Assembly (NCBI RefSeq): GCF_030296675.1
Contig: NZ_AP027736.1
Coordinates: 2,046,001-2,110,000, forward strand
Direction: 5' to 3'
Length of the DNA stretch: 64,000 nt
From: Demequina sediminis
GTDB lineage: Bacteria; Actinomycetota; Actinomycetes; Actinomycetales; Demequinaceae
Part shown: in pieces, positions 1 to 64,000 of the stretch
Layout: each line of letters begins with the position of its first letter
How positions within the stretch are numbered: the stretch's first letter is position 1
Notes under the pieces: model-generated
The model's database searches: none
What the model was told of the DNA's origin: nothing
What the model saw: only the letters and a program-made list of their open reading frames with translations
Made by a program: the position numbers and the translations under genes

Positions 1-1293
1 CTTCGTGCCCGCCGTGATCGTGATCGCGGTCTGGACGTTCGCGATCTGGTCGCTGGTCGGCCCACCGCCGGCGGGGATCTTCGCCCTGGTGGCCGCGGTC
101 GCGGTGCTGATCATCGCCTGCCCGTGCGCCTTGGGCCTGGCCACCCCGCTGTCGATCACCGTCGGCACCGGCAAGGGCGCCACCCACGGCATCCTGATCC
201 GTTCCGCCGAGGCACTGGAGACCGCGCACAAGCTCACCACCGTGGTGCTGGACAAGACCGGCACCATCACCAAGGGCGCCCCGTCGCTGACCGACGTGCT
301 GCCCGCCGACGGGTTCGACGACACCGAGCTGCTGGGCCTGGTCGCCGCCGCCGAACGCGACTCTGAGCACCCGCTCGCGGCCGCGATCGTGGCTGGCGCC
401 GCCAGCGCCGGACTCACCCTGAGCGCAACGCAGGACTTCACCTCGATCACCGGCCAGGGCGTGCGCGCCCTCGTCAAGGGCCGCCAGGTCCTGGTCGGCA
501 ACAAGCGCCTGCTCACCGGCGCCGGGATCGACCCCACACCCTGACCGGCGACCTCGAACGTCTCGCCCGAGACGGCAAGACCCCCATGCTCGCCGCTGTG
601 GACGGTCGCCCGGCCGGGGTGATCGGCGTGGCCGACACCCTCAAGGACGGCTCCATCGAGGCGATCGCCGCCCTGCACGCACGCGGGCTGGACGTGGTGA
701 TGATGACCGGCGACAACCGCGATACCGCAGCGGCCATCGCCCGCCAGGTCGGCATCACCCGTGTCCTGGCCGAGGTCATGCCCGAGCACAAGGCCGCAGA
801 GGTCAAGCGCCTGCAAGCAGGCGGCGGGATCGTGGGGATGGTCGGCGACGGCATCAACGACGCCCCAGCCCTGGCCCAGGCCGATGTCGGCTCAGCCATC
901 GGCACCGGCACCGACGTCGCCATCGAGTCCTCCGATATCACCCTGATCTCGGGGAACCTGTCCGGTCTGGTCACCGCGGTCGACCTCTCCCGGGCCACCA
1001 TGCGCAACATCCAGCAGAACCTCGGATTCGCCTTCGGCTACAACGCCCTGGGCATCCCCATCGCCGCCGGAGTCCTCTACCCCGCCTTCGGGCTGCTGCT
1101 CAGCCCGATCATCGCCGCCCTGGCCATGGCGCTGTCCTCGCTGTCGGTGGTCGCCAACTCCAACCGGCTGCGCCGCTTCACCCCGCACCCGTGCCCGCGG
1201 CCATCACAACGCCGTCCACGGCCACCGAACCGGAGGTCGAGGTGGGACACGACCCCAACAACGACGAGATCACCAAGGAAGAGACCGCCATGA
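1..1293 (+). CDS. copA: Cu(I)-exporting P1B-type ATPase, C-terminal part (frameshifted, start off-window)
   Basis: This is the C-terminal part of a heavy-metal P-type ATPase that pumps Cu(I) out of the cytoplasm; the N-terminus lies before the window. Visible motifs are the membrane CPC site (ACPCALG), the phosphorylation loop DKTGTITKG, the SEHPLA nucleotide-binding HP motif, MTGDN, and the hinge [10 protein letters not shown]. The last two helices carry YN and MALSS, the P1B-1 copper signature. The frame changes near 531-541: four C are read where five would give [11 protein letters not shown]. The stop overlaps the ATG of the next gene as ATGA, so the two are probably translationally coupled. 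The frameshift fits the one-base homopolymer losses seen throughout this record. I infer copper as the substrate from the motifs and the csoR neighbour. Confidence 0.88.
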
Positions 1294-1487
1294 CCCACCA
1301 CCACGAGCACGCCTCGCACCACAACGCCACCGTGACCGACCCGGTGTGCGGGATGAGCGTGGACCCGGCCACCGCGGCGGCCACCCGCGAGCACGACGGC
1401 GTCACGTTCGCCTTCTGCTCCGCCCACTGCGCCGCCACCTTCGACGCCGACCCCCACCGCTACGGCCACCCGCACCCGGCCCACTAG
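1290..1487 (+). CDS. Small YHS-domain metal-binding protein
   Basis: This 65-residue protein begins with a His-rich stretch ([11 protein letters not shown]) and then has a YHS domain: DPVCGMSVD, followed by [22 protein letters not shown] domains are small Cys-containing metal-binding modules often found beside or fused to copper ATPases, where they probably hand over or buffer the metal. The start is well supported, with a Shine-Dalgarno-like AAGGAAGAG just upstream and the ATGA overlap with copA. The role as a copper carrier for CopA is inferred from context. Confidence 0.82.
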
Positions 1488-1506
1488 GACCACCGCCGAC
1501 CACGCC

Positions 1507-1830
1507 GTGAAGGCACGCACACCACGACCGACCCGACCCAGGAAGGACCGCCATGATGACTACGGAACCGACCGCGAGGCCCTCGTGCACCGGCTGCACC
1601 GGATCGAAGGACAGGTCCGAGGTATCGAGCGCATGGCCACGGAGGACGCCTACTGCATCGACGTCCTGACCCAGGTCGCCGCTGCCTCACGCGCCCTGCA
1701 GTCGGTGGCTCTGCTGCTCCTGGATGACCACCTGCGCCACTGCCTCACCGAGGCCGCCCGAGCCGGGCCGAACATGGACGCCGAGGTCACCGAAGCCTCT
1801 CAGGCCATCGCACGCCTGGTACGCAGCTAG
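1507..1830 (+). CDS. csoR: CsoR-family copper-sensing repressor (start uncertain)
   Basis: This is a CsoR/FrmR-family all-helical repressor. The diagnostic RLHRIEGQVRGIERM segment is followed by the Cu(I) ligands of the C-H-C type: Cys in DAYCIDVLTQ and His/Cys in DHLRHCLTEA. In this family copper binding releases operator DNA, so it probably controls the upstream copA-YHS cassette. The in-frame GTG at 1507 has no clear ribosome site. A strong GGAAGGA precedes the ATG at 1553, but that ATG is one base out of frame. Adding one base after it would give a normal short N-terminus, so a small deletion at the start codon is likely. Unlike the other breaks here, this one is not in a homopolymer. Confidence 0.8.
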   Translation: MKARTPRPTRPRKDRHDDYGTDREALVHRLHRIEGQVRGIERMATEDAYCIDVLTQVAAASRALQSVALLLLDDHLRHCLTEAARAGPNMDAEVTEASQAIARLVRS

Positions 1831-2023
1831 CGGCCCTGCCCAACCACCAACGCCCCTGACCCGCCGACTCGTTCGGTGGCGCACCGCTGCGGCCTTGAAC
1901 CGGCCCACGACCACCCATGGAGACCGACATGGCGCACCAGGCACGGATGCGGCACACGCCGCAACCACGGCAGCCGCGACCGCTCCCGCCTCGCGCCCGC
2001 GTTCGTCGGCACAAGCGGCAGTG

Positions 2024-4030
2024 ATGGACCGACAGGCCGCCCCGGTCACAGCACGCACCATGCCCGCCGGCACCCGCCGCGGACCGCTGCGCCGGTTCGT
2101 GGCGATGGAGAACTCCGGGGCGATCGTCCTCATCGTGGCCACCATCACCGCCATGGCCTGGTCCAACTCCGCCTGGGCCAGTACCTACGAGGCGCTGTGG
2201 ACCACCCGGCTGGGCATCCAGGTCGGAACCTGGGAGCTGTCCAACAGCCTGCGGGACTGGGTCAACGAAGGACTGATGGCGCTGTTCTTCTTCGTCGCCG
2301 GGCTGGAGATCCGCCGCGAGTTCGACATGGGCGAGCTGCGCGAGAGGCGACGTCTGGCGGCCCCGGTGTTCGCCGCGTTGGGCGGCATGGTCGTGCCCGC
2401 ACTGCTGTACCTGGCCATCAACGCCGGGGCGGACTCGATGCGCGGCTGGGGCATCGTGGTCGGCACCGACACCGCCTTCGCACTCGGTGTCCTGTCGCTC
2501 TCGCGTGGGGTGTCCCCGCGCGTGCGCACATTCCTGCTCACTCTGGTGGTCATCGACGACGCGATCGCCCTGACCGTGATCGCCGTCGCCTACACCGACA
2601 GCCTGTCCCCACTGTGGCTCCTGATCGCCGTGGCCGCGTTCGGCCTGATCCTCGCCTTGCGTGCCGCCGGTGTCCGTCACCTGTCCGTCTACGCCCTGGT
2701 CGCGGTCGGGATGTGGCTGGCAGTGTCAGCCTCGGGGCTGCACGCCACGATCGCCGGGGTCGCCGCCGGGCTCGTGGCCACCGCCTACCCGCCCGGACGC
2801 GAAGGGCTGCGCCGGGCCGGGGTGTGGTGGCACCGCTTCCGGATGGCACCCACCCCCGAGCTGGCGCACCGGGCCAGCCGGTCCATGGCCCAAGCCATCT
2901 CACCCAACGAGCTGCTGCAACGGATCTTCCACCCCTGGTCCAGCTATCTGATCGTCCCGCTGTTCGCCCTAGCCAACGCCGGCCTGGCCCTGGACGGGGA
3001 CACGCTCTCGCGCGCGGCCACCTCGCCGATCACCCTCGGGATCATCGTGGGCCTGGTCATCGGCAAGATGATCGGGATCGTCGGCTCCACCTGGCTGGCC
3101 TCGCGTCCTGTGTTCGGTGGTTTCCCCATCACCGTCGCCTGGCCCAGCCTGATCGGCGCGAGCGCGGTCGCGGGCATCGGCTTCACCGTCTCCCTGCTGA
3201 TCGCCGACATCTCCTTCGTCGGGGACCAACTGGAGGAGGCCAAGCTCGGCGTCCTGGTCGGCTCGACGCTGGCCGCCGCTCTGGGCTTCACCGTGTTCCG
3301 CGTCGTGGCCGCACTGCCCAGTCACGTGCGCACGGCCGGAGCCGCTCACCTGGCAGCACCGCTGCCCGACCTGGCCGCACCGGTCGAACCCGACATCGAT
3401 CACGTCCTCGGTGATCCCGACGCCCCGGTGATGCTGGTCTGGTACGCCGACCTGCAATGCCACCACTGCGCGCACGCCACCACCACCATCGACCACCTCC
3501 GCGCCCGGTTCGGCGCCGACCTGGCCATCGCACACCGCCACCTGCCGCTGACCGACATCCACGCACACGCCCAGCTCGCCGCTGAGGCAACCGAGGCCGC
3601 AGCCTCCCAAGGCCGGTTCCAGGCCATGTGGGACGCCCTGCTGGACCACCAGGATGACCTCTCCCGCGAGCACCTCACGACGATCGCCGCCGGTCTCGGG
3701 CTCGACACCGACCAGTTCACCGCCGACCTACGCTCGCGCCGCCACGCCCCGCGCATCGAACGCGACATCACCTCCGCCGACGACTCTGGTGTGATCGGCA
3801 CCCCCACGTTCTTCATCAACAACCGCCGCTACGACGGCCACCTCGACCTCGCACCCCTGACCGATCTCATCGGCGAGGCCCTGGCCACCGCACCCGACAC
3901 CCGCCCCCTGGCCCCGCATCCGTATCCGCGTCCGCCCGAGCGCTTCGGGACCAGCCCGGCCGCTCACGTCGACCACGACGGCGGGCACCACGACGCACAC
4001 GATGCGCCGTGCCCGGCACGGAGGGACTGA
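2024..4030 (+). CDS. nhaA: NhaA Na+/H+ antiporter fused to DsbA-like thioredoxin domain
   Basis: The first ~440 residues are an NhaA Na+/H+ antiporter (FFFVAGLEIRREF, VGTDTAFALGVL, VVIDDAIA with its paired aspartates, ANAGLAL), with about a dozen membrane segments. The last ~220 residues are a DsbA/thioredoxin-4 domain with active site CHHC (YADLQCHHCAHA) and the cis-proline motif GTPTFF, ending in a His/Asp-rich tail. NhaA-DsbA fusions are known in actinobacteria. The oxidoreductase domain presumably faces outside or is tied to the transporter for redox folding. I chose ATG 2024; the frame is open further upstream but overlaps csoR. In this metal island it may couple pH and thiol homeostasis, which is inference. 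Confidence 0.87.
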   Translation: MDRQAAPVTARTMPAGTRRGPLRRFVAMENSGAIVLIVATITAMAWSNSAWASTYEALWTTRLGIQVGTWELSNSLRDWVNEGLMALFFFVAGLEIRREFDMGELRERRRLAAPVFAALGGMVVPALLYLAINAGADSMRGWGIVVGTDTAFALGVLSLSRGVSPRVRTFLLTLVVIDDAIALTVIAVAYTDSLSPLWLLIAVAAFGLILALRAAGVRHLSVYALVAVGMWLAVSASGLHATIAGVAAGLVATAYPPGREGLRRAGVWWHRFRMAPTPELAHRASRSMAQAISPNELLQRIFHPWSSYLIVPLFALANAGLALDGDTLSRAATSPITLGIIVGLVIGKMIGIVGSTWLASRPVFGGFPITVAWPSLIGASAVAGIGFTVSLLIADISFVGDQLEEAKLGVLVGSTLAAALGFTVFRVVAALPSHVRTAGAAHLAAPLPDLAAPVEPDIDHVLGDPDAPVMLVWYADLQCHHCAHATTTIDHLRARFGADLAIAHRHLPLTDIHAHAQLAAEATEAAASQGRFQAMWDALLDHQDDLSREHLTTIAAGLGLDTDQFTADLRSRRHAPRIERDITSADDSGVIGTPTFFINNRRYDGHLDLAPLTDLIGEALATAPDTRPLAPHPYPRPPERFGTSPAAHVDHDGGHHDAHDAPCPARRD

Positions 4031-4033
4031 ACC

Positions 4034-5766
4034 ATGGTCCTGCTGTCTCACCGTCCACCGCGACCCGCCGGCGGCACCACCGCACCACGAGCCGGACGTG
4101 CCGCAACACGATCCGCACGCTTGGTCAGCGTGCTGCAGGCCGCCGCCGGTGGTCTGCTGACCGAGACCGCCTTCCCGGACCGGTCATGGTGGCCGATGGC
4201 CTTCGTCGGCGTCGCACTCCTCGTACTCGCACTGGACAGGGACTCCCCACGATGGGCTGGGCTGGTCGGCTTCGTGTGGGCGCTGGGCCTGTTCGTCCCG
4301 CACCTGTACTGGGCCAACGAAGCAGCCGGGGTCCTGCCCTGGCTCGCCCTGTCCGTCCTGCAGGCAGCGCTCGTGGCCGTCGGCACCACAGCCTGGGCGC
4401 TGACCAGACGCGTGCCACGCCTGAACCGATACGGGCCGCTGCCGGCAGCCGCGTTCGCCCTCGTCTGGGCCGCCGCCGAGCAACTGCGCTCCAGCTGGCC
4501 GTTCGGGGGTTCCCCTGGGCGCGTCTGGCCTTCTCCCAGACCGAGGGCCCGCTGCTCACCCTCGCATGGCTAGCAGGCGCGCCCCTGGTCTCTGCCGCCG
4601 TCGCCTTCGGCGGGTTCACCCTCGCGGCCACACTCACCCTGGTGCGAGCCCACCGGCTCCGCTCAGCCGCACTGACGGCAGCCGCCACCATCGCGCTGCC
4701 ACTGGCCGGTGCCGCGATCCCGCTGGACACCGACCCACAGTCCGGGACGCTGCGGCTCGCCGCTGTCCAGGGCAATGTCCCCGACGACGACACCCAGGGC
4801 CCTTCCCGGTCGCGTGTCATTCTCGACAACCACGTAGCCGGAACCCTCGCCCTACTTGACCAGGTCGCCCCCGGTGACCTCGACGTCGTCCTGTGGCCAG
4901 AGAACGCCACCGACATCGACCCCCGAGCCGACGACGATGCCTGGCGCGCCGTCGACGAGGCCGCGCAGGCCCTCGATGCCCCGATCCTCGTCGGCACCGA
5001 CCGGTACATCGACGCCGGCCGCTACAACGACATGCTGCTGTGGGAACCGGGCGACGGGCCGACGTTCTCCTACTCCAAACAACGACCAGCACCCTTCGGG
5101 GAGTACATCCCTCTGCGGCCCTTCGTCCGCCTCTTCTCCGCCGAGGTCGACCGCGTCTCCATCGACATGATCCCCGGCCAAGAACCAGCCATCGTCCCCA
5201 TCCTCGTTCCAAGGCTCGACCGGGACGTCCCCGTCGCGACCGTCATCTGCTTCGAAGTCGTCTACGACGCACTCATCCGCGACGCCGTGGTCCAGGGCGC
5301 CGAACTGATCGTGGTCCCCACCAACAACGCCTCCTTCGGCTTCACCGCCGAGTCCACACAACAACTCGCCATGTCCCGGCTACGCGCCGTCGAGCACGGT
5401 CGCGCCACCGTCCAAATCTCCACCGTCGGAGTCAGCGCGATCATCGCCCCCGACGGCAGCGTGCTTCAACAGACCCAACTCTTCACATCCGACCAGATGC
5501 TCGCCGCGCTTCCCCTACGCACATCCCTGACACCTGCCGATCAGCTCGGCGAGTGGCCGACAATCGCCATCGTTGCGCTGTCCCTGGTGGCGCTGCTCAG
5601 CAGGCTCGTAACGACGCTGGGAAGTTCGCGGCGTGACCGTGCCGCGATCGCTTCAGGCGCAACGGGTCCGGCCGAACCTTCGTCAGAACTTGATCGCCGC
5701 TCAACGCAACCGGGTGCGGGCACCAGGCAACCTGAGCTGGATGATGCAGACGCCACCGCCAACTGA
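4034..5766 (+). CDS. lnt: Apolipoprotein N-acyltransferase (frameshifted)
   Basis: Lnt transfers the third acyl chain to the N-terminal cysteine of lipoproteins at the outer face of the inner membrane. The N-terminal part has several hydrophobic helices. The C-terminal nitrilase-like domain carries the triad: Glu in LWPENATD, Lys in YSKQRPAPFGEY, and Cys in VICFEVVY. The frame shifts at the G run 4505-4509, where five G are read and six are needed to give WPFGGFPWARLAF. The start ATG at 4034 lies three bases after the NhaA stop with GGAGGG just upstream, so it is co-transcribed. A copy of lnt in a copper island is unusual. The length after repair is normal for the family. Confidence 0.85.
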
Positions 5767-6167
5767 GGAACTTGCCTCGCCGACACCTCCCGCAGCGCGG
5801 GCCACAGGTCTGCGCGCGGTCTGGACAGCACTCACCGGAGCTACTGGCGTCGTTGTCGGGTTGGCCCCCACGTCCTGCACCACGTCGCGCCCATTTTCGG
5901 CACAGCACTCGTTGCCGGCACCACCGGTACCGCGCTGTTCGGTGCGCTCGGACTCGGGGCAGCGACTCCAATGCTGATCCGACTGCGCCGACGCTTCAAC
6001 TCTTGGTGGGCACCAGCGATCGCACTGATGACCTTCATTGGCGCCTTCTTGATCTCCACTCTCGTCTTCGGCCCCACGATCAGCGGCACCCTAGACACTC
6101 CCCCACGCTACCGAGCGAACCGGCAGACCCGATCGAACACGACTCACACCACCCCACAGACTCCTAG
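5741..6167 (+). CDS. Small membrane protein of unknown function (two frameshifts)
   Basis: I do not recognise the family. If one C is restored at each of two runs (5865-5869 and 6100-6104, both read as five), a single frame runs from ATG 5741 to TAG 6167. It has a polar N-terminus and about three hydrophobic segments: the first contains GLAPHVLHH, then GTALFGALGLG, then a basic loop (RLRRRFNSWW) and AIALMTFIGAFLIS. The tail is acidic and His-rich (IEHDSHH). It overlaps the end of lnt, so it belongs to the same operon. The histidines in a membrane segment and tail suggest a link to metal handling, but that is inference only. Confidence 0.5.
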
Positions 6168-6440
6168 CTGGCGGCTCTGCGTGACGGGGGCAAGGGATGA
6201 AGCATGTGTAGACCTGCGCGACGAACAGTACAGCGCCCGCAACCACGACGACCGCGCGGCGAACTACCACGCTTCCAGTTCCGCACACCCGCGGAAGCCC
6301 GTGCGATTCGTGCCAATCCTTGCCCGCACTGCGACTGTCCGCGCACCGGTCGGCCCAGCGACGTACGACTGCGTGAAGCTGATCATCGTCCGCTCGGGCT
6401 CGGCGCTTCTGTCTGGCGATTTCGGCGAGACGGTGGTTGA
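6168..6440. other. Non-coding stretch between cargo operon and ISL3 remnant
   Basis: I see no convincing gene here. The reading frames are shadows without family signatures, and no clear terminator hairpin was found. It separates the copper cargo from the insertion-sequence remnant. Confidence 0.4.
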
Positions 6441-6850
6441 GGGGCTCTTCACAGATGGGGCTGTAGTTGTGGCCTGAAGCCGCCGGCTTCGAGCAGCGAG
6501 CGGGCGATGTAGTGGGTCAGGTTCCTGAAGCCCAGGGCTGAGCCGCGTAGGTGCTCGAGTCGGCCGTTGATCGCTTCGGTGGGGCCGTTCGATGTTCCGG
6601 GGTGGTCGAAGAAAGCGAGGATGTCGTGGGCTCGGTTGTTCAGCGTGCGGCCGAGCCGGCGCAGCTCGACGAGTGCGGCCGGGATGCCGGTGCGTAGCGA
6701 CTCGATCAGCGCCGCGAAGTCGGCGCGCGCAGCAGCCCGGTCGGGGTTGCGGTAGGCGGTGATCATCCGCTGGTAGACGCCCCAGGTGACTTCGACCTCA
6801 GCGTGGTCGTCGGCGTCGAAGAGGGCGTCGAGCCGGTCCCACTGACGTTC
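6441..6850 (-). mobile_element. ISL3-family insertion sequence remnant
   Basis: This is the 3' end of an ISL3-family element. Its outer end at about 6441 resembles an ISL3 terminal repeat (GGGGCTCTTCACAG). The element stops abruptly at 6850, exactly where the IS3-family terminal repeat begins. No 5' part of the transposase is found on the far side of the IS3 element, so the rest was lost together with, or after, the IS3 insertion. Confidence 0.6.
6449..6850 (-). pseudogene. ISL3-family transposase, C-terminal fragment
   Basis: About 133 residues of the C-terminal DDE domain of an ISL3-type transposase remain, including FFDHPGTSNGPTEAINGRLE, which carries the last catalytic acidic residue in the TEAINGR motif, and LGFRNLTHYIARSLLEAGG. 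The open frame continues upstream without a stop to the IS3 border (ERQWDRLDALFDADDHAEVE), so the fragment is 5'-truncated by that insertion. It is non-functional as it stands. Confidence 0.75.
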
Positions 6851-6883
6851 GGGTCTGCCGCACCGATAGGTGACAGGGGTTAG

Positions 6884-7744
6884 TCACGCGGCGAGGGCCA
6901 CGTTGGTGGTCATGATGGTCTCGTATTCGATGGGCGTCAACTTGCCCAGGGCGGCCTGTCGGCGTCGGCGGTGGTAGGTCCGCTCGATCCAGGTCACGAT
7001 CGCGATGCGCAACTCCTCGCGGGTGTCCCAGGAGCGTCGGTCGAGGACGTTCTTCTGCAGGAGTGCGAAGAAGGACTCCATGGCTGCGTTATCCCCGGCC
7101 GCACCGACACGGCCGATCGATCCGACCATGCTGTGGCGCAGCAGAGCGTGGACCAGCTTCCTGGAACGAAATTGCGATCCTCTGTCGCTGTGCAGCACGC
7201 AACCGGCGACATCACCCCTGCGTGCGACCGCATTGTTGAGCGCGTTGACGGCCAGGCGGGAGTTCATGCGCGAGTCGATCGAGTATCCCACGATGCGGTT
7301 GGAGTACAGGTCCTTGACCGCGCACAGGTACAGCTTGCCCTCAGCCGTCCGATGCTCCGTGATGTCCGTCAGCCACACCTGGTTCGGTGCGTCCGCGGTG
7401 AAGACCCGCTGCACGAGGTCGTCGTGGACCGGCGGGCCGGCCTTGCCCTTTTTGCCCCGGCTCTTCTTACCGAAGGTGGACCACCAGCCGTTGTCACGGC
7501 AGATCGCCCAGCCGGTGCGTTCAGCCATCGGCTCACCGGCCACACGGGCCTCGTCGACGAGGAACCGGTAGCCGAACTCGGGATCGTCAACGTGCGCAGT
7601 GTGAAGGGCGTTGGCGCGGTGGGCAGCGACGAGTTCGGCGTCGGTGATGGGGGTGGCCAGCCACCGGTAGTAGGGCTGGCGGGCGAGCTTGAGTACCCGG
7701 CACGTCACCGCGACGGGGATCCCGTCGACGGCGAGCTCTTTCAC
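6884..7744 (-). CDS. IS3-family transposase OrfB (DDE integrase domain)
   Basis: This is the catalytic part of an IS3 transposase, 286 residues. An N-terminal HTH_21-like region (VAVTCRVLKLARQPYYRWL) is followed by an rve integrase core with the three acidic residues: Asp in WLTDITEH, Asp in LHSDRGSQF, and Glu in NAAMESFFALLQK. It overlaps orfA by four bases and lies in its -1 frame, so it is probably made mainly as an OrfAB fusion by frameshifting (see 7759-7765). It appears intact. Confidence 0.9.
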   Translation of the reverse strand: MKELAVDGIPVAVTCRVLKLARQPYYRWLATPITDAELVAAHRANALHTAHVDDPEFGYRFLVDEARVAGEPMAERTGWAICRDNGWWSTFGKKSRGKKGKAGPPVHDDLVQRVFTADAPNQVWLTDITEHRTAEGKLYLCAVKDLYSNRIVGYSIDSRMNSRLAVNALNNAVARRGDVAGCVLHSDRGSQFRSRKLVHALLRHSMVGSIGRVGAAGDNAAMESFFALLQKNVLDRRSWDTREELRIAIVTWIERTYHRRRRQAALGKLTPIEYETIMTTNVALAA

Positions 7745-8049
7745 GAGCGGGTAGAGCGTTTTCCCGGTAGATGCGCCTGGGACAGGTACGCGGCCGCACG
7801 GCGCAGGACCTCGACCTCTTGCTCGAGGAGGCGGATTCGCTTCTTCGCCTCACGCAGCTCGGCGGAATCGGTGCGCGTCACGCCGGGCTTGACGCCGTCG
7901 TCGATGTCGGCGCGACGCATCCACTTCTGCAACGTCATCGGATGAACCCCGAAGTCACGGGCGATCTGCTCGATCGTGACACCGGGCTCACGGTTACGCG
8001 CGACACGGACCACGTCGTCACGGAACTCACTCGGGTAGGGCTTAGGCAC
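7741..8049 (-). CDS. IS3-family transposase OrfA (HTH protein)
   Basis: OrfA is a ~102-residue protein with an HTH_Tnp_1 domain (PYPSEFRDDVVRVARN, then IEQIARDFGVHPMTLQKWM) and a leucine-zipper-like coiled coil (AKKRIRLLEQEVEVLRRAAAYL), the usual DNA-binding and multimerisation half of IS3 transposases. I chose GTG 8049 (MPKPYPSEF), preceded by GGAAGGATG; the frame is open a little further upstream. It ends in TGA overlapping the orfB GTG. Confidence 0.85.
   Translation of the reverse strand: MPKPYPSEFRDDVVRVARNREPGVTIEQIARDFGVHPMTLQKWMRRADIDDGVKPGVTRTDSAELREAKKRIRLLEQEVEVLRRAAAYLSQAHLPGKRSTRS
7759..7765 (-). promoter_or_regulatory. Probable -1 ribosomal frameshift heptamer of the IS3 element
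   Basis: On the minus strand the heptamer GGGAAAA lies in the orfA frame as G GGA AAA, the arrangement needed for tandem -1 slippage. A -1 shift here reads into the orfB frame upstream of its GTG without a stop (…PGKTLYPLVKELAV). This gives the OrfAB fusion expected for active IS3 transposases. Confidence 0.6.
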
Positions 8050-8118
8050 AGCAACATCCTTCCAGGCCACCCGAACGGGCAAGCCAGATCAGATGTCACC
8101 ACTCAGTGCGGCAGACCC

Positions 8119-8595
8119 ATGACTATTCGTACGCAGCAGTCTCTGACGGGGTTCATCGCGACCGATCCGCAGCTGACCTACACCGAGAAGGGTGAGGCGA
8201 GGTTCTACGCACGGGTCGGGCAGGAGAACTACCGACGTGAGCAGGACGGGTCGTTCACCAAGCTCGAGCCCGACTTCCACAACCTCGTGATCTACCGCGC
8301 GTCCGCCGAGCGCGCCTACGAGCGGTTCGCGAAGGGCGACAGCTTCGTCGCCGAGGGCTACGCCCACGAGTACTCCTACACCCGCGACGGGCAGCAGATC
8401 GAGGGTGAGGAGTTCGTGGCCAAGAAGATCGGCCACGACACCGCCCGCACCACCTACGACGTCGCGCGCACCCGCCGCGACGAGCCCGCCCCTGACCGGG
8501 ACGCGGGCCGTGACGGACCAGCACGCAGCGCGTCGACGCGGACCGAGCCCTCCCGCAGCGCGAGCGCGAGCCGGCAGCTCGCGCTCGGACTGTGA
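8119..8595 (+). CDS. SSB-like single-stranded DNA-binding protein of the mobile element
   Basis: A 158-residue protein with an OB-fold SSB-type N-terminus (MTIRTQQSLTGFIATDPQL, ARFYARVGQENY, FHNLVIYRASAERAYERF, KGDSFVAEGYAHEY) and a disordered Arg/Ser-rich tail. Such proteins are common on actinobacterial integrative elements and differ from the chromosomal ssb at 58,452. The ATG at 8119 sits directly against the IS3 inverted repeat, so its native promoter and ribosome site have been replaced by IS sequence. It may be silent or driven from within the IS. Confidence 0.65.
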   Translation: MTIRTQQSLTGFIATDPQLTYTEKGEARFYARVGQENYRREQDGSFTKLEPDFHNLVIYRASAERAYERFAKGDSFVAEGYAHEYSYTRDGQQIEGEEFVAKKIGHDTARTTYDVARTRRDEPAPDRDAGRDGPARSASTRTEPSRSASASRQLALGL

Positions 8596-8610
8596 CCGGA
8601 GGCCACGGCG

Positions 8611-9270
8611 ATGAGTGAGCATGCGCCTGCGGTCCCGCCGGAGCCGGACGAGCCCGAACCCGACACGCCGCCAGCCGATCCCGCTGCGCTGTCTGACCCC
8701 ACGGACCAGACAGCGGCCGAGGTGCGAGTGCTCGACGAGCCCCCGCACCCGGTGAACTGGAACCTGCTGACCGCCAAGCAGGCCGTGATCGAGTGGCGGG
8801 AGCTGAACGCCTGGGTGGACTGGCTGCGCCACGCCTACGGGCTACCCGCAAGCGTGGTTCCGCCCTTCTGGTATCGCCACACCGAATTGGTGTGGGAGCT
8901 GTCCGCGCTGCACCTGCATTGGCTGTGCAGCTACGACCCCGAACAAGACGGGTCAGCAGCGATCGGCTGGCACCACGACTTCGCCGAAGCCAGGCTCCGG
9001 CTGCGGGATTGGGTAGCCGCCTCGGGCACCAGGGTCGATCGTGACCGTCCGACCCGTCAGGCCGTCTGGCCCGGCGATGACGCCCCCGAGCCGGTCGAGG
9101 AGCGCCTGATCGCTGACCGGGACGCGGACTTCGTGGCCTTCGTCAACGCCGACCTCGCCCGCCGACGCGACGCCGAGGAGAAGTTCTACGCTTCCCTCCA
9201 CGCCCGAGCCGCTGACGGTGACGCGCGCGGGTCGGACGAGTGGGTGCACGGCGATGGTGCGTTCCTATGA
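8611..9270 (+). CDS. DUF4913-like protein of integrative elements
   Basis: A 219-residue soluble protein with a Pro/Glu-rich N-terminus (~45 residues) and a conserved core: NAWVDWLRHAYGLP, VVPPFWYRHTELVWELSALH, and LRDWVAASG. I associate this pattern with DUF4913, a family of unknown function seen on actinobacterial plasmids and integrative elements. It lies 15 bases after the SSB-like gene in the same direction and overlaps the next small gene. A role in element maintenance is inferred only from location. Confidence 0.5.
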   Translation: MSEHAPAVPPEPDEPEPDTPPADPAALSDPTDQTAAEVRVLDEPPHPVNWNLLTAKQAVIEWRELNAWVDWLRHAYGLPASVVPPFWYRHTELVWELSALHLHWLCSYDPEQDGSAAIGWHHDFAEARLRLRDWVAASGTRVDRDRPTRQAVWPGDDAPEPVEERLIADRDADFVAFVNADLARRRDAEEKFYASLHARAADGDARGSDEWVHGDGAFL

Positions 9271-9454
9271 CCGCAAGACCGGCCGGGCCGACGCGGACCG
9301 GCCGGTGCGGGTGCGGTTTGTCGAGCGGGAGCAGATCGACGCCGAGAAGGTCGCCGAGGTCCTCATCCGTCTCGCCTTGCGTGCTGCTGGGGACGGCACC
9401 GCCACCGGAGACACCGGCCAACACCTCCGCGGTCTGCTCCAGTCGCGGAGGTAG
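9254..9454 (+). CDS. Small hypothetical protein of the integrative element
   Basis: A 66-residue charged protein (MVRSYDRKTGRADADRPVRV…) with an amphipathic helical middle (EQIDAEKVAEVLIRLALRAA). I do not recognise it. It overlaps the end of the preceding gene by 17 bases and precedes the recombinase, a position where such elements often carry short conserved proteins. No membrane segment or metal site is visible. Confidence 0.45.
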   Translation: MVRSYDRKTGRADADRPVRVRFVEREQIDAEKVAEVLIRLALRAAGDGTATGDTGQHLRGLLQSRR

Positions 9455-9503
9455 ACTGGAGGGTACGAACTACGATCACGGCGCCCTTGGCACCCGACCG
9501 TAA

Positions 9504-9520
9504 ACCCCGCACCTCGGGGT
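9504..9520 (+). terminator. Short hairpin with U-rich tail
   Basis: ACCCCG CACCT CGGGGT forms a 6-bp stem with a five-base loop, followed by GTTCTTTTC. It lies between the small gene ending at 9454 and the recombinase start at 9605, and could end the upstream operon or attenuate recombinase expression. Confidence 0.5.
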
Positions 9521-9604
9521 GTTCTTTTCGCGAATCTGACGTGACCGCCACCCGGCGCCCCAGCCGCCCGACACCCGTCGGGCATCTGAAAGGCGGTCAC
9601 CCTG

Positions 9605-11356
9605 ATGACGCTCACCGACCTCCCCTCCGGCCTGGACCTACGCGCCCTGCGCGCTCTGGCCGCAGGCAACCCTGGCCCATCCCAGAAAGCTGACGAGCCG
9701 CTGGCCGAAGGGCTGGTGCCGGCGGTCTCCTACCTGCGGGTCTCGACCAAGGACCAGGCCACCCGTAACGGCCTCGAAGAAGGACTGTCCATCCCGGCCC
9801 AGCGTGAAGCGGCCGCCAGGAAGGCCGAGCAGCTCGGCGCGGTCATCGTCAAGGAGTTCATCGAACCGGGCGAGTCGGCCAAGACGGCGCGGCGGCGTGC
9901 GTTGCAGGAGATGCTCGACTACCTGTCTGCGAATCCGGTGCGGTACTGCATCATCAATAAGGTCGACCGGCTCGCCCGCAACCGGCTGGATGACGCGATC
10001 ATCCACGCCACTCTGCGGGGTGCGAACATCATCCTGGTCTCGGTGACGGAGAACACCGATGAGACGCCCTCGGGGATGCTGATGCACGGCATTCTCGCCT
10101 CGATGGCGGAGTTCTACTCCCTCAACCTCGCCCAGGAGGTCACCAAGGGCATGGTCCAGAAGGCCACCCTCGGTGGTACCCCCACGAAGGCGCCACTGGG
10201 CTACCTCAACGTGCGCACCACTGACTCCAAGGGCCGCGAGGTCCGTGACGTGCAGGTCGACCCCGAGCGGGCCGAGCTGGTGCGGTTCGCGTTTACCGCC
10301 TACGCCACCGGGGAGGAGTCGCTGTCCTCTCTCGCCCGGAAGTTGAAGACCCGCGGGCTCACTACACGCCCCACACCGTCCCAGCCGGCCCGTCCGGTGA
10401 CGACCACGGCGTTGCACAAGATCCTGACGAACCCCTACTACCAGGGCACCGTCACCTTCCGCGGCGTCACCTACGACGGTGCCCACACCACACTCGTGGA
10501 CTCGGATACCTGGCTGCGCGTGCAGACCCAGCTCGACGCGAAGAACGCCGTCGGCGAGCGCCCGCAGAAGTACGACCACTACCTCAAAGGCAACCTGTAC
10601 TGCTCGTGCGGGGCCAAGCTCATGATCGAACGGCCCCGGGACAAGAACGGCGACCGGTACGAGTACTTCACCTGCTCCGGCAGGCGGAAGAAGAAGGGCT
10701 GCACCCGCTCCGCCGTGCTGGCGCCACGGGTCGAGGACCGGATCGACCGGGACTACGGCACCAACGGCCTCGCCGCCACCGAGGCCGAGCACGTCGCGTC
10801 GGTGCTGCACCGAGTGTTCAGCCAGCTCGAAGCCTCCAGTGACAACGAACGCAAGCTCCTCGAAACGCAGCGGGACAAGCTGGAGGCCGAACGCCTCAAG
10901 CTCGTCCAGGCCCACTACGCCGACGCGATCCCACTTGATCTGCTCAAGACCGAACAGGACCGTATCCGCACCAGTCTGGACGCGATCACCAACCGCCTCG
11001 ACGCGCTCGCGACCACCTACCGCGATGCCCACGACGGGCTCGATCAGATCCTCGGCGTCCTGACCGACCTCGGCGACCTCTACGCCCGATGCGAACCTAC
11101 TGAACGCCGCATGCTGAACCGTGCGCTGTTTACCAAGATCGTCGTCGACGAAGACGAGAACGTCACGTTCGTCCCTGCCGAGCCCGCAGCGACCGTCCTG
11201 GCCCACGCTCACAGCGGTGGGACGACCGATCCGGGCCCGGACGCGAACCTGCCCCGCCATCAGACGGGGCAGGTTTCGATTTTCTCAACTTACGTGGAGC
11301 CTAGGGGAATCGAACCCCTGACCTCCTGCTTGCAAAGCAGGCGCTCTACCAATTGA
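9605..11356 (+). CDS. Large serine recombinase (integrase) of the element
   Basis: This is a site-specific serine recombinase of ~580 residues that probably integrates and excises the element. The resolvase domain begins after ~38 residues with YLRVSTKDQ (nucleophile about Ser47) and continues with INKVDRLARNRLDD and LASMAEFYSLNLAQEV. A recombinase domain follows (GYLNVRTTDSKGRE to LTNPYYQGTV). The zinc ribbon is CSC…CSGRRKKKGC, followed by a coiled coil (~390-460). The last ~20 codons run into the tRNA-Ala gene, so the natural C-terminus probably changes on integration. This gene lies at the element edge, as expected for an integrase. Confidence 0.88.
   Translation: MTLTDLPSGLDLRALRALAAGNPGPSQKADEPLAEGLVPAVSYLRVSTKDQATRNGLEEGLSIPAQREAAARKAEQLGAVIVKEFIEPGESAKTARRRALQEMLDYLSANPVRYCIINKVDRLARNRLDDAIIHATLRGANIILVSVTENTDETPSGMLMHGILASMAEFYSLNLAQEVTKGMVQKATLGGTPTKAPLGYLNVRTTDSKGREVRDVQVDPERAELVRFAFTAYATGEESLSSLARKLKTRGLTTRPTPSQPARPVTTTALHKILTNPYYQGTVTFRGVTYDGAHTTLVDSDTWLRVQTQLDAKNAVGERPQKYDHYLKGNLYCSCGAKLMIERPRDKNGDRYEYFTCSGRRKKKGCTRSAVLAPRVEDRIDRDYGTNGLAATEAEHVASVLHRVFSQLEASSDNERKLLETQRDKLEAERLKLVQAHYADAIPLDLLKTEQDRIRTSLDAITNRLDALATTYRDAHDGLDQILGVLTDLGDLYARCEPTERRMLNRALFTKIVVDEDENVTFVPAEPAATVLAHAHSGGTTDPGPDANLPRHQTGQVSIFSTYVEPRGIEPLTSCLQSRRSTN
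11247..11274 (+). terminator. Rho-independent terminator after recombinase
   Basis: ACCTGCCCCG pairs perfectly with CGGGGCAGGT (10 bp, 8-base loop), followed by TTTCGATTTTCT. It lies inside the last codons of the open frame, which suggests the recombinase reading frame beyond it is incidental. It would also insulate the tRNA locus from element transcription. Confidence 0.7.
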
Positions 11357-11367
11357 GCTAAGGCCCC
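11295..11367 (-). tRNA. tRNA-Ala (anticodon TGC)
   Basis: A 73-nt cloverleaf on the minus strand: acceptor GGGGCCT, D-arm AGCTCAATTGGTAGAGC, anticodon arm CCTGCTTTGCAAGCAGG with anticodon TGC, T-arm with GGTTCGATTCC, and discriminator A. No CCA is encoded. The integrated element abuts its 3' end, marking it as the attachment site. Confidence 0.93.
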
Positions 11368-11373
11368 CGGTGG

Positions 11374-11490
11374 TCATCTGACCGGGTGATGGACATCGTC
11401 CCATAGGTCGCGATGCGAGTTCTCGGTGACGAGCACGTAGAGGACGGCTCCCGCCGCGACGGCGGCCGCCAGAATCAGCGTCATCTTCAT
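11374..11490 (-). CDS. DLW-39-type small membrane peptide
   Basis: A 38-residue peptide between two tRNA genes: a basic start (MKMTLILAAAVAAGAVLYVL), one hydrophobic helix, then TENSHRDLWDDVHHPVR. The DLW motif, length and position beside tRNA-Ala and tRNA-Ile near gyrA match the actinobacterial DLW-39 family as I remember it. The function is unknown. The start ATG at 11490 has two other methionine options only at codon 3, and the frame closes with TGA at 11374. Confidence 0.65.
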   Translation of the reverse strand: MKMTLILAAAVAAGAVLYVLVTENSHRDLWDDVHHPVR

Positions 11491-11503
11491 CGCATCACCT
11501 CGG

Positions 11504-11577
11504 TGGGCCCAGGAGGACTTGAACCTCCGACCTCTTCGTTATCAGCGAAGCGCTCTAACCGCCTGAGCTATGGGCCC
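11504..11577 (-). tRNA. tRNA-Ile (anticodon GAT)
   Basis: A 74-nt cloverleaf on the minus strand: acceptor GGGCCCA, D-arm AGCTCAGGCGGTTAGAGC, anticodon arm CTTCGCTGATAACGAAG with anticodon GAT, T-arm with GGTTCAAGTCC, and acceptor TGGGCCC plus discriminator A. The tRNA-Ile, tRNA-Ala order downstream of the gyrase region is typical of actinobacteria. Confidence 0.94.
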
Positions 11578-11676
11578 GTCCCGCGGCGTCAGTGCCGCGG
11601 CGATAAACGATACCGCAGGCCAGGCGCGAACCAAAATCGCGCCCGCCGCGGGCCGTGCGTGAGGCAGTCGCCCCTG

Positions 11677-12515
11677 TTAGTCGTCCGTGAGGGTGACGTA
11701 GACGCCGCCCACGACGGAGGAGACCACGTTGTACAGGAACGCGCCGATCGTCGTGAGCGCGGTGATGAGGACCACGTTCACGACCGAGACCAGGATCGCC
11801 GCGCTCATGACCTTGTTGCGGTCGAAGAACTGCATGATGTTGATCTCGTTCTCGGGTGTGAAGAGCTGCAGCACCCACTCGTTGACCAGGGCGAAGAAGC
11901 CCATGCCGTTGAGCACGTTCCAGATGACGAAGACCGCGACCACGAGCATGATGCCCAGCGCGATCGACATGAGGAAGCCCAGCTTGAGCGCGGACCACGG
12001 GTCCACGCGAGAGAGCAGGACGCGCGCCTTGCGCGGTCCACCCTTGCTCGACGGCGTCGCGAGGTCATCGCCCGCCTTGAAGCTCTCCGCGGCGCGGCCC
12101 GCGAGATCCTTGAGCTTCGCGGTGCCCGTGCCGAGCGCTCCCTGCAGGGGCGAGTGCTCCTCGCGGGGCGCAGCGGCGGGCGCCGGAGTGGCCGGGGCGG
12201 GAGCGGCAGGCGCGGACTGCGGCGCGGACGTCGTGGGGATGCCGCCCGGTGCGGACTGCGGGCGCAGCTGGGTGCGCTGGGGGATCGAGCCGGTGGTGGG
12301 TGCGGACGATGCGGGGGCAGCCTGCGCGGGCGCCTGCGGCGCGGCGGGAGGCTGGGGAGTGGTCGGCGTCTGCCCGGTGGTGGGTGCAGTGGCGGGAGCC
12401 TCAGGGGACACGGGCATGAACGCACGCCTCGCCGGGATGGACCCGGTGGTCGGCTCGGCCGGACGGGGGTGTACAGGCCCCTGCTCGGCGGCGTGGTGCG
12501 GTCGTCCGCGTTCAT
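11677..12515 (-). CDS. DUF3566 membrane protein (frameshifted near N-terminus)
   Basis: This is the actinobacterial protein usually encoded straight after gyrA. A long Pro/Ala/Gln-rich cytoplasmic N-terminus with repeated PTTGSIP motifs is followed by the DUF3566 domain (VLLSRVDPWSALKLGFLMS) and two membrane helices (ALGIMLVVAVFVIW and SAAILVSVVNVVLITALTTI). I chose ATG 12515 (MNADDRTTPPSRGLYTP), which has GGGAG upstream; it requires restoring one base at the run 12465-12469 (five read, six needed). Without it another ATG at 12531 leads into the same domain with an odd N-terminus. The function is unknown. Confidence 0.8.
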
Positions 12516-12649
12516 CCAGGCTCCCTGTCATCTGACACGCGTCTGCGGTCTCGTCCTCCGCGCGAGGGCGCGCGGACATCCGTCTAAGCGTAACCGAGCC
12601 CTGTGCGGAGGTCACGCTCGGGCGCGGCCGCCACGGCATCGTCCCGTCG

Positions 12650-13324
12650 CTATCCCCGCGCCCTGAGTGATTCCAGCGCCGCGAGGATGAGGTCGAGGCC
12701 GAAGTCGAACTCGCCTGCCGGCTCATAGCCGTCGGCCATGAGCGCGGCCGCCGACTCGTGGAGGTAGGGGAACTCGTCGGCAGGGAGTTGGGGCAGGTAG
12801 ACGTCCTCGGTGAGGTCCGCGAGTCCGCCGGCGGTGTCGAAGGGGAGGCTCGCCTCCTGGAGCGCGAACCCGTACACGTAGCTGTCCAGCAACCAGTTGG
12901 CATGCGCCGCCATGACGATGCCGAAGCCGGCCCGCCGCAGGCAGGCAGTCACCGCCTCGCGGTGGCGGAGGTTGGCGGGCCCCGGCGTGGTGCGCGACTC
13001 CATCAAGGCGATGGCCCATGGATGTCGTGCGAGGACCTGCCGGGCGGAGGCCGCCCGCAGCCGCATCGCCGCCTGCCAGTCCAGGTCCTCGGGCGGCAGA
13101 TCGATTTCGGCAAAGACGATGTCGATCATGGCGTCCAGCAGCTCGTCCTTGCTCGCCACGTAGTGGTAGATCGACATCGCGCCCGCACCGAGGTCGCGCG
13201 CCAGCCGACGCATGCTCAGTCCGTCGACGCCTTCGCTGTCGGCGAGCCGGAGGGCCTCGGCGACCACCAGCTGCTTGCTCAGCCCGGGCTCCGAGCCCTC
13301 GGGGCGCCGCTGCGGTGCAGTCAC
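12650..13324 (-). CDS. TetR-family transcriptional repressor
   Basis: A 224-residue TetR-type regulator with an N-terminal helix-turn-helix (VAEALRLADSEGVDGLSMRRL, then LGAGAMSIYHYVASKDELLDA) and a C-terminal ligand-binding helical domain. GTG 13324 was chosen because GAGGAGACCC precedes it; the frame stays open upstream through the operator region. It is divergent from the membrane protein gene at 13,525, and four operator-like repeats lie between them, so it probably represses both itself and that gene. The ligand is unknown. Confidence 0.85.
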   Translation of the reverse strand: MTAPQRRPEGSEPGLSKQLVVAEALRLADSEGVDGLSMRRLARDLGAGAMSIYHYVASKDELLDAMIDIVFAEIDLPPEDLDWQAAMRLRAASARQVLARHPWAIALMESRTTPGPANLRHREAVTACLRRAGFGIVMAAHANWLLDSYVYGFALQEASLPFDTAGGLADLTEDVYLPQLPADEFPYLHESAAALMADGYEPAGEFDFGLDLILAALESLRARG

Positions 13325-13349
13325 GGGTCTCCTCACTCGATCTCTGGCC

Positions 13350-13417
13350 TTGACAATCGTACGGTGTACTGCACATAGTACAGCGTACGACGTACGGTGT
13401 ACGGCACACGGTGTACG
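13350..13417. promoter_or_regulatory. Divergent promoter with four TetR-type operator half-sites
   Basis: A plus-strand TTGACA at 13350 faces a weak CATAGT -10 at 13374 (18-bp spacer). Overlapping it are copies of CGTACGGTGTAC: forward at 13358-13369, inverted with one mismatch at 13378-13389, forward at 13391-13402, and a partial forward copy at 13405-13417. The first two form an inverted repeat across the promoter, as expected for TetR repression. Confidence 0.65.
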
Positions 13418-13524
13418 AAGCCCCGAGGCGGCGGCGTCCCGCGACACTTCCCGCCCGTACCCAGGCACGCCACCACCGGCCGCCACTCCGGCGAACGGAC
13501 CACTCCCACACGAAGGACAACCCC

Positions 13525-14016
13525 ATGACCACCCGACCCGCGTCTGCGGACCACCTCGACCACGCCGCCCTCCCCGTGCAAGCCAAGCTGGCCGCGGCGT
13601 GGACCAGCTTCATGCTCCTGTACGTCTACGTCGACTACTTCCACCTCTACAAGCCCGGCACGATCGACGGGATCTCCAACGGAGTCGTCTTCGAGTTCGA
13701 CATCAGCCCGGCTCTCATGACCGGATTCCTCGCGCTCATCGCGATCCCGTCGCTCATGGTGATGCTCTCGATGACGCTGCGCCCGCGCGCGAGCCGGGCG
13801 GTCAACCTGATCGTCGCCTCGCTGTACGTGCCCGTCACAGTGTTCAACGCCGTGGGGGAGTCGTGGGAGTGGGCCGCCTTCTACGCGCTCTCCATCGGAC
13901 TCGAGCTCGCGATCCTGGCGGTCATCCTGAGGTCCGCGTGGGCGTGGCCTCGCGCCGCCACCGGAGCGACGGGCGCGACGAACCGCCGTCCCGCGGGCGC
14001 GCTCCAGGAGGGCTGA
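13525..14016 (+). CDS. Four-helix membrane protein, DUF6326-like
   Basis: A 163-residue protein with about four membrane helices: WTSFMLLYVYVDYFHLY, then ALMTGFLALIAIPSLMVML, VNLIVASLYVPVTVFNAV and WAAFYALSIGLELAILAVI. The YVYVDYFHLYKPG motif reminds me of DUF6326, function unknown. ATG 13525 has GAAGGA upstream. It is divergent from and probably repressed by the TetR protein, so it is a candidate effector of whatever that repressor senses. Confidence 0.55.
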   Translation: MTTRPASADHLDHAALPVQAKLAAAWTSFMLLYVYVDYFHLYKPGTIDGISNGVVFEFDISPALMTGFLALIAIPSLMVMLSMTLRPRASRAVNLIVASLYVPVTVFNAVGESWEWAAFYALSIGLELAILAVILRSAWAWPRAATGATGATNRRPAGALQEG

Positions 14017-14059
14017 GCAGGCCAGCGCGGAAGCAGCGCGCGCCGGTCCCGGACACAAC

Positions 14060-14094
14060 TCCGGCCCGGCCCCCGCGACGGGGACCGGGCCGGA
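14060..14094. terminator. Bidirectional terminator hairpin
   Basis: TCCGGCCCGG pairs with CCGGGCCGGA, and an inner CCCC/GGGG extends the stem around the loop GCGAC. It lies between the convergent membrane protein gene and katA and can serve both strands. Confidence 0.65.
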
Positions 14095-14107
14095 GGCGAA
14101 CGTCGCG

Positions 14108-15622
14108 TCAGACCTGGACGGGCTCCGCGGCGGTGCCGGGCTCGCCGGCCTCGATCGGGGCACCCTCGGCGGCCAGCGCCGCACGCAGCTGCGCACCCAG
14201 GCCCGCGTCGACGGACGTCCAGTACTGGATCGCCCGCTCGCGGATCTCGTCGGAGACCACCGCGCCCACGTGACCCGTGATCTGGTCGAGGAAGCGCGCG
14301 CGTGCGGCATCGTCGAAGACCTCGCGATACAGCGTGCCCGCCTGGCCGAAGTCATCGTCCTCGGAGTGGAGCGTCGCTGCGGCGCGCACCATCTCACCAT
14401 CGGTCTCCCAGCCGCCCGACTCCGCCGCCCGGGCCGGGTCGGCGTGCGCGCCGCCCGTGCTGTTGGGCGCGTAGACCGGGGTCTCGGGCGAGGCGAACGA
14501 GTAGCGCATCGCGCCGTCCTTCGCATACGAGTGACCGTGCGGGTCGGCGTTCTTGGGCGCGTTGACGGGAAGCTGCGCGTGGTTGGTGCCCACGCGGTAG
14601 CGGTGCGCGTCCGCGTACGAGAAGATGCGCGCCATCAGCATCTTGTCGGGCGACGGGCCGATTCCGGGGACAAAGTTCGACGGCGCGAACGCGGCCTGCT
14701 CGACCTCCGCGAAGTAGTTCGCGGGGTTGCGGTTGAGCTCCATGACGCCCACCTCGATGCGGGGGTAGTCCGCCTTGGGCCACACCTTGGTGAGGTCGAA
14801 GGGGTTGAAGCGGTAGGTCGCCGCGTCCGCGTAGGGCATGACCTGCACGTACAGCGTCCAGCGCGGGAAGTCGCCGTCCTCGATGTGCGTGTAGAGGTCG
14901 CGGATGTGGTGGTCGGCATCGGACCCGGCAAGCTGCGAGGCCTCGTCGTTGCCCAGGCTGTGCACGCCCTGCTCCGAGATGAAGTGGTACTTCACCCAGA
15001 AGCGCTCTCCGGCGGCGTTGATCCACTGGTAGGTGTGCGAGCCGTAGCCGTTCATCTCGCGCCACGAGCGCGGGATGCCGCGGTCACCCATGAGCCACGT
15101 CACCTGGTGTGCCGACTCGGGCTGCAGCGACCAGAAGTCCCACTGCATGTCGTTGTCGCGCAGGTGCGAGCCGGGCAGGCGCTTCTGCGAACGGATGAAG
15201 TCGGGGAACTTGATGCCGTCCTTGATGAAGAACACCGGCGTGTTGTTGCCCACCAGGTCGTAGTTGCCCTCGGACGTGTAGAACTTCAGCGCGAAGCCGC
15301 GCGGGTCGCGCCACGTGTCGGGCGAACCCTGCTCGCCGGCAACCGTGCTGAAGCGCGCGAACATCTCGGTCTCGACGCCGGGCTGGAACAGCGCGGCACG
15401 CGTGTAGGCGGACACGTCGTTCGTCACCGTGAACGTGCCGTAGGCGCCGCCGCCCTTGGCGTGCACCACGCGCTCGGGGACGCGCTCACGGTTGAACTGC
15501 GCCAGCTTCTCGACCAGGTAGTGGTCGGTGAGCGAGATGGGTCCGTCGGTGCCGACGGACAGCGAATGCTGATCCGAGGCGACGGGCGCGCCCGCGTTCG
15601 TGGTCGTGAAGTGCTGGGACAT
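14108..15622 (-). CDS. katA: Monofunctional haem catalase
   Basis: A 504-residue clade-type catalase that dismutates hydrogen peroxide in the cytoplasm. Motifs include [14 protein letters not shown] with the distal haem His, [19 protein letters not shown], the distal Asn in [11 protein letters not shown], and the proximal tyrosine motif in [17 protein letters not shown] 15622 has AAGGAGCAGCA upstream. It lies ten bases after the restored perR stop, forming a perR-katA operon under peroxide control. The length is typical for small-subunit catalases. Confidence 0.94.
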
Positions 15623-15632
15623 TGCTGCTCCT

Positions 15633-16084
15633 TCAGTGGGGGATGACGGGGGACGATGCTCCGCTACAGGCGGCGCACACCCCCAGAACGTGACCTCGGC
15701 CTCGGTCAGGGTGAAGCCGTGGGTGGTCGAGGGGGTGAGACACGGTGCGTGACCGACGACGCAGTCGACGTCGGCGATCTCTCCGCACCGCGTGCACACG
15801 ACGTGGTGGTGGTTGTCGCCCACGCGCAGTTCGAAGCGCGCGGGGTGATCGGCCGGCTCGATGCGACGGGCCAGTCCGTGCTCGGCGAGGTCGTGCAGCA
15901 CGTTGTAGACGGTCTGCAGCGTGACCTCGGGGGCCTGCCCGCCGGCCCCGGAGCCCACCGCGGCGTGGACGGCATCGGCCGACGAATGCGGGCGGCTCGC
16001 GAGCGTCTCGAGGATCGCGACGCGAGGCGCAGTGACGCGCAGGCCTGCGCCGCGGAGCAGCGCGGGTGCGTCGACGGGGATCAT
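15633..16084 (-). CDS. perR: Fur-family peroxide-responsive regulator, PerR/FurA type (frameshifted)
   Basis: A Fur-family repressor: winged helix ([38 protein letters not shown]), the metal-binding [18 protein letters not shown] with the first CxxC, and DVDCVVGH. The frame is broken at 15680-15684, where five C are read on the plus strand. With six, the protein ends [10 protein letters not shown]…VIPH, restoring the second CxxC zinc site and a stop just before katA. Without the repair the frame fuses to catalase. The pairing with katA supports peroxide sensing. Start ATG 16084. Confidence 0.85.
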
Positions 16085-16105
16085 GCCTCCACCGTAGTGG
16101 CTTCT

Positions 16106-16120
16106 TTTGAGTAACTCAAA
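16106..16120. promoter_or_regulatory. Palindrome upstream of perR, probable PerR/Fur operator
   Basis: TTTGAGTAACTCAAA is a perfect 7-1-7 palindrome, AT-rich against a GC-rich background, 22 bases upstream of the perR start codon. Its position suits autoregulation of perR-katA. Confidence 0.6.
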
Positions 16121-16140
16121 TCTTTCCTTGGCCTGTCCCC

Positions 16141-16268
16141 GCGGCTCCGCCACACGCCGCGACCCCAGTGGGACCGTGGTGGTCGGTTCTGGCCGGTCGG
16201 AGCGCGTCATGGGACGGCCATGGTCGCGCGCGTGTGGCGGAGCCGCGAAAGTGTGTGGCGGAGCCGCG
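16141..16268. repeat. Three copies of a GTGTGGCGGAGCC repeat
   Basis: One inverted copy (GCGGCTCCGCCACACG, 16141-16156) and two direct copies (16231-16247 and 16251-16268). The inverted and direct copies can pair into a stem of about 16 bp with a ~75-base loop. The same unit recurs after the reductase gene at 18,940-19,110. No open frame of note is present in 16,085-16,416. Confidence 0.7.
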
Positions 16269-16363
16269 CTGGGGGAGGGCTGAGCGAGCACTGAGGGAGG
16301 ACTGAGGGAGGGCTGGGGAGCCGTGCTGGTGGGCCGTGGGCGTGACCTTCGACCCTCCTCGCG

Positions 16364-16407
16364 ATATACCCCCGGGGCTATCGTCGAGATCAGAGCCATA
16401 TACCCCA
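16364..16407. promoter_or_regulatory. CsoR/CstR-like operator motifs upstream of reductase
   Basis: ATATACCCCCGGGGCTAT (16364-16381) is a near-palindrome of the ATA-C-run, G-run-TAT type bound by CsoR-family repressors, including persulfide-sensing CstR. A second half-site ATATACCCCA lies at 16398-16407, overlapping the ribosome-site region of the gene starting at 16417. Confidence 0.5.
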
Positions 16408-16416
16408 GGAGGGATC

Positions 16417-18912
16417 ATGAAGCTGGTCGTTGTCGGCGGAGTCGCCGCCGGAGCATCCACCGCCGCACGCGCACGCCGCCTCGATGAGCAGGCGGAGATC
16501 GTCGTCTTCGAGCGCGGCCACCACGTCTCGTTCGCGAACTGCGGCCTGCCGTACCACGTGGGCGAGGTCATCACGGAGCGCTCGCGCCTGCTGCTCCAGA
16601 CCCCCGAGAGCCTGCGCGAATCCCTCAACCTCGACGTTCGCGTGGGCACGGAGGTCATCGCGATCGACCGCAAGAAGCGCACCGTCACGGTCCGCGAGGT
16701 CGACTCGGGCAAGGAGTACACCGAGTCCTACGACAAGCTCGCACTGTGCATGGGCGCCGAGCCCGTGCGCCCACCCCTGCCCGGCATCGACCACCCTGCG
16801 GTGGAGGTGCTGCGCAGGATCGGCGACATGGATCGCATCAAGTCGCGCCTAGACGATGCCCTCGCGGCTCAGAAGGCGGGCCGCCGGGGCGTCGTGACGG
16901 CCGTCGTCGTGGGTGCTGGATACATCGGCCTCGAGATGGCCGAGAACCTCCACCACCGGGGTGTGCGCGTCGACGTGGTCGAGCTCGCCGACCAGATCCT
17001 GCCTCCCGTCGACTCCGACATCGCGGCCCCCGTCGAGCAGCACCTGCGCTCGCGCGGCATAGGCCTGCACCTGTCCACCGCCGCGGCCGCCTTTCAGCCG
17101 CTCGCCGACTCCGACGGTCCGAACAGGGTCAGCGTCGAGCTCACCTCGGGCACCACGGTGAAGGCAGACCTCGTCATCCTCGCCGCTGGCGTACGGCCCG
17201 CGGTCGACCTCGCCAAGGCGGCCGGGATCGAGCTGGGCGAGCGCGGCGGCATCAAGGTCGACACCGGCATGCGCACGTCGGATCCCCACATCTGGGCGGC
17301 GGGCGACGCGGTCGAGACTCCTCACCCCGTCCTTCCCGGCTCGTACCTGGCGCCGCTCGCGGGACCGGCCAACCGTCAAGCGCGCGTCGCGGCGGAGAAC
17401 ATCTGCGGGCGCGACACGCACTATCGCTCGACCCAGGGCACGAGCATCGTCAAGGTCTTCGACATGGTCGCTGGCGGCACGGGAGCCACCAAGCGGCAGC
17501 TCGACGCCGCGGGTGTCGAGTACCGCGTGGTGCACGTCCACCCCTCGGGTCACGCCGGCTACTACCCGGGCACCGCGATGATGCACATCAAGGTGCTGTT
17601 CTCCCCCGACGACGGGCGCGTCCTCGGCGCTCAGGCGTGCGGCTTCGACGGCGTCGACAAGCGACTCGACCTGTTCGCGATGGCGATCCGCGCCGGACTC
17701 ACGGTCTACGACCTCGAAGAGCAGGAACTCGCCTACGCGCCGCCGTTCGGCTCCGCGAAGGACCCCATCAACATGGCCGGCTTCGTGGCCTCCAATGTGC
17801 TGCGCGGCGACCTCACCCTCTGGTACTCCGAGGACTTCCCCTCCGCGACCGAGGGCACGCGACTGGTCGACGTGCGCACGCCCGAGGAGTACGACATCTG
17901 GCACATCCCCGGCGCCGAGAACGTCCCGCTCGCCACGTTCCGCGACGCCATCGCGGACTGGGACCGCACGCAGCCCGTGCGGCTGTACTGCGCGGTGGGA
18001 TTCCGCTCCTACCTTGCGCACCGCATCCTGGTACAGAGCGGCTTCGCGGATGTCGCGACGCTGTCGGGCGGCTCGACCACCTTCACCCACATCCACGGCC
18101 ACGCCGAGTCCTACGAGCCACAGCCGCCGATGGAGAACTACGCCGAGAAGGTCTCGGTCGCCTCGTCGGTGGCCGCGGCGACGGGACAAACCACGGACCT
18201 CGACTGCACGGGACTCGCGTGCCCGGGACCGATCATGCGTCTCGCAGGCGCGATGAAGGCGGCGAACGCCGGTGACGAGATCCGCGTCACCGTCTCCGAT
18301 CCGGGCTTCGCGCTCGACGGTCCCGCATGGGCCTCGAAGAACGGTCACACCCTCGTGAGCATGGACCCCAAGGGGCCGGGCTACGTGGCAACCTTCCGCA
18401 AGGGAGGGGTGGCCCCCGTGACGGCATCGTCCCCGCAGGGCAAGAACAAGACCTCGATGGTGGTCTTCTCGGGCGACCTCGACAAGGTGCTGGCCGCCTT
18501 CATCATCGCGAACGGCGCCCTCGCGATGGGCGACGACGTCTCGATGTTCTTCACCTTCTGGGGCCTCAACGCGCTACGCCGCGTCGACCCACCCAGGCGG
18601 GAGAAGAAGGCGATGGAGAAGATGTTCGGGGCGATGATGCCGCGCGGTGCGGACAAGCTCACGCTGTCGCAGATGCACATGGCCGGTGCGGGCACCGCGA
18701 TGATCAAGAACGTCATGAAGCAGCACGACGTCCAGCCCCTGCCGGAGCTCATCGCATCCGCACAACAGGCCGGGGCGAGGCTCATCGGGTGCACGATGAC
18801 GATGGACCTGCTGGGCATCGCGCAGTCCGACCTCCTCGAGGGGGTCGAGTTGGGCGGCGTCGCGACCTTCCTTGGTGAGGCCAACGAGTCGGGCACCACG
18901 CTGTTTATCTAG
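16417..18912 (+). CDS. CoA-disulfide reductase-rhodanese-TusA-DsrE fusion
   Basis: An 831-residue multidomain sulfur enzyme. Residues ~1-450 are an FAD/NAD(P)H disulfide reductase (VVVGGVAAGASTAARARR, the redox Cys in SFANCGLPYH, VVVGAGYIGLEMAENL, WAAGDAVET). Residues ~470-560 are a rhodanese domain with Cys in LYCAVGFRS. Residues ~590-660 are TusA-like (DLDCTGLACPGP), and ~680-831 is a DsrE/DsrF-like domain (MVVFSGDLDKVLAAFIIANG, GARLIGCTMTMDLLG). Such fusions reduce CoA disulfide or persulfides and pass sulfane sulfur between domains. ATG 16417 follows AGGAGGG. The CsoR/CstR-like sites upstream suggest induction by sulfide or persulfide. It stands alone between repeat clusters. Confidence 0.85.
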   Translation: MKLVVVGGVAAGASTAARARRLDEQAEIVVFERGHHVSFANCGLPYHVGEVITERSRLLLQTPESLRESLNLDVRVGTEVIAIDRKKRTVTVREVDSGKEYTESYDKLALCMGAEPVRPPLPGIDHPAVEVLRRIGDMDRIKSRLDDALAAQKAGRRGVVTAVVVGAGYIGLEMAENLHHRGVRVDVVELADQILPPVDSDIAAPVEQHLRSRGIGLHLSTAAAAFQPLADSDGPNRVSVELTSGTTVKADLVILAAGVRPAVDLAKAAGIELGERGGIKVDTGMRTSDPHIWAAGDAVETPHPVLPGSYLAPLAGPANRQARVAAENICGRDTHYRSTQGTSIVKVFDMVAGGTGATKRQLDAAGVEYRVVHVHPSGHAGYYPGTAMMHIKVLFSPDDGRVLGAQACGFDGVDKRLDLFAMAIRAGLTVYDLEEQELAYAPPFGSAKDPINMAGFVASNVLRGDLTLWYSEDFPSATEGTRLVDVRTPEEYDIWHIPGAENVPLATFRDAIADWDRTQPVRLYCAVGFRSYLAHRILVQSGFADVATLSGGSTTFTHIHGHAESYEPQPPMENYAEKVSVASSVAAATGQTTDLDCTGLACPGPIMRLAGAMKAANAGDEIRVTVSDPGFALDGPAWASKNGHTLVSMDPKGPGYVATFRKGGVAPVTASSPQGKNKTSMVVFSGDLDKVLAAFIIANGALAMGDDVSMFFTFWGLNALRRVDPPRREKKAMEKMFGAMMPRGADKLTLSQMHMAGAGTAMIKNVMKQHDVQPLPELIASAQQAGARLIGCTMTMDLLGIAQSDLLEGVELGGVATFLGEANESGTTLFI

Positions 18913-18939
18913 GTCACCCGACCCACACCGCGCTCACTT

Positions 18940-19110
18940 GCGGCTCCGCCACAGACTGCTCAACTGTGGCTCCGCCACAGACTGCTCACCTGTGGCTCCG
19001 CCACACAAGCCGCCCCAGCATCGGCCCCCAACGGCCTCCACAACCGCGACACGCCGACGACACGCCGAGGCCCGTGTGGCGGAGCCGCGAAGGCGTGTGG
19101 CGGAGCCGAC
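18940..19110. repeat. Repeat cluster after reductase: 26-bp tandem units plus inverted copies
   Basis: A tandem unit of 26 bp (GGCTCCGCCACAGACTGCTC plus six bases) occurs at 18942-18967 and 18968-18993, with a partial third unit to 19006. Each carries TGTGGCTCCGCCACA, itself a 6-bp hairpin. Two opposite copies, GTGTGGCGGAGCCG, follow at 19075-19088 and 19095-19108. The unit is the same as upstream of the reductase gene. Confidence 0.75.
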
Positions 19111-19121
19111 GCGTACACAGC

Positions 19122-19153
19122 AGGAGGGGCCGGTCTGCTGACCGGCCCCTCCT
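19122..19153. terminator. Terminator hairpin at end of gyrA
   Basis: AGGAGGGGCCGGTC and GACCGGCCCCTCCT form a perfect 14-bp stem with a four-base loop TGCT, 14 bases beyond the gyrA stop. It can also stop rightward transcription from the reductase gene. Confidence 0.75.
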
Positions 19154-19166
19154 GTGCTGTCACGTG

Positions 19167-23958
<4,792 letters not shown>

Positions 23959-24525
23959 TCACCCGTAGGTGTCGCGCGGCCCCCGGCCTCGCACGGTCCG
24001 CGGACCCTTGGTCCACGAACGCGCGGTCGGGCCGAGCACCTTGAGCTCGCGAACGATATCGCGGCCAAACTCCTCGTTGATGCGATGGCGAATCTGGCCC
24101 GCCATCATCTGAAGCTGCGTGGCCCATGCGGTCGACGACGCCTTGACGGTGAGGATGCCATCCTCGAAGCCGAGCGGCTCGCAGTGGTCGGCGATGCGAT
24201 CGCCGATCACCTCGCGCCACCGCGCCGTCACCGAGGAAACCTCGATCTGCTCGGTCCACCCCATCCGACGCAGCAGGGTCTGCACGGCGTCGCTCATCGG
24301 CTGCGGATCGCGGCCACCGCCGTAGGGCTCCGATCCGCGCTTGCGCTCCTCGCGCTGCCGCCGCCCCTGATTCGCGCTCGTGCGACGCGCGCCACGGGCG
24401 CGCGCCGCCTGGCGCGCTCGCTCCATCGCGTCACGCGCGAGCTTCGCCGCATCCGCCGGAACCAGGGGATCCGGAACGTCGGACGTTCGGGCGTGAGTGG
24501 CATCGTCCCCGTGGTTGTCAGTCAT
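23959..24525 (-). CDS. dciA: DciA-type DUF721 replicative helicase loader
   Basis: A 188-residue protein with a long basic/Gln-Arg-rich N-terminal linker and a C-terminal DUF721 domain (TLLRRMGWTEQIEVSSVTAR, DRIADHCEPLGFEDGILTVK, STAWATQLQMM). DciA is the ancestral loader or partner of DnaB helicase in bacteria that lack DnaC/DnaI. The ATG overlaps the recF stop (TGATG). Its position between recF and gyrB is conserved in actinobacteria. Confidence 0.85.
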   Translation of the reverse strand: MTDNHGDDATHARTSDVPDPLVPADAAKLARDAMERARQAARARGARRTSANQGRRQREERKRGSEPYGGGRDPQPMSDAVQTLLRRMGWTEQIEVSSVTARWREVIGDRIADHCEPLGFEDGILTVKASSTAWATQLQMMAGQIRHRINEEFGRDIVRELKVLGPTARSWTKGPRTVRGRGPRDTYG

Positions 24526-25654
24526 CAGCGGGCTCTTCCCCCACGCGTCCCTTCACGACGGGGATCACGCGCCCCTCGAGGGAGGCGGGCACGTCCTCCG
24601 CGACCGCCGCGGTGATCAGTACCTGGCTCGCGCGCTCGAGCCTGGCGGCCAACGCCGTGCGTCGGCCCGAGTCGAGCTCAGCAAAGACGTCGTCCAGGAT
24701 CAGCACCGGCTCGCCGTCGTCATCCGCGTCCGGACCTGAGTCCGACGTGAGCAGGTCATACGTGCCGATCCGCAGCGCAAGCGCGCACGACCACGATTCC
24801 CCGTGGCTCGCGTAGCCCTTGGCGGGCATGTCACCCAGGCGGATCTCAAGGTCGTCGCGATGAGGGCCCGCGAGCGTCACGCCGCGGTCGAGCTCCTTGG
24901 GGCGAACCTCCGCGAGGCGCTCCAGGAGCCGCTCAGCCAGCACGGTCGAGTCGGCGGGGAGGTCCTCGCCCAGCGCCGACGCGTAGCGGATCGCGCAGTC
25001 GCCGCCGTCGGGGGCAACGTCCTGGTACGCAGCCCACACGTGAGGAGCGAGGCTACTCACGGCGCGCAATCGCGCCGCGATGATCCTGCCGCCGAGCTCC
25101 GCGAGCTTCTCATCCCAGATGTCGAGCATGGTGAGGTCCCCGCGCGCGTGCCGCGCGCTCTTGAGCATTGATGTGCGCTGACGCAGGACGCGCTCGTAGT
25201 CCGCGATGTCTCCCGCCAGGGCGGGCTGCAGCGCGACGCAGAGTTCGTCCATGAAGGAGCGGCGCCCCGAGGGATCGCCCTTGACGAGGCTCAGGTCCTC
25301 GGGCGCGAAGAGCACCGTGCGGAGGATTCCCACGAGATCCCGGGGTCGGGCGGCGCCGCGATTGAGCCGTGCCTGGTTGGCGCGGCCCGCGTTGAGCGTG
25401 ACCTCGAGCGCGAGAGAGCGCCCGGCCTTCTCGACCCTCGCGCGCACGACGGCGCGCTCGGCGCCTGCCCGGATGAGCGGTGCATCGTTGGCGACCCGGT
25501 GAGATCCGAGCACCGACAGGTAGCGAATCGCCTCGACCAGGTTGGTCTTGCCCTGGCCGTTGCGACCCACGAACGTCGTGACGCCGGCCTCCAGCTGGAC
25601 CTCCGCCTGCGGGTACGAGCGAAAGTCGGCGAGCTGAAGATGCGTGACGCGCAC
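24518..25654 (-). CDS. recF: DNA replication and repair protein RecF
   Basis: A 378-residue SMC-like ATPase acting in RecFOR gap repair. It has Walker A GRNGQGKTNLVEAIRYL near the start, the ABC signature region in the second half, and Walker B VLILDDVFAELDSGRR. The N-terminal THLQLADFRSY is typical. GTG 25654 overlaps the dnaN stop by one base (TAGTG), so the two are translationally coupled. Confidence 0.95.
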   Translation of the reverse strand: MRVTHLQLADFRSYPQAEVQLEAGVTTFVGRNGQGKTNLVEAIRYLSVLGSHRVANDAPLIRAGAERAVVRARVEKAGRSLALEVTLNAGRANQARLNRGAARPRDLVGILRTVLFAPEDLSLVKGDPSGRRSFMDELCVALQPALAGDIADYERVLRQRTSMLKSARHARGDLTMLDIWDEKLAELGGRIIAARLRAVSSLAPHVWAAYQDVAPDGGDCAIRYASALGEDLPADSTVLAERLLERLAEVRPKELDRGVTLAGPHRDDLEIRLGDMPAKGYASHGESWSCALALRIGTYDLLTSDSGPDADDDGEPVLILDDVFAELDSGRRTALAARLERASQVLITAAVAEDVPASLEGRVIPVVKGRVGEEPADD

Positions 25655-26781
25655 TACGACGCGATGCGGATGGGCACCAGCAGGTAGCGGAAATCGGCGG
25701 CGATCTCGCCACCGGGCTCCTTGACGCCCACGAACTCGACCGGCTTGGTCTCCTGGGTGAACCCGAACCGGACGTACTCGCTGCCGAGGGCCGTGAGTCC
25801 GTCGAGCAGGTACTGCGGGTTGAACGCGACCGTGATCGGCTCACCCTCGAGCGCCGCCGTGAGGGCCTCGGACGCCTGCGCGTCGTCGCTCTGTCCGGCA
25901 TCGAGCGTGACCTCGCCCTCGGCGAACGCGAGCCTGACCGAGGAGTTGCGCTCCGCCACCAGCGCGACGCGACGCGTCGCGTCGATGATGTCCTGCGTGC
26001 GCACGGTCGCCGTGATGGGGCTGGACTCGGGGAAGAGGCGACGCACCGCGGGGTAGTCGCCGTCCATGAGCAGCGACGTGGTGACGAGGCCGCCCGCCTC
26101 GAAGCCGATCAGATCGAGTCCCTGACCCGAGCTCAGCGCGACGGTGACCTCGCCGGCGCCCAACGCCTTCGCCGTGTCGCCGAGAGTCTTGGCGCGCACG
26201 AGCGCGACGGCCGAGATGTCCGACTTCGACGGCTTCCACTCAAGCTCGCGTAGCGCGAGGCGGTAGCGGTCGGTGGCGAGCAGCGAGATGTGCGATCCCT
26301 CGATCTCGACGCGCACTCCGGTGAGGATGGGGAGGGTCTCGTCGCGGGACGCAGCGCTGGTGACCTGGGCGACCGCCTGCTGCAGCGTCGCGCCGTCGAT
26401 CGTGCCCGACTGCTCGGGAAGCTCGGGAAGCGAGGGGTACTGGTCCACGGGCATCGTCGCGAGGGTGAATCGCGACGCGCCACACGTGACGGAAACCTTG
26501 GTGCCTTCGAGCGACAGCGTGACCGGCTTGTGAGGGAGGGCGTTCGCGATCTCACGCAGGAGGCGACCCGACACGAGCACTTCGCCCGACTGGTCGACCT
26601 CGGCGGGGAACTCGCCGCGCGCCGACACCTCGTAGTCGAAGCTGGCCAGTCGCACGGTGCCTTCGGTATCCGCCGTGATGCGGACTCCGGCAAGAACGGG
26701 TACCGGCGGTCGCGCCGGCACGGCGCGGGACGTCCATGCGACGGCGTCCGCAAGGACGTCGCGCTCGACGGTGAACTTCAT
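25654..26781 (-). CDS. dnaN: DNA polymerase III beta clamp
   Basis: A 375-residue sliding clamp with three beta-clamp folds (MKFTVERDVLADAVAWTSR at the start; SGRLLREIANALP; FNPQYLLDGLTAL; ending YLLVPIRIAS). It tethers polymerase III to DNA. ATG 26781 has GAGGAGCACC upstream. It is transcribed away from oriC and followed by recF. Confidence 0.97.
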   Translation of the reverse strand: MKFTVERDVLADAVAWTSRAVPARPPVPVLAGVRITADTEGTVRLASFDYEVSARGEFPAEVDQSGEVLVSGRLLREIANALPHKPVTLSLEGTKVSVTCGASRFTLATMPVDQYPSLPELPEQSGTIDGATLQQAVAQVTSAASRDETLPILTGVRVEIEGSHISLLATDRYRLALRELEWKPSKSDISAVALVRAKTLGDTAKALGAGEVTVALSSGQGLDLIGFEAGGLVTTSLLMDGDYPAVRRLFPESSPITATVRTQDIIDATRRVALVAERNSSVRLAFAEGEVTLDAGQSDDAQASEALTAALEGEPITVAFNPQYLLDGLTALGSEYVRFGFTQETKPVEFVGVKEPGGEIAADFRYLLVPIRIAS

Positions 26782-27222
26782 CGGGTGCTCCTCTGGTCTT
26801 GGCACAGACTATGCCACGGTCCGGACAGTTGAGGGGGTGCCTCGCCCCTGGCGACGTCGCGGCGCCAATGAAGGTCGCGTGGAGAATGACAAGAATCTAG
26901 AGAAGTAGTGGTCATAGGTACCGTGGAATCTGTGGATGAGCACTGTCCGGGCTGGAAAGCGCCGTGATCCGCGTGTGTATGGCCTGCGGATGAGAGGTCG
27001 GGTTGGCGCCCTGGGCCTGTGAGCGGATCCGCTCGACTCACATGGTTCTTGTGATTCTGCACAGGCCATCCCCTGTGGATTGAGCGTGCTGTCCACGGGC
27101 GTCCACAGGGTTTTCCACAATTGTGAGGGACGTGCGTGAGCGCATCGTGAGACGGGACGATGCGTGGACAGGGGTCGCGAGGGCGTCCAGGGGGCGTGGA
27201 GAGGCCGTGTGTCGGGGAGGCG
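26782..27222. other. oriC: Chromosomal replication origin region between dnaN and dnaA
   Basis: This gene-free interval carries DnaA-box-like 9-mers: TGTGGATGA at 26931, TGTGGATTG at 27074, CTGTCCACG at 27089, GCGTCCACA at 27099, and TTTTCCACA at 27111. A stretch at about 26,880-26,935 is clearly less GC-rich than its surroundings and could be the unwinding element. The dnaN-dnaA interval is the known oriC location in actinobacteria. Confidence 0.85.
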
Positions 27223-28613
27223 TCAGGCCCGCGACTGCTTGATGCGCGCGTGGATCTCGTTGACCTGGTTGTACATCTGGCGGCGCTGAGCGATCTGGTC
27301 CTCGACCTTCTTGACCGCGTACATCACCGTGGTGTGATCCTTGCCGCCGAAGTGATCGCCGATCTTGGGGAGAGAGAGGTCGGTCAGCTGCCTGCAGAGG
27401 TACATCGCGATCTGACGCGCCGTGACGTAGACACGCGAGCGGCTCGTGCCGGTGAGCTCCTCGATCGTGATCCCGAAGTAGTCGGCGGTCTTGCCGATGA
27501 TGGTCGAGGCCGTGATCTCCGAGTCGTCGTCGGAGATGAGGTCCTTGAGGACCACCTGCGCGAGCGAGAGATCCACGGGCTGTCGGTTGAGGGCCGCGAA
27601 GGCCGTCACCCTGATGAGGGCACCCTCGAGCTCGCGGATGTTGCTCGTGATGTTCGACGCGATGTACTCCAGGACGTCCGACGGCGCCTGGACGGCATCG
27701 GCCGCCGCCTTCTTCCTGAGGATCGCGATGCGCGTCTCGAGGTCGGGCGGCTGGACATCGGTCATGAGTCCCCACTCGAAGCGGGTGCGCATGCGCTCTT
27801 CGATCCCGTCGAGGTTGCGGGGGCTGACGTCGGAGGTGATGACCACGTGCTTGCCGGCGTTGTGCAACGCGTTGAAGGTGTGGAAGAACTCCTCAAGGGT
27901 CTGCTCCTTGCCCTGCAGGAACTGGATGTCATCGATGAGGAGGACGTCGACTTCGCGGTACGTACGCTTGAAGCTCAGCGAGCGATCGTCTCGAATCGAG
28001 TTGATGAAGTCGTTGGTGAACTCTTCGGAGTTCACGTAGCGCACCCTGGTCTGCGGCTTGAGATGCCGCGTGTAGTGACCGATCGCGTGCAGCAGGTGCG
28101 TCTTGCCCAGCCCCGATCCCCCATAGATGAACAGTGGGTTGTATGTCTTGCCTGGTGACTCCGCGACCGCGAGGGCGGCGGCGTGGGCGAAGCGGTTGGA
28201 CGGGCCAATGACGAAGGTGTCGAACGTGTAGCGGGGATTGAGGTGCGGGTCCTCGACCACGGGGGAGGCACCACCTCGGGCCGGCGCACCTGGGGCGGGC
28301 GCGGCTCGTCGGTCTCGCCGTCCGCCGGCGGGGGCGGAGTGATCGAGGCGTCGACGGTGACGGCGATCCTCACGTCACGTCCGAGCACCTCGCTGAGCGC
28401 CTCGGTGACCTGACCGCGCAGCGTGGTCTCGACGTAGTTCTTGGTGAAGTCTTCGGCGACCGCGAGGAACACGTTGTCCTCGACCACCGCGAGCGGCTTG
28501 ACGAGGCGCAGGAACGAACGGTTCTGCGCGCTCAGCCCGCCGTCGTCGGCGAGAAAGTCGAGGGCTCCGCGCCATACAGCGTCAATCGAGTCCGAGGCAG
28601 GCTCTGCCACCAC
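27223..28613 (-). CDS. dnaA: Chromosomal replication initiator DnaA (frameshifted)
   Basis: DnaA binds oriC and opens it. Domain I is at the N-terminus ([14 protein letters not shown]), followed by a short proline-rich linker. The AAA+ core has Walker [16 protein letters not shown] and Walker [17 protein letters not shown]. The C-terminal DNA-binding domain has the signature [20 protein letters not shown]. The frame breaks at 28261-28265 in the linker; five G are read and six are needed to join EVVPPP to VVEDPHLNP. Because DnaA is essential, a true break is implausible. GTG 28613 is the first start, with an adjacent GTG at 28610. Confidence 0.95.
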
Positions 28614-28849
28614 TGGCCGTCACCCCCAAGGTGTGTATCCACAGCGTTTTTCACAGTCGGTGCATGGCCGGTCACCTGTTCGTTACCGCGTCGCCGCGTG
28701 TCGCTCACTTGGTGCAGGGCCGTGATGGTGGAGCCTATCCTGTTTGACAAGTGCGCCCCAAGGTGAGCCGCGGGATTTGCTTCCGTGGGCTCGAGCGCGT
28801 AACGTGAGTGCGCTGATTTGACCATTCCCTGAAACGTCGTGGAGTTACC
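28614..28849. promoter_or_regulatory. dnaA-rpmH divergent regulatory region with DnaA boxes
   Basis: This interval holds GTATCCACA at 28635-28643 and TTTTTCACA at 28647-28655, both close to the DnaA-box consensus, just upstream of dnaA. They suit dnaA autoregulation or a second part of the origin. The rpmH promoter must also lie here, but I could not assign -35/-10 elements with confidence. Confidence 0.55.
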
Positions 28850-28987
28850 GTGAGCAAGCGGACTTTCCAGCCGAACAACCGCAAGCGTGCCAAGACGCAC
28901 GGCTTCCGTCTGCGCATGCGTACGCGTGCCGGTCGGTCGATTCTGGCGTCCCGCCGCCGTAAGGGCCGCGGCAAGCTGTCGGCCTAA
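28850..28987 (+). CDS. rpmH: 50S ribosomal protein L34
   Basis: A 45-residue basic protein: [20 protein letters not shown], then [20 protein letters not shown], the complete L34 family pattern. GTG 28850 has a GGAG upstream. It is the first gene of the rightward rpmH-rnpA-yidD-yidC operon. Confidence 0.97.
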
Positions 28988-28989
28988 GG

Positions 28990-29334
28990 TTGCTGCCGGC
29001 CGGCTCGCGCCTGCGGTCGCCCGCGGACTTTCGGTCCGCGATGCGACTGGGGGCCCGAAGCGGTCGGCACACCGTGGTGGTGTATGTGGCGCTCACCGGC
29101 GATGCTCGACGCATGGCCGGTTTCGCTGTTTCTAAGGCGGTAGGAGGTGCCGTGGTTCGCAACCGTGTGAAGCGGCGCCTGCGAGCGCTCGTGGCCGAGC
29201 GCCTGGAGCACCTACCCGAGGGCGCGCGACTCGTGGTGCGCGCATTGCCCGAGGCCGCGCTGGCCGACTATGCGACGTTGGGTGCGGATCTCGACGGCGC
29301 CCTGAGTGCCGCGACCCGGCGGGCCTTGCGATGA
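28990..29334 (+). CDS. rnpA: Ribonuclease P protein component
   Basis: A 114-residue basic protein subunit of RNase P, which matures tRNA 5' ends. It starts LRSPADFRSAMRLGARSGRH and carries the signature VVRNRVKRRLRALV. It starts at TTG 28990, two bases after the rpmH stop. The ATGA junction with yidD indicates coupling. Confidence 0.94.
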   Translation: MLPAGSRLRSPADFRSAMRLGARSGRHTVVVYVALTGDARRMAGFAVSKAVGGAVVRNRVKRRLRALVAERLEHLPEGARLVVRALPEAALADYATLGADLDGALSAATRRALR

Positions 29335-29627
29335 ACGGCATGCAGCGAGTCGTCGTGGCCGCGATCCGGGGCTATCAGCTCACCGTCTCTCCCCTGACGG
29401 GACCTACCTGCAAGTTTCATCCCACGTGCTCGCACTACGGCATGGAGGCCGTGCGTGTGCACGGCGCAGGCATCGGCTCACTGATGGCCGTGTGGAGGAT
29501 CCTGCGCTGCAACCCGTGGAACAACGGCGGCGTCGATGACGTGCCTGCTCGTGGAGAGCGCCTATTTCGCCTCACGAGGAATAATGCCGCGATGACGGCT
29601 GACCAGACTTCCGTCCACACGACATAA
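29331..29627 (+). CDS. yidD: YidD membrane protein insertion efficiency factor
   Basis: A 98-residue protein with the YidD signature: IRGYQLTVSPLTGPTCKFHP, CSHYGMEAV and RILRCNPWNNGG. It assists YidC-dependent membrane insertion. The amphipathic N-terminus binds the membrane face. It overlaps rnpA by four bases. Confidence 0.93.
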   Translation: MNGMQRVVVAAIRGYQLTVSPLTGPTCKFHPTCSHYGMEAVRVHGAGIGSLMAVWRILRCNPWNNGGVDDVPARGERLFRLTRNNAAMTADQTSVHTT

Positions 29628-29641
29628 GGAACCTCGGCTTC

Positions 29642-30655
29642 ATGATCGACACCATCCTCTTCCCACTCGAGTGGGTCGTCGCCAACATCATGGTGATCTG
29701 GCACAAGTTCTGGACGCTGCTAGGTCTAGATCCCGCCGCGGGTATCACCTGGGCGCTTGCGATCGTGGGACTTGTGGTCACCATCCGCGCGGCGCTGATC
29801 CCACTGTTCGTCAAGCAGATCAAGGCGTCGCGCGCGATGCAGATGATCGCGCCGGATCTACGCAAGATCCAGGACAAGTACAAGGGCAAGAAGGACCAAG
29901 CGTCCCGCGAGGCAATGAGCCGCGAGACCATGGAGCTCTACTCCAAGCACAAGACCAACCCGTTCTCCTCGTGCCTGCCAATGTTGGTGCAGGCGCCTAT
30001 TTTCTTCGCCCTGTTCCGCGTGCTCAACTACCGCCTCGAGGGCAATGTCAATGGCGGTGGCAATACCGACGGCATCGGCATGCTCACCAACGAGCTCGCC
30101 ACGCAGGCGCAGCAGGCGGACCTGTTCGGTGCATCGCTGTCGGACACGTTCTTCAACTCGGAGGGTGCGGCCGCGAAGATCCTGTCCGCCGTCCTCATCA
30201 TCGCCATGGTTGCCACGACGTTCACCACTCAGCGTCAGCTCACCATGAAGAACATGCCGGCGAGTGCCCTTGAGGGCCCGATGGCGCAGCAGCAGAAGAT
30301 CCTGATGTACGCGCTGCCGTTCATCTTCGTGATCACCGGCCCCAACTTCCCCGTGGGTGTCCTCATCTACTGGACCACCACCAACCTGTGGACCATGGGC
30401 CAGCAGTTCTACGTCATCCGCAACAACCCCACGCCCGGCTCCGAGGCGGACCGCCAGCACCAGGAGCGCCTCGCGGCCAAGGCCGCGCGTCGCGCCGCTC
30501 GCCGGGGCGAGGACCCCGCGGTCGTGGTCATCGAGCAGGAGCCGGTCGAAGAGCCCAAGCGTTCCGGTCAGCGACAGCAGCCCAAGCGCAAGGGCCGTGG
30601 CGGATCGAAGCCTCAGTCCGCCGCAGGCGGCGATCAGGAGAAGGACAACTCATGA
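29642..30655 (+). CDS. yidC: Membrane protein insertase YidC
   Basis: A 337-residue YidC/Oxa1 insertase. The membrane core has helices around TWALAIVGLVVTIRAALIPL, PMLVQAPIFFALFRVL, ILSAVLIIAMVATTFTT and FVITGPNFPVGVLIYW, with the conserved positively charged cytoplasmic loop after the first core helix. The C-terminal tail is long, basic and Gln-rich (KRSGQRQQPKRKGRGG), as in other actinobacterial YidC, possibly for ribosome contact. ATGA overlap with the next gene. Confidence 0.95.
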   Translation: MIDTILFPLEWVVANIMVIWHKFWTLLGLDPAAGITWALAIVGLVVTIRAALIPLFVKQIKASRAMQMIAPDLRKIQDKYKGKKDQASREAMSRETMELYSKHKTNPFSSCLPMLVQAPIFFALFRVLNYRLEGNVNGGGNTDGIGMLTNELATQAQQADLFGASLSDTFFNSEGAAAKILSAVLIIAMVATTFTTQRQLTMKNMPASALEGPMAQQQKILMYALPFIFVITGPNFPVGVLIYWTTTNLWTMGQQFYVIRNNPTPGSEADRQHQERLAAKAARRAARRGEDPAVVVIEQEPVEEPKRSGQRQQPKRKGRGGSKPQSAAGGDQEKDNS

Positions 30656-31130
30656 CCGACAGCATCAAGAAGCTCGACGCCGAGGGTGACGTCGCAGCCG
30701 ACTTCCTCGAGGAACTGCTCGACATCCTCGACATGGATGGCGACATCGACATCTCGGTCGAGGCCGGACGAGCCAAGGTGGCGATCGTGGCCGATGGCCC
30801 GAGCCAGGACCTCAAGCGACTCGTGGGTCCCGAGGGGAGGTGCTCGAGGCGCTCCAGGACCTGACGCGTCTCGCTGTCCAGGCCGACACCGGCGAGGTCA
30901 GCCGGCTCATGCTCGACATTGCGGACTTCCGTGCCGGTCGTCGCGAGCGGCTCGCCGAGCTCGCCCGCGAGGCCATCGCGGTGGTGCGGGAGACGGGCGA
31001 GCGCGTCGAGATGCAGCCGATGAATGCGTTCGAGCGCAAGGTGGTTCACGACGTCGTTCTTGAGGCCGGCCTGGCCTCCGAGTCCGAGGGCGAGGACCCG
31101 CAGCGCTACGTCGTGGTGCTTCCCTCCTGA
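30652..31130 (+). CDS. jag: Jag/KhpB RNA-binding protein, R3H domain (frameshifted)
   Basis: A KH plus R3H protein conserved after yidC. The N-terminal half (DFLEELLDILDMDGDIDI) leads into a KH-like domain; the C-terminal R3H domain includes RRERLAELAREAIAVV and MNAFERKVVHDVV. The frame breaks at 30834-30837, where four G are read; five restore GPEGEVLEALQDLTRLAV. It acts in RNA binding and cell-envelope regulation in other bacteria. Start ATG 30652. Confidence 0.85.
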
Positions 31131-31131
31131 C

Positions 31132-31145
31132 GTTTCACGTGAAAC
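31132..31145. promoter_or_regulatory. parS: parS centromere site 1
   Basis: GTTTCACGTGAAAC, a perfect match to the bacterial parS core, between jag and rsmG. ParB binds and spreads from such sites near oriC. Confidence 0.93.
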
Positions 31146-31149
31146 ACCT

Positions 31150-31800
31150 ATGACCGACGACGTCCTCGAGCCCCCTCAGATCGACCCCCTCAGCGGCAGT
31201 GCCGCGGTCCGCGAGTACTTCGGGGACACGTATCCACGAGTGCTGGCATTCGCCGACATGCTGGCAGCTGAAGGTGTCGAGCGAGGACTGATTGGCCCCC
31301 GCGAGGTCGGGAGGCTCTGGGAGCGCCACATCCTGAACTCGGCGGCGCTCGCGCCGTACCTCGGGGATGGCCGAGTCGCCGACGTCGGCTCCGGCGCCGG
31401 CCTCCCCGGCATGGTGTTGGCCGCGATGGATCCCTCTCGCGACTACGTGCTGATTGAGCCGATGGAGCGACGCATTCAGTGGCTTTTCGAGGTCGCGGAA
31501 CGATGCGGGATCGACAATGTACTTGTGGTGCGGGGGCGTGCCGAGGAAGTCACGGAGTCGGTCGAGGCCGACATCGTCACCGCCCGCGCTGTCGCGGCCA
31601 TCGACAAGCTGGTCAAGTGGTGCTCACCGCTGCTCAGTCCCCACGGGCGTCTGGTGCTCCTCAAGGGTCGGAGTGCGGCCGACGAGCTCGACCGCGCCAA
31701 GTACACCCTGCGCAAGCAGCGCTTCACGGGCGAGATCCACACGGCGGGCACCATCGCGGGCGTCGACGCCACGACCGTCGTGGTGCTGACCCGGTCGTGA
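31150..31800 (+). CDS. rsmG: 16S rRNA (guanine527-N7)-methyltransferase
   Basis: A 216-residue SAM-dependent methyltransferase: LWERHILNSAALAPYLGDG, the SAM-binding VADVGSGAGLPGMVLA, and DIVTARAVAAIDKL. It methylates G527 of 16S rRNA; loss gives low-level streptomycin resistance in other bacteria. ATG 31150 lies just after parS site 1. Confidence 0.94.
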   Translation: MTDDVLEPPQIDPLSGSAAVREYFGDTYPRVLAFADMLAAEGVERGLIGPREVGRLWERHILNSAALAPYLGDGRVADVGSGAGLPGMVLAAMDPSRDYVLIEPMERRIQWLFEVAERCGIDNVLVVRGRAEEVTESVEADIVTARAVAAIDKLVKWCSPLLSPHGRLVLLKGRSAADELDRAKYTLRKQRFTGEIHTAGTIAGVDATTVVVLTRS

Positions 31801-32247
31801 TTCTTCCCCCTCGCTGTCCACACGGTCGTCCACAGGCGTTTGTGCGTGAGAGTGGCGGCGGACGCGGGTTTCTCCACAGGAGTCCGAGAGGTGGTGCGCG
31901 GCCCGAATGCGTGCGCATCGTGATGCCATAGCCGCACCAGGCCCGCACGCTGTCGCCGATCCCGGACCTCTTCCAGGCGCCTCCTGGGGTAGAGTCGTCG
32001 GGCCGGAGGAGGTGCTCAGCGGACCCACAAAGGTTTGCTGTTGGCGGTTGCGCCGCCCATGTTTCACGTGAAACATGGGCGGAGGTGAGTCGCCGGTCTG
32101 ACCGCGACGCGTGATCACGAGGCGTTTCCTCAAGGAGAGGCTTCCACCCCCGTCGCCATTCACGGTGCGGGGCGCGAGTACGAGAGGCATGCCCAGTTCC
32201 GGGCGAGACGGGCCGGCGGCGGATACAGATGTGGGGAAGGTGTGCGA
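31801..32247. other. rsmG-parA intergenic region with parS and DnaA-box-like sites
   Basis: No gene is seen. The first part has CTGTCCACA (31814), TCGTCCACA (31826) and TTCTCCACA (31870), each one mismatch from a DnaA box. The second has the parS palindrome at 32053-32082. A ribosome site GGGGAAGG precedes the parA GTG. Confidence 0.65.
32053..32082. promoter_or_regulatory. parS: parS site 2 inside a 30-bp perfect palindrome
   Basis: The core GTTTCACGTGAAAC lies at 32061-32074. Eight further bases on each side (CCGCCCAT and ATGGGCGG) continue the symmetry, giving 15-bp arms with no loop. It is the most extended of the three parS sites. Confidence 0.93.
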
Positions 32248-33249
32248 GTGGCGTTTGACGATGCGAGGCCGACGACCGGGCCGGAGCGTGACCGCACCCC
32301 CGACGGTGTTTCACGTGAAACCACCAACCCCTTCACGGCGATCGACCCCTTCGAGGGCCTGAGCGAGGACGGCGACAGCCCGCTCGCGGCGGAGATGATA
32401 GCCACGGAGCGGCGTCGGCGCGCGCTCGAGAGTGCGGCCTTCCCTCGCCCCGCCCGTACCCGCATCATCGCGGTCTCGAACCAGAAGGGCGGGGTGGGCA
32501 AGACGACCACCTCCGTCAACGTGGCCGCGGCGCTCGCCAAGCGAGGTGCCAACGTGCTCGTCATTGACGCGGATCCCCAGGGAAACGCCTCCACGGCGCT
32601 CGGCGTCGACCACAGGTCGGGCACGCCCTCGATCTACGACGTCCTGCTCGACGAGACGCCCATGGCGCGTGTCGCGCAGCGCAGCCCCGAGATCGACACG
32701 CTGTGGTGTGTGCCGGCGACGATCGACCTCGCGGGCGCGGACATCGAGCTCGTGTCGATGGTCCGACGCGAGTTCCGCCTGCACGACGCGCTCAAGGAGT
32801 TGCTCGAGGGCGCGGGCAAGGAACTGGACTACGTCTTCATCGACTGCCCGCCCAGCCTCGGTCTACTCACGCTGAACGCGATGGTGGTCGCGACCGAGGT
32901 CCTCATCCCGATCCAGTGTGAGTACTACGCGCTCGAGGGCCTGACCCAGCTGATCAAGACCGTCGAGATGGTCAGGAAGCACCTCAATCCCGGCATCCAC
33001 GTCTCGACGATCGTCCTCACGATGTACGACGGCCGCACGAACCTCGCGCGCGAGGTGGCATCCGAGGTGCGCTCGCACTTCCCGGAGCAGACCCTCGACC
33101 AGACGGTGCCGAGATCGGTGCGCGTCTCGGAGGCGCCGGGGTTCGGCCAGACCGTCATCACCCACGACCCACACTCGTCAGGAGCCGTGGCCTACATGGC
33201 CGTCGCGCGTGACATCGCGGTGCGCGGCGCCGCAGGAACGGAGCACTAG
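32248..33249 (+). CDS. parA: Chromosome partitioning ATPase ParA (Soj)
   Basis: A ~333-residue ParA-type Walker ATPase: deviant Walker [21 protein letters not shown], Walker A' [12 protein letters not shown], and Walker [13 protein letters not shown]. It drives segregation of origin regions with ParB. I chose GTG 32248 because GGGGAAGG is seven bases upstream; GTG 32242 is in frame but too close. A parS site lies within the N-terminal codons (encoding VSRET). It overlaps parB by one base (TAGTG). Confidence 0.95.
32308..32321. promoter_or_regulatory. parS: parS site 3 within the parA coding region
   Basis: GTTTCACGTGAAAC falls in the parA frame as VSRET in the disordered N-terminus, so centromere and coding functions overlap. 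Confidence 0.92.
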
Positions 33250-34237
33250 TGAGCAAGACCAAGAGGGGCCTGGGGCGCGGACTCGGAGCGCTCATCCCGA
33301 CCGAGCCCGAGGGACCCGTCCAGGAGCGCCCTCGGGACGTCTTCTTCTCGGACACCACGGGCGCGATTCCGACAATCACGCAGGTCTCCGAGGACGGCGA
33401 GCTCGTTCCCGTTCCCGGGGCATCCTTCGCCCATATCGACCCGTACGCCGTCGTACCCAACCCGCGTCAGCCCCGCACCGTCTTCGACGAGGAGGCCCTC
33501 GCCGAGCTCGTCGGATCGATCAAGGAGATCGGCGTCCTGCAGCCGATCGTCGTGCGGCCCAATCCCGAGGGGAGGGCTACGAGCTCATCATGGGCGAGCG
33601 CAGGCTGCGTGCGTCCAAGGAGGCGGGGCTCACCGAGATCCCGGCGATCATTCGATCGACCGACGACAACGACCTGCTGCGTGACGCGCTGGTCGAGAAC
33701 CTCCACCGCAGCCAGCTCAATCCGCTCGAGGAAGCCGCGGCATATCAGCAGCTGCTTGAGGACTTCGGCATCACGCATGAGGAGCTCGCGACCAGGATCT
33801 CCCGGTCGCGTCCCCAGATCTCGAACACCCTGAGGCTCCTGCGCCTCCCGGCGCCGGTGCAGCGACGGGTTGCGGCCGGTGTGCTCTCGGCGGGCCACGC
33901 CCGCGCCCTGCTGGGGCTCGAGTCTCCCGAAGCCATGGAGCTCCTCGCGACGCGCATCGTCGCTGAGGGCCTTTCGGTGAGGGCGACCGAGGAGGCGGTG
34001 ACGCTCGGCGTCGATACCCCGAAGCCACGCAAGGGAGCCGTGCGGGCCGGCGGACGCACCGCGGCGCTCGACGAGCTCGGCGGCAGGCTGGGTGACCGCT
34101 TCGACACGCGCGTCAAGGTCAAGCTGGGTCGCACGCGCGGATCGATCACGATTGACTTCGCGACCGTCGATGACCTCAACAGGATCGTCGGCCTCCTGGA
34201 CCCCACGGATCCGGGAGTGTTTGGAAGCGACTCCTAG
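33249..34237 (+). CDS. parB: Chromosome partitioning protein ParB (frameshifted)
   Basis: ParB/Spo0J, the CTPase that loads at parS. The N-terminus has the ParA-interacting basic [17 protein letters not shown]. The ParB/Srx domain includes [15 protein letters not shown] and, after repair, the [16 protein letters not shown] nucleotide-binding motif. The helix-turn-helix is [20 protein letters not shown]. The frame breaks at 33569-33572: four G are read and five are needed, exactly inside the conserved GEGYELI motif. Start GTG 33249. Confidence 0.94.
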
Positions 34238-34246
34238 CCGAACCGC

Positions 34247-35191
34247 CTAGTCGACGATCCCGCGACCGTGGGCGTCGGCGACCAGCGCGCTGTAGGCCGA
34301 ACCAAGGTCGAGACCCGCCGCCTCGGCGGCCTGCGGAAGCAGCGAGGTCTCGGTCATACCAGGGGCGATGTTGATATCGAGCACCTGAGCGGCGCCGTCC
34401 CCATCGAGAATGAGGTCGACCCGCGACAGGTCGCGAAGGTCCATGGTGCGGTGCACGGTGAGCGCGGCGGCAGAGACGACCTCGGCCTGTTCGGCGGTCA
34501 GCCGCGCGGGCGCGAAGTACTCGACCCTGCCGGCGTTGTAGCGCGCGTCGTAGTCGTACGCCCCCTCGACGGCGACCTCGACCGCGGGCAGCACCCGGGC
34601 ATCGTCCCCCGTGCCCAGGACACTCACCGCGAGCTCGATGCCCTCGACGTGCCTCTCGATGAGAGCCACGTCGCCGTAGGCGAAGCAGTGGACCATCGCG
34701 CGGGCGAGGTCGGCGCGGTCCCTGACGATCGACACGCCCAGCGCGGAACCGCCGCGCACCGGCTTCACGACGAGCGGGAGCGAGAAGCGCGCCACGATCG
34801 CGTCGAGCACCTGCTCGGCACCCACCTCCCGGAAGAGAGACTGGGGGAGAGTGACGTACTCGGGCGTCGAGATGCCCTCACGCATCATCACCGCCTTGGC
34901 GACCGCCTTGTTCCACGCGACCCGGGCCGCGCGAGACCCCGTGCCCACGAACGTCACACCCAGCAACTCGAGGAGTGCCTGGAGCGAGCCGTCCTCTCCC
35001 GAGGCACCGTGGAGAAGCGGCCACACGACGTCGACGTCGCCGGCGCGCAAAGTAGGGATCAACTCCGTGTCCACATCAAGCAAAGAAACCTGGTCGAAGC
35101 GTCCCTTGAGCGCCTCCTGGACCCTCCTGCCACTGCGAATCGACACGTCGCGCTCGTGTGACAGCCCGCCGGCCAGAATGAGTACGTGCAT
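34247..35191 (-). CDS. D-alanine-D-alanine ligase-like ATP-grasp protein
   Basis: A 314-residue ATP-grasp enzyme of the Ddl family: LILAGGLSHERDVSIRSGRR, the N-domain motif LLHGASGEDGSLQALLELLG, VVKPVRGGSALGVS in the ATP-binding region, and the metal-binding VLDINIAPGMTETSLLPQAA. Ddl normally has EVNT-PGMT; here the Glu is replaced by Asp. It may be a paralogue rather than the housekeeping ligase. It is convergent with parB with only nine bases between. Confidence 0.75.
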   Translation of the reverse strand: MHVLILAGGLSHERDVSIRSGRRVQEALKGRFDQVSLLDVDTELIPTLRAGDVDVVWPLLHGASGEDGSLQALLELLGVTFVGTGSRAARVAWNKAVAKAVMMREGISTPEYVTLPQSLFREVGAEQVLDAIVARFSLPLVVKPVRGGSALGVSIVRDRADLARAMVHCFAYGDVALIERHVEGIELAVSVLGTGDDARVLPAVEVAVEGAYDYDARYNAGRVEYFAPARLTAEQAEVVSAAALTVHRTMDLRDLSRVDLILDGDGAAQVLDINIAPGMTETSLLPQAAEAAGLDLGSAYSALVADAHGRGIVD

Positions 35192-35221
35192 GAGGTGCGG
35201 TCCTCTCGGAGGTCGTAGCGG

Positions 35222-36531
35222 TCAGTAGAGGTCGGGCGAGGGGAAGTCGACGGTGTCGCCGCGGCGGCCCCCGAGGTTCCGAAGATGCGGACGGTCTCGA
35301 GCTCGGCGTCCACGACCGTCGCGAGGCGGCGCACGCCCTCCCTGATGCGCTCCGGGGTGGGGAAGCAGTACGACAGTCGCAGGTGATCCGTGCCCGAGCC
35401 GTCGATGTAGAACGCGCTGCCCGAGACGTATGCGACGCGCGCCGTGATCGCGCGGGGAAGCATCGACTTGGCGTCGAGACCGTCGGGAAGCCGCACCCAC
35501 ACGTAGAACCCACCGTCGGGCACGTTCCACGACGCCTCGGGGATGTGCTCCCCGAGCGCGGAGATCATCGCGTCCCTACGCTCCCGGTACTGGACCTGGA
35601 ACTTCTTGATCTGGCCCTGCCAGTCGAAGTGCTCAAGGTAGGTCGCGATCGCCATCTGCGACGCGTTCGAGGGGCTGAGGATCGCCGCCTCGGATGCCAG
35701 GACCAGCTTCTCACGCACCGCGTGCGGCGCGACCGCCCACCCGACGCGATATCCCGGAGCGAAGGTCTTCGAGAAAGACCCCAGGTAAATGACGCCTTCG
35801 GGGCTCATCGAGCGCAGTGAGGGGAGCGGTTCGGTGTCGAAGCCCAGCAGGCCGTAGGGATTGTCCTCGAGCACCAGCACGCCGTACCGCTCGCAGATTT
35901 CCAGCACCTGCGGGCGGCGTTCGAGCGACAGCGTGACGCCGCCGGGGTTGTGGAAGTTGGGAACGGTGTAGAGGAACTTCACGCGACGACCCTCGGCCGT
36001 GAGGCGCGCGAGGGTCTGCTCAAGAGCCTCGGGGATGAGCCCGTGCGCGTCCATGGGCACGTGGACTACATCGGCCTCGTGCGCCCGGAACACGCCGAGC
36101 GCTCCCACGTACGACGGCGCCTCGGCCACGATGACGTCGCCAGGATCGATGAAGATCGTCGTCACCAGGTCGAGCGCCTGCTGCGAGCCCGTGGTGACCA
36201 CGACATCGTCCGGATGGGCGACGATGCCCTCGAGCGCCATGACCTCGAGGATCTTCTCGCGCAGCGTGACGTCGCCCTGGCCGGAGCCGTACTGGAGCGC
36301 GACCTCGCCGTGCTCCACGATGATCCGGCGGGACATCTCACCCAGCTCCTCGAGTGGGAGGCCGCCGATGAACGGCATGCCGCCGGCAAGCGAGACCACC
36401 TCGGGGCGGCTCGCGACCGCGAACAGGGCACGAATCTCCGAGGCGCGCATCTGGTGCGCGCGCTGTGCATAGGACCCGTACCAGGGATCGAGACGAGTGC
36501 CTTCGCGCGGGGTGGGGGTGCCGTCGCTCAT
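35222..36531 (-). CDS. PLP-dependent aminotransferase, 2-aminoadipate/valine type (C-terminal frameshift)
   Basis: A class I/II aminotransferase of the MocR-catalytic kind without the HTH domain: SLAGGMPFIGGLPLEEL, LQYGSGQGDVTLREKI, the PLP-stacking VTTGSQQALDLV, VPNFHNPGGVTLSLE, and the lysine loop YLGSFSKTFAPGYRVGW. The C-terminus is broken at 35268-35272 (five C, six needed). Repair gives a short end …GRRGDTVDFPSPDLY and a stop at 35222; the unrepaired frame runs ~70 residues too far. Its substrate is unknown. Start ATG 36531. Confidence 0.85.
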
Positions 36532-36549
36532 GGCGCAAGTCTGGCACGC

Positions 36550-36588
36550 GCACGGGGGTCCAGCCATCACGCGCCTGGACCCCCGTGC
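36550..36588. terminator. Terminator hairpin after trxB
   Basis: GCACGGGGGTCCAG pairs perfectly with CTGGACCCCCGTGC (14 bp, 11-base loop). It lies between the trxB stop and the aminotransferase start and would end the leftward NUDIX-to-trxB operon. Confidence 0.7.
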
Positions 36589-36611
36589 TGCAAGACGATG
36601 CTTGGGTCGGG

Positions 36612-37946
36612 TTAGGCGAGGACCTCGTCGAACAGTGCGGAGAGCGCGGGCTTCGGGCGAGCGCCCACCACGGACTTCACGACCTCGCCGCCCTTGAAGA
36701 AGCTCATGGTCGGGATCGAGGTGACGCCGTAGGCCATCGCGAGCTGCGGGTTGGCGTCGGTGTCCACCTTGACCACCTTGAGGCGGCCCGCGTACTCCTC
36801 GGCGAGCTCGTCAAGGAGAGGGGCGACCGCGCGGCACGGTCCGCACCACGTCGCCCAGAAGTCGACCACGACAGGGACGTCCGAGGCGAGCACCTCCGCC
36901 TGGAACGTGTCCACGGTGGCGGCGACGGGGACCGCCGGCAGCGCGGCCGCGGGCGACTCGACGGGAGCCGTGACGGCCTCGACCGCGTCCGGAGCCTCCT
37001 GGGACGCACGTGCTGCCTCGCGCGCGTCGAGGTAGTGCTGGGCGTCGAGGGCGGCGGCGCAGCCCGAGCCGGCGGCGGTGATGGCCTGGCGGTAGCGGTT
37101 GTCGACCAGGTCACCACACGCGAACACACCCTCCACGTTGGTCGCGGTGGTCCGTCCGATGACCTGGACGTAGCCCTCGCTGTCGGTGTCGACCTGTCCC
37201 TTGACCAGCTCGGAGCGAGGATCGTGACCGATCGCGACAAACAATCCCGTCGCGGCCAGCGTCGACTCCTCACCACTCACACGGTTACGGATCCGCACAC
37301 CCTCGAGCTTCACGTCACCATCAAGGCCAATGACCTCGGAGTTCCACACGAACTCAATCTTCGGATCCGCCACAGCACGATCCGCCATGATCTTCGACGC
37401 CCGCAACTCATCCCTGCGATGCACCAGATACACCTTCGCCGCGAACCGGGTCAGGAACGTCGCCTCCTCCACCGCGGAGTCCCCACCACCGACGACCACG
37501 ACCGTCTGGTCACGGAAGAAGAACCCATCACACGTGGCACACCACGACACACCCTTACCACTGAGACGCTTCTCATCATCCAGACCGAGCTCCTTATACG
37601 CCGACCCAGTCGCGAGAATCACCGCGGCAGCCGTGTACTCACCCGACATGCCCGTCACCACACGCTTCACGTCACCGGCAAGATCCAGCTCCGTCACATC
37701 ATCGAAGAGCACCTCGGCACCAAAACGCTCCGCCTGAGCCTGCAACGTCTCCATCAACTCAGGACCCTGCACACCCTCCACAAACCCAGGAAAGTTCTCC
37801 ACCTCGGTCGTATTCATCAACGCCCCACCAGCCGTCACCGACCCCGCCACCACCAACGGCGCCAACCCCGCACGCGCCGCATAAATAGCCGCCGTATACC
37901 CGGCAGGACCAGAACCGACAATGATGAGGTTGCGCGTTTCGCTCAC
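36612..37946 (-). CDS. trxB: Thioredoxin reductase-thioredoxin fusion
   Basis: A 444-residue fusion. Residues 1-~310 are an NADPH-thioredoxin reductase ([19 protein letters not shown], redox CATC in [44 protein letters not shown]). After a Pro/Ala linker, residues ~340-444 are thioredoxin with WCGPC ([14 protein letters not shown]) and cis-Pro SIPTM. A natural fusion of this kind is known from Mycobacterium leprae. The reductase 5' half uses T- and G-ending codons, unlike the thioredoxin half and neighbours. It is the last gene of the operon. Confidence 0.95.
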
Positions 37947-38027
37947 GGTTGTTCCTTGTGTGATGGGGCGCCGAGCCCGGCCGGGACGGCGTTACATGAA
38001 CAGATGGTAGGGGTCCGATGTTCCCGC

Positions 38028-39368
38028 TCAGTCAGCGGCGGGATCGACCGGGCGCGGCTGGATGGTGCGGGCGGGTTCGATCACGATGCTGTCGCTCAGC
38101 GGCTGAGCCAGCCAGGCCAAGGCGACGAACACCGCGAGCACGATTCCGGCGACGGCGAGAGTCATGACCACGCGCGAGCCGTTCAGGGGGCCGCCGGACT
38201 CCGCACGCACACGGGCGCGCTCGAGGCTGTGGGTGATCGGGGCCGAGGCGGGCCAGCGTCGGTGCAGCGCCTCGAGCACCAGCTCCCAGGTGCCGCGCTC
38301 GCGCACCCGGTTCTGGTCGGCCACCATGATCTCGAGGGTGTCGAAGGCGGCCTCGTGCTTGTCCGCCGGTCGCGAGTGCGTGCCCGGAAGTGGTGTCTCC
38401 GCGACCTCCGCGGCCTCGTCGTGCGCCGCCGACCGCATCGTCTCCTGCAACTGAGGGTCGGCAAGCGCCTCCGCGGCCTCTTCCTCGGCGGCTAAGCGCG
38501 CCGCTTCGAGCGTCTCCGAGGCGATCAGTTGGCGCGACGCCTCGAGGCGCTCGGCCTCCTCCTGCGCGAGTCGGGCCGCCTCGCGCGCCGCCTGTGCCTC
38601 GTGCTCGCTCTCGAGGCGCGGGATCCACCGCAGCGTCTCGACGGCGGCCGTGAAGCCCACGAGCGCGCGTGCGTCGAAGGGGGACAGGGCGTCGATGAGG
38701 GCACCAAGCGTGGTCGGCGGCGCGCCCGTGAGGACATCGAGGGCCACGGCGCGACCCGCGGCAGGCATGCCGTCCGGGAGGTCGTCGGCCGTCGACTCGC
38801 CGCGGTCGAGACCCGTGAGCGCGCGCACCAGGATCTCGCCCAGGGCGCGCGAGTCTGCCTCCTCCGAGGCCTGCTCGACGATCCCGGCCTGCGCACCGGC
38901 CTCGCCATCCACGCCGACCCCGGCGACCACCACGCGGCCGCGCTCCGTCACCGTGATGCAGCCGGGGCGCACGAATCCGTGCGTGAGGCCCTCCGCCTTG
39001 GCCGCGGCGAGCGCGCGTGCGGCGCCGCCCACGATCGCCATCGCGCGCCGGGGATCGATGCGTCGCGTCGCAAGCACCTCGTCGAGGGTGACGCCGGGCA
39101 CGTGCTCGATCGCCACGTACGTGACCGGGCGGCCCTCGACGGTGTCCCGTCCCGTCGCGACGATGCGTGCGAGACGGGGGTCGCGCAGGCGCGAGGCCCG
39201 CGTCGCGACCTTGCGCACCGCGCCGGCCGACACGAGGTGAACGATGTCCACCACCGTGAGTCGATCGAGCCGCCCGTCGTGTGCGAGGTGCCGCTCGATG
39301 CCCGGGATATCGTGATTGACCTCCTCGAGCAGGGTGAAACGCGCACCCAAGACCCTGCCCTCTTGCAC
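38028..39368 (-). CDS. MurJ-associated pseudokinase with C-terminal membrane anchor
   Basis: A 446-residue protein with a Ser/Thr-kinase-like fold but degraded catalytic motifs: the HRD loop reads THGFVRPGCITV and the DFG position GVGVD, so it is probably inactive. A Glu/Ala-rich helical segment (QAAREAARLAQEEAERLEAS) precedes one C-terminal helix (VVMTLAVAGIVLAVFVALAWL). In mycobacteria a pseudokinase is fused to MurJ/MviN and recruits a regulator when phosphorylated. Here it is a separate gene just after murJ, likely with the same role in peptidoglycan control. Start GTG 39368. Confidence 0.75.
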   Translation of the reverse strand: MQEGRVLGARFTLLEEVNHDIPGIERHLAHDGRLDRLTVVDIVHLVSAGAVRKVATRASRLRDPRLARIVATGRDTVEGRPVTYVAIEHVPGVTLDEVLATRRIDPRRAMAIVGGAARALAAAKAEGLTHGFVRPGCITVTERGRVVVAGVGVDGEAGAQAGIVEQASEEADSRALGEILVRALTGLDRGESTADDLPDGMPAAGRAVALDVLTGAPPTTLGALIDALSPFDARALVGFTAAVETLRWIPRLESEHEAQAAREAARLAQEEAERLEASRQLIASETLEAARLAAEEEAAEALADPQLQETMRSAAHDEAAEVAETPLPGTHSRPADKHEAAFDTLEIMVADQNRVRERGTWELVLEALHRRWPASAPITHSLERARVRAESGGPLNGSRVVMTLAVAGIVLAVFVALAWLAQPLSDSIVIEPARTIQPRPVDPAAD

Positions 39369-39398
39369 CTGTTCCGCACCCCCGACGTATCGCTACGC

Positions 39399-41070
39399 CT
39401 ATCGTACGGTGCGCCTCAGACGTCGAAGGAGCGGTGCCACCAGTTCCTGGGCCTCGGGCACCTTGAGGAGGCGCAGCAGCGCCCAGTAGGCGACCCCCAT
39501 CACGGGGATGAGCACCGCAACCGTGCCGATCGACATGACCAGCCTCGCGACCCGGTCGCCCGACTCCGCCGCCGGGATGAGGCGCATCAGCCACCAGCCG
39601 AGCGCTCCGGTCGCGATTGCCGCCGCGGTCGCGCGCGCGATGACGCTGAGGGTGCGCGTGCCGCCCAGGCCGCCGATGCGGCGCCTGACGCCGTTGGCGC
39701 GGAGCACCACACCCACCACGTTGGACAGGCTCAGGGCGAGCGCGACGCCCGCGGTCCACCACGCGAATGGCAGCGTCTCGCGCAGGAGGAACATGCCTCC
39801 CACCCACGCGATCGTGACGGGAATCTGGATGAAGAAGACTGCTCGCCCGTCCTCGAGCGCGAAGAAGACGCGCTTGAACACCGAGAGCAGCCCCAGCGGG
39901 GCCGCGCCGAGCGCGAGGGCCATGAGCACGTAGGCGACCGACTGCACCTCCGCCTCCGGCTGTGCGGGCAGCGCGATGCGCGTGAGTGCGGGCGCGAGGG
40001 CGACGAACACGGCGGTCGACCACAGACCGAAGACAGTGACCATGCGCAGCCCGCGCTGCGTGGTCGCGCGCAGCGTCGCGAGGTCCCCCGCGGCAGCGTG
40101 CCTTGCCATCGGCGTCGCGAGCGCCGTGACGAGCGAGACCGTGACGATCGAGTGCGGCACGAGGTAGAGCATCATCGCGTTGAAGTAGGCCGCGTTGCCG
40201 GCGATGTCCACGGCGTTGAGGTCCTCGGCCGCGGCGCTCGCGGCGGACGCGACCCTGGTCGCCATCACCACGCCGACCTGGTCGAGGAGCACCGCGCCGA
40301 GCGCCCAGCCGGCGACGCTCGTGATGCCGCGGAGCTCTCCTTGGGGCCCTTCCAGACCGGAGCCCACCGGTAGCCTCCGCGTCGCAGCGGCCAAATGAGA
40401 ATGAGTGCCTGCGCCGCGATGCCGAGCGTCGCGGTCCCGGCGAGGAGCGCGATGCGGGCGGCGGACCAGTCGGGCTCGACGACGTCCGCGTCGAGGGCGT
40501 AGCCGCCGTAGATCGCGAGATACGCGACGAGTCCGGCGATCGACACCACGTTGTTGAGCACGGGCGCCCACATGTACGGCCCGAACTGCTCCTTGGCGTT
40601 GAGTACCTGGCCCAGGATCGTGTAGACGCTGTAGAAGAACAGCTGCGGGATGCACCAGAACGCGAATCCGATCGCGAGCTGGCGCTGCGCGACGGACCAG
40701 TCCTGCGTGTACATCACGACGAACACGGGCGCTGCGATGGTGAACAGCACCGTGACCGCGAGCGAACCCGCCACGCCGAGCGTGACGATTCTGTCGACCG
40801 TGCGCTTGCCGTCCTCGCGGCGGAAGGCCCGCACGATCTGCGGCACGAGCACCGCGTTGAGGACGCCCGCCGCGATGACGGCGTAGAGGGCGTTGGGGAT
40901 CTTGTTCGCGACGTCGTATGCGTTGCCTGCCACCGTGTTGACCGCGATGGCGGCGGCAAGCAGGGCGTTGCGCGCAAAGCCCAGTCCGCGCGAGACCAGC
41001 GTGCCGGACGCCATCACGAGCGTGTGCCGCCGCAGCGATCCGCGGGGGCCTCCGGCGAGTCGGTGGTCAC
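39399..41070 (-). CDS. murJ: Lipid II flippase MurJ (two frameshifts)
   Basis: MurJ/MviN, a polytopic flippase that moves lipid II across the membrane. The N-terminal region has MASGTLVSRGLGFARNALL and NAYDVANKIPNALYAVIAAG; many helices follow. Two breaks: 41044-41048 (five G, six needed, joining GTG 41070 to …GSLRRHTLVMASG) and 40343-40346 (four G, five needed, giving WKGPQGELRGITSVAGWAL). With both repaired it is ~557 residues, normal length. GTG 41070 overlaps the DUF6049 stop. It is essential, so the breaks are most likely artefacts. Confidence 0.88.
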
Positions 41071-43052
41071 GGCAGGGCCTCGCCGCCGGTCGCCTCCAGC
41101 GGGTCCGGCCGCGGGCCGGTGCGGGTCTCCTTGCGGCCTCGGCGAATCGTGCGCACGACGCCCATGACGAGGAGCAACACGAGCCCGGCCGTGAAGAAGG
41201 CGGTCATCGCCGTTCCCCAGTCCGCCCGTACCCGCACGCTCATGCTCACCGGGGCGCCGATCGCCGTGCCGTCGGGGTTGCGCAGCACGATGGTCGCGTT
41301 GACGTTCGCGGAGGACACCGCCTCGACCTCGACGGGCACCGCCATGCTGGACCCCGCAGGGATCGTAACGGTGGGGGCGTCCCTCACCTGCAGGTTGGGT
41401 GCGAACGACGTCATGTCGACCGTGACGGTGGCGTCCACGTCGAGATCGTTGCGCACGGTGACGGGGACGCTGCCGCTGTCGGCGATGAAGTTCACGTCCG
41501 AGCCCGCCGCGACCGTCAGCGCGCCGAGCGTCTGGTCGACCGCCGCGGTGGACTGTGTCACGCGCAGACCGCGAATTTGAGGTTGGTCGCGCAGCGATGT
41601 GGCGAGCGGCGACAGCAGGGTACGGCCTCCCGGATTGAGGATCGCGGACGGGTCCTGCGCGGTGAGCGACAGGTCCCCGAGCCGGGCGAGCCTGCGCGCC
41701 AGTCCGGTAATGGTCGCCGCGTCGAGGTCCCCGTCCTCGTCCACCACGGTGGGGAGGACCGTGCGCGGCCCGGCGCCCTCCGCGAGCTCCGCGACGGAGA
41801 TGGGATCCACAAACTCGGCGGTCATGAGCGCGGAGAGCGCGATGGCGGACTCGGGGCCGGTGGGTGCCCAGTCGGCGCCGGTCCACGCGAGCACCGGTCC
41901 GTCCGACTCGGCGGCGGTGAGCGCGCCGGTGGCGACCGCCGCGCCGACTCCGCCGGGGCGTGTCGATCCGATCCCGGAGATGCTATCGGAGAGGACCTCG
42001 TCGGGGGTCAGCACGGAGAGGATCCCGTCGCCCACGGCGACCGTCTGGACGGTCCGCACCGCGGCATCGTCCCCCTCGGATCCTGTGACCACGAGGGCGC
42101 TCGCGCCCTTCGCCGCGGCGAGCTCGGCGGTGGGGGTGTCGGCATGGGCGACGTGAGCGATCCACGGCAGGTCCGTGAGGGGGCTCGAGCCTCCCCGCAC
42201 GCGCGACAGGGCGAAGTCGAGCAGGGTCTCCTCGCCGGCATGGGCGAGCGACACGAGGTCGGGGTCGCCGGCGGGGATGGCCATGACGTCGCGATCCGCC
42301 ATGTCGAGGCTGCTCTTGCCCAGGTCCGAGAGCGCCGTGGTGTCGATCGCGAGCGTGACGCCGGGGATGTCGGAGGCGGCGGTGATCGCGCGCACCCGCG
42401 CGCTGATGCCCGTCGCGGTCGCGAGCGTGGCGAGCTCGAGGCGCGGCATGGACGCATCGATCCAGGTCACGGCTCCGCTGAGCAGCACGCGCGTCTCCTG
42501 GTCGGTCACGAGCACCACCTCGACGCCGTGCACCGCCCACGTGTCGGGGGCGAACGGAAGGTCCGCGGCGGCGGCGGTCACCGAGACCGTGGCGGAGCCG
42601 CCCGGCGCGAGGCGGTGGACCGTCTCGGGCTCGACCTCGCCGTCCTCCGGCGCCACCGGGGTGCCCGCGGCGGGAGGCAGGGTGAGCGAGATGCCCACGT
42701 TCGCGGCGCCGACCGTTGTCATCCGCGGTCGCGAGCCTGCGAGGAAGGCGTCGAGGGCCCCGAGGTCGCCCAGTGGTGCGTTCGTCACGCGCATCTCGAC
42801 GCGCGCGTCGTCAAGCGGCACGGAGTCCTCGTTGTGGACCGTCGCGATCGACGTCATCGACTCGCCCGCCCGCACCGTGGGCGAGGGATCCGACTCGATC
42901 GAGGCCACCAGGGTCGCCGGGGTGTCCGTCGGTGCGGCCGTGGCTACCCCGACGGGCGCGGCCACGCCGAGGATCACGAGGGCGGCGGCGCCCGCGAGGG
43001 CGCGGCGCAGGCGGGAGGGAAGTAGTGCGGTCGTGCGCATGGGTCGGGTCAC
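41067..43052 (-). CDS. DUF6049 exported membrane-anchored protein
   Basis: A 661-residue protein with an N-terminal signal peptide (RRALAGAAALVILGVAAPVG) and a C-terminal helix (AFFTAGLVLLLVMGVV) followed by basic residues. The exposed part has NEW/fibronectin-like beta domains (RAGESMTSIATVHNEDS, PAGSSMAVPVEVEAVSS). The NUDIX-DUF6049-murJ order is conserved in actinobacteria, which suggests a role in envelope assembly. The function is unknown. GTG start overlaps the NUDIX stop; the end overlaps murJ. Confidence 0.75.
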   Translation of the reverse strand: MTRPMRTTALLPSRLRRALAGAAALVILGVAAPVGVATAAPTDTPATLVASIESDPSPTVRAGESMTSIATVHNEDSVPLDDARVEMRVTNAPLGDLGALDAFLAGSRPRMTTVGAANVGISLTLPPAAGTPVAPEDGEVEPETVHRLAPGGSATVSVTAAAADLPFAPDTWAVHGVEVVLVTDQETRVLLSGAVTWIDASMPRLELATLATATGISARVRAITAASDIPGVTLAIDTTALSDLGKSSLDMADRDVMAIPAGDPDLVSLAHAGEETLLDFALSRVRGGSSPLTDLPWIAHVAHADTPTAELAAAKGASALVVTGSEGDDAAVRTVQTVAVGDGILSVLTPDEVLSDSISGIGSTRPGGVGAAVATGALTAAESDGPVLAWTGADWAPTGPESAIALSALMTAEFVDPISVAELAEGAGPRTVLPTVVDEDGDLDAATITGLARRLARLGDLSLTAQDPSAILNPGGRTLLSPLATSLRDQPQIRGLRVTQSTAAVDQTLGALTVAAGSDVNFIADSGSVPVTVRNDLDVDATVTVDMTSFAPNLQVRDAPTVTIPAGSSMAVPVEVEAVSSANVNATIVLRNPDGTAIGAPVSMSVRVRADWGTAMTAFFTAGLVLLLVMGVVRTIRRGRKETRTGPRPDPLEATGGEALP

Positions 43053-43593
43053 GGAGCAATCGCGAGGAGACGGGCGGCCGCCTGGGCCATCTTCCGCTCA
43101 TTGGGATAGGCGAGCTCGCGCATGAGGTCGGCCACCGCGATCCAGCGCGCCACCTCCGCCTCATGATCGGGGTCTTTGTCCGTGGTGATGATGCCCGCGC
43201 GCGCCTCGAGAAGGTAGTGGTGGACTACCTTGTGCACGCGGCGATCATCGCCCGTGAACCAGTAGTCGATCACGCCCAGCGGCTGAATGATCTCGGCATC
43301 GATTCCCGTCTCCTCCGCGACCTCGCGCACCGCAGCGATCTCGGGAGTCTCCCCTCCTCGATGTGACCCTTCGGCAGGCACCACTCGAGGCGGCCCGCGC
43401 GGTTGCGGCGCCCGATGCACGCGGCGTATGCGATCCCGTCCTCGACGCGCACCGCGATTCCTCCCGCGGAGGTCTCGTTGCTCACCGGCAGGTGAGGCGT
43501 GCGGTGGGCGGCGGTCTCGCGTCGCTGGCGGGCCGGCACACCCGTGGGCGGCATCGGCACCGGGCCGGGACGCGGGACGGGCGGCGTGGGCAT
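43049..43593 (-). CDS. NUDIX hydrolase (frameshifted in Nudix box)
   Basis: A ~181-residue NUDIX protein of the kind next to murJ in mycobacteria. The Nudix box reads GHIEEGETPEIAAVREVAEE followed by TG once one base is restored at 43351-43354 (four C read, five needed). Without it the catalytic box is split. The N-terminus is Pro-rich; NETSAGGIAVRVEDG starts the domain. It probably hydrolyses a nucleotide diphosphate or diadenosine phosphate. It is the first gene of the leftward murJ operon and divergent from cca. Start ATG 43593. Confidence 0.82.
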
Positions 43594-43662
43594 GGCCCAA
43601 CTCTAACGACCCCGCAGAGGGCCCGAGGGAGGCGGGCCGCGCCCGTCTGGGACACTGGACCG

Positions 43663-45126
43663 GTGACAGACCACCCCGCCGCCTCCCCCTCGCTCGACGT
43701 GCTGCGCCGCCGCGCGGTCGGATTGTGGGCCGCGCTGCCCGCCGACATCACGCGCCTCGCCGAGTCCTTCGCGGCCGCGGGTCACGAGCTCGCGCTCGTC
43801 GGCGGACCCGTGCGCGACGCCTTCCTGGGGCGCTCGAGTGCGGACCTCGACTTCGCGACGTCCGCCCATCCCGACCAGATCGAGGCGCTGTTGCGGGGCT
43901 GGACGCGCTCGACGTGGGACATGGGTCGCGAGTTCGGGACGATCGGCGGGCGCAGGGGCGACGTGGTCGTCGAGATCACCACGTATCGCGCCGACGAGTA
44001 CGACGGCGCGACGCGCAAGCCGGTGGTCGCGTTCGGCGACTCCCTCGAGGGCGACCTCGCGCGGCGCGACTTCACCGTCAACGCGATGGCGGTGCGGCTG
44101 CCGTCGCTCGAGTTCGTCGACCCCTACGGGGGCCTCGAGGATCTCGCGGGCGGGCTGCTGCGCACCCCCATCGACCCGCACGTGTCCTTTGGAGACGATC
44201 CCCTGCGCATGATGAGGGCGGCGCGCTTCGCGTCGCAGTTGCGCTTCGACATCGAGCCGGCGACGTTCGCTGCGATGGCGGCGATGAGCGAGCGGATCGC
44301 GATCGTGTCCGCCGAGCGCGTGCGCGACGAGCTCACCAAGCTGCTGCTGGGCGGGGACGTGCGCGCGGGCCTCGCGGCGCTCGTGGACTCGGGGCTCGCG
44401 GAGCGCGTCCTTCCCGAGCTGCCCGCGCTGCGCCTCGAGGTGGACGAGCACCACCATCACAAGGACGTCTACGACCACACGCTCACGGTGGTCGAGCAGG
44501 CGATCGATCTCGAGACCGGCCCCGACGGACCGGTGCCAGGTCCGGACCTGATCCTGCGCCTCGCGGCGCTGCTCCACGACATCGGCAAGCCGCCCACGCG
44601 CCGCCTCGAGCCGGGCGGGGGCGTGAGCTTCCATCACCACGAGATCGTGGGCGCCAAGATGACCGCCCGCCGTCTCAAGGAACTGCGCTTCGACAAGGAC
44701 ACCGTCAAGGCCGTCCAACACCTGGTCTCCCTGCACCTGCGCTTCCACGGATACGCGGATGCGCGGTGGTCGGATTCCGCGGTCCGCCGCTACGTGGTCG
44801 ACGCGGGGGACCAACTGGAGCGGCTGCACCGGCTCACGCGCGCCGACGTCACGACCCGCAACCGCCGCAAGGCCGACCGGCTGTCGTTCGCGTACGACGA
44901 CCTCGAGCACCGCATCGCTGAGCTGCGCGAGCAGGAGGAGGTCGACGCGATCCGTCCCGATCTCGACGGCACGCGCATCATGGAGATCCTGGGGCTTGCT
45001 CCGGGCCGCGCGGTGGGCGAGGCCTACCGCCACATGCTGGAGCTACGCATGGAGCACGGACCGCTCGATCCCGAGCGCGCCGAGGCCGAGCTCAAGGCCT
45101 GGTGGGCGGCCCGCCAGTCTTCCTGA
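43663..45126 (+). CDS. cca: CCA tRNA nucleotidyltransferase
   Basis: A 487-residue enzyme that adds CCA to tRNA 3' ends, required since the tRNA genes here lack encoded CCA. The polymerase head has LVGGPVRDAFLGRSSADLDF with the DxD motif, followed by RRDFTVNAMAVRLP and the HD domain (LAALLHDIGKPPTRR and HHHEIVGAK). GTG 43663 fits divergence from the NUDIX gene. Confidence 0.93.
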   Translation: MTDHPAASPSLDVLRRRAVGLWAALPADITRLAESFAAAGHELALVGGPVRDAFLGRSSADLDFATSAHPDQIEALLRGWTRSTWDMGREFGTIGGRRGDVVVEITTYRADEYDGATRKPVVAFGDSLEGDLARRDFTVNAMAVRLPSLEFVDPYGGLEDLAGGLLRTPIDPHVSFGDDPLRMMRAARFASQLRFDIEPATFAAMAAMSERIAIVSAERVRDELTKLLLGGDVRAGLAALVDSGLAERVLPELPALRLEVDEHHHHKDVYDHTLTVVEQAIDLETGPDGPVPGPDLILRLAALLHDIGKPPTRRLEPGGGVSFHHHEIVGAKMTARRLKELRFDKDTVKAVQHLVSLHLRFHGYADARWSDSAVRRYVVDAGDQLERLHRLTRADVTTRNRRKADRLSFAYDDLEHRIAELREQEEVDAIRPDLDGTRIMEILGLAPGRAVGEAYRHMLELRMEHGPLDPERAEAELKAWWAARQSS

Positions 45127-45134
45127 CGACGCCC

Positions 45135-46223
45135 TCACCCCACGAGGTGAGGGAACGTGGCCGCCGTCTCCGCGTGGACGATGCTCCCTCCCGTGGTCGC
45201 GAGTCCCGCCGCGAGCGCGGGGTCGGCCGCGCAGGCTGCCTCCCAGCCCAGGCTGGCCAAGCGCACCGCATACGGCAAGGTCGCGTTCGTGAGCGCGAGT
45301 GTCGACGTGCGTCCGACCGCGCCCGGCATGTTGGCGACGCAATAGAACGTGGTCTGTTCGACCGCGTAGGTGGGCTCGGCGTGAGTGGTCGGACGCGAGT
45401 CCTCGAAGCAGCCACCCTGGTCGATCGCGACGTCGACCAGCACCGCGCCCGCGCGCATCCGCGACACGAGTTCGCGGGTGACGAGCCGCGGGGCCCGCGC
45501 GCCCGTCACGAGCACCGCGCCGATCACCAGGTCAGACTCCGTGACGGCCTCCTCGATCGCCGCCGCGCTCGACGCGACGGTGCGCACGCGGCCGCCGTAC
45601 AGGTCGTCCAGGTGGCGCAGCCGGGGCACCGACAGGTCGAGCACCGTCACCTCCGCGCCCATACCCACGGCCTGCGACACGGCGTTGGCGCCCGCGACCC
45701 CCGCCCCGATCACGGTGACGGTCGCGGGCCGCACCCCGGGCACGCCGGGCAGCAGCACCCCGCGCCCGCCCTGCGGACTCATGAGGTGGTACGCCCCCAC
45801 CATCGTCGCCATGCGACCGGCCACCTCGCTCATGGGGGCGAGCAGCGGAAGCGAGCCGTCGGCCAGGGTGACGGTCTCGTAGGCGATCGCGGTGGTGCCT
45901 GACTCGGCGAGCGCACGCGTGAGCGGCTCGTTGGCCGCCAGGTGGAGGTAGGTGAAGAGCAACAGGCCAGCGCGCAGGTACCCGTACTCGGCCGGCACCG
46001 GCTCCTTGACCTTGATCACCATGTCCGCGCCCCACGCGTCGGCGGCCGTGCCGAGCCTCGCGCCGGCGAGCGCGTAGTGGTCGTCGGCGAAGGCCGACCC
46101 GAGCCCCGCGCCCGTCTCGACCACCACCTCGTGGCCCGCCGCGACAAGCTCGCGCACCCCGCCCGGGGTCGCGCCCACACGACGCTCGTTGTCCTTCACC
46201 TCTGCCGGAATCCCAATCAGCAT
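45135..46223 (-). CDS. ald: Alanine dehydrogenase
   Basis: A 362-residue NAD-dependent L-alanine dehydrogenase: MLIGIPAEVKDNERRVGATP, LVAAGHEVVVETGAGLGSAF, substrate-binding KVKEPVPAEYGYLR, and NAD-binding VTVIGAGVAGANAVSQAVGMG. It interconverts alanine and pyruvate plus ammonia. ATG 46223 is the family start; the frame remains open far upstream. It is divergent from an Lrp-type regulator, the usual arrangement for ald. It is convergent with cca, eight bases apart. Confidence 0.94.
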   Translation of the reverse strand: MLIGIPAEVKDNERRVGATPGGVRELVAAGHEVVVETGAGLGSAFADDHYALAGARLGTAADAWGADMVIKVKEPVPAEYGYLRAGLLLFTYLHLAANEPLTRALAESGTTAIAYETVTLADGSLPLLAPMSEVAGRMATMVGAYHLMSPQGGRGVLLPGVPGVRPATVTVIGAGVAGANAVSQAVGMGAEVTVLDLSVPRLRHLDDLYGGRVRTVASSAAAIEEAVTESDLVIGAVLVTGARAPRLVTRELVSRMRAGAVLVDVAIDQGGCFEDSRPTTHAEPTYAVEQTTFYCVANMPGAVGRTSTLALTNATLPYAVRLASLGWEAACAADPALAAGLATTGGSIVHAETAATFPHLVG

Positions 46224-46316
46224 GGCCCCACCCCTCTCGGCGCTTCGCGCACCTTCTTCATCGGACACCTGCAATTCTTGGAGGAAGTTCCCGTCACACA
46301 AGCAAACTCGAACACA

Positions 46317-46326
46317 TATGGCCATA
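46317..46326. promoter_or_regulatory. Palindrome in the ald-lrp divergent region
   Basis: TATGGCCATA is a perfect 10-bp palindrome between the divergent ald and Lrp-type regulator genes, 24 bases before the regulator start. It is a candidate Lrp/AldR operator. Confidence 0.4.
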
Positions 46327-46349
46327 GTGCGCGAAAGGGCGAAGAATCG

Positions 46350-46880
46350 ATGACCGTGACCCCTCAGGGCGGCCCCGCGCCGAAGCCTGTTCGACTCGAC
46401 GACCTCGACGAGCGCATCGTCTGGGAACTCATGCGCGACGCCCGCATCCCCAACGCCGCACTCGCGGCGCGGCTTCACGTGGCGCCGTCGACCACGCACG
46501 CGCGTGTCAAGGCGCTGCGGGAGGCGGGCATCATCCGCTCGTCCCATGTCGAGATCGACTACGCCGCGCTGGGACTCGACGTCCAGGGGATCGTCTCGGT
46601 CCGGCTGCGCGCGCAGGCGCGACCCCAGATCAAGAGCTACGCCTCGAAGGTGATCCAGCTTCCCAACGTGCTCTCGGTGTTCTTCGTGGGAGGCACCATC
46701 GACTTCCTCATCCACGTCGCGTGCGTGTCGACCGCGCAGCTGCGCGACTTCGTCGCGACGGAACTCAGCATGGATCCGGTGGTCGCCTCGACCGAGACCA
46801 ACATCGTCTTTGACCACCTGATCGGCCAGGAGCACCTGGGCTCGGGCGGCCTCGCGGCCATGCGCGGCCCCATTCGCTAG
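46350..46880 (+). CDS. Lrp/AsnC-family regulator (AldR-like)
   Basis: A 176-residue Lrp/AsnC protein: N-terminal helix-turn-helix (LDDLDERIVWELMRDARIPN, ALAARLHVAPSTTHARVKAL) and a C-terminal RAM ligand-binding domain (VSVRLRAQARPQIKSYASKV, NVLSVFFVGGTIDFLIHV). Divergence from ald suggests it activates or represses ald in response to alanine, as AldR does in mycobacteria. ATG 46350 chosen; the open frame extends upstream through ald antisense. Confidence 0.88.
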   Translation: MTVTPQGGPAPKPVRLDDLDERIVWELMRDARIPNAALAARLHVAPSTTHARVKALREAGIIRSSHVEIDYAALGLDVQGIVSVRLRAQARPQIKSYASKVIQLPNVLSVFFVGGTIDFLIHVACVSTAQLRDFVATELSMDPVVASTETNIVFDHLIGQEHLGSGGLAAMRGPIR

Positions 46881-46908
46881 GGACGATGTCCGGGGCGAGC
46901 GCGGTGGG

Positions 46909-48192
46909 TCAGGCGGGGGTGCGCGGGGCCTGCACGAACAGCGCGGCGACCGCGAGATAGGCGACGGCCAGCCCCGCCATCACCAGCGACGAGTACCCCG
47001 AGGCAGGCAGCACCACCGCCGCGATCGCCGCGCTCGCGATGAACGCCACGTTGTACGCCATGTCGTAGAGGGTGAAGGCGCGGCCGCGGTACTCGTCGGC
47101 GGTGTCGCGCTGCACGATCGTGTCGACGGCGATCTTCGCGGCCTGCACCGCGAGGCTGACAACGACGGCCGCCGCGAGTAGCGCCCACCGGGCCGAGGTC
47201 GCGGCGAGCAGTGACTGTCCCGCCGCTCCCACCACGAGCGCTCCCGCGATCCACCGGTGCGGACCCACGCGGGGCGCGAGCCACGGCGTGACGACCGCCG
47301 CGAGACCAAACCCCACCGCGGCGAAGCCCAGCACCACGGTGAACGCGCCCAGCGACTGCTCGGGACGGTCGGGGTCGCCCAGCAGGTGGCGCGAGATGAG
47401 GATCGACGCCACGAACATCACGCCGTACAGCAGCCGCTGCGCCGCCATCACCGCCAACGCGTGGAACGGCGTGACGCGGGCCCGCAGGTAGCGCACGCCC
47501 TCGCCGAGTTCCCGGCCCAGCGCCGCGATCTGCGCGCGCACATGCAGCGCGTCGAGCGGATGCAGCGGGCCCAGCTCCCTGCGACCCAGCAGCGTCGCGG
47601 CCCACGAGGCGAGCGCGAACGCCACGCACGCCGCCGTGAGCGAGGCCAGCGCGAGCGACGAGTCCGTCGCGGAGGGGGCCACGAATGTCACGACGCCGCC
47701 GATTCCGGCCCCGACCGCCGCGGCCACCGTGCCGAGCGTGGGCATGATCGCGTTCGCCGCGAGGAGTTCGTCGCGCGGAACCACGTTCGCGATGCCGGCG
47801 GACATCGCCGCAAGGAGGAAGCGGTTGACGGACAGCGTGAGCAGCGCGAGGCCGTAGAGCGACCACAGCGGGCCGTCGAGCATGAGCACCGCGATGATCC
47901 CGAGCCCCAGCCCGACGCGCACCAGGTTCCCGACCAGCAGGATCCGCTGCCGCTGCCACCGGTCGATGAGAGGCCCCACGAACGGCCCGATCAGCGTGAA
48001 GGGCGCGAGCAGGGTCGCGAAGCCGACCGCGATCTCTTGAGGCGTCGCGGCCTGCGTCGGATCGAAGAAGAACGCGGTCGCGATCCCCACCTGGAACATC
48101 CCGTCCCCGCCTTGCGACAGCAGGCGCGAGTAGGTGAGGCGGCGGAACCCGCGCGCGCGCCACAGGCGGGCGAGGTCGCGGGCCAGCGTCAT
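46909..48192 (-). CDS. MFS transporter
   Basis: A 427-residue major facilitator with about 12 helices. It starts LARDLARLWRARGFRRLTYS and has the loop-2-like motif GPLIDRWQRQRILLVGNLVR. The overall pattern resembles drug or siderophore exporters of the MFS_3 (EntS-like) type. The substrate cannot be told. It is divergent from the acyltransferase gene at 48,288. Confidence 0.85.
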   Translation of the reverse strand: MTLARDLARLWRARGFRRLTYSRLLSQGGDGMFQVGIATAFFFDPTQAATPQEIAVGFATLLAPFTLIGPFVGPLIDRWQRQRILLVGNLVRVGLGLGIIAVLMLDGPLWSLYGLALLTLSVNRFLLAAMSAGIANVVPRDELLAANAIMPTLGTVAAAVGAGIGGVVTFVAPSATDSSLALASLTAACVAFALASWAATLLGRRELGPLHPLDALHVRAQIAALGRELGEGVRYLRARVTPFHALAVMAAQRLLYGVMFVASILISRHLLGDPDRPEQSLGAFTVVLGFAAVGFGLAAVVTPWLAPRVGPHRWIAGALVVGAAGQSLLAATSARWALLAAAVVVSLAVQAAKIAVDTIVQRDTADEYRGRAFTLYDMAYNVAFIASAAIAAVVLPASGYSSLVMAGLAVAYLAVAALFVQAPRTPA

Positions 48193-48287
48193 GGGCTCAG
48201 ACTAGGGGGCGACGGCTCCCATGCAGGGACGATGCCGTGCGTGGTGGCGCCGCGGCGCGCTCCCTCCCGCTCGCTAGCATCGGGGTC

Positions 48288-49667
48288 ATGGGGGACATGA
48301 CGGTGGCCGCGGCGGTGGCGGCGACGCCCGACACGCGAGACCGCTTCGTTGATCTGGTGCGCGTTGGATCACTCGTGGGCGTGGTGCTGGGCCACTTCGC
48401 GATGGCGGCGGTGACGCTCGACCACGCGACAGGGACGGTCGACATCGCCAACGTGCTCGAGTCCGCGCCGTGGACGCGGCCGCTCACGCTCGTGTTCCAG
48501 GTGATGCCGCTGTTCTTCGTGGTGGGCGGCTTCGCTCACGCCGTGGCGTGGGTGTCGCTGCGGCGCCGGGGCGGGGGATACGCCGACTTCGTGCACGCGC
48601 GCATCGGCCGCCTCATTCGGCCGACGCTGGTGTTTGTGTCCGTGTGGATGGCGGCGGCGGTGGTCATCGAAACCGTGTGGGGCGACTCTCCCGCGACCGG
48701 CCCGCTGCTGCAGATCGCGGGCCAGCTGCTGTGGTTCATCGGCATCTACCTCATCGCGGCGGCGTTCGCCCCGGCCCTGCACGCGGCCCATCGGCGGTGG
48801 GGCGGGTGGGTGATCGCGGTTCTCATGCTCGCCGCGATCGCGGTCGATGCGGCACGCCTCGCGGGTGGGGTCGACGGGGTGAAGTGGCTGAACTTCGCGT
48901 TCGTGTGGCTCGCGATTCATCAGCTGGGCTTCTTCTATGCGGACGGCGTCGCCGACCGCTGGGGTCCCCGCCGGCTCGGGGCGACGATGCTCGCCGTGGG
49001 CACGCTTGCCGTCGCGGCGCTCGTGGCATGGGGGCCGTACGGGCTGTCCATGGTGTCGTACGAGGGCGAGGAGCTGTCGAACCTCGCGCCGCCCACGGTC
49101 GCGCTGTTGGCCTTCGGCGTCGCACAGGCGGGGGTGGCGCTGCTCGTGCGCGGGCCGGTGCGGCGGGCGCTCGCGCAGCGGCGCGTGTGGGCCGTGGTGG
49201 TGGCGGGCGGCGCGGTGGCGATGACGGCCTTCTTGTGGCACTTCACCGCCTTGGTCGCGATCTATGCCGCCCTGTGGGTCGCGGGGGTGGACCTCGAGGC
49301 GGACCCGACCACGGCATCGTTCTGGTGGACCAAGCTCGCGCTCCTGCCGGTCTTCCTCGTTGTGGTGGCGGGCCTCGTGGCCGCATGGCGGCGCTTCGAC
49401 CGCCCCCCGCGGCGGGACGGGCTCGTCGGGGTTGGTCGCGCGCGAGCCGCCGTGGCGGCGCTCGCGGTCGCGTGCGCGATTGTCGGCATGCTCGCGTTCG
49501 CCGTGGTGGGATTCCGTGGCGCGGCGAGCGGCTACGTGGGCCGGCTCGTGGGACTGCCCGTCACGGCCTGGGCCGCCCTGGGGCTGACCGTCGCGGCCGC
49601 GGTGCTTGCGGAGGCGGCGGTGAGGCGCGTGAGTAGAGTGGCGGAGGCAGAGGGGAGCCAAGGATGA
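48288..49667 (+). CDS. Acyltransferase-3 family membrane protein
   Basis: A 459-residue membrane protein with about ten helices and the acyltransferase_3 start: RDRFVDLVRVGSLVGVVLGH (catalytic His region), then MPLFFVVGGFAHAVAWVS and the conserved Arg in HARIGRLIRPTLVFV. Such OafA/YrhL-like proteins acylate cell-surface glycans or lipids. The ATGA junction couples it to the DUF805 gene. It contains the only six-base G/C run I found in the window (49,403-49,408). Confidence 0.78.
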   Translation: MGDMTVAAAVAATPDTRDRFVDLVRVGSLVGVVLGHFAMAAVTLDHATGTVDIANVLESAPWTRPLTLVFQVMPLFFVVGGFAHAVAWVSLRRRGGGYADFVHARIGRLIRPTLVFVSVWMAAAVVIETVWGDSPATGPLLQIAGQLLWFIGIYLIAAAFAPALHAAHRRWGGWVIAVLMLAAIAVDAARLAGGVDGVKWLNFAFVWLAIHQLGFFYADGVADRWGPRRLGATMLAVGTLAVAALVAWGPYGLSMVSYEGEELSNLAPPTVALLAFGVAQAGVALLVRGPVRRALAQRRVWAVVVAGGAVAMTAFLWHFTALVAIYAALWVAGVDLEADPTTASFWWTKLALLPVFLVVVAGLVAAWRRFDRPPRRDGLVGVGRARAAVAALAVACAIVGMLAFAVVGFRGAASGYVGRLVGLPVTAWAALGLTVAAAVLAEAAVRRVSRVAEAEGSQG

Positions 49668-50115
49668 CCTTTGGCGAGGCGGTGTCGACGTGCCTGCGTG
49701 CGTACGCGGGCATCCGTGGGCGCGCCCGCCGCAGCGAGTTCTGGTGGTTCCAGCTCTTCGCCGCGGTGCTGTGGCTGCCCACCGTCGCCACGTTCTCGCT
49801 GCTGTGGGGCGCGGCCTTCGAGGGCTCTCTCGCCCCCGCCGAGGATCCCGCAATCAACCCCGATGCCGTCGGGTGGGGGCACTCACCGGCGCGTTCGGCG
49901 TGGTGGTGGTCTACCTCGTGGTGGTCGTGATCCCGAGCCTGTCCGTCTGGGCGCGCAGGCTCCATGACACGGGCATGAGCTCGGCGTGGATCCTGCTGTC
50001 GGTGGTGGGTCTGGGGATCATCCCGCTCATCATGGCGATTCCCCAGGGCCAACCCGGCGCCAACAAGTACGGCCCCGATCCACGCGTGCATTCCCGAGTG
50101 GCGGCGGGCCGCTAG
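49664..50115 (+). CDS. DUF805 membrane protein (frameshifted)
   Basis: A DUF805 (YhaH-like) protein of ~150 residues: FGEAVSTCLRAYAGIRGRARRSEFWWFQLF, whose RxxRSEFWWF motif is diagnostic, then a helix, and after repair VVVVIPSLSVWARRLHDTGM, the second conserved block. The break is at 49875-49879 (five G, six needed, restoring VGWGALTGAFG). The function is unknown. ATG 49664 overlaps the acyltransferase stop. Confidence 0.8.
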
Positions 50116-50173
50116 TTCGCGAGGGGCCGATGCCCCGGTTGCGACCCGTGGACGGGCGCGCCAGGGTGGAGGT

Positions 50174-50851
50174 ATGAGCATCCCGCAACGCGTCGCCATC
50201 GTCGGCGGGCACGGCAAGGTCGCCCGCCGGCTCATTCCGATCCTGCTGCACCGCGGCCACGAGGTAGTCGCGCTCGCGCGCCGGGACGACCAGTTGAGCG
50301 CGCTGTCCGCGCTGGGAGCCCATGCCCGCCGTCTCGACATCGAGGCCGCCACCGAGGCGGACTTCGCGGCGGCCTTCGGGGGCTGCGAGGCGGTGGTGTT
50401 CGCGGCGGGCGGCGGGCCGGACGGCAACATCGACCGCAAGCGCACCGTGGACCTCGAGGGTTCGCTCAAGTCGATCGCGGCGGCCAAGCGGCGGCGCATC
50501 AGGAGGTTCGTGCAGGTGTCGGCGATCGGGGTGGACGTCGATCCGGACCCGGAGCGGGGCGAGGTGTGGGCGGCCTACGTGCGCGCCAAGCGTGAGGCCG
50601 ACGCCGCGCTGAGGGAGTCGGGCCTGGCCTGGACCATCCTGCGGCCCGGCTCACTGACGGACGGGCCGGGGACGGGATGCATCACGATCGGTGAGACGGT
50701 GCCGCATCACTCGATTCCGCGCGTCGACGTCGCGCAGACCGTCGCCTCGTGCCTGTCGCGCCCCGCGACGGCGGGCCATCAGTGGGAGATCGTCACGGGC
50801 CCGCAGCCCATCGGCGCCGTGCTGGATCGGTTGACGGCCGCGTCTTCCTGA
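50174..50851 (+). CDS. NAD(P)-binding SDR-type protein
   Basis: A 225-residue atypical short-chain dehydrogenase (NAD(P)-bd_10 type): VAIVGGHGKVARRLIPILLH dinucleotide motif, ARRDDQLSALSALGAHARRL, VVFAAGGGPDG, FVQVSAIGVD, and SGLAWTILRPGSLTDGPGTG. The active-site YxxxK of classical SDRs appears as YVRAKREAD. It may be a flavin- or NAD(P)-dependent epimerase or reductase. The substrate is unknown. Confidence 0.8.
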   Translation: MSIPQRVAIVGGHGKVARRLIPILLHRGHEVVALARRDDQLSALSALGAHARRLDIEAATEADFAAAFGGCEAVVFAAGGGPDGNIDRKRTVDLEGSLKSIAAAKRRRIRRFVQVSAIGVDVDPDPERGEVWAAYVRAKREADAALRESGLAWTILRPGSLTDGPGTGCITIGETVPHHSIPRVDVAQTVASCLSRPATAGHQWEIVTGPQPIGAVLDRLTAASS

Positions 50852-50889
50852 GGTCACCCCCGGCGCGCCCGCCCCGCCCGCCCCGATGC

Positions 50890-50968
50890 GCAAGTCACAC
50901 ATCTGGTGACAGGTGTGGCTGAGCTGAACGGGGAATCGGCGACACCCGGCGTGAGATGTGTGACTTGC
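50890..50968. repeat. 15-bp perfect inverted repeat with 49-base loop
   Basis: GCAAGTCACACATCT at 50890-50904 and its exact complement at 50954-50968. It lies between the SDR gene and the ino1 terminator. No T-run follows, so it is not an obvious terminator. Confidence 0.65.
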
Positions 50969-51032
50969 GGAGACGATGCCGGGGCCGGGGCCGGGGCCGG
51001 GGCCCCGCCCCACCCCCGACGCACCCGCCAAT

Positions 51033-51082
51033 GGCAACGGGCCGGGCCCGCCCCCGAGGGGAGGCAGACCCGGCCCGTTGCC
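51033..51082. terminator. Terminator hairpin after ino1
   Basis: GGCAACGGGCCGGG pairs with CCCGGCCCGTTGCC (14 bp) across a loop that contains its own small CCCC/GGGG stem. It lies 22 bases beyond the ino1 stop. Confidence 0.7.
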
Positions 51083-51103
51083 GTGCGTCAGCGAGTGTGA
51101 GGC

Positions 51104-52198
51104 TTAGCGCTCGCGCGTGCCCGCGATGAACTCCTCGAGGTGCTGGCGGCCCAGCGTGTCCTCGGTCTGGACGGGCGGCGACTTCATGAAGTACGTCGAC
51201 GCGGACAGGATCGGGCCGCCGATTCCGCGGTCCTTGGCGATCTTCGCGGCGCGCATGGCGTCGATGATGATGCCGGCGGAGTTGGGCGAGTCCCACACCT
51301 CGAGCTTGTACTCGAGGTTCAGGGGCACCTCGCCGAAGGCCGAGCCCTCAAGGCGGACGTACGCCCACTTGCGGTCGTCGAGCCACGCGACGTAGTCCGA
51401 GGGGCCGATGTGCACGTTGCGGTCGTCCTTCAGGCCCGCGAGCGGACCCGAGGTGAGGTTGGACGTCACGGCCTGCGTCTTCGAGACCTTCTTGGACTCG
51501 AGGCGCTCACGCTCGAGCATGTTCTTGAAGTCCATGTTGCCGCCCACGTTGAGCTGGTACGTGCGGTCGAGGCGCACGCCACGGTCCTCGAACAGCTTCG
51601 CCATCACGCGGTGGGTGATGGTCGCGCCGACCTGTGACTTGATGTCGTCGCCCACGATCGGGACGCCGGCGGCCTCGAACTTGGCGGCCCACTCCGGGTC
51701 GGACGCGATGAAGACGGGCAGCGCGTTGACGAAGGCGACGCCGGCGTCGATCGCGCACTGCGCGTAAAACTTGGCGGCCTCCTCGGAGCCCACGGGGAGG
51801 TAGCAGACCAGCACGTCGACCTGCTTGTCGCGCAGCACCTGCGTGACGTCGACGGGGGTCTCGTCCGATTCGACGATGGTCTGGCGGTAGTACTTGCCCA
51901 GGCCGTCAAGGGTCACGCCGCGCTGGACCTGAACCTCGGTCTTGGGGACGTCGCAGATCTTGATGGTGTTGTTCTCCGAGGCGGTGGTCGCCTCGACGAG
52001 CTCCTTGCCCACCTTGAGCGAGTCCACGTCGAAGGCGGCCACGAACTCGATGTCCGAGATGTGGTAGTCGCCGAACTGCACGTGCATGAGGCCGGGAACG
52101 GTCTCTCCTGCGGTGGCGTTCTTGTAGAACTCGACGCCCTGGATCAGCGACGTGGCACAGTTGCCCACGCCGACGATGGCGGCACGAAGCTTGGCCAT
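51104..52198 (-). CDS. ino1: Inositol-3-phosphate synthase
   Basis: A 364-residue NAD-dependent synthase that turns glucose-6-phosphate into inositol-3-phosphate, for phosphatidylinositol and mycothiol. Motifs: [20 protein letters not shown], the NAD fold; [35 protein letters not shown]; and [12 protein letters not shown]. It matches the actinobacterial short form. It sits 15 bases after padR in one operon, as in M. tuberculosis (ino1 beside a PadR gene). The presence supports mycothiol or PI lipid synthesis. Confidence 0.94.
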
Positions 52199-52213
52199 GG
52201 TGAATCTCCTTGA

Positions 52214-52801
52214 CTAGTGGCCCGCCGAGGCGGTGCCGGGGTTGTCCCCGCCGGGGGCGGATCGTTCATTTTCAATGAGGCGGTCGAGCCATTCGACCTC
52301 GCGCTCGACCCGCTCGAGGCCGTGGCGCTGGAGCTCGGCCGTGTAGGCGTCGTGGCGCTCGTGCATGCGCTTGAGCCCCTCCGACACCTCCTCCAGCCGT
52401 TCGGCGAGACGGCTGCGCCGTCCCTCCAGAATCCGCAGCCGGGTCGCGGAATCGGTGTGTGCGAAGAGCGAGAAGCGCACGTCGAACGTGTCGTCGTCCC
52501 ACGACGACGCGCCGGCGCTCGCGAGCTCCTCCGCGAGGCGCGCACGCCCCGCCTCGGTCAGGCTGTAGGCAATTCGCGCACGCCGGGACGATGCGGGTGC
52601 CGCGGCGGCGGCCTCCTCGCCCGACGCGGTGATGAGCCCCGCCTCGACCATGCGCCGCAGGCACGGGTAGAGAGACCCGTAGCTGAGCGCGCGGAAGGGG
52701 CCGAGCTCGGCGCCGAGGCGCTTGCGAAGCTGATAGCCGTGGAGCGGCTGGTCCTTGAGGATGCCGAGGATCGCGAGGGCAAGGACGTCCGTCTTGGCCA
52801 T
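52214..52801 (-). CDS. PadR-family transcriptional regulator
   Basis: A 195-residue PadR protein: winged helix (VLALAILGILKDQPLHGYQL, FRALSYGSLYPCLRRMVEAG) and a C-terminal dimerisation helix rich in Glu/Arg (ERVEREVEWLDRLIENE). An Ala-rich insert interrupts the wing. It is followed by ino1, which it probably controls together with itself via the palindrome at 52,858. ATG 52801. Confidence 0.87.
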   Translation of the reverse strand: MAKTDVLALAILGILKDQPLHGYQLRKRLGAELGPFRALSYGSLYPCLRRMVEAGLITASGEEAAAAAPASSRRARIAYSLTEAGRARLAEELASAGASSWDDDTFDVRFSLFAHTDSATRLRILEGRRSRLAERLEEVSEGLKRMHERHDAYTAELQRHGLERVEREVEWLDRLIENERSAPGGDNPGTASAGH

Positions 52802-52857
52802 GCGCTCGCCTCCTCTCCCCGTCGGCTCGCCGCTCGCGCGGCGATCCATCGTCCAGT

Positions 52858-52874
52858 TGTATCGCTCCGATACA
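52858..52874. promoter_or_regulatory. PadR-type operator palindrome
   Basis: TGTATCG CTC CGATACA is a perfect 7-3-7 inverted repeat 57 bases upstream of padR, in the divergent region shared with the penicillin-binding protein gene. TGTAT/ATACA arms are typical of PadR operators. Confidence 0.6.
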
Positions 52875-53036
52875 TCGAGAACCGTACATCACGGAATCGT
52901 GACGCGCGAGCCGGACGCGACTCGGCACGCAATGCCGTGCTCGAGCGTTGTTTCCGCAGAGACCTCGTGGGGCACGGCGTCCGTATCGCGACGCGCGCTC
53001 CCGCCCCAGCCCATGACCAGTCCTTAAGGTGGACAC

Positions 53037-55295
53037 GTGACCGATCGCCCCAGCTCGCCCAAGCGCATCTCGACGCGCACCGCGTCGAACCAGGCCCGGC
53101 CGCCCCAGGCGACCAGGGCATCGTCCGCCTCCCAGGCGCCAGCGAAGGCGGCGCCAAGGACCGCGCCCAAGGCGGCGGGTGGCGGAGCGGCTGGCGGCGG
53201 CGGTAAGGGCGGCGGCAAGAAGGGCGCGGCGACGCCCGAGCAGCCGCGGTGGAAGCGCATCCTCAAGCGCACGGGCATCGCGGCCCTCATCACCGGTTTT
53301 GTCGCGGTCGCGGTCGGAGCGATCGCGCTCATGGTCGTCTACTCGCGCCTCGAGGTGCCCGAGGCCTCCGACGTCGCCCTTGCGCAGGCCTCGACCGTCT
53401 ACTGGGCGGACGGCGAGACCGAGATGGGCCGGGTGGGCGAGGCGAACCGCGAGATCATCGCCCTCGACACGCTTCCCGATCACGTGCCGCACGCCGTGGT
53501 CGCCGCCGAGGACCGCAGCTTCTATACCAACCCGGGCATCGACTTCACGGGCACCGCCCGCGCGCTGTTCAACACCGTGGTGCTGGGCAACAAGCAGGGC
53601 GGCTCGACCATCACGCAGCAGTACGTCGAGCGCTACTTCTTTGGCGAGACCACCACGGACATCCCGGGCAAGATCAAGGAGGCGCTGCTCGCGCTCAAGG
53701 TGGACTCGGTGCAGACCAAGGACGAGGTCCTTGAGAACTACATGAACACCATCTACTTCGGGCGCGGCGCATACGGCATCGAGGCCGCCGCCAAGGCGTA
53801 CTTCGGCAAGGGTGCCGCCGAGCTCACGGTGTCCGAGTCCGCGCTGCTCGCGGGCATCATCCCCGCTCCGAGCGCGTGGGACCCGCGCTTCAGCCCCGAG
53901 CGTGCCGAGCAGCGCTGGAACTACGTGCTCGACGGCATGGTCGAGGCGGGCTTCCTCGACCAGTCCGAGCGGGACGCCCAGGAGTTCCCCGAGACCATCG
54001 AGTTCGTGGCCTCCGACACGTTCGGCGGGCCCACCGGCCACCTGCTGCGTACGGCGCTCAACGAGGCCATGACGGTCCTCGACCTCGATCAGGACCAGAT
54101 CGAGATGGGCGGCTACCGGATCGTCACGACCTTCCGCCAGGATCACCAGGAGTCGACCGAGGCCGCGGTGGCGGACATGCCCGACGACCACGCGGACAAC
54201 CTGCGCGTCGCGGCGACCACCGTCGACGCCGCGACCGGCGCGATCACCTCGATGTACGGCGGCGCCGACTACCTGGAGGTGCAGCGCAACGCGGTGACCC
54301 AGGACATCGCGCAGGCGGGCTCGACGTTCAAGCCCTTCGCGATGATCGCCGCGCTGTCCGACGGCTACTCGCTCGAGTCGACCTATACGTCGAACAACGA
54401 GATGGAGATCGAGGGCTTCGACCGGCCGGTGCGCAACTTCGGCGGCACCGACTACGGGCGCATCGACATGGTGCGCGCGACCCAGGCCTCGGTGAACACG
54501 TACTACGTGCAGCTGGGCCGCGACGTGGGCCCCGACCGCGTCATGCAGGCCGCGATCGACGCGGGCCTTCCCGAGGACACCGTGGGCCTCGACTCGAATC
54601 CCTCGAACGTGCTCGGCTCGGCCTCTCCGACCGCACTCCAGATGGCGCACGCGTACACGACCCTCGCGAATGCCGGCGTCGAGAAGGACCCCTACACGGT
54701 GCAGTCCATCACGGACGCGAACGGCGACGTGGTCCTCGAGCACTCGGTCGACGGCAATCAGGTCTTCGACGCCGACGTCATCGCCGACACCACGTTCGCG
54801 ATGCAGCAGGTGGTGCAGGGCGGCACCGGCCGCAAGGCCGCCGAGCTCGGCCGCCCGCTCGCGGGCAAGACCGGCACGTCGAACGACAACCGCTCCGCGT
54901 GGTTCATCGGCTTCAGCCCGCAGATCGTCGGCGTCGTGTCGATGTACCAGGTGGGGCCCAACGGCGAGGTCGAGGAGATCACGCCGTTCGGCGGCTACGA
55001 CCAGATCACGGGAGGCTCTGTCCCCATCGACGTGTGGATCGCGATGATGGGCCCGATCCTCGAGGGCTACGACGTGGTCGACTTCCCGCCCCGCGCCAAC
55101 GTGGGCGAGGCGAAGGGCGTCATCACCACCCCCACTCCGTCGCCCACTCCCACCGAGACCGAGGAGCCGGACCCCGTCGTCACCCCGTCGGAGGAGCCCG
55201 AGCCCGTCGTGACCCCGTCGGAGGAGCCGGAGCCCGTGGTCAGCGTGACGCCCACCCCCGAACCCTCGCCTCCCGCGGAGGAAGAGGGGGCGTAG
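53037..55295 (+). CDS. Class A penicillin-binding protein (bifunctional)
   Basis: A 752-residue peptidoglycan glycosyltransferase/transpeptidase. The Ala/Gly/Lys-rich cytoplasmic N-terminus (~75 residues) is followed by one helix (IAALITGFVAVAVGAIALMV). The glycosyltransferase domain has AAEDRSFYTNPGIDFTGTAR and KQGGSTITQQYVERYF. The transpeptidase has SxxK (GSTFKPFA), SxN (ASVNTYY) and KTGT (AGKTGTSND). The tail has repeated PVVTPSEEPEP units and ends Pro/Glu-rich, like mycobacterial PonA. GTG 53037. Confidence 0.94.
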   Translation: MTDRPSSPKRISTRTASNQARPPQATRASSASQAPAKAAPRTAPKAAGGGAAGGGGKGGGKKGAATPEQPRWKRILKRTGIAALITGFVAVAVGAIALMVVYSRLEVPEASDVALAQASTVYWADGETEMGRVGEANREIIALDTLPDHVPHAVVAAEDRSFYTNPGIDFTGTARALFNTVVLGNKQGGSTITQQYVERYFFGETTTDIPGKIKEALLALKVDSVQTKDEVLENYMNTIYFGRGAYGIEAAAKAYFGKGAAELTVSESALLAGIIPAPSAWDPRFSPERAEQRWNYVLDGMVEAGFLDQSERDAQEFPETIEFVASDTFGGPTGHLLRTALNEAMTVLDLDQDQIEMGGYRIVTTFRQDHQESTEAAVADMPDDHADNLRVAATTVDAATGAITSMYGGADYLEVQRNAVTQDIAQAGSTFKPFAMIAALSDGYSLESTYTSNNEMEIEGFDRPVRNFGGTDYGRIDMVRATQASVNTYYVQLGRDVGPDRVMQAAIDAGLPEDTVGLDSNPSNVLGSASPTALQMAHAYTTLANAGVEKDPYTVQSITDANGDVVLEHSVDGNQVFDADVIADTTFAMQQVVQGGTGRKAAELGRPLAGKTGTSNDNRSAWFIGFSPQIVGVVSMYQVGPNGEVEEITPFGGYDQITGGSVPIDVWIAMMGPILEGYDVVDFPPRANVGEAKGVITTPTPSPTPTETEEPDPVVTPSEEPEPVVTPSEEPEPVVSVTPTPEPSPPAEEEGA

Positions 55296-55318
55296 CCGCG
55301 GGGACGATGCCCGAGGCG

Positions 55319-56632
55319 CTACACGCCGACGGCGCGCTCGGCGTGGGGAAGGCCGGCGAGTTGGGCCCGTTCCGCGGCCTGCGTCGCCTTGGGGTACCAG
55401 CGCCGGTACTTGCGCACGTGGTTGAGCTGGTGCGCGAGGAGGTAGGCGATGCGTCGTGGGGCGCGGTCGGCCGAGTTCCACAGCGCGTGTGACACGCGGC
55501 GCTGGCGGTAGAGCCGCTTCACGAGGCGTCGCGTGTCGGCGTCGATGAGGTACCGCAGGACCAGCGGCCGCGGCAGGATCGTGAAGAGCGTCTGGCGCTG
55601 CGCCGGCGGGTAGTCGTCGCCCGCGGCGGGCAGACCAAGCACGTACTCGCGCACGTACGCGACCGCGGGGTTCACCCCGGCGCCCGTCACAAAGAAGTTC
55701 GAGCGTGACAGGCGCGGGTTGAGCTCGAAGTACACGGTCTCTCCCGTGCGCGCGTCGACCTTCATGTCGAGGCTCGCGAAGCCGCGCCAGCCGAGGGACT
55801 CGAGCAGCCGCTCGACCTTCGCGGTCTCGGCGGGCTCGTCGATCGTGAGCACCACCGAGGAGTTCCCCACGGTTCCCGGCAGGTGCTCCTGCAGCAGCAC
55901 GTGGCCGTACACGGTGAACGCGGCCCTGCCGTCGAGGCCCACGTACGTGTTGAGGATGCGCAGCGCGGCATCGTCGCCGGGGATGAGGTCCTGAATCACG
56001 AACGCGCCCCGGTAGCCCGCGGCGTGGATCCGCGTGAGCAGCGCATCGAGGGCCTCGCGCGTGGGGACGGTGAAGACCTTCTCCTTCCCCTCGAACTCGA
56101 TCGCGTGGTACGCCGCCGAGTCGTCGGCCTTCGCGATGACAGGGAACTCGAGGTCGCCCGTGTCGACCGCGGGGCCCTGAGTGAGGTCAACCACCACCGA
56201 GCGCGGGTGCGCGAGTCCGTGCTCGCGGCACAGGTCCGCGAACGAGTCCTTGCTCGTGACGATGTCGAGCAGGTCGCGCTCGACGTACGGGATCGCGTAG
56301 GCGTCCTCGAGCTCCGCGCGATGCTCGATGAGCGAGCGCACCAGCCAGTCGACCGAGGCGACCGCGAGGAGATCGGCACCCGGGTGGCGCTCGGCGATCG
56401 CGCGCATCTCGCGGACCATCACCGCGGGGTCGTCCATCTGGGGCACCACGACGTTCTCGAGGATCGCCGAGTCGCGCACGATCCCGTTGAGGGTCGCGCT
56501 CATGAGCACGACCTTGACCCCGAAGGCCTCGTGGAACGCCCGCGCGATCGAGTAGCCGCCGATGTCTCCGCCGAGCACCACGGGCACGAGAGTGCGATCG
56601 CCGAGCAGCTCGCGATACGGGAACTGCCCCAT
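55319..56632 (-). CDS. ATP-grasp ligase, second of a tandem pair
   Basis: A 437-residue ATP-grasp carboxylate-amine ligase. It has an N-terminal nucleotide-fold (PVVLGGDIGGYSIARAFHEA), the ATP-grasp core (FPVIAKADDSAAYHAIEFEG, FVIQDLIPGDDAALRILNTY) and the metal-binding VYFELNPRLSRSNFFVTGAG, then a basic C-terminal region. It resembles the D-aspartate ligases that build peptidoglycan cross-bridges. The paralogue just upstream and the adjacent penicillin-binding protein support a cell-wall role, but the substrate is inferred. ATG overlaps the upstream stop (TGATG). Confidence 0.75.
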   Translation of the reverse strand: MGQFPYRELLGDRTLVPVVLGGDIGGYSIARAFHEAFGVKVVLMSATLNGIVRDSAILENVVVPQMDDPAVMVREMRAIAERHPGADLLAVASVDWLVRSLIEHRAELEDAYAIPYVERDLLDIVTSKDSFADLCREHGLAHPRSVVVDLTQGPAVDTGDLEFPVIAKADDSAAYHAIEFEGKEKVFTVPTREALDALLTRIHAAGYRGAFVIQDLIPGDDAALRILNTYVGLDGRAAFTVYGHVLLQEHLPGTVGNSSVVLTIDEPAETAKVERLLESLGWRGFASLDMKVDARTGETVYFELNPRLSRSNFFVTGAGVNPAVAYVREYVLGLPAAGDDYPPAQRQTLFTILPRPLVLRYLIDADTRRLVKRLYRQRRVSHALWNSADRAPRRIAYLLAHQLNHVRKYRRWYPKATQAAERAQLAGLPHAERAVGV

Positions 56633-57894
56633 CAGAAGCCACTCTCCGTGGGATGCGGATAGTGCTCGAGGTACTTGCGCACCAGGCGCGCGTCAAGCGC
56701 GCGCACGTAGAGGCGGCGCATGAGGCTGCCGTCTCCGCGGTAGCGCAGCGGGTGGAAGACGCCGTGCGCGCGCTTCGCCGCCGCGACGCGCGCGCGCAGC
56801 CCCGGGTCGAGCAGGTAGCGCAGCAGCATCCGGTACGGCACCACCGAGTAGAGGACCTCGCGCGGCGGGGTACGCGGCGGGGCGTCGCCGTCGACGTGGC
56901 CGGGCAGCAGGTCGCGCGCCGCGACCTCGGCGACGTTGACGCCCGCCGCGGTGACGTAGAAGTTGTTGCGGCCGATGCGCGGGTTGGCTTCGAAGAAGAC
57001 GCGCTCGCCCGTGCGGCTGCTCACCTTGTAGTCGAAGTTCGCGAAGCCGAAGTAGTCGAGGTGATCGAGGAGGCGCGCCGCGGCGTCGAAGGCCTCCTGG
57101 TCGACCTGCGTGAGGATCGCGGCGGGGATGCCGAGCGTGCCGGGAGTGTGCTCCTCGAGCAGCACCTGACCGCCTCCCACGAGCGTGACCTGGCCCGCGC
57201 GGTCGCGGTACGCGGTGAGGGAGCGCATGTGGGTCTCGTCGCCTGGCACGAACTCCTGCACCAGGAACTCGCTGGGGTAGCCGATCTCCTCGAGGTGATC
57301 GAGCACCTCGACCAGCTCCGCCTCGGACGTGAAGTGGTGGATCTTCTGCTTGCCGGGAAAGCGCGCCGTGAACCAGTCCGCGCTGTTCGAGGGCTTGCCG
57401 ATGAGGGGGTACTCGAGGGCCGCCTCCCGCACCAGGGCGAGGGCGTCGCCCTTGGCGACCCCGGCATCGTTCCCACCAAATCCGACCGCGACCGTGAACG
57501 GGGTCCGGACGCCGACCCTCTCGCACGCGGCGGCGAAGGCGACCTTCGAGGAGACCGCGTCGAACGTCGCGAGGTCGGGGAACGGCAGCAGCCAGCGCGG
57601 GTCGAGGTGGTCACGGTGCTGCGCGAGCACGCGCACGTGCCAGTCGAGATTGGTGAAGAGCAGCAGTTCGTGATCGGGGTGGTCGGCCGCGATGGCGTCG
57701 AGGCGGGCGAGCAGCACCTCGGGGGTGAAGACCTCGGGCTCGATCACCCAGGTGGCGAGGCGCGAGTAGCGGCCAAACGTGGTGACGCGGGGCGACACCA
57801 CCAAGGACCGCCAGCCGAACCGCTCGTGGGCGGCGCGCTGGAAGGCATAGGTGCCAATGTCTCCGCCGAGTCCCACGACGAGTACCTGCTTCAC
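56632..57894 (-). CDS. ATP-grasp ligase, first of a tandem pair
   Basis: A 420-residue paralogue of the gene that follows: VLVVGLGGDIGTYAFQRAAH, EYPLIGKPSNSADWF, FLVQEFVPGDETHMRSLTAY and metal-binding VFFEANPRIGRNNFYVTAAG. I chose GTG 57894 because GGAGG stands five bases upstream; GTG 57900 is the alternative. Two related ligases in one operon could add two different residues or act as a heteromer. It is divergent from rpsF. Confidence 0.75.
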   Translation of the reverse strand: MKQVLVVGLGGDIGTYAFQRAAHERFGWRSLVVSPRVTTFGRYSRLATWVIEPEVFTPEVLLARLDAIAADHPDHELLLFTNLDWHVRVLAQHRDHLDPRWLLPFPDLATFDAVSSKVAFAAACERVGVRTPFTVAVGFGGNDAGVAKGDALALVREAALEYPLIGKPSNSADWFTARFPGKQKIHHFTSEAELVEVLDHLEEIGYPSEFLVQEFVPGDETHMRSLTAYRDRAGQVTLVGGGQVLLEEHTPGTLGIPAAILTQVDQEAFDAAARLLDHLDYFGFANFDYKVSSRTGERVFFEANPRIGRNNFYVTAAGVNVAEVAARDLLPGHVDGDAPPRTPPREVLYSVVPYRMLLRYLLDPGLRARVAAAKRAHGVFHPLRYRGDGSLMRRLYVRALDARLVRKYLEHYPHPTESGF

Positions 57895-58058
57895 CGCCAC
57901 CTCCTCCGATCGGGCCGTGCCAGTCTAGCCAGGCCCCCGACCCCGGCATCGTCCCCTCTCCACAGACCGGTGGCGCCCGCGAGGGGCCAGCGGGTATCCT
58001 GGACCGTCGCGAACCTGCCCGCCTCCCGGTGGGACGGTCGCGGCTGCATCACCCTCCT

Positions 58059-58077
58059 GCCACGGAACGTCCGTGGC
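58059..58077 (+). other. Hairpin in the rpsF leader
   Basis: GCCACGGA ACG TCCGTGGC forms an 8-bp stem with a three-base loop, 28 bases before the rpsF start. It may be part of an autoregulatory leader, since S6:S18 complexes regulate this operon in other bacteria, but I cannot confirm the known motif. Confidence 0.35.
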
Positions 58078-58105
58078 CGCTTGAGTCCAGAGGAGGTGGG
58101 TATCG

Positions 58106-58396
58106 ATGCGTCAGTACGAAATGATGGTCATTCTCGACCCTGAGGTCGACGAGCGTACGGTTCAGCCGTCGCTCGACAAGTACCTGACCGTGATCACCAA
58201 CGACAAGGGCACCGTCGACAAGCTCGACATCTGGGGCCGCCGTCGTCTGGCATATCCGATCAAGAAGAAGAACGACGGCATCTACGCGGTGATCAACTTC
58301 ACCTCGGAGTCCGCGACGGCCAAGGAGCTCGAGCGTCAGCTCGGCCTCAACGAGACCATTCTTCGCACCAAGCTGCTGCGTCCGGACGCTCACTAG
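58106..58396 (+). CDS. rpsF: 30S ribosomal protein S6
   Basis: A 96-residue S6: [40 protein letters not shown] and [20 protein letters not shown]. It starts the rpsF-ssb-rpsR-rplI operon. AGAGGAGG precedes the ATG. Confidence 0.96.
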
Positions 58397-58451
58397 TCCG
58401 GATCTCTCCCGACTCTCACCAGCACACACACGACACTCAAGGGACACACAC

Positions 58452-58942
58452 ATGGCAGGCGACACTCAGATCACCGTGGTCGGCAACCTCACCGGAGACC
58501 CGGAGCTTCGCTTCATCTCCTCCGGCGCGGCTGTCGTGAACTTCACGGTGGCGTCCACCCCCGCACGTTTGACCGTCAGTCGAACGAGTGGAAGGACGGC
58601 GAGACCCTGTTCATGCGGTGCTCCCTGTGGCGCGAGGCTGCCGAGAACGTCGCAGAGTCCCTCACCAAGGGCATGCGCGTGATCGTCACCGGACGCCTTG
58701 TGTCGCGCTCGTGGGAGGCGAACGGCGAGAAGCGCTCCGTCACCGAGATGCAGGTCGACGAGGTCGGCCCGTCCCTGAGGTACGCCACGGCCAAGGTCAC
58801 GCGCACGCAGCGCGGCGGCCAGGGCGGCGGCGGATTCGGCGGGGGCAACTCCGGTGGCGGCGGCTACGGCGGCTCGCCCGCCGGTGGCTCGTCGAACGAC
58901 CCGTGGGCCTCGGCCCCCGCGTCGGACGAGCCCCCGTTCTAA
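58452..58942 (+). CDS. ssb: Single-stranded DNA-binding protein (frameshifted)
   Basis: The chromosomal SSB: OB fold starting [40 protein letters not shown] after repair, [18 protein letters not shown] and [14 protein letters not shown]. It ends with a Gly-rich linker and the conserved acidic tip …ASDEPPF that binds partner proteins. The break is at 58558-58562 (five C, six needed). It is essential, so the break is probably an artefact. ATG 58452. Confidence 0.94.
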
Positions 58943-58971
58943 CAGGTACTTTTCTTCAGGAGTTCACTTCA

Positions 58972-59208
58972 ATGGCTAAGCACGACATCCGCAAGCCGCG
59001 CAAGAAGGTCAACCCCCTCAAGGCCGCCAAGGTCGACAAGGTTGACTACAAGGACACCGCGCTGCTTCGCAAGTTCATCTCCGACCGCGGCAAGATCCGT
59101 TCGCGCCGCGTCACCGGGGTCACCGTTCAGGAGCAGCGTCAGATCGCCCGCGCCATCAAGGTCGCGCGCGAGATGGCCCTCCTGCCCTACGCCGGCTCCG
59201 GCCGCTGA
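58972..59208 (+). CDS. rpsR: 30S ribosomal protein S18
   Basis: A 78-residue S18: [61 protein letters not shown] 58972 follows CAGGAG. It lacks the CxxC zinc motif, so it is the zinc-independent type. Confidence 0.95.
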
Positions 59209-59221
59209 TCGGGGGTAGGAC

Positions 59222-59668
59222 ATGGCTAAGGTCATCCTGACCCACGAGGTCTCCGGGCTCGGCATCGCCGGCGACGTCGTCGACGTCAAGGACGGTTACG
59301 CGCGCAACTACCTGGTTCCCCGCAAGCTGGCCACCCCGTGGTCCGCTGGCGCCGAGAAGCAGATCGAGGGCATGCGCAAGGCGCAGCGCGCCAAGGAGAT
59401 CGCGACCATCGAGGGTGCTCAGGCTGCGCGCGACGCGCTGCAGTCGGCTCCCGTCGTGGTGGCGGTGAAGGCCGGCGAGTCCGGTCGTCTCTTCGGTGCC
59501 GTCTCGCCCGCCGACATCGCTGACGCGATCGGCTCGCGCGCCACGGTCGACAAGCGCCGCATCCACGTCGCCCAGCCCATCAAGGCGCTCGGCGAGTACG
59601 AGGTGTCGGTTGCCCTGCACTCGGACGTCACCGCGAAGGTGACCGTCCAGGTGGTCGCGGCGAAGTAG
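59222..59668 (+). CDS. rplI: 50S ribosomal protein L9
   Basis: A 148-residue L9: AKVILTHEVSGLGIAGDVVD, KDGYARNYLVPRKLATP, a long connecting helix and a C-terminal RNA-binding domain (GRLFGAVSPADIADAI). It is the last gene of the operon, followed by a strong terminator. Confidence 0.96.
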   Translation: MAKVILTHEVSGLGIAGDVVDVKDGYARNYLVPRKLATPWSAGAEKQIEGMRKAQRAKEIATIEGAQAARDALQSAPVVVAVKAGESGRLFGAVSPADIADAIGSRATVDKRRIHVAQPIKALGEYEVSVALHSDVTAKVTVQVVAAK

Positions 59669-59711
59669 TACTGCAGTTCTGGCCCGCGAGGGCTGGTCCG
59701 GCGTCTGCTGT

Positions 59712-59744
59712 GAGGCCCGGTCTCCCGTGGGGAGGCCGGGCCTC
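59712..59744 (+). terminator. Strong terminator hairpin after rplI
   Basis: GAGGCCCGG and CCGGGCCTC pair, and the inner CTCCC/GGGAG continues the stem to ~15 bp with a three-base loop GTG. It ends the rpsF-rplI operon. Confidence 0.72.
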
Positions 59745-59762
59745 GCTGTGTCTTGGGGTGGG

Positions 59763-59870
59763 TGTCGGTGTCGGTGCGGGTTGGCCCGGCTTGGCTCGGT
59801 GCGGTTCGGCTCGGCCCGGCTCGGTGCGGCTCGGTGCGGCTCGGTCCGGTCCCGTCCGGTCCGGCCCGGA
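59763..59870. repeat. Low-complexity stretch of CGGYN pentamers
   Basis: A degenerate tandem array of five-base units such as GGCTC, GGTGC, GGTCC and GGCCC, spaced by C. No gene is credible in 59,669-60,315; the open frames there are products of the repeat. Confidence 0.6.
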
Positions 59871-60050
59871 ACGCGGGCGAATGCCGGAGGGGCCCGCACT
59901 TGGGGCCGCCGCAGCCCCGAATGCGGGTGGCATCCGTTTCGACCCGCATCCTGGGCGGAACCGGCCCCCTTCACGGGCAGTCGGGCAGGTCTCCCAGGGC
60001 CTCCTCGCGACACGCCGATGCGCGACACGCCGATGGTTTCATCGTCACCT

Positions 60051-60200
60051 TTCTCCACAGAGGGGGAGCAGCAAAAGCCCAGGTAATGCTCCACTATCGC
60101 GGGCCGGTCACGAGAAATCCACATGTCTGTCCACATGGCCCACGCATGGTTGTCCACGGGTGAATCCGAGTCATCCACGGATCGGGCGGAGTTGTCCACG
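60051..60200. promoter_or_regulatory. Cluster of six DnaA-box-like sites upstream of dnaB
   Basis: TTCTCCACA (60051), AAATCCACA (60115), CTGTCCACA (60127), TTGTCCACG (60150), TCATCCACG (60171) and TTGTCCACG (60192), all in the same orientation, within 150 bp of each other. Each is one or two bases from TTGTCCACA or TTATCCACA. Confidence 0.6.
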
Positions 60201-60315
60201 TGATCGACCTCACTCCGATTAGGCGGCGGCGCGAATGCGCCCTACCGTCGCGAGCCTGAGCCCGTTGTCAGACCCCCGCGCCATGCTGGGTTCACCGGCT
60301 CACGGAAGGGATGGC

Positions 60316-61692
60316 ATGTCAGTCGACGAGCTCGAAGCGGCGTACGGGCCCAGCGAAGGGTCGCGCAATTCGTTTGATCGTCTCCCGCCCCAGAACCTCG
60401 AGGCGGAGCAGAGCGTGCTCGGCTCGATGATGCTGTCGAAGGACGCGATGGCGGACGTCATCGAGGCCGTTCGTGCCGACGACTTCTACAAGCCCGCGCA
60501 CGAGACGATCTTCGACGTCACCGTGAAGCTGTACAACTCGGGAGACCCTGTCGACGCCCTCACGGTCGGAGCCGAGCTGCAGCGCCAGGGTCAGCTCGCC
60601 CGCATCGGCGGAGCCGAGTACCTGCACACGCTCATCGCGATGGTGCCCTCGGCGGCATCCGCCGGCTACTACGCGCGCATCGTCCGCGAGCAGGCGATCC
60701 TCCGCAAGCTCGTCGAGGCGGGGACCCGGATCGCCGGGATGGGCTACGACGGCGAGGGCGCCGAGGTCGATGCCATCGTCGACTCGGCCCAGGCCGAGAT
60801 CTTCGCGGTGACCGAGCGCCGCAACTCCGAGGACTACCTGCCCATCGGCGACATCATGGAGCGCACGCTCGAGGAGGTCGACGCCGCGTCGGCCCGCGAC
60901 GGCTCGATGCTGGGCGTGCCCACGGGCTTCCGCGAGCTCGACGACCTCACCGGCGGGCTCCAGCCTGGCCAGATGGTCGTGCTCGCCGCGCGCCCCGCGA
61001 TCGGCAAGTCCACGCTGGGCCTCGACATCGCGCGGTCGTGCGCGATTCACCACAACAAGGCCGCCGTCATCTTCTCGCTCGAAATGAGCCGCGAGGAGAT
61101 CACCAAGCGCATGTTGTCGGCCGAGGCCGGCGTGAAGCTCTCGAAGCTCACCAAGGGACCCATGGGTCCGAGCGACTGGGAGCGGCTCGCGCAGACCGCC
61201 GCCTCGGTCGCGAAGGCGCCGCTGTTTATCGACGACTCCGCGAACATGACACTGATGGAGATCCGCGCCAAGTGCCGCCGCCTCAAGCAGCAGCACGACC
61301 TCCAGCTGATCGTGGTCGACTACCTGCAGCTCATGACCTCGGGTCGCAAGGTCGAGTCGCGTCAGCAGGAGGTCTCCGAGTTCTCGCGCGCGCTCAAGCT
61401 GCTCGCCAAGGAGGTCGGCGCTCCGGTCATCGCCATCTCGCAGCTCAACCGTGGACCCGAGCAGCGCGGCGACAAGAAGCCCATGCTGTCCGACATGCGT
61501 GAGTCGGGGTCGATCGAGCAGGACGCCGACATCGTGATCCTGCTCCACCGCGAGGACGCTTACGACCGCGAGAACCGGCCGGGCGAGGCCGACTTCATCG
61601 TGGCGAAGCACCGTGCGGGACCCACGGACACCATCGCTGTCGCGTTCCGCAAGGACTTCGCCCACTTCGCGGACATGGCGCCCGACCTCTAG
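60316..61692 (+). CDS. dnaB: Replicative DNA helicase DnaB
   Basis: A 458-residue hexameric helicase: N-terminal domain LPPQNLEAEQSVLGSMMLSK, RecA-like core with Walker A AARPAIGKSTLGLDIARS (the usual P-loop Gly-Lys-Ser), Walker B LQLIVVDYLQLM, and SQLNRGPEQR. No intein is visible, unlike some mycobacterial DnaB. ATG 60316 follows GGAAGGG. DnaA-box-like sites lie just upstream. Confidence 0.96.
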   Translation: MSVDELEAAYGPSEGSRNSFDRLPPQNLEAEQSVLGSMMLSKDAMADVIEAVRADDFYKPAHETIFDVTVKLYNSGDPVDALTVGAELQRQGQLARIGGAEYLHTLIAMVPSAASAGYYARIVREQAILRKLVEAGTRIAGMGYDGEGAEVDAIVDSAQAEIFAVTERRNSEDYLPIGDIMERTLEEVDAASARDGSMLGVPTGFRELDDLTGGLQPGQMVVLAARPAIGKSTLGLDIARSCAIHHNKAAVIFSLEMSREEITKRMLSAEAGVKLSKLTKGPMGPSDWERLAQTAASVAKAPLFIDDSANMTLMEIRAKCRRLKQQHDLQLIVVDYLQLMTSGRKVESRQQEVSEFSRALKLLAKEVGAPVIAISQLNRGPEQRGDKKPMLSDMRESGSIEQDADIVILLHREDAYDRENRPGEADFIVAKHRAGPTDTIAVAFRKDFAHFADMAPDL

Positions 61693-61759
61693 GCATCCCT
61701 CGCTCGCACGGCTCCGAACACGTACCGTACGCACAGACGGCAACGGCGAGGAGGCCGCG

Positions 61760-62392
61760 ATGGCAGCACGGTGGAGTCTCGGGTGGGCGGCAGGCGCGCT
61801 CGTGGGAGGAGCGGTCCTGCTCGCGGGGTGCGCGGCCGACTCCGGTGAGGGCGTCGCTGCCGGCGACAGTCCCGCCGCAACGCCGTCCGGAGGGGCGGAC
61901 GCCGGATCGACCACCGAGTCGAGCACCGGTCCGACGCAAGACCCTTCGCCCACGACCGAGCCGGAGACTCCCGACGGTCCCCACGCCTTCGCGTTCTCGG
62001 GCCCGCTGGTCGACGGCTCCGGCACGTTCGACGGTCTCACTCTCGACGACCGCGACGTCATCCTGTGGTTCTGGGCGCCGTGGTGCCCCACGTGCCTGGC
62101 CGAGGCGCCCGAGATCCTCGAGGCGATCCCTCAGCTTCCCGAGGGCGTCGAGGTCGTCGGACTTGCGGGACTGTCGGGCGACCTGGAGCACATGCAGGAG
62201 TTCGTCGAGATCAGCAAGACCGGCGACATGACCCACGTCGCGGATCTCGACGGCGAGATCTGGCGCGGCTTCGACGTGGTGTCTCAGGCGACGCTGATGG
62301 TGATCGACGACTCGGGCGAGGCCTACGAGCTGGGTGGCGGCACGACCGCCGAGGACCTCATCGAGTACGCCGAGAAGATCGCGTCCTCCTAG
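61760..62392 (+). CDS. Thioredoxin-like lipoprotein (ResA/TlpA type)
   Basis: A 210-residue lipoprotein. The lipobox LLAG-C follows a signal helix (AAGALVGGAVLLAGCAAD), then a Ser/Thr/Pro-rich linker and a thioredoxin fold with active site CPTC (WFWAPWCPTCLAEAPEIL). It is probably an extracytoplasmic thiol reductase for cytochrome c maturation or disulfide exchange. The facing CcdA-like gene could supply electrons. The two genes overlap at their 3' ends by 35 bases. Confidence 0.85.
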   Translation: MAARWSLGWAAGALVGGAVLLAGCAADSGEGVAAGDSPAATPSGGADAGSTTESSTGPTQDPSPTTEPETPDGPHAFAFSGPLVDGSGTFDGLTLDDRDVILWFWAPWCPTCLAEAPEILEAIPQLPEGVEVVGLAGLSGDLEHMQEFVEISKTGDMTHVADLDGEIWRGFDVVSQATLMVIDDSGEAYELGGGTTAEDLIEYAEKIASS

Positions 62393-63260
62393 CGGCGATC
62401 ACGACCGCGACCGCCGCCGCCGCGGCCACCGCCACGAGTGCCACCAACACGGCGGTGCCCCACGACTGAATCGCGAGCGAGATGCCCGACTGCCAGCGCG
62501 CGGTCGCGAGCAACACCGGGTTGAGTGCGGTGATGCCGTAGCGCGGCAGGATCTCGGCCAGCGCGAACACCACCACGTAGATCCCGGCCGCCACCATGAG
62601 CACGCCGCCGGCGCGCATGAGCAGCGGGGTGCGGCGCCGCAGGGCCGCCGCAGCGCCGGCGCCAGCCACCGCGGCCGCGAGCGAGACGAGCACGACAGTT
62701 GCTCCCATGCCCACCGCGTACGCGACGAACGGGGCGATCGTCTGCGCGGGACCCGGTGCCGCGAGGGCCTGGGTGACCACGGTGAGGAACAGGCCGATCG
62801 TGCAACTGAGCGAGGCGATCGCGAAGGATGCGCCATACGCGACTTGCGACGCGAACGTGCGCCCCGGGGCGTGCGACGCGCGACTCAGTGCTGCGAGCCC
62901 CGGGCCGCGCAGCTCGCCGCGCGCCGTCATCACCACGCCGAGCCAGACCACCAGGACCCCGAGCGCCAGCGTCACCCACGACACATACGGCAGGACGGTG
63001 GCCTGCAGTCCCAGGCTGATGCCGCCGAAGACCAGGCCCAGCGCCGTGAAGATGGCCACAAACCCCGCCGTCATCGCAAGAGCGAAGCCCAACGCGCGAC
63101 GCAGGGCGACCGCGCGGGGAGGCGGGGCATCGTCCCCTCCCAGGGCGCCCGCGCTCCGGGTGATGATGACCGTGAGGTAGGCCGGCAGGAGCGCGAAGCC
63201 GCACGGGTTGAACGCGGCGACCGCGCCGAGGAGGAGGGCGTATGCGACGGCGTCGGCCAT
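62358..63260 (-). CDS. CcdA/DsbD-type membrane thiol transporter
   Basis: A 300-residue membrane protein with about seven or eight helices and the CcdA pattern: AAFNPCGFALLPAYLT (first conserved Cys in NPC) and ASLSCTIGLFLTVV (second Cys). CcdA carries electrons from cytoplasmic thioredoxin across the membrane. ATG 63260 has AGGAGT upstream. It is convergent with a ResA-like lipoprotein whose 3' end it overlaps; together they form a redox relay. Confidence 0.87.
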   Translation of the reverse strand: MADAVAYALLLGAVAAFNPCGFALLPAYLTVIITRSAGALGGDDAPPPRAVALRRALGFALAMTAGFVAIFTALGLVFGGISLGLQATVLPYVSWVTLALGVLVVWLGVVMTARGELRGPGLAALSRASHAPGRTFASQVAYGASFAIASLSCTIGLFLTVVTQALAAPGPAQTIAPFVAYAVGMGATVVLVSLAAAVAGAGAAAALRRRTPLLMRAGGVLMVAAGIYVVVFALAEILPRYGITALNPVLLATARWQSGISLAIQSWGTAVLVALVAVAAAAAVAVVIAARRTRSSRRTR

Positions 63261-63394
63261 GGGGACTCCTGGGTCGGGTGCCTGCTGTTCGGGTGTCTGC
63301 TGTTCGGAAACGTGGCGGCGGCGGACGGGCGACGATGCTTCGCTCACGCTAGTGGCCCACCTCGCCGCGGTCGGGGCGCCGCCTCCGACGAGAT

Positions 63395-63415
63395 TGATAA
63401 TCGTTCTCGTTATCC
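63395..63415. promoter_or_regulatory. Zur-type zinc operator
   Basis: The sequence has GATAATCG and, after four bases, CGTTATC, an imperfect palindrome resembling Zur/Fur boxes (TGATAAT…ATTATCA) and unusually AT-rich here. It lies 100 bases upstream of the zinc chaperone gene. Confidence 0.6.
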
Positions 63416-63514
63416 GGTAGGGTCACGCTGTGCGCCGATCAGGAGGCGCCGCCGGGAGCGATCCCGGACTCCCCGTTCACGGAAAGGCGGGCCCTCGACG
63501 GGCCTTGGTACCCG

Positions 63515-64000
63515 ATGTCCTTCTCACGCTCCGCGCGACGCGCCACCACGGCCGGCGTCGCGGCCCTGTCTCTTCTCGCACTGACCGCGTGCGCCTCAAC
63601 CGAGGCCGGCGAGTCCTCCCTCAGCGCCTCGCCAAGCGCCAGCGACGACCACGACGACCACGCCCACGAGGCCGCCCAGGCGACGGAGGCGACGGCCGCG
63701 ACCCCGCGCATCGTCCTCACGTATGACGGCGGGCTGGTCGTGCTCGACGCGAACTCGCTCGAGACCGAGGCGACCCTCGAGCTTCCCGGCTTCAATCGCA
63801 TCAGTTCCGTGGGCGACGGGCGTCACGTCGCGGTGTCGACCACTGGCGGCTGGGCGATCGTCGACGCCGGCACCTGGACGCAGGCGCACGGCGATCACGC
63901 GCACCACTTCACGTCCGAGCCCGCGCTCCACGAGGTGATCCTCGAGGCGGAGGAGCCTGGTCACGTGGTTCCGCACGACGGCCTCACGGCCTTCTTCGAC
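63515..64000 (+). CDS. aztD: Zinc chaperone AztD-like lipoprotein (3' end off-window)
   Basis: The gene starts at ATG 63515 (MSFSRSARRATTAGVAALSL) with a lipobox LALTAC and runs past the end of the window. After the Cys comes a Ser-rich linker and a His/Asp-rich metal-binding stretch (SDDHDDHAHEAAQ), then the beginning of a beta-propeller-like domain (RIVLTYDGGLVVLDANSLE, GDGRHVAVSTTGGWAIVDAG) with AHGDHAHHF. This matches my memory of AztD, the periplasmic zinc chaperone for AztABC transporters. The Zur-type box upstream agrees with zinc-starvation control. Confidence 0.7.
   Translation, partial: MSFSRSARRATTAGVAALSLLALTACASTEAGESSLSASPSASDDHDDHAHEAAQATEATAATPRIVLTYDGGLVVLDANSLETEATLELPGFNRISSVGDGRHVAVSTTGGWAIVDAGTWTQAHGDHAHHFTSEPALHEVILEAEEPGHVVPHDGLTAFFD

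What the first reader, a model, noticed from the sequence alone, without database searches (positions are those of the whole stretch)
1..64000. Systematic loss of one base from G/C homopolymers breaks at least 13 genes
Fifteen frame breaks all sit at a G or C run and all are repaired by adding one base to it: copA 532-535, lnt 4505-4509, small membrane protein 5865-5869 and 6100-6104, DUF3566 12465-12469, perR 15680-15684, dnaA 28261-28265, jag 30834-30837, parB 33569-33572, aminotransferase 35268-35272, murJ 40343-40346 and 41044-41048, NUDIX 43351-43354, DUF805 49875-49879, ssb 58558-58562. Ten runs read as five need six; five read as four need five. By eye I found only one G/C run of six in the window (49,403-49,408), although at ~70 percent G+C many are expected. 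Essential genes are hit. The record most likely under-calls homopolymers, and apparent pseudogenes here should not be trusted.
Basis: partly seen in the sequence, partly recalled or inferred. Interest (0 to 1): 0.85.

Follow-up and report, generated by a model that had tools for sequence, protein, structure and literature searches.

The report
Assembly under-counts G/C runs
The broken genes in this actinobacterial genome are almost certainly errors of the sequence record, which drops one base from some stretches of repeated G or C, so the genes should be treated as intact until accurate reads say otherwise.

Summary
The window lies in a single-contig Demequina genome. A missing base is supported at 13 of the 15 listed sites (weakly at copA and the second murJ site); two sites could not be tested. 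One further break was found (copA, 1181-1184). One placement (murJ 40343) is doubtful.

Evidence that the record, not the organism, is wrong: (1) intact DnaA and ParB from other contigs match the window's two frames on either side of the break (ParB without mismatch); (2) both 23S rRNA copies carry five G where all 7 same-genus sequences aligned have six; (3) a frame caller finds 52 internal missing-base breaks in 400 kb of this genome, against 1 in 398 kb and 4 in 280 kb of close relatives; extra-base breaks are 7, 3 and 6; (4) six-G runs survive after T but are mostly lost after A or C.

The argument that many six-base runs are expected at 70% G+C is weak: the genus avoids them (62 observed, 175 under synonymous shuffling). 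Against syntenic relatives about 13 are expected in the window and 1 is seen; in the genome sample the shortfall is about 2.5-fold. Known error class; the sequencing platform could not be verified.

The parts
532..535 (+). copA-like P-type ATPase, frame break at a C run read as four
   Evidence: PF00702 split between two frames; frame caller interval 521-542. Protein alignment is noisy: centred on 1181 three relatives' proteins give a missing base at 532 and one at 541; centred on 532 two give 427 and 523 and two are wrong-strand
1181..1184 (+). second break in copA, not in the finding; provisional
   Evidence: frame caller interval 1179-1211; missing base at 1182, 1182, 1191 with three of four relatives' proteins, the fourth gives an extra base at 1191
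4505..4509 (+). lnt, frame break
   Evidence: PF20154 split 2-123 / 120-156 between two frames; missing base at 4505 with the one true relative protein of four rows, which also shows an extra base at 4135
5865..5869 (+). small membrane protein, proposed break
   Evidence: run present; reading frames listed; no relative or Pfam family, so untested
6100..6104 (+). small membrane protein, second proposed break
   Evidence: run present; untested by homology
12465..12469 (-). DUF3566 protein, frame break
   Evidence: five of five relatives one base longer; missing base at 12470 with the one true protein of four rows; PF12089 downstream
   Evidence: coding-frame match to five of five relatives stops at 15680; one-base gap beside a larger gap of a multiple of three against five of five relatives
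28261..28265 (-). dnaA, frame break
   Evidence: intact protein P0004 matches both frames, switching at 28260-28263, one mismatch elsewhere; 4 of 4 relatives at 28265, one of them with an extra base at 28620 too
30834..30837 (+). jag, frame break
   Evidence: 11 of 11 relatives one base longer; 3 of 4 proteins place it at 30832, the fourth is a 61-residue ORF on the other strand
33569..33572 (+). parB, frame break
   Evidence: intact protein P0123 matches both frames without mismatch, switching at 33569-33572; 4 of 4 relatives at 33567
35268..35272 (-). aminotransferase, frame break near the C-terminus
   Evidence: PF00155 in 35059-36570; 10 of 10 relatives one base longer; 3 of 4 proteins at 35274, the fourth wrong-strand
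40338..40351 (-). murJ, frame break; place uncertain, the finding's 40343-40346 is one option
   Evidence: PF03023 split 8-192 / 195-433 between two frames; three relatives' MurJ proteins at 40342, 40351, 40351, a fourth row unrelated
41044..41048 (-). murJ, second break near its start codon
   Evidence: relatives' N-termini continue well in one frame after the run and weakly in another before it; DNA alignment undecided; no MurJ protein reached it
43351..43354 (-). NUDIX protein, frame break
   Evidence: five of five relatives one base longer; PF00293 from profile position 32; one search gives 43351-43352 but only with over-long or wrong-strand ORFs
49875..49879 (+). DUF805 protein, frame break
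   Evidence: PF05656; four of four relatives one base longer; missing base at 49880 with one protein, three other rows unrelated
58558..58562 (+). ssb, frame break at a pure C run
   Evidence: five of five relatives have six C with near-identical flanks; 4 of 4 proteins place it at 58557, two of them (over-long ORFs) with further shifts upstream
49403..49408 (.). the only G/C run of six in the window

Best explanation
The deposited consensus under-counts G/C homopolymers. Where the chromosome has six G or C (and less often five), reads or base-caller gave one too few, and the consensus kept it because most reads shared the error. Loss depends on length and on the base before the run: six-G runs after T are read correctly, those after A or C mostly lose one. 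The genes are intact in the cell. Shown: excess of losses only, genome-wide, in protein and rRNA genes, context-dependent, intact near-identical copies elsewhere. Inferred: a long-read assembly without short-read polishing, most like older Oxford Nanopore data; and that the intact copies are of the same species.
For: Intact DnaA and ParB from other contigs match both window frames with the switch inside the run. Both 23S copies have G5 where 7 of 7 aligned sequences from 6 same-genus genomes have G6, while four conserved runs of five are unchanged. Internal missing-base breaks: 52 in 400 kb of this genome (39 at a G/C run of four or more; 27% expected by chance), against 1 in 398 kb and 4 in 280 kb of close relatives; extra-base breaks 7, 3 and 6. 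Six-G runs 75 seen, 182 expected: after T 37 vs 33, after A 5 vs 33, after C 33 vs 116. Completeness 92.99, against 98-100 in 29 of 36 same-genus relatives; the other 7 are in 120-230 contigs. Published error class (passages: PMC8011154, PMC9262707, PMC8486125).
Against: No reads were available and the platform is unknown. At most protein sites relatives have an interrupted run, so the lost base need not be a run base. 13 of the 52 internal breaks had no run of four or more in their interval. Broken runs read as four are enriched before A (17 of 25 contexts), more context-specific than length alone predicts. Low six-run density is not diagnostic by itself: G008 and G010 have about 10 per 100 kb and are 99-100% complete, against 8.5 here.
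Confidence: 0.96

Rival explanations
1. The breaks are real: a lineage with relaxed selection or defective mismatch repair has lost bases from its G/C runs and the genes are pseudogenes.
For: Slippage in runs is a known mutation type (general knowledge); the breaks are in the record.
Against: Genes known as essential in other bacteria (dnaA, ssb, murJ) and both 23S copies are hit alike; no comparable excess of extra bases (7 in 400 kb, against 3 in 398 kb and 6 in 280 kb), whereas slippage gives both; loss depends on the 5' base; near-identical copies of two genes are intact.
Confidence: 0.02
2. The runs are truly short and the cell corrects them by programmed ribosomal frameshifting or transcriptional slippage.
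For: Breaks sit at homopolymers, which can promote slippage (general knowledge).
Against: Runs of four or five are short for slippage (general knowledge); 108 internal sites were called in 864 kb; 23S rRNA is affected, where translation plays no part; near-identical copies of two genes are intact.
Confidence: 0.01
3. The record is wrong, but partly because of modified bases: a signal disturbed at modified positions drops a C or another base beside a G run, rather than miscounting the run.
For: Relatives have interrupted runs at jag, NUDIX, aminotransferase and most at dnaA; broken runs of four favour a following A; GAGGGGAG 37 seen, 18 expected, with no deficit of GAGGGGGAG (17 and 14).
Against: ssb and 23S are pure six-base runs in every relative aligned; the six-run deficit alone is 107 in 864 kb; the 25 contexts show no longer shared motif by eye.
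Confidence: 0.1

Closest known systems
Residual homopolymer indels in Nanopore-only bacterial assemblies (PMC8011154, PMC9262707, PMC8486125; passages seen)
   Same: Systematic homopolymer indels that break frames and inflate pseudogene counts; longer runs tend to be underestimated, worst at high G+C
   Different: Platform of this record not verified; here the excess is in losses only, with a strong effect of the 5' base that I did not look for in those papers
Spurious pseudogenes from assembly errors in public genomes (PMC11017572; passages seen)
   Same: Apparent frameshifted pseudogenes caused by assembly
   Different: The passages stress coverage and assembler; the word homopolymer does not occur in the text
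Phase-variable homopolymer tracts (contingency loci; recalled)
   Same: One-base changes in runs switch frames
   Different: Those involve longer tracts in surface genes, gains as well as losses; here runs of four to six in housekeeping genes and rRNA

Membership tests
Long-read homopolymer under-call artefact | Errors are nearly all single-base losses | tested here: met
   52 missing, 7 extra internal breaks in 400 kb; controls 1 and 3 in 398 kb, 4 and 6 in 280 kb
Long-read homopolymer under-call artefact | Losses concentrate at homopolymers and grow with run length | tested here: met
   39 of 52 at runs of four or more, 27% by chance; six-runs 75 of 182 expected, five-runs 1686 of 1373, not depleted
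Long-read homopolymer under-call artefact | Genome-wide, blind to gene function, including non-coding RNA genes | tested here: met
   20 spread stretches, breaks by a missing base in 19 of 20 (overlap-like ones included); both 23S copies
Long-read homopolymer under-call artefact | Other assemblies of the species lack the breaks | tested here: met
   P0004 and P0123, two genes tested of two; proteins only, species inferred from identity
Long-read homopolymer under-call artefact | Independent accurate reads show the longer run | not testable with these tools
   no reads held
Long-read homopolymer under-call artefact | Assembly made from long reads | tested here: inconclusive
   a single 2.7-Mb contig fits; record metadata not available; a paper search for Demequina, complete genome and nanopore listed one paper, on Bacillus
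Phase-variable contingency loci | Long tracts (recalled: about eight or more bases) in variable surface or regulatory genes | tested here: not met
   no G/C run over six in the window; genes hit include dnaA, ssb, parB, murJ, lnt
True pseudogenes | Dispensable genes, also broken or decaying in relatives | tested here: not met
   no relative's ORF shows the break where one spans the site; replication and cell-wall genes hit

The most novel reading that the evidence does not exclude
Part of the losses, those at four-base runs followed by A where relatives have an interrupted run, marks modified bases in this Demequina that disturb the read signal, so the error pattern would be an unintended map of an uncharacterised DNA modification.
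Probability: 0.07. Interest if true: 0.35.

Novelty: not a real feature. Interest (0 to 1): 0.1.

Why it matters
The search set holds one genome per species, so this record's apparent pseudogenes would mislead gene-loss and essentiality studies. Scaled from the 400-kb sample, the caller would report roughly 350 internal breaks in 2.7 Mb, and more exist, because it found at most 9 of the 15 listed sites. Biologically nothing new follows, except that the genus's own avoidance of G/C runs of six or more should be the baseline.

Tried and rejected
A first survey of frame breaks by tblastn of all relatives' ORFs drowned in wrong-strand ORFs and was dropped. A first frame caller had a scoring bug (734 events) and a second was trained on wrong-strand ORFs; both were discarded. 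The third used genes chosen by conservation and a codon model; the fourth, used for all counts, a phase-specific order-4 Markov model with leave-one-out controls. A script failed on a file name, and the first rRNA alignment mixed strands; the work was redone. Of the 17 rRNA places, 9 were aligned (2 own, 7 same genus); the 8 of three same-order genomes were left out. Frame-aware protein alignment also aligned unrelated, over-long or wrong-strand ORFs. Rows scoring below about 420 were not used (true genes 688-2020), except for copA, whose rows score about 300-370; two high-scoring rows with wrong ORFs (mangrovi_54 at perR, an extra base; mangrovi_28 at NUDIX) were set aside, and perR was settled by translated matches. 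The idea that a low six-run count alone proves the artefact was rejected. The k-mer comparison was dominated by base composition.
Full report
WHAT WAS CHECKED. The window is positions 2,046,001-2,110,000 of a single-contig genome of 2,705,399 bases.

THE BREAKS. DNA alignments with 4 to 11 relatives were obtained at 11 of the 15 sites; the first four have none. At ssb, jag, parB, dnaA, NUDIX, the aminotransferase, DUF3566, DUF805 and the first murJ site the window is one base shorter than every relative aligned; at perR likewise, beside a larger gap of a multiple of three. The second murJ site lies in a variable stretch where the DNA alignment does not decide. Frame-aware protein alignment puts a missing base at or within a few bases of the run in lnt, DUF3566, dnaA, jag, parB, the aminotransferase, murJ (first site), DUF805 and ssb; for NUDIX only over-long or wrong-strand ORFs do so, and for copA the rows are low-scoring and disagree. 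Pfam domains of copA, lnt and murJ continue from one frame to the next across the break. For perR the match to five of five relatives stops at the run. At the second murJ site the N-terminus continues in another frame after the run, with only weak similarity before it. The two small-membrane-protein sites could not be tested. A further break in copA at 1181-1184 is likely.

LIMITS OF PLACEMENT. Adding one base anywhere nearby restores a frame, so frame alone does not show that a run base is missing. At ssb it is, because all five relatives have six C with near-identical flanks. At the first murJ site the listed run is one of several options.

INTACT COPIES. A search with the C-terminal piece of DnaA listed P0004, 463 residues, 100% identical over the whole query. 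A search with the ParB piece listed P0123, 329 residues, also 100% over the whole query. Both are representatives of clusters made at 90% identity; the clusters stand for 14 contigs (longest 27,186 bases) and 2 contigs (longest 215,023), none as long as this genome's contig; sources are not shown. Set against the window's frames one by one, ParB matches residues 2-108 in one frame and 108-329 in another with no mismatch, and DnaA 2-118 (one mismatch) and 118-463 (none); both switches fall inside the listed runs. That these are the same species is inferred from the identity. The breaks are therefore unlikely to be a trait of the species.

RIBOSOMAL RNA. Both 23S copies of this genome (at 242 and 988 kb) have five G where seven sequences from six other genomes of the genus all have six. 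Four conserved G/C runs of five there and in the neighbouring 16S are unchanged. A variable 16S stretch is also one G shorter than in the one comparable relative.

GENOME-WIDE RATE. A frame caller trained on the five relatives was run on 20 spread stretches of this genome (400 kb, two of them flanking the window) and, leaving each species out of its own training, on the relatives (398 kb). Breaks inside genes by a missing base: 52 against 1; by an extra base: 7 against 3. Of the 52, 39 have a G/C run of four or more in their interval; 27% would by chance. Two further blocks of 200 kb of this genome, chosen, gave 19 missing (15 at runs) and 5 extra, and 28 (19) and 3; the window gave 9 (7) and 1. 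Other stretches of three of the relatives (280 kb) gave 4 missing (1 at a run) and 6 extra. Breaks resembling gene overlaps were about equally common (missing-base type 32 and 27) and were not counted; this filter also removed jag. In the window the caller found at most 9 of the 15 listed sites, 7 with the run in the interval, so rates are lower bounds.

THE RIGHT BASELINE. Relatives of similar G+C have 80 runs of six or more in 398 kb, against 1 in the window and 30 in the 400-kb sample. The genus avoids long runs: in 360,600 coding bases of the relatives there are 62 runs of six and 2 of seven, where shuffling synonymous codons gives 175 and 47. Whole-genome counts of exact six-G runs, both strands added, are 230 here and 226-709 in 36 relatives of the genus. 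Per length this genome is lowest (8.5 per 100 kb), but G008 and G010 are close (about 10) and 99-100% complete, so the count alone proves nothing.

CONTEXT. Over 864 kb (window, spread sample and the two chosen blocks) six-G runs number 75 where 182 are expected from relatives. After T 37 are seen and 33 expected; after A 5 and 33; after C 33 and 116 (sums over the following base are mine). Of 108 internal missing-base breaks, 51 lie at runs read as five, 25 at runs read as four, 4 at six and 28 at none; of the 25 (one of them the cut end of a longer run), 17 are followed by A, as are 28% of all runs of four. A dependence on the base before the run fits a measuring process better than mutation followed by selection (inference).

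OTHER GENOMES. Of the other Demequina assemblies in one or two contigs seen, three do not share the pattern in 100 kb each: G001 2 missing and 3 extra, G003 2 and 0, G018 0 and 1. G009 has 6 and 7, a mixed pattern, and a split DnaN. The caller was trained on other species and calls only 61-84% of these as coding, so it may miss more there. In G010 and G008 (60 kb each) it gave 1 and 2, and 0 and 0.

LITERATURE. Passages (not whole papers) of PMC8011154, PMC9262707, PMC8486125 and PMC11017572 were seen. They describe homopolymer indels in Nanopore assemblies that break frames, good estimates for runs below five with longer runs tending to be underestimated and the worst results at high G+C, and spurious pseudogenes from assembly. 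A search for Demequina with nanopore and complete genome listed one paper, on Bacillus, so the platform stays an inference.

VERDICT. An artefact of a known class, shown by intact near-identical proteins, rRNA, rate, direction and context. Interest is low.

Noticed in passing
G009 (single-contig Demequina genome), C1:1086821-1087958: DnaN matches in two pieces, and 100 kb of this genome gave 6 missing and 7 extra internal breaks: probably another imperfect assembly, with a different error mix.
   Followed up: partly
five Demequina relatives, 360,600 coding bases (L021-L040): Avoidance of long G/C runs: 62 runs of six against 175 under synonymous shuffling, 2 of seven against 47, none of eight against 20.
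   Followed up: partly
G000:C1 about 1.66-1.78 Mb: Six-base runs are denser here than in the spread sample (27 in 120 kb, L078-L082 and L053); cause not resolved.
   Followed up: partly
   Followed up: partly
window 11295-11367 and 11504-11577: Two tRNA genes on the minus strand; no other Rfam family reaches its gathering score in the window.
   Followed up: no
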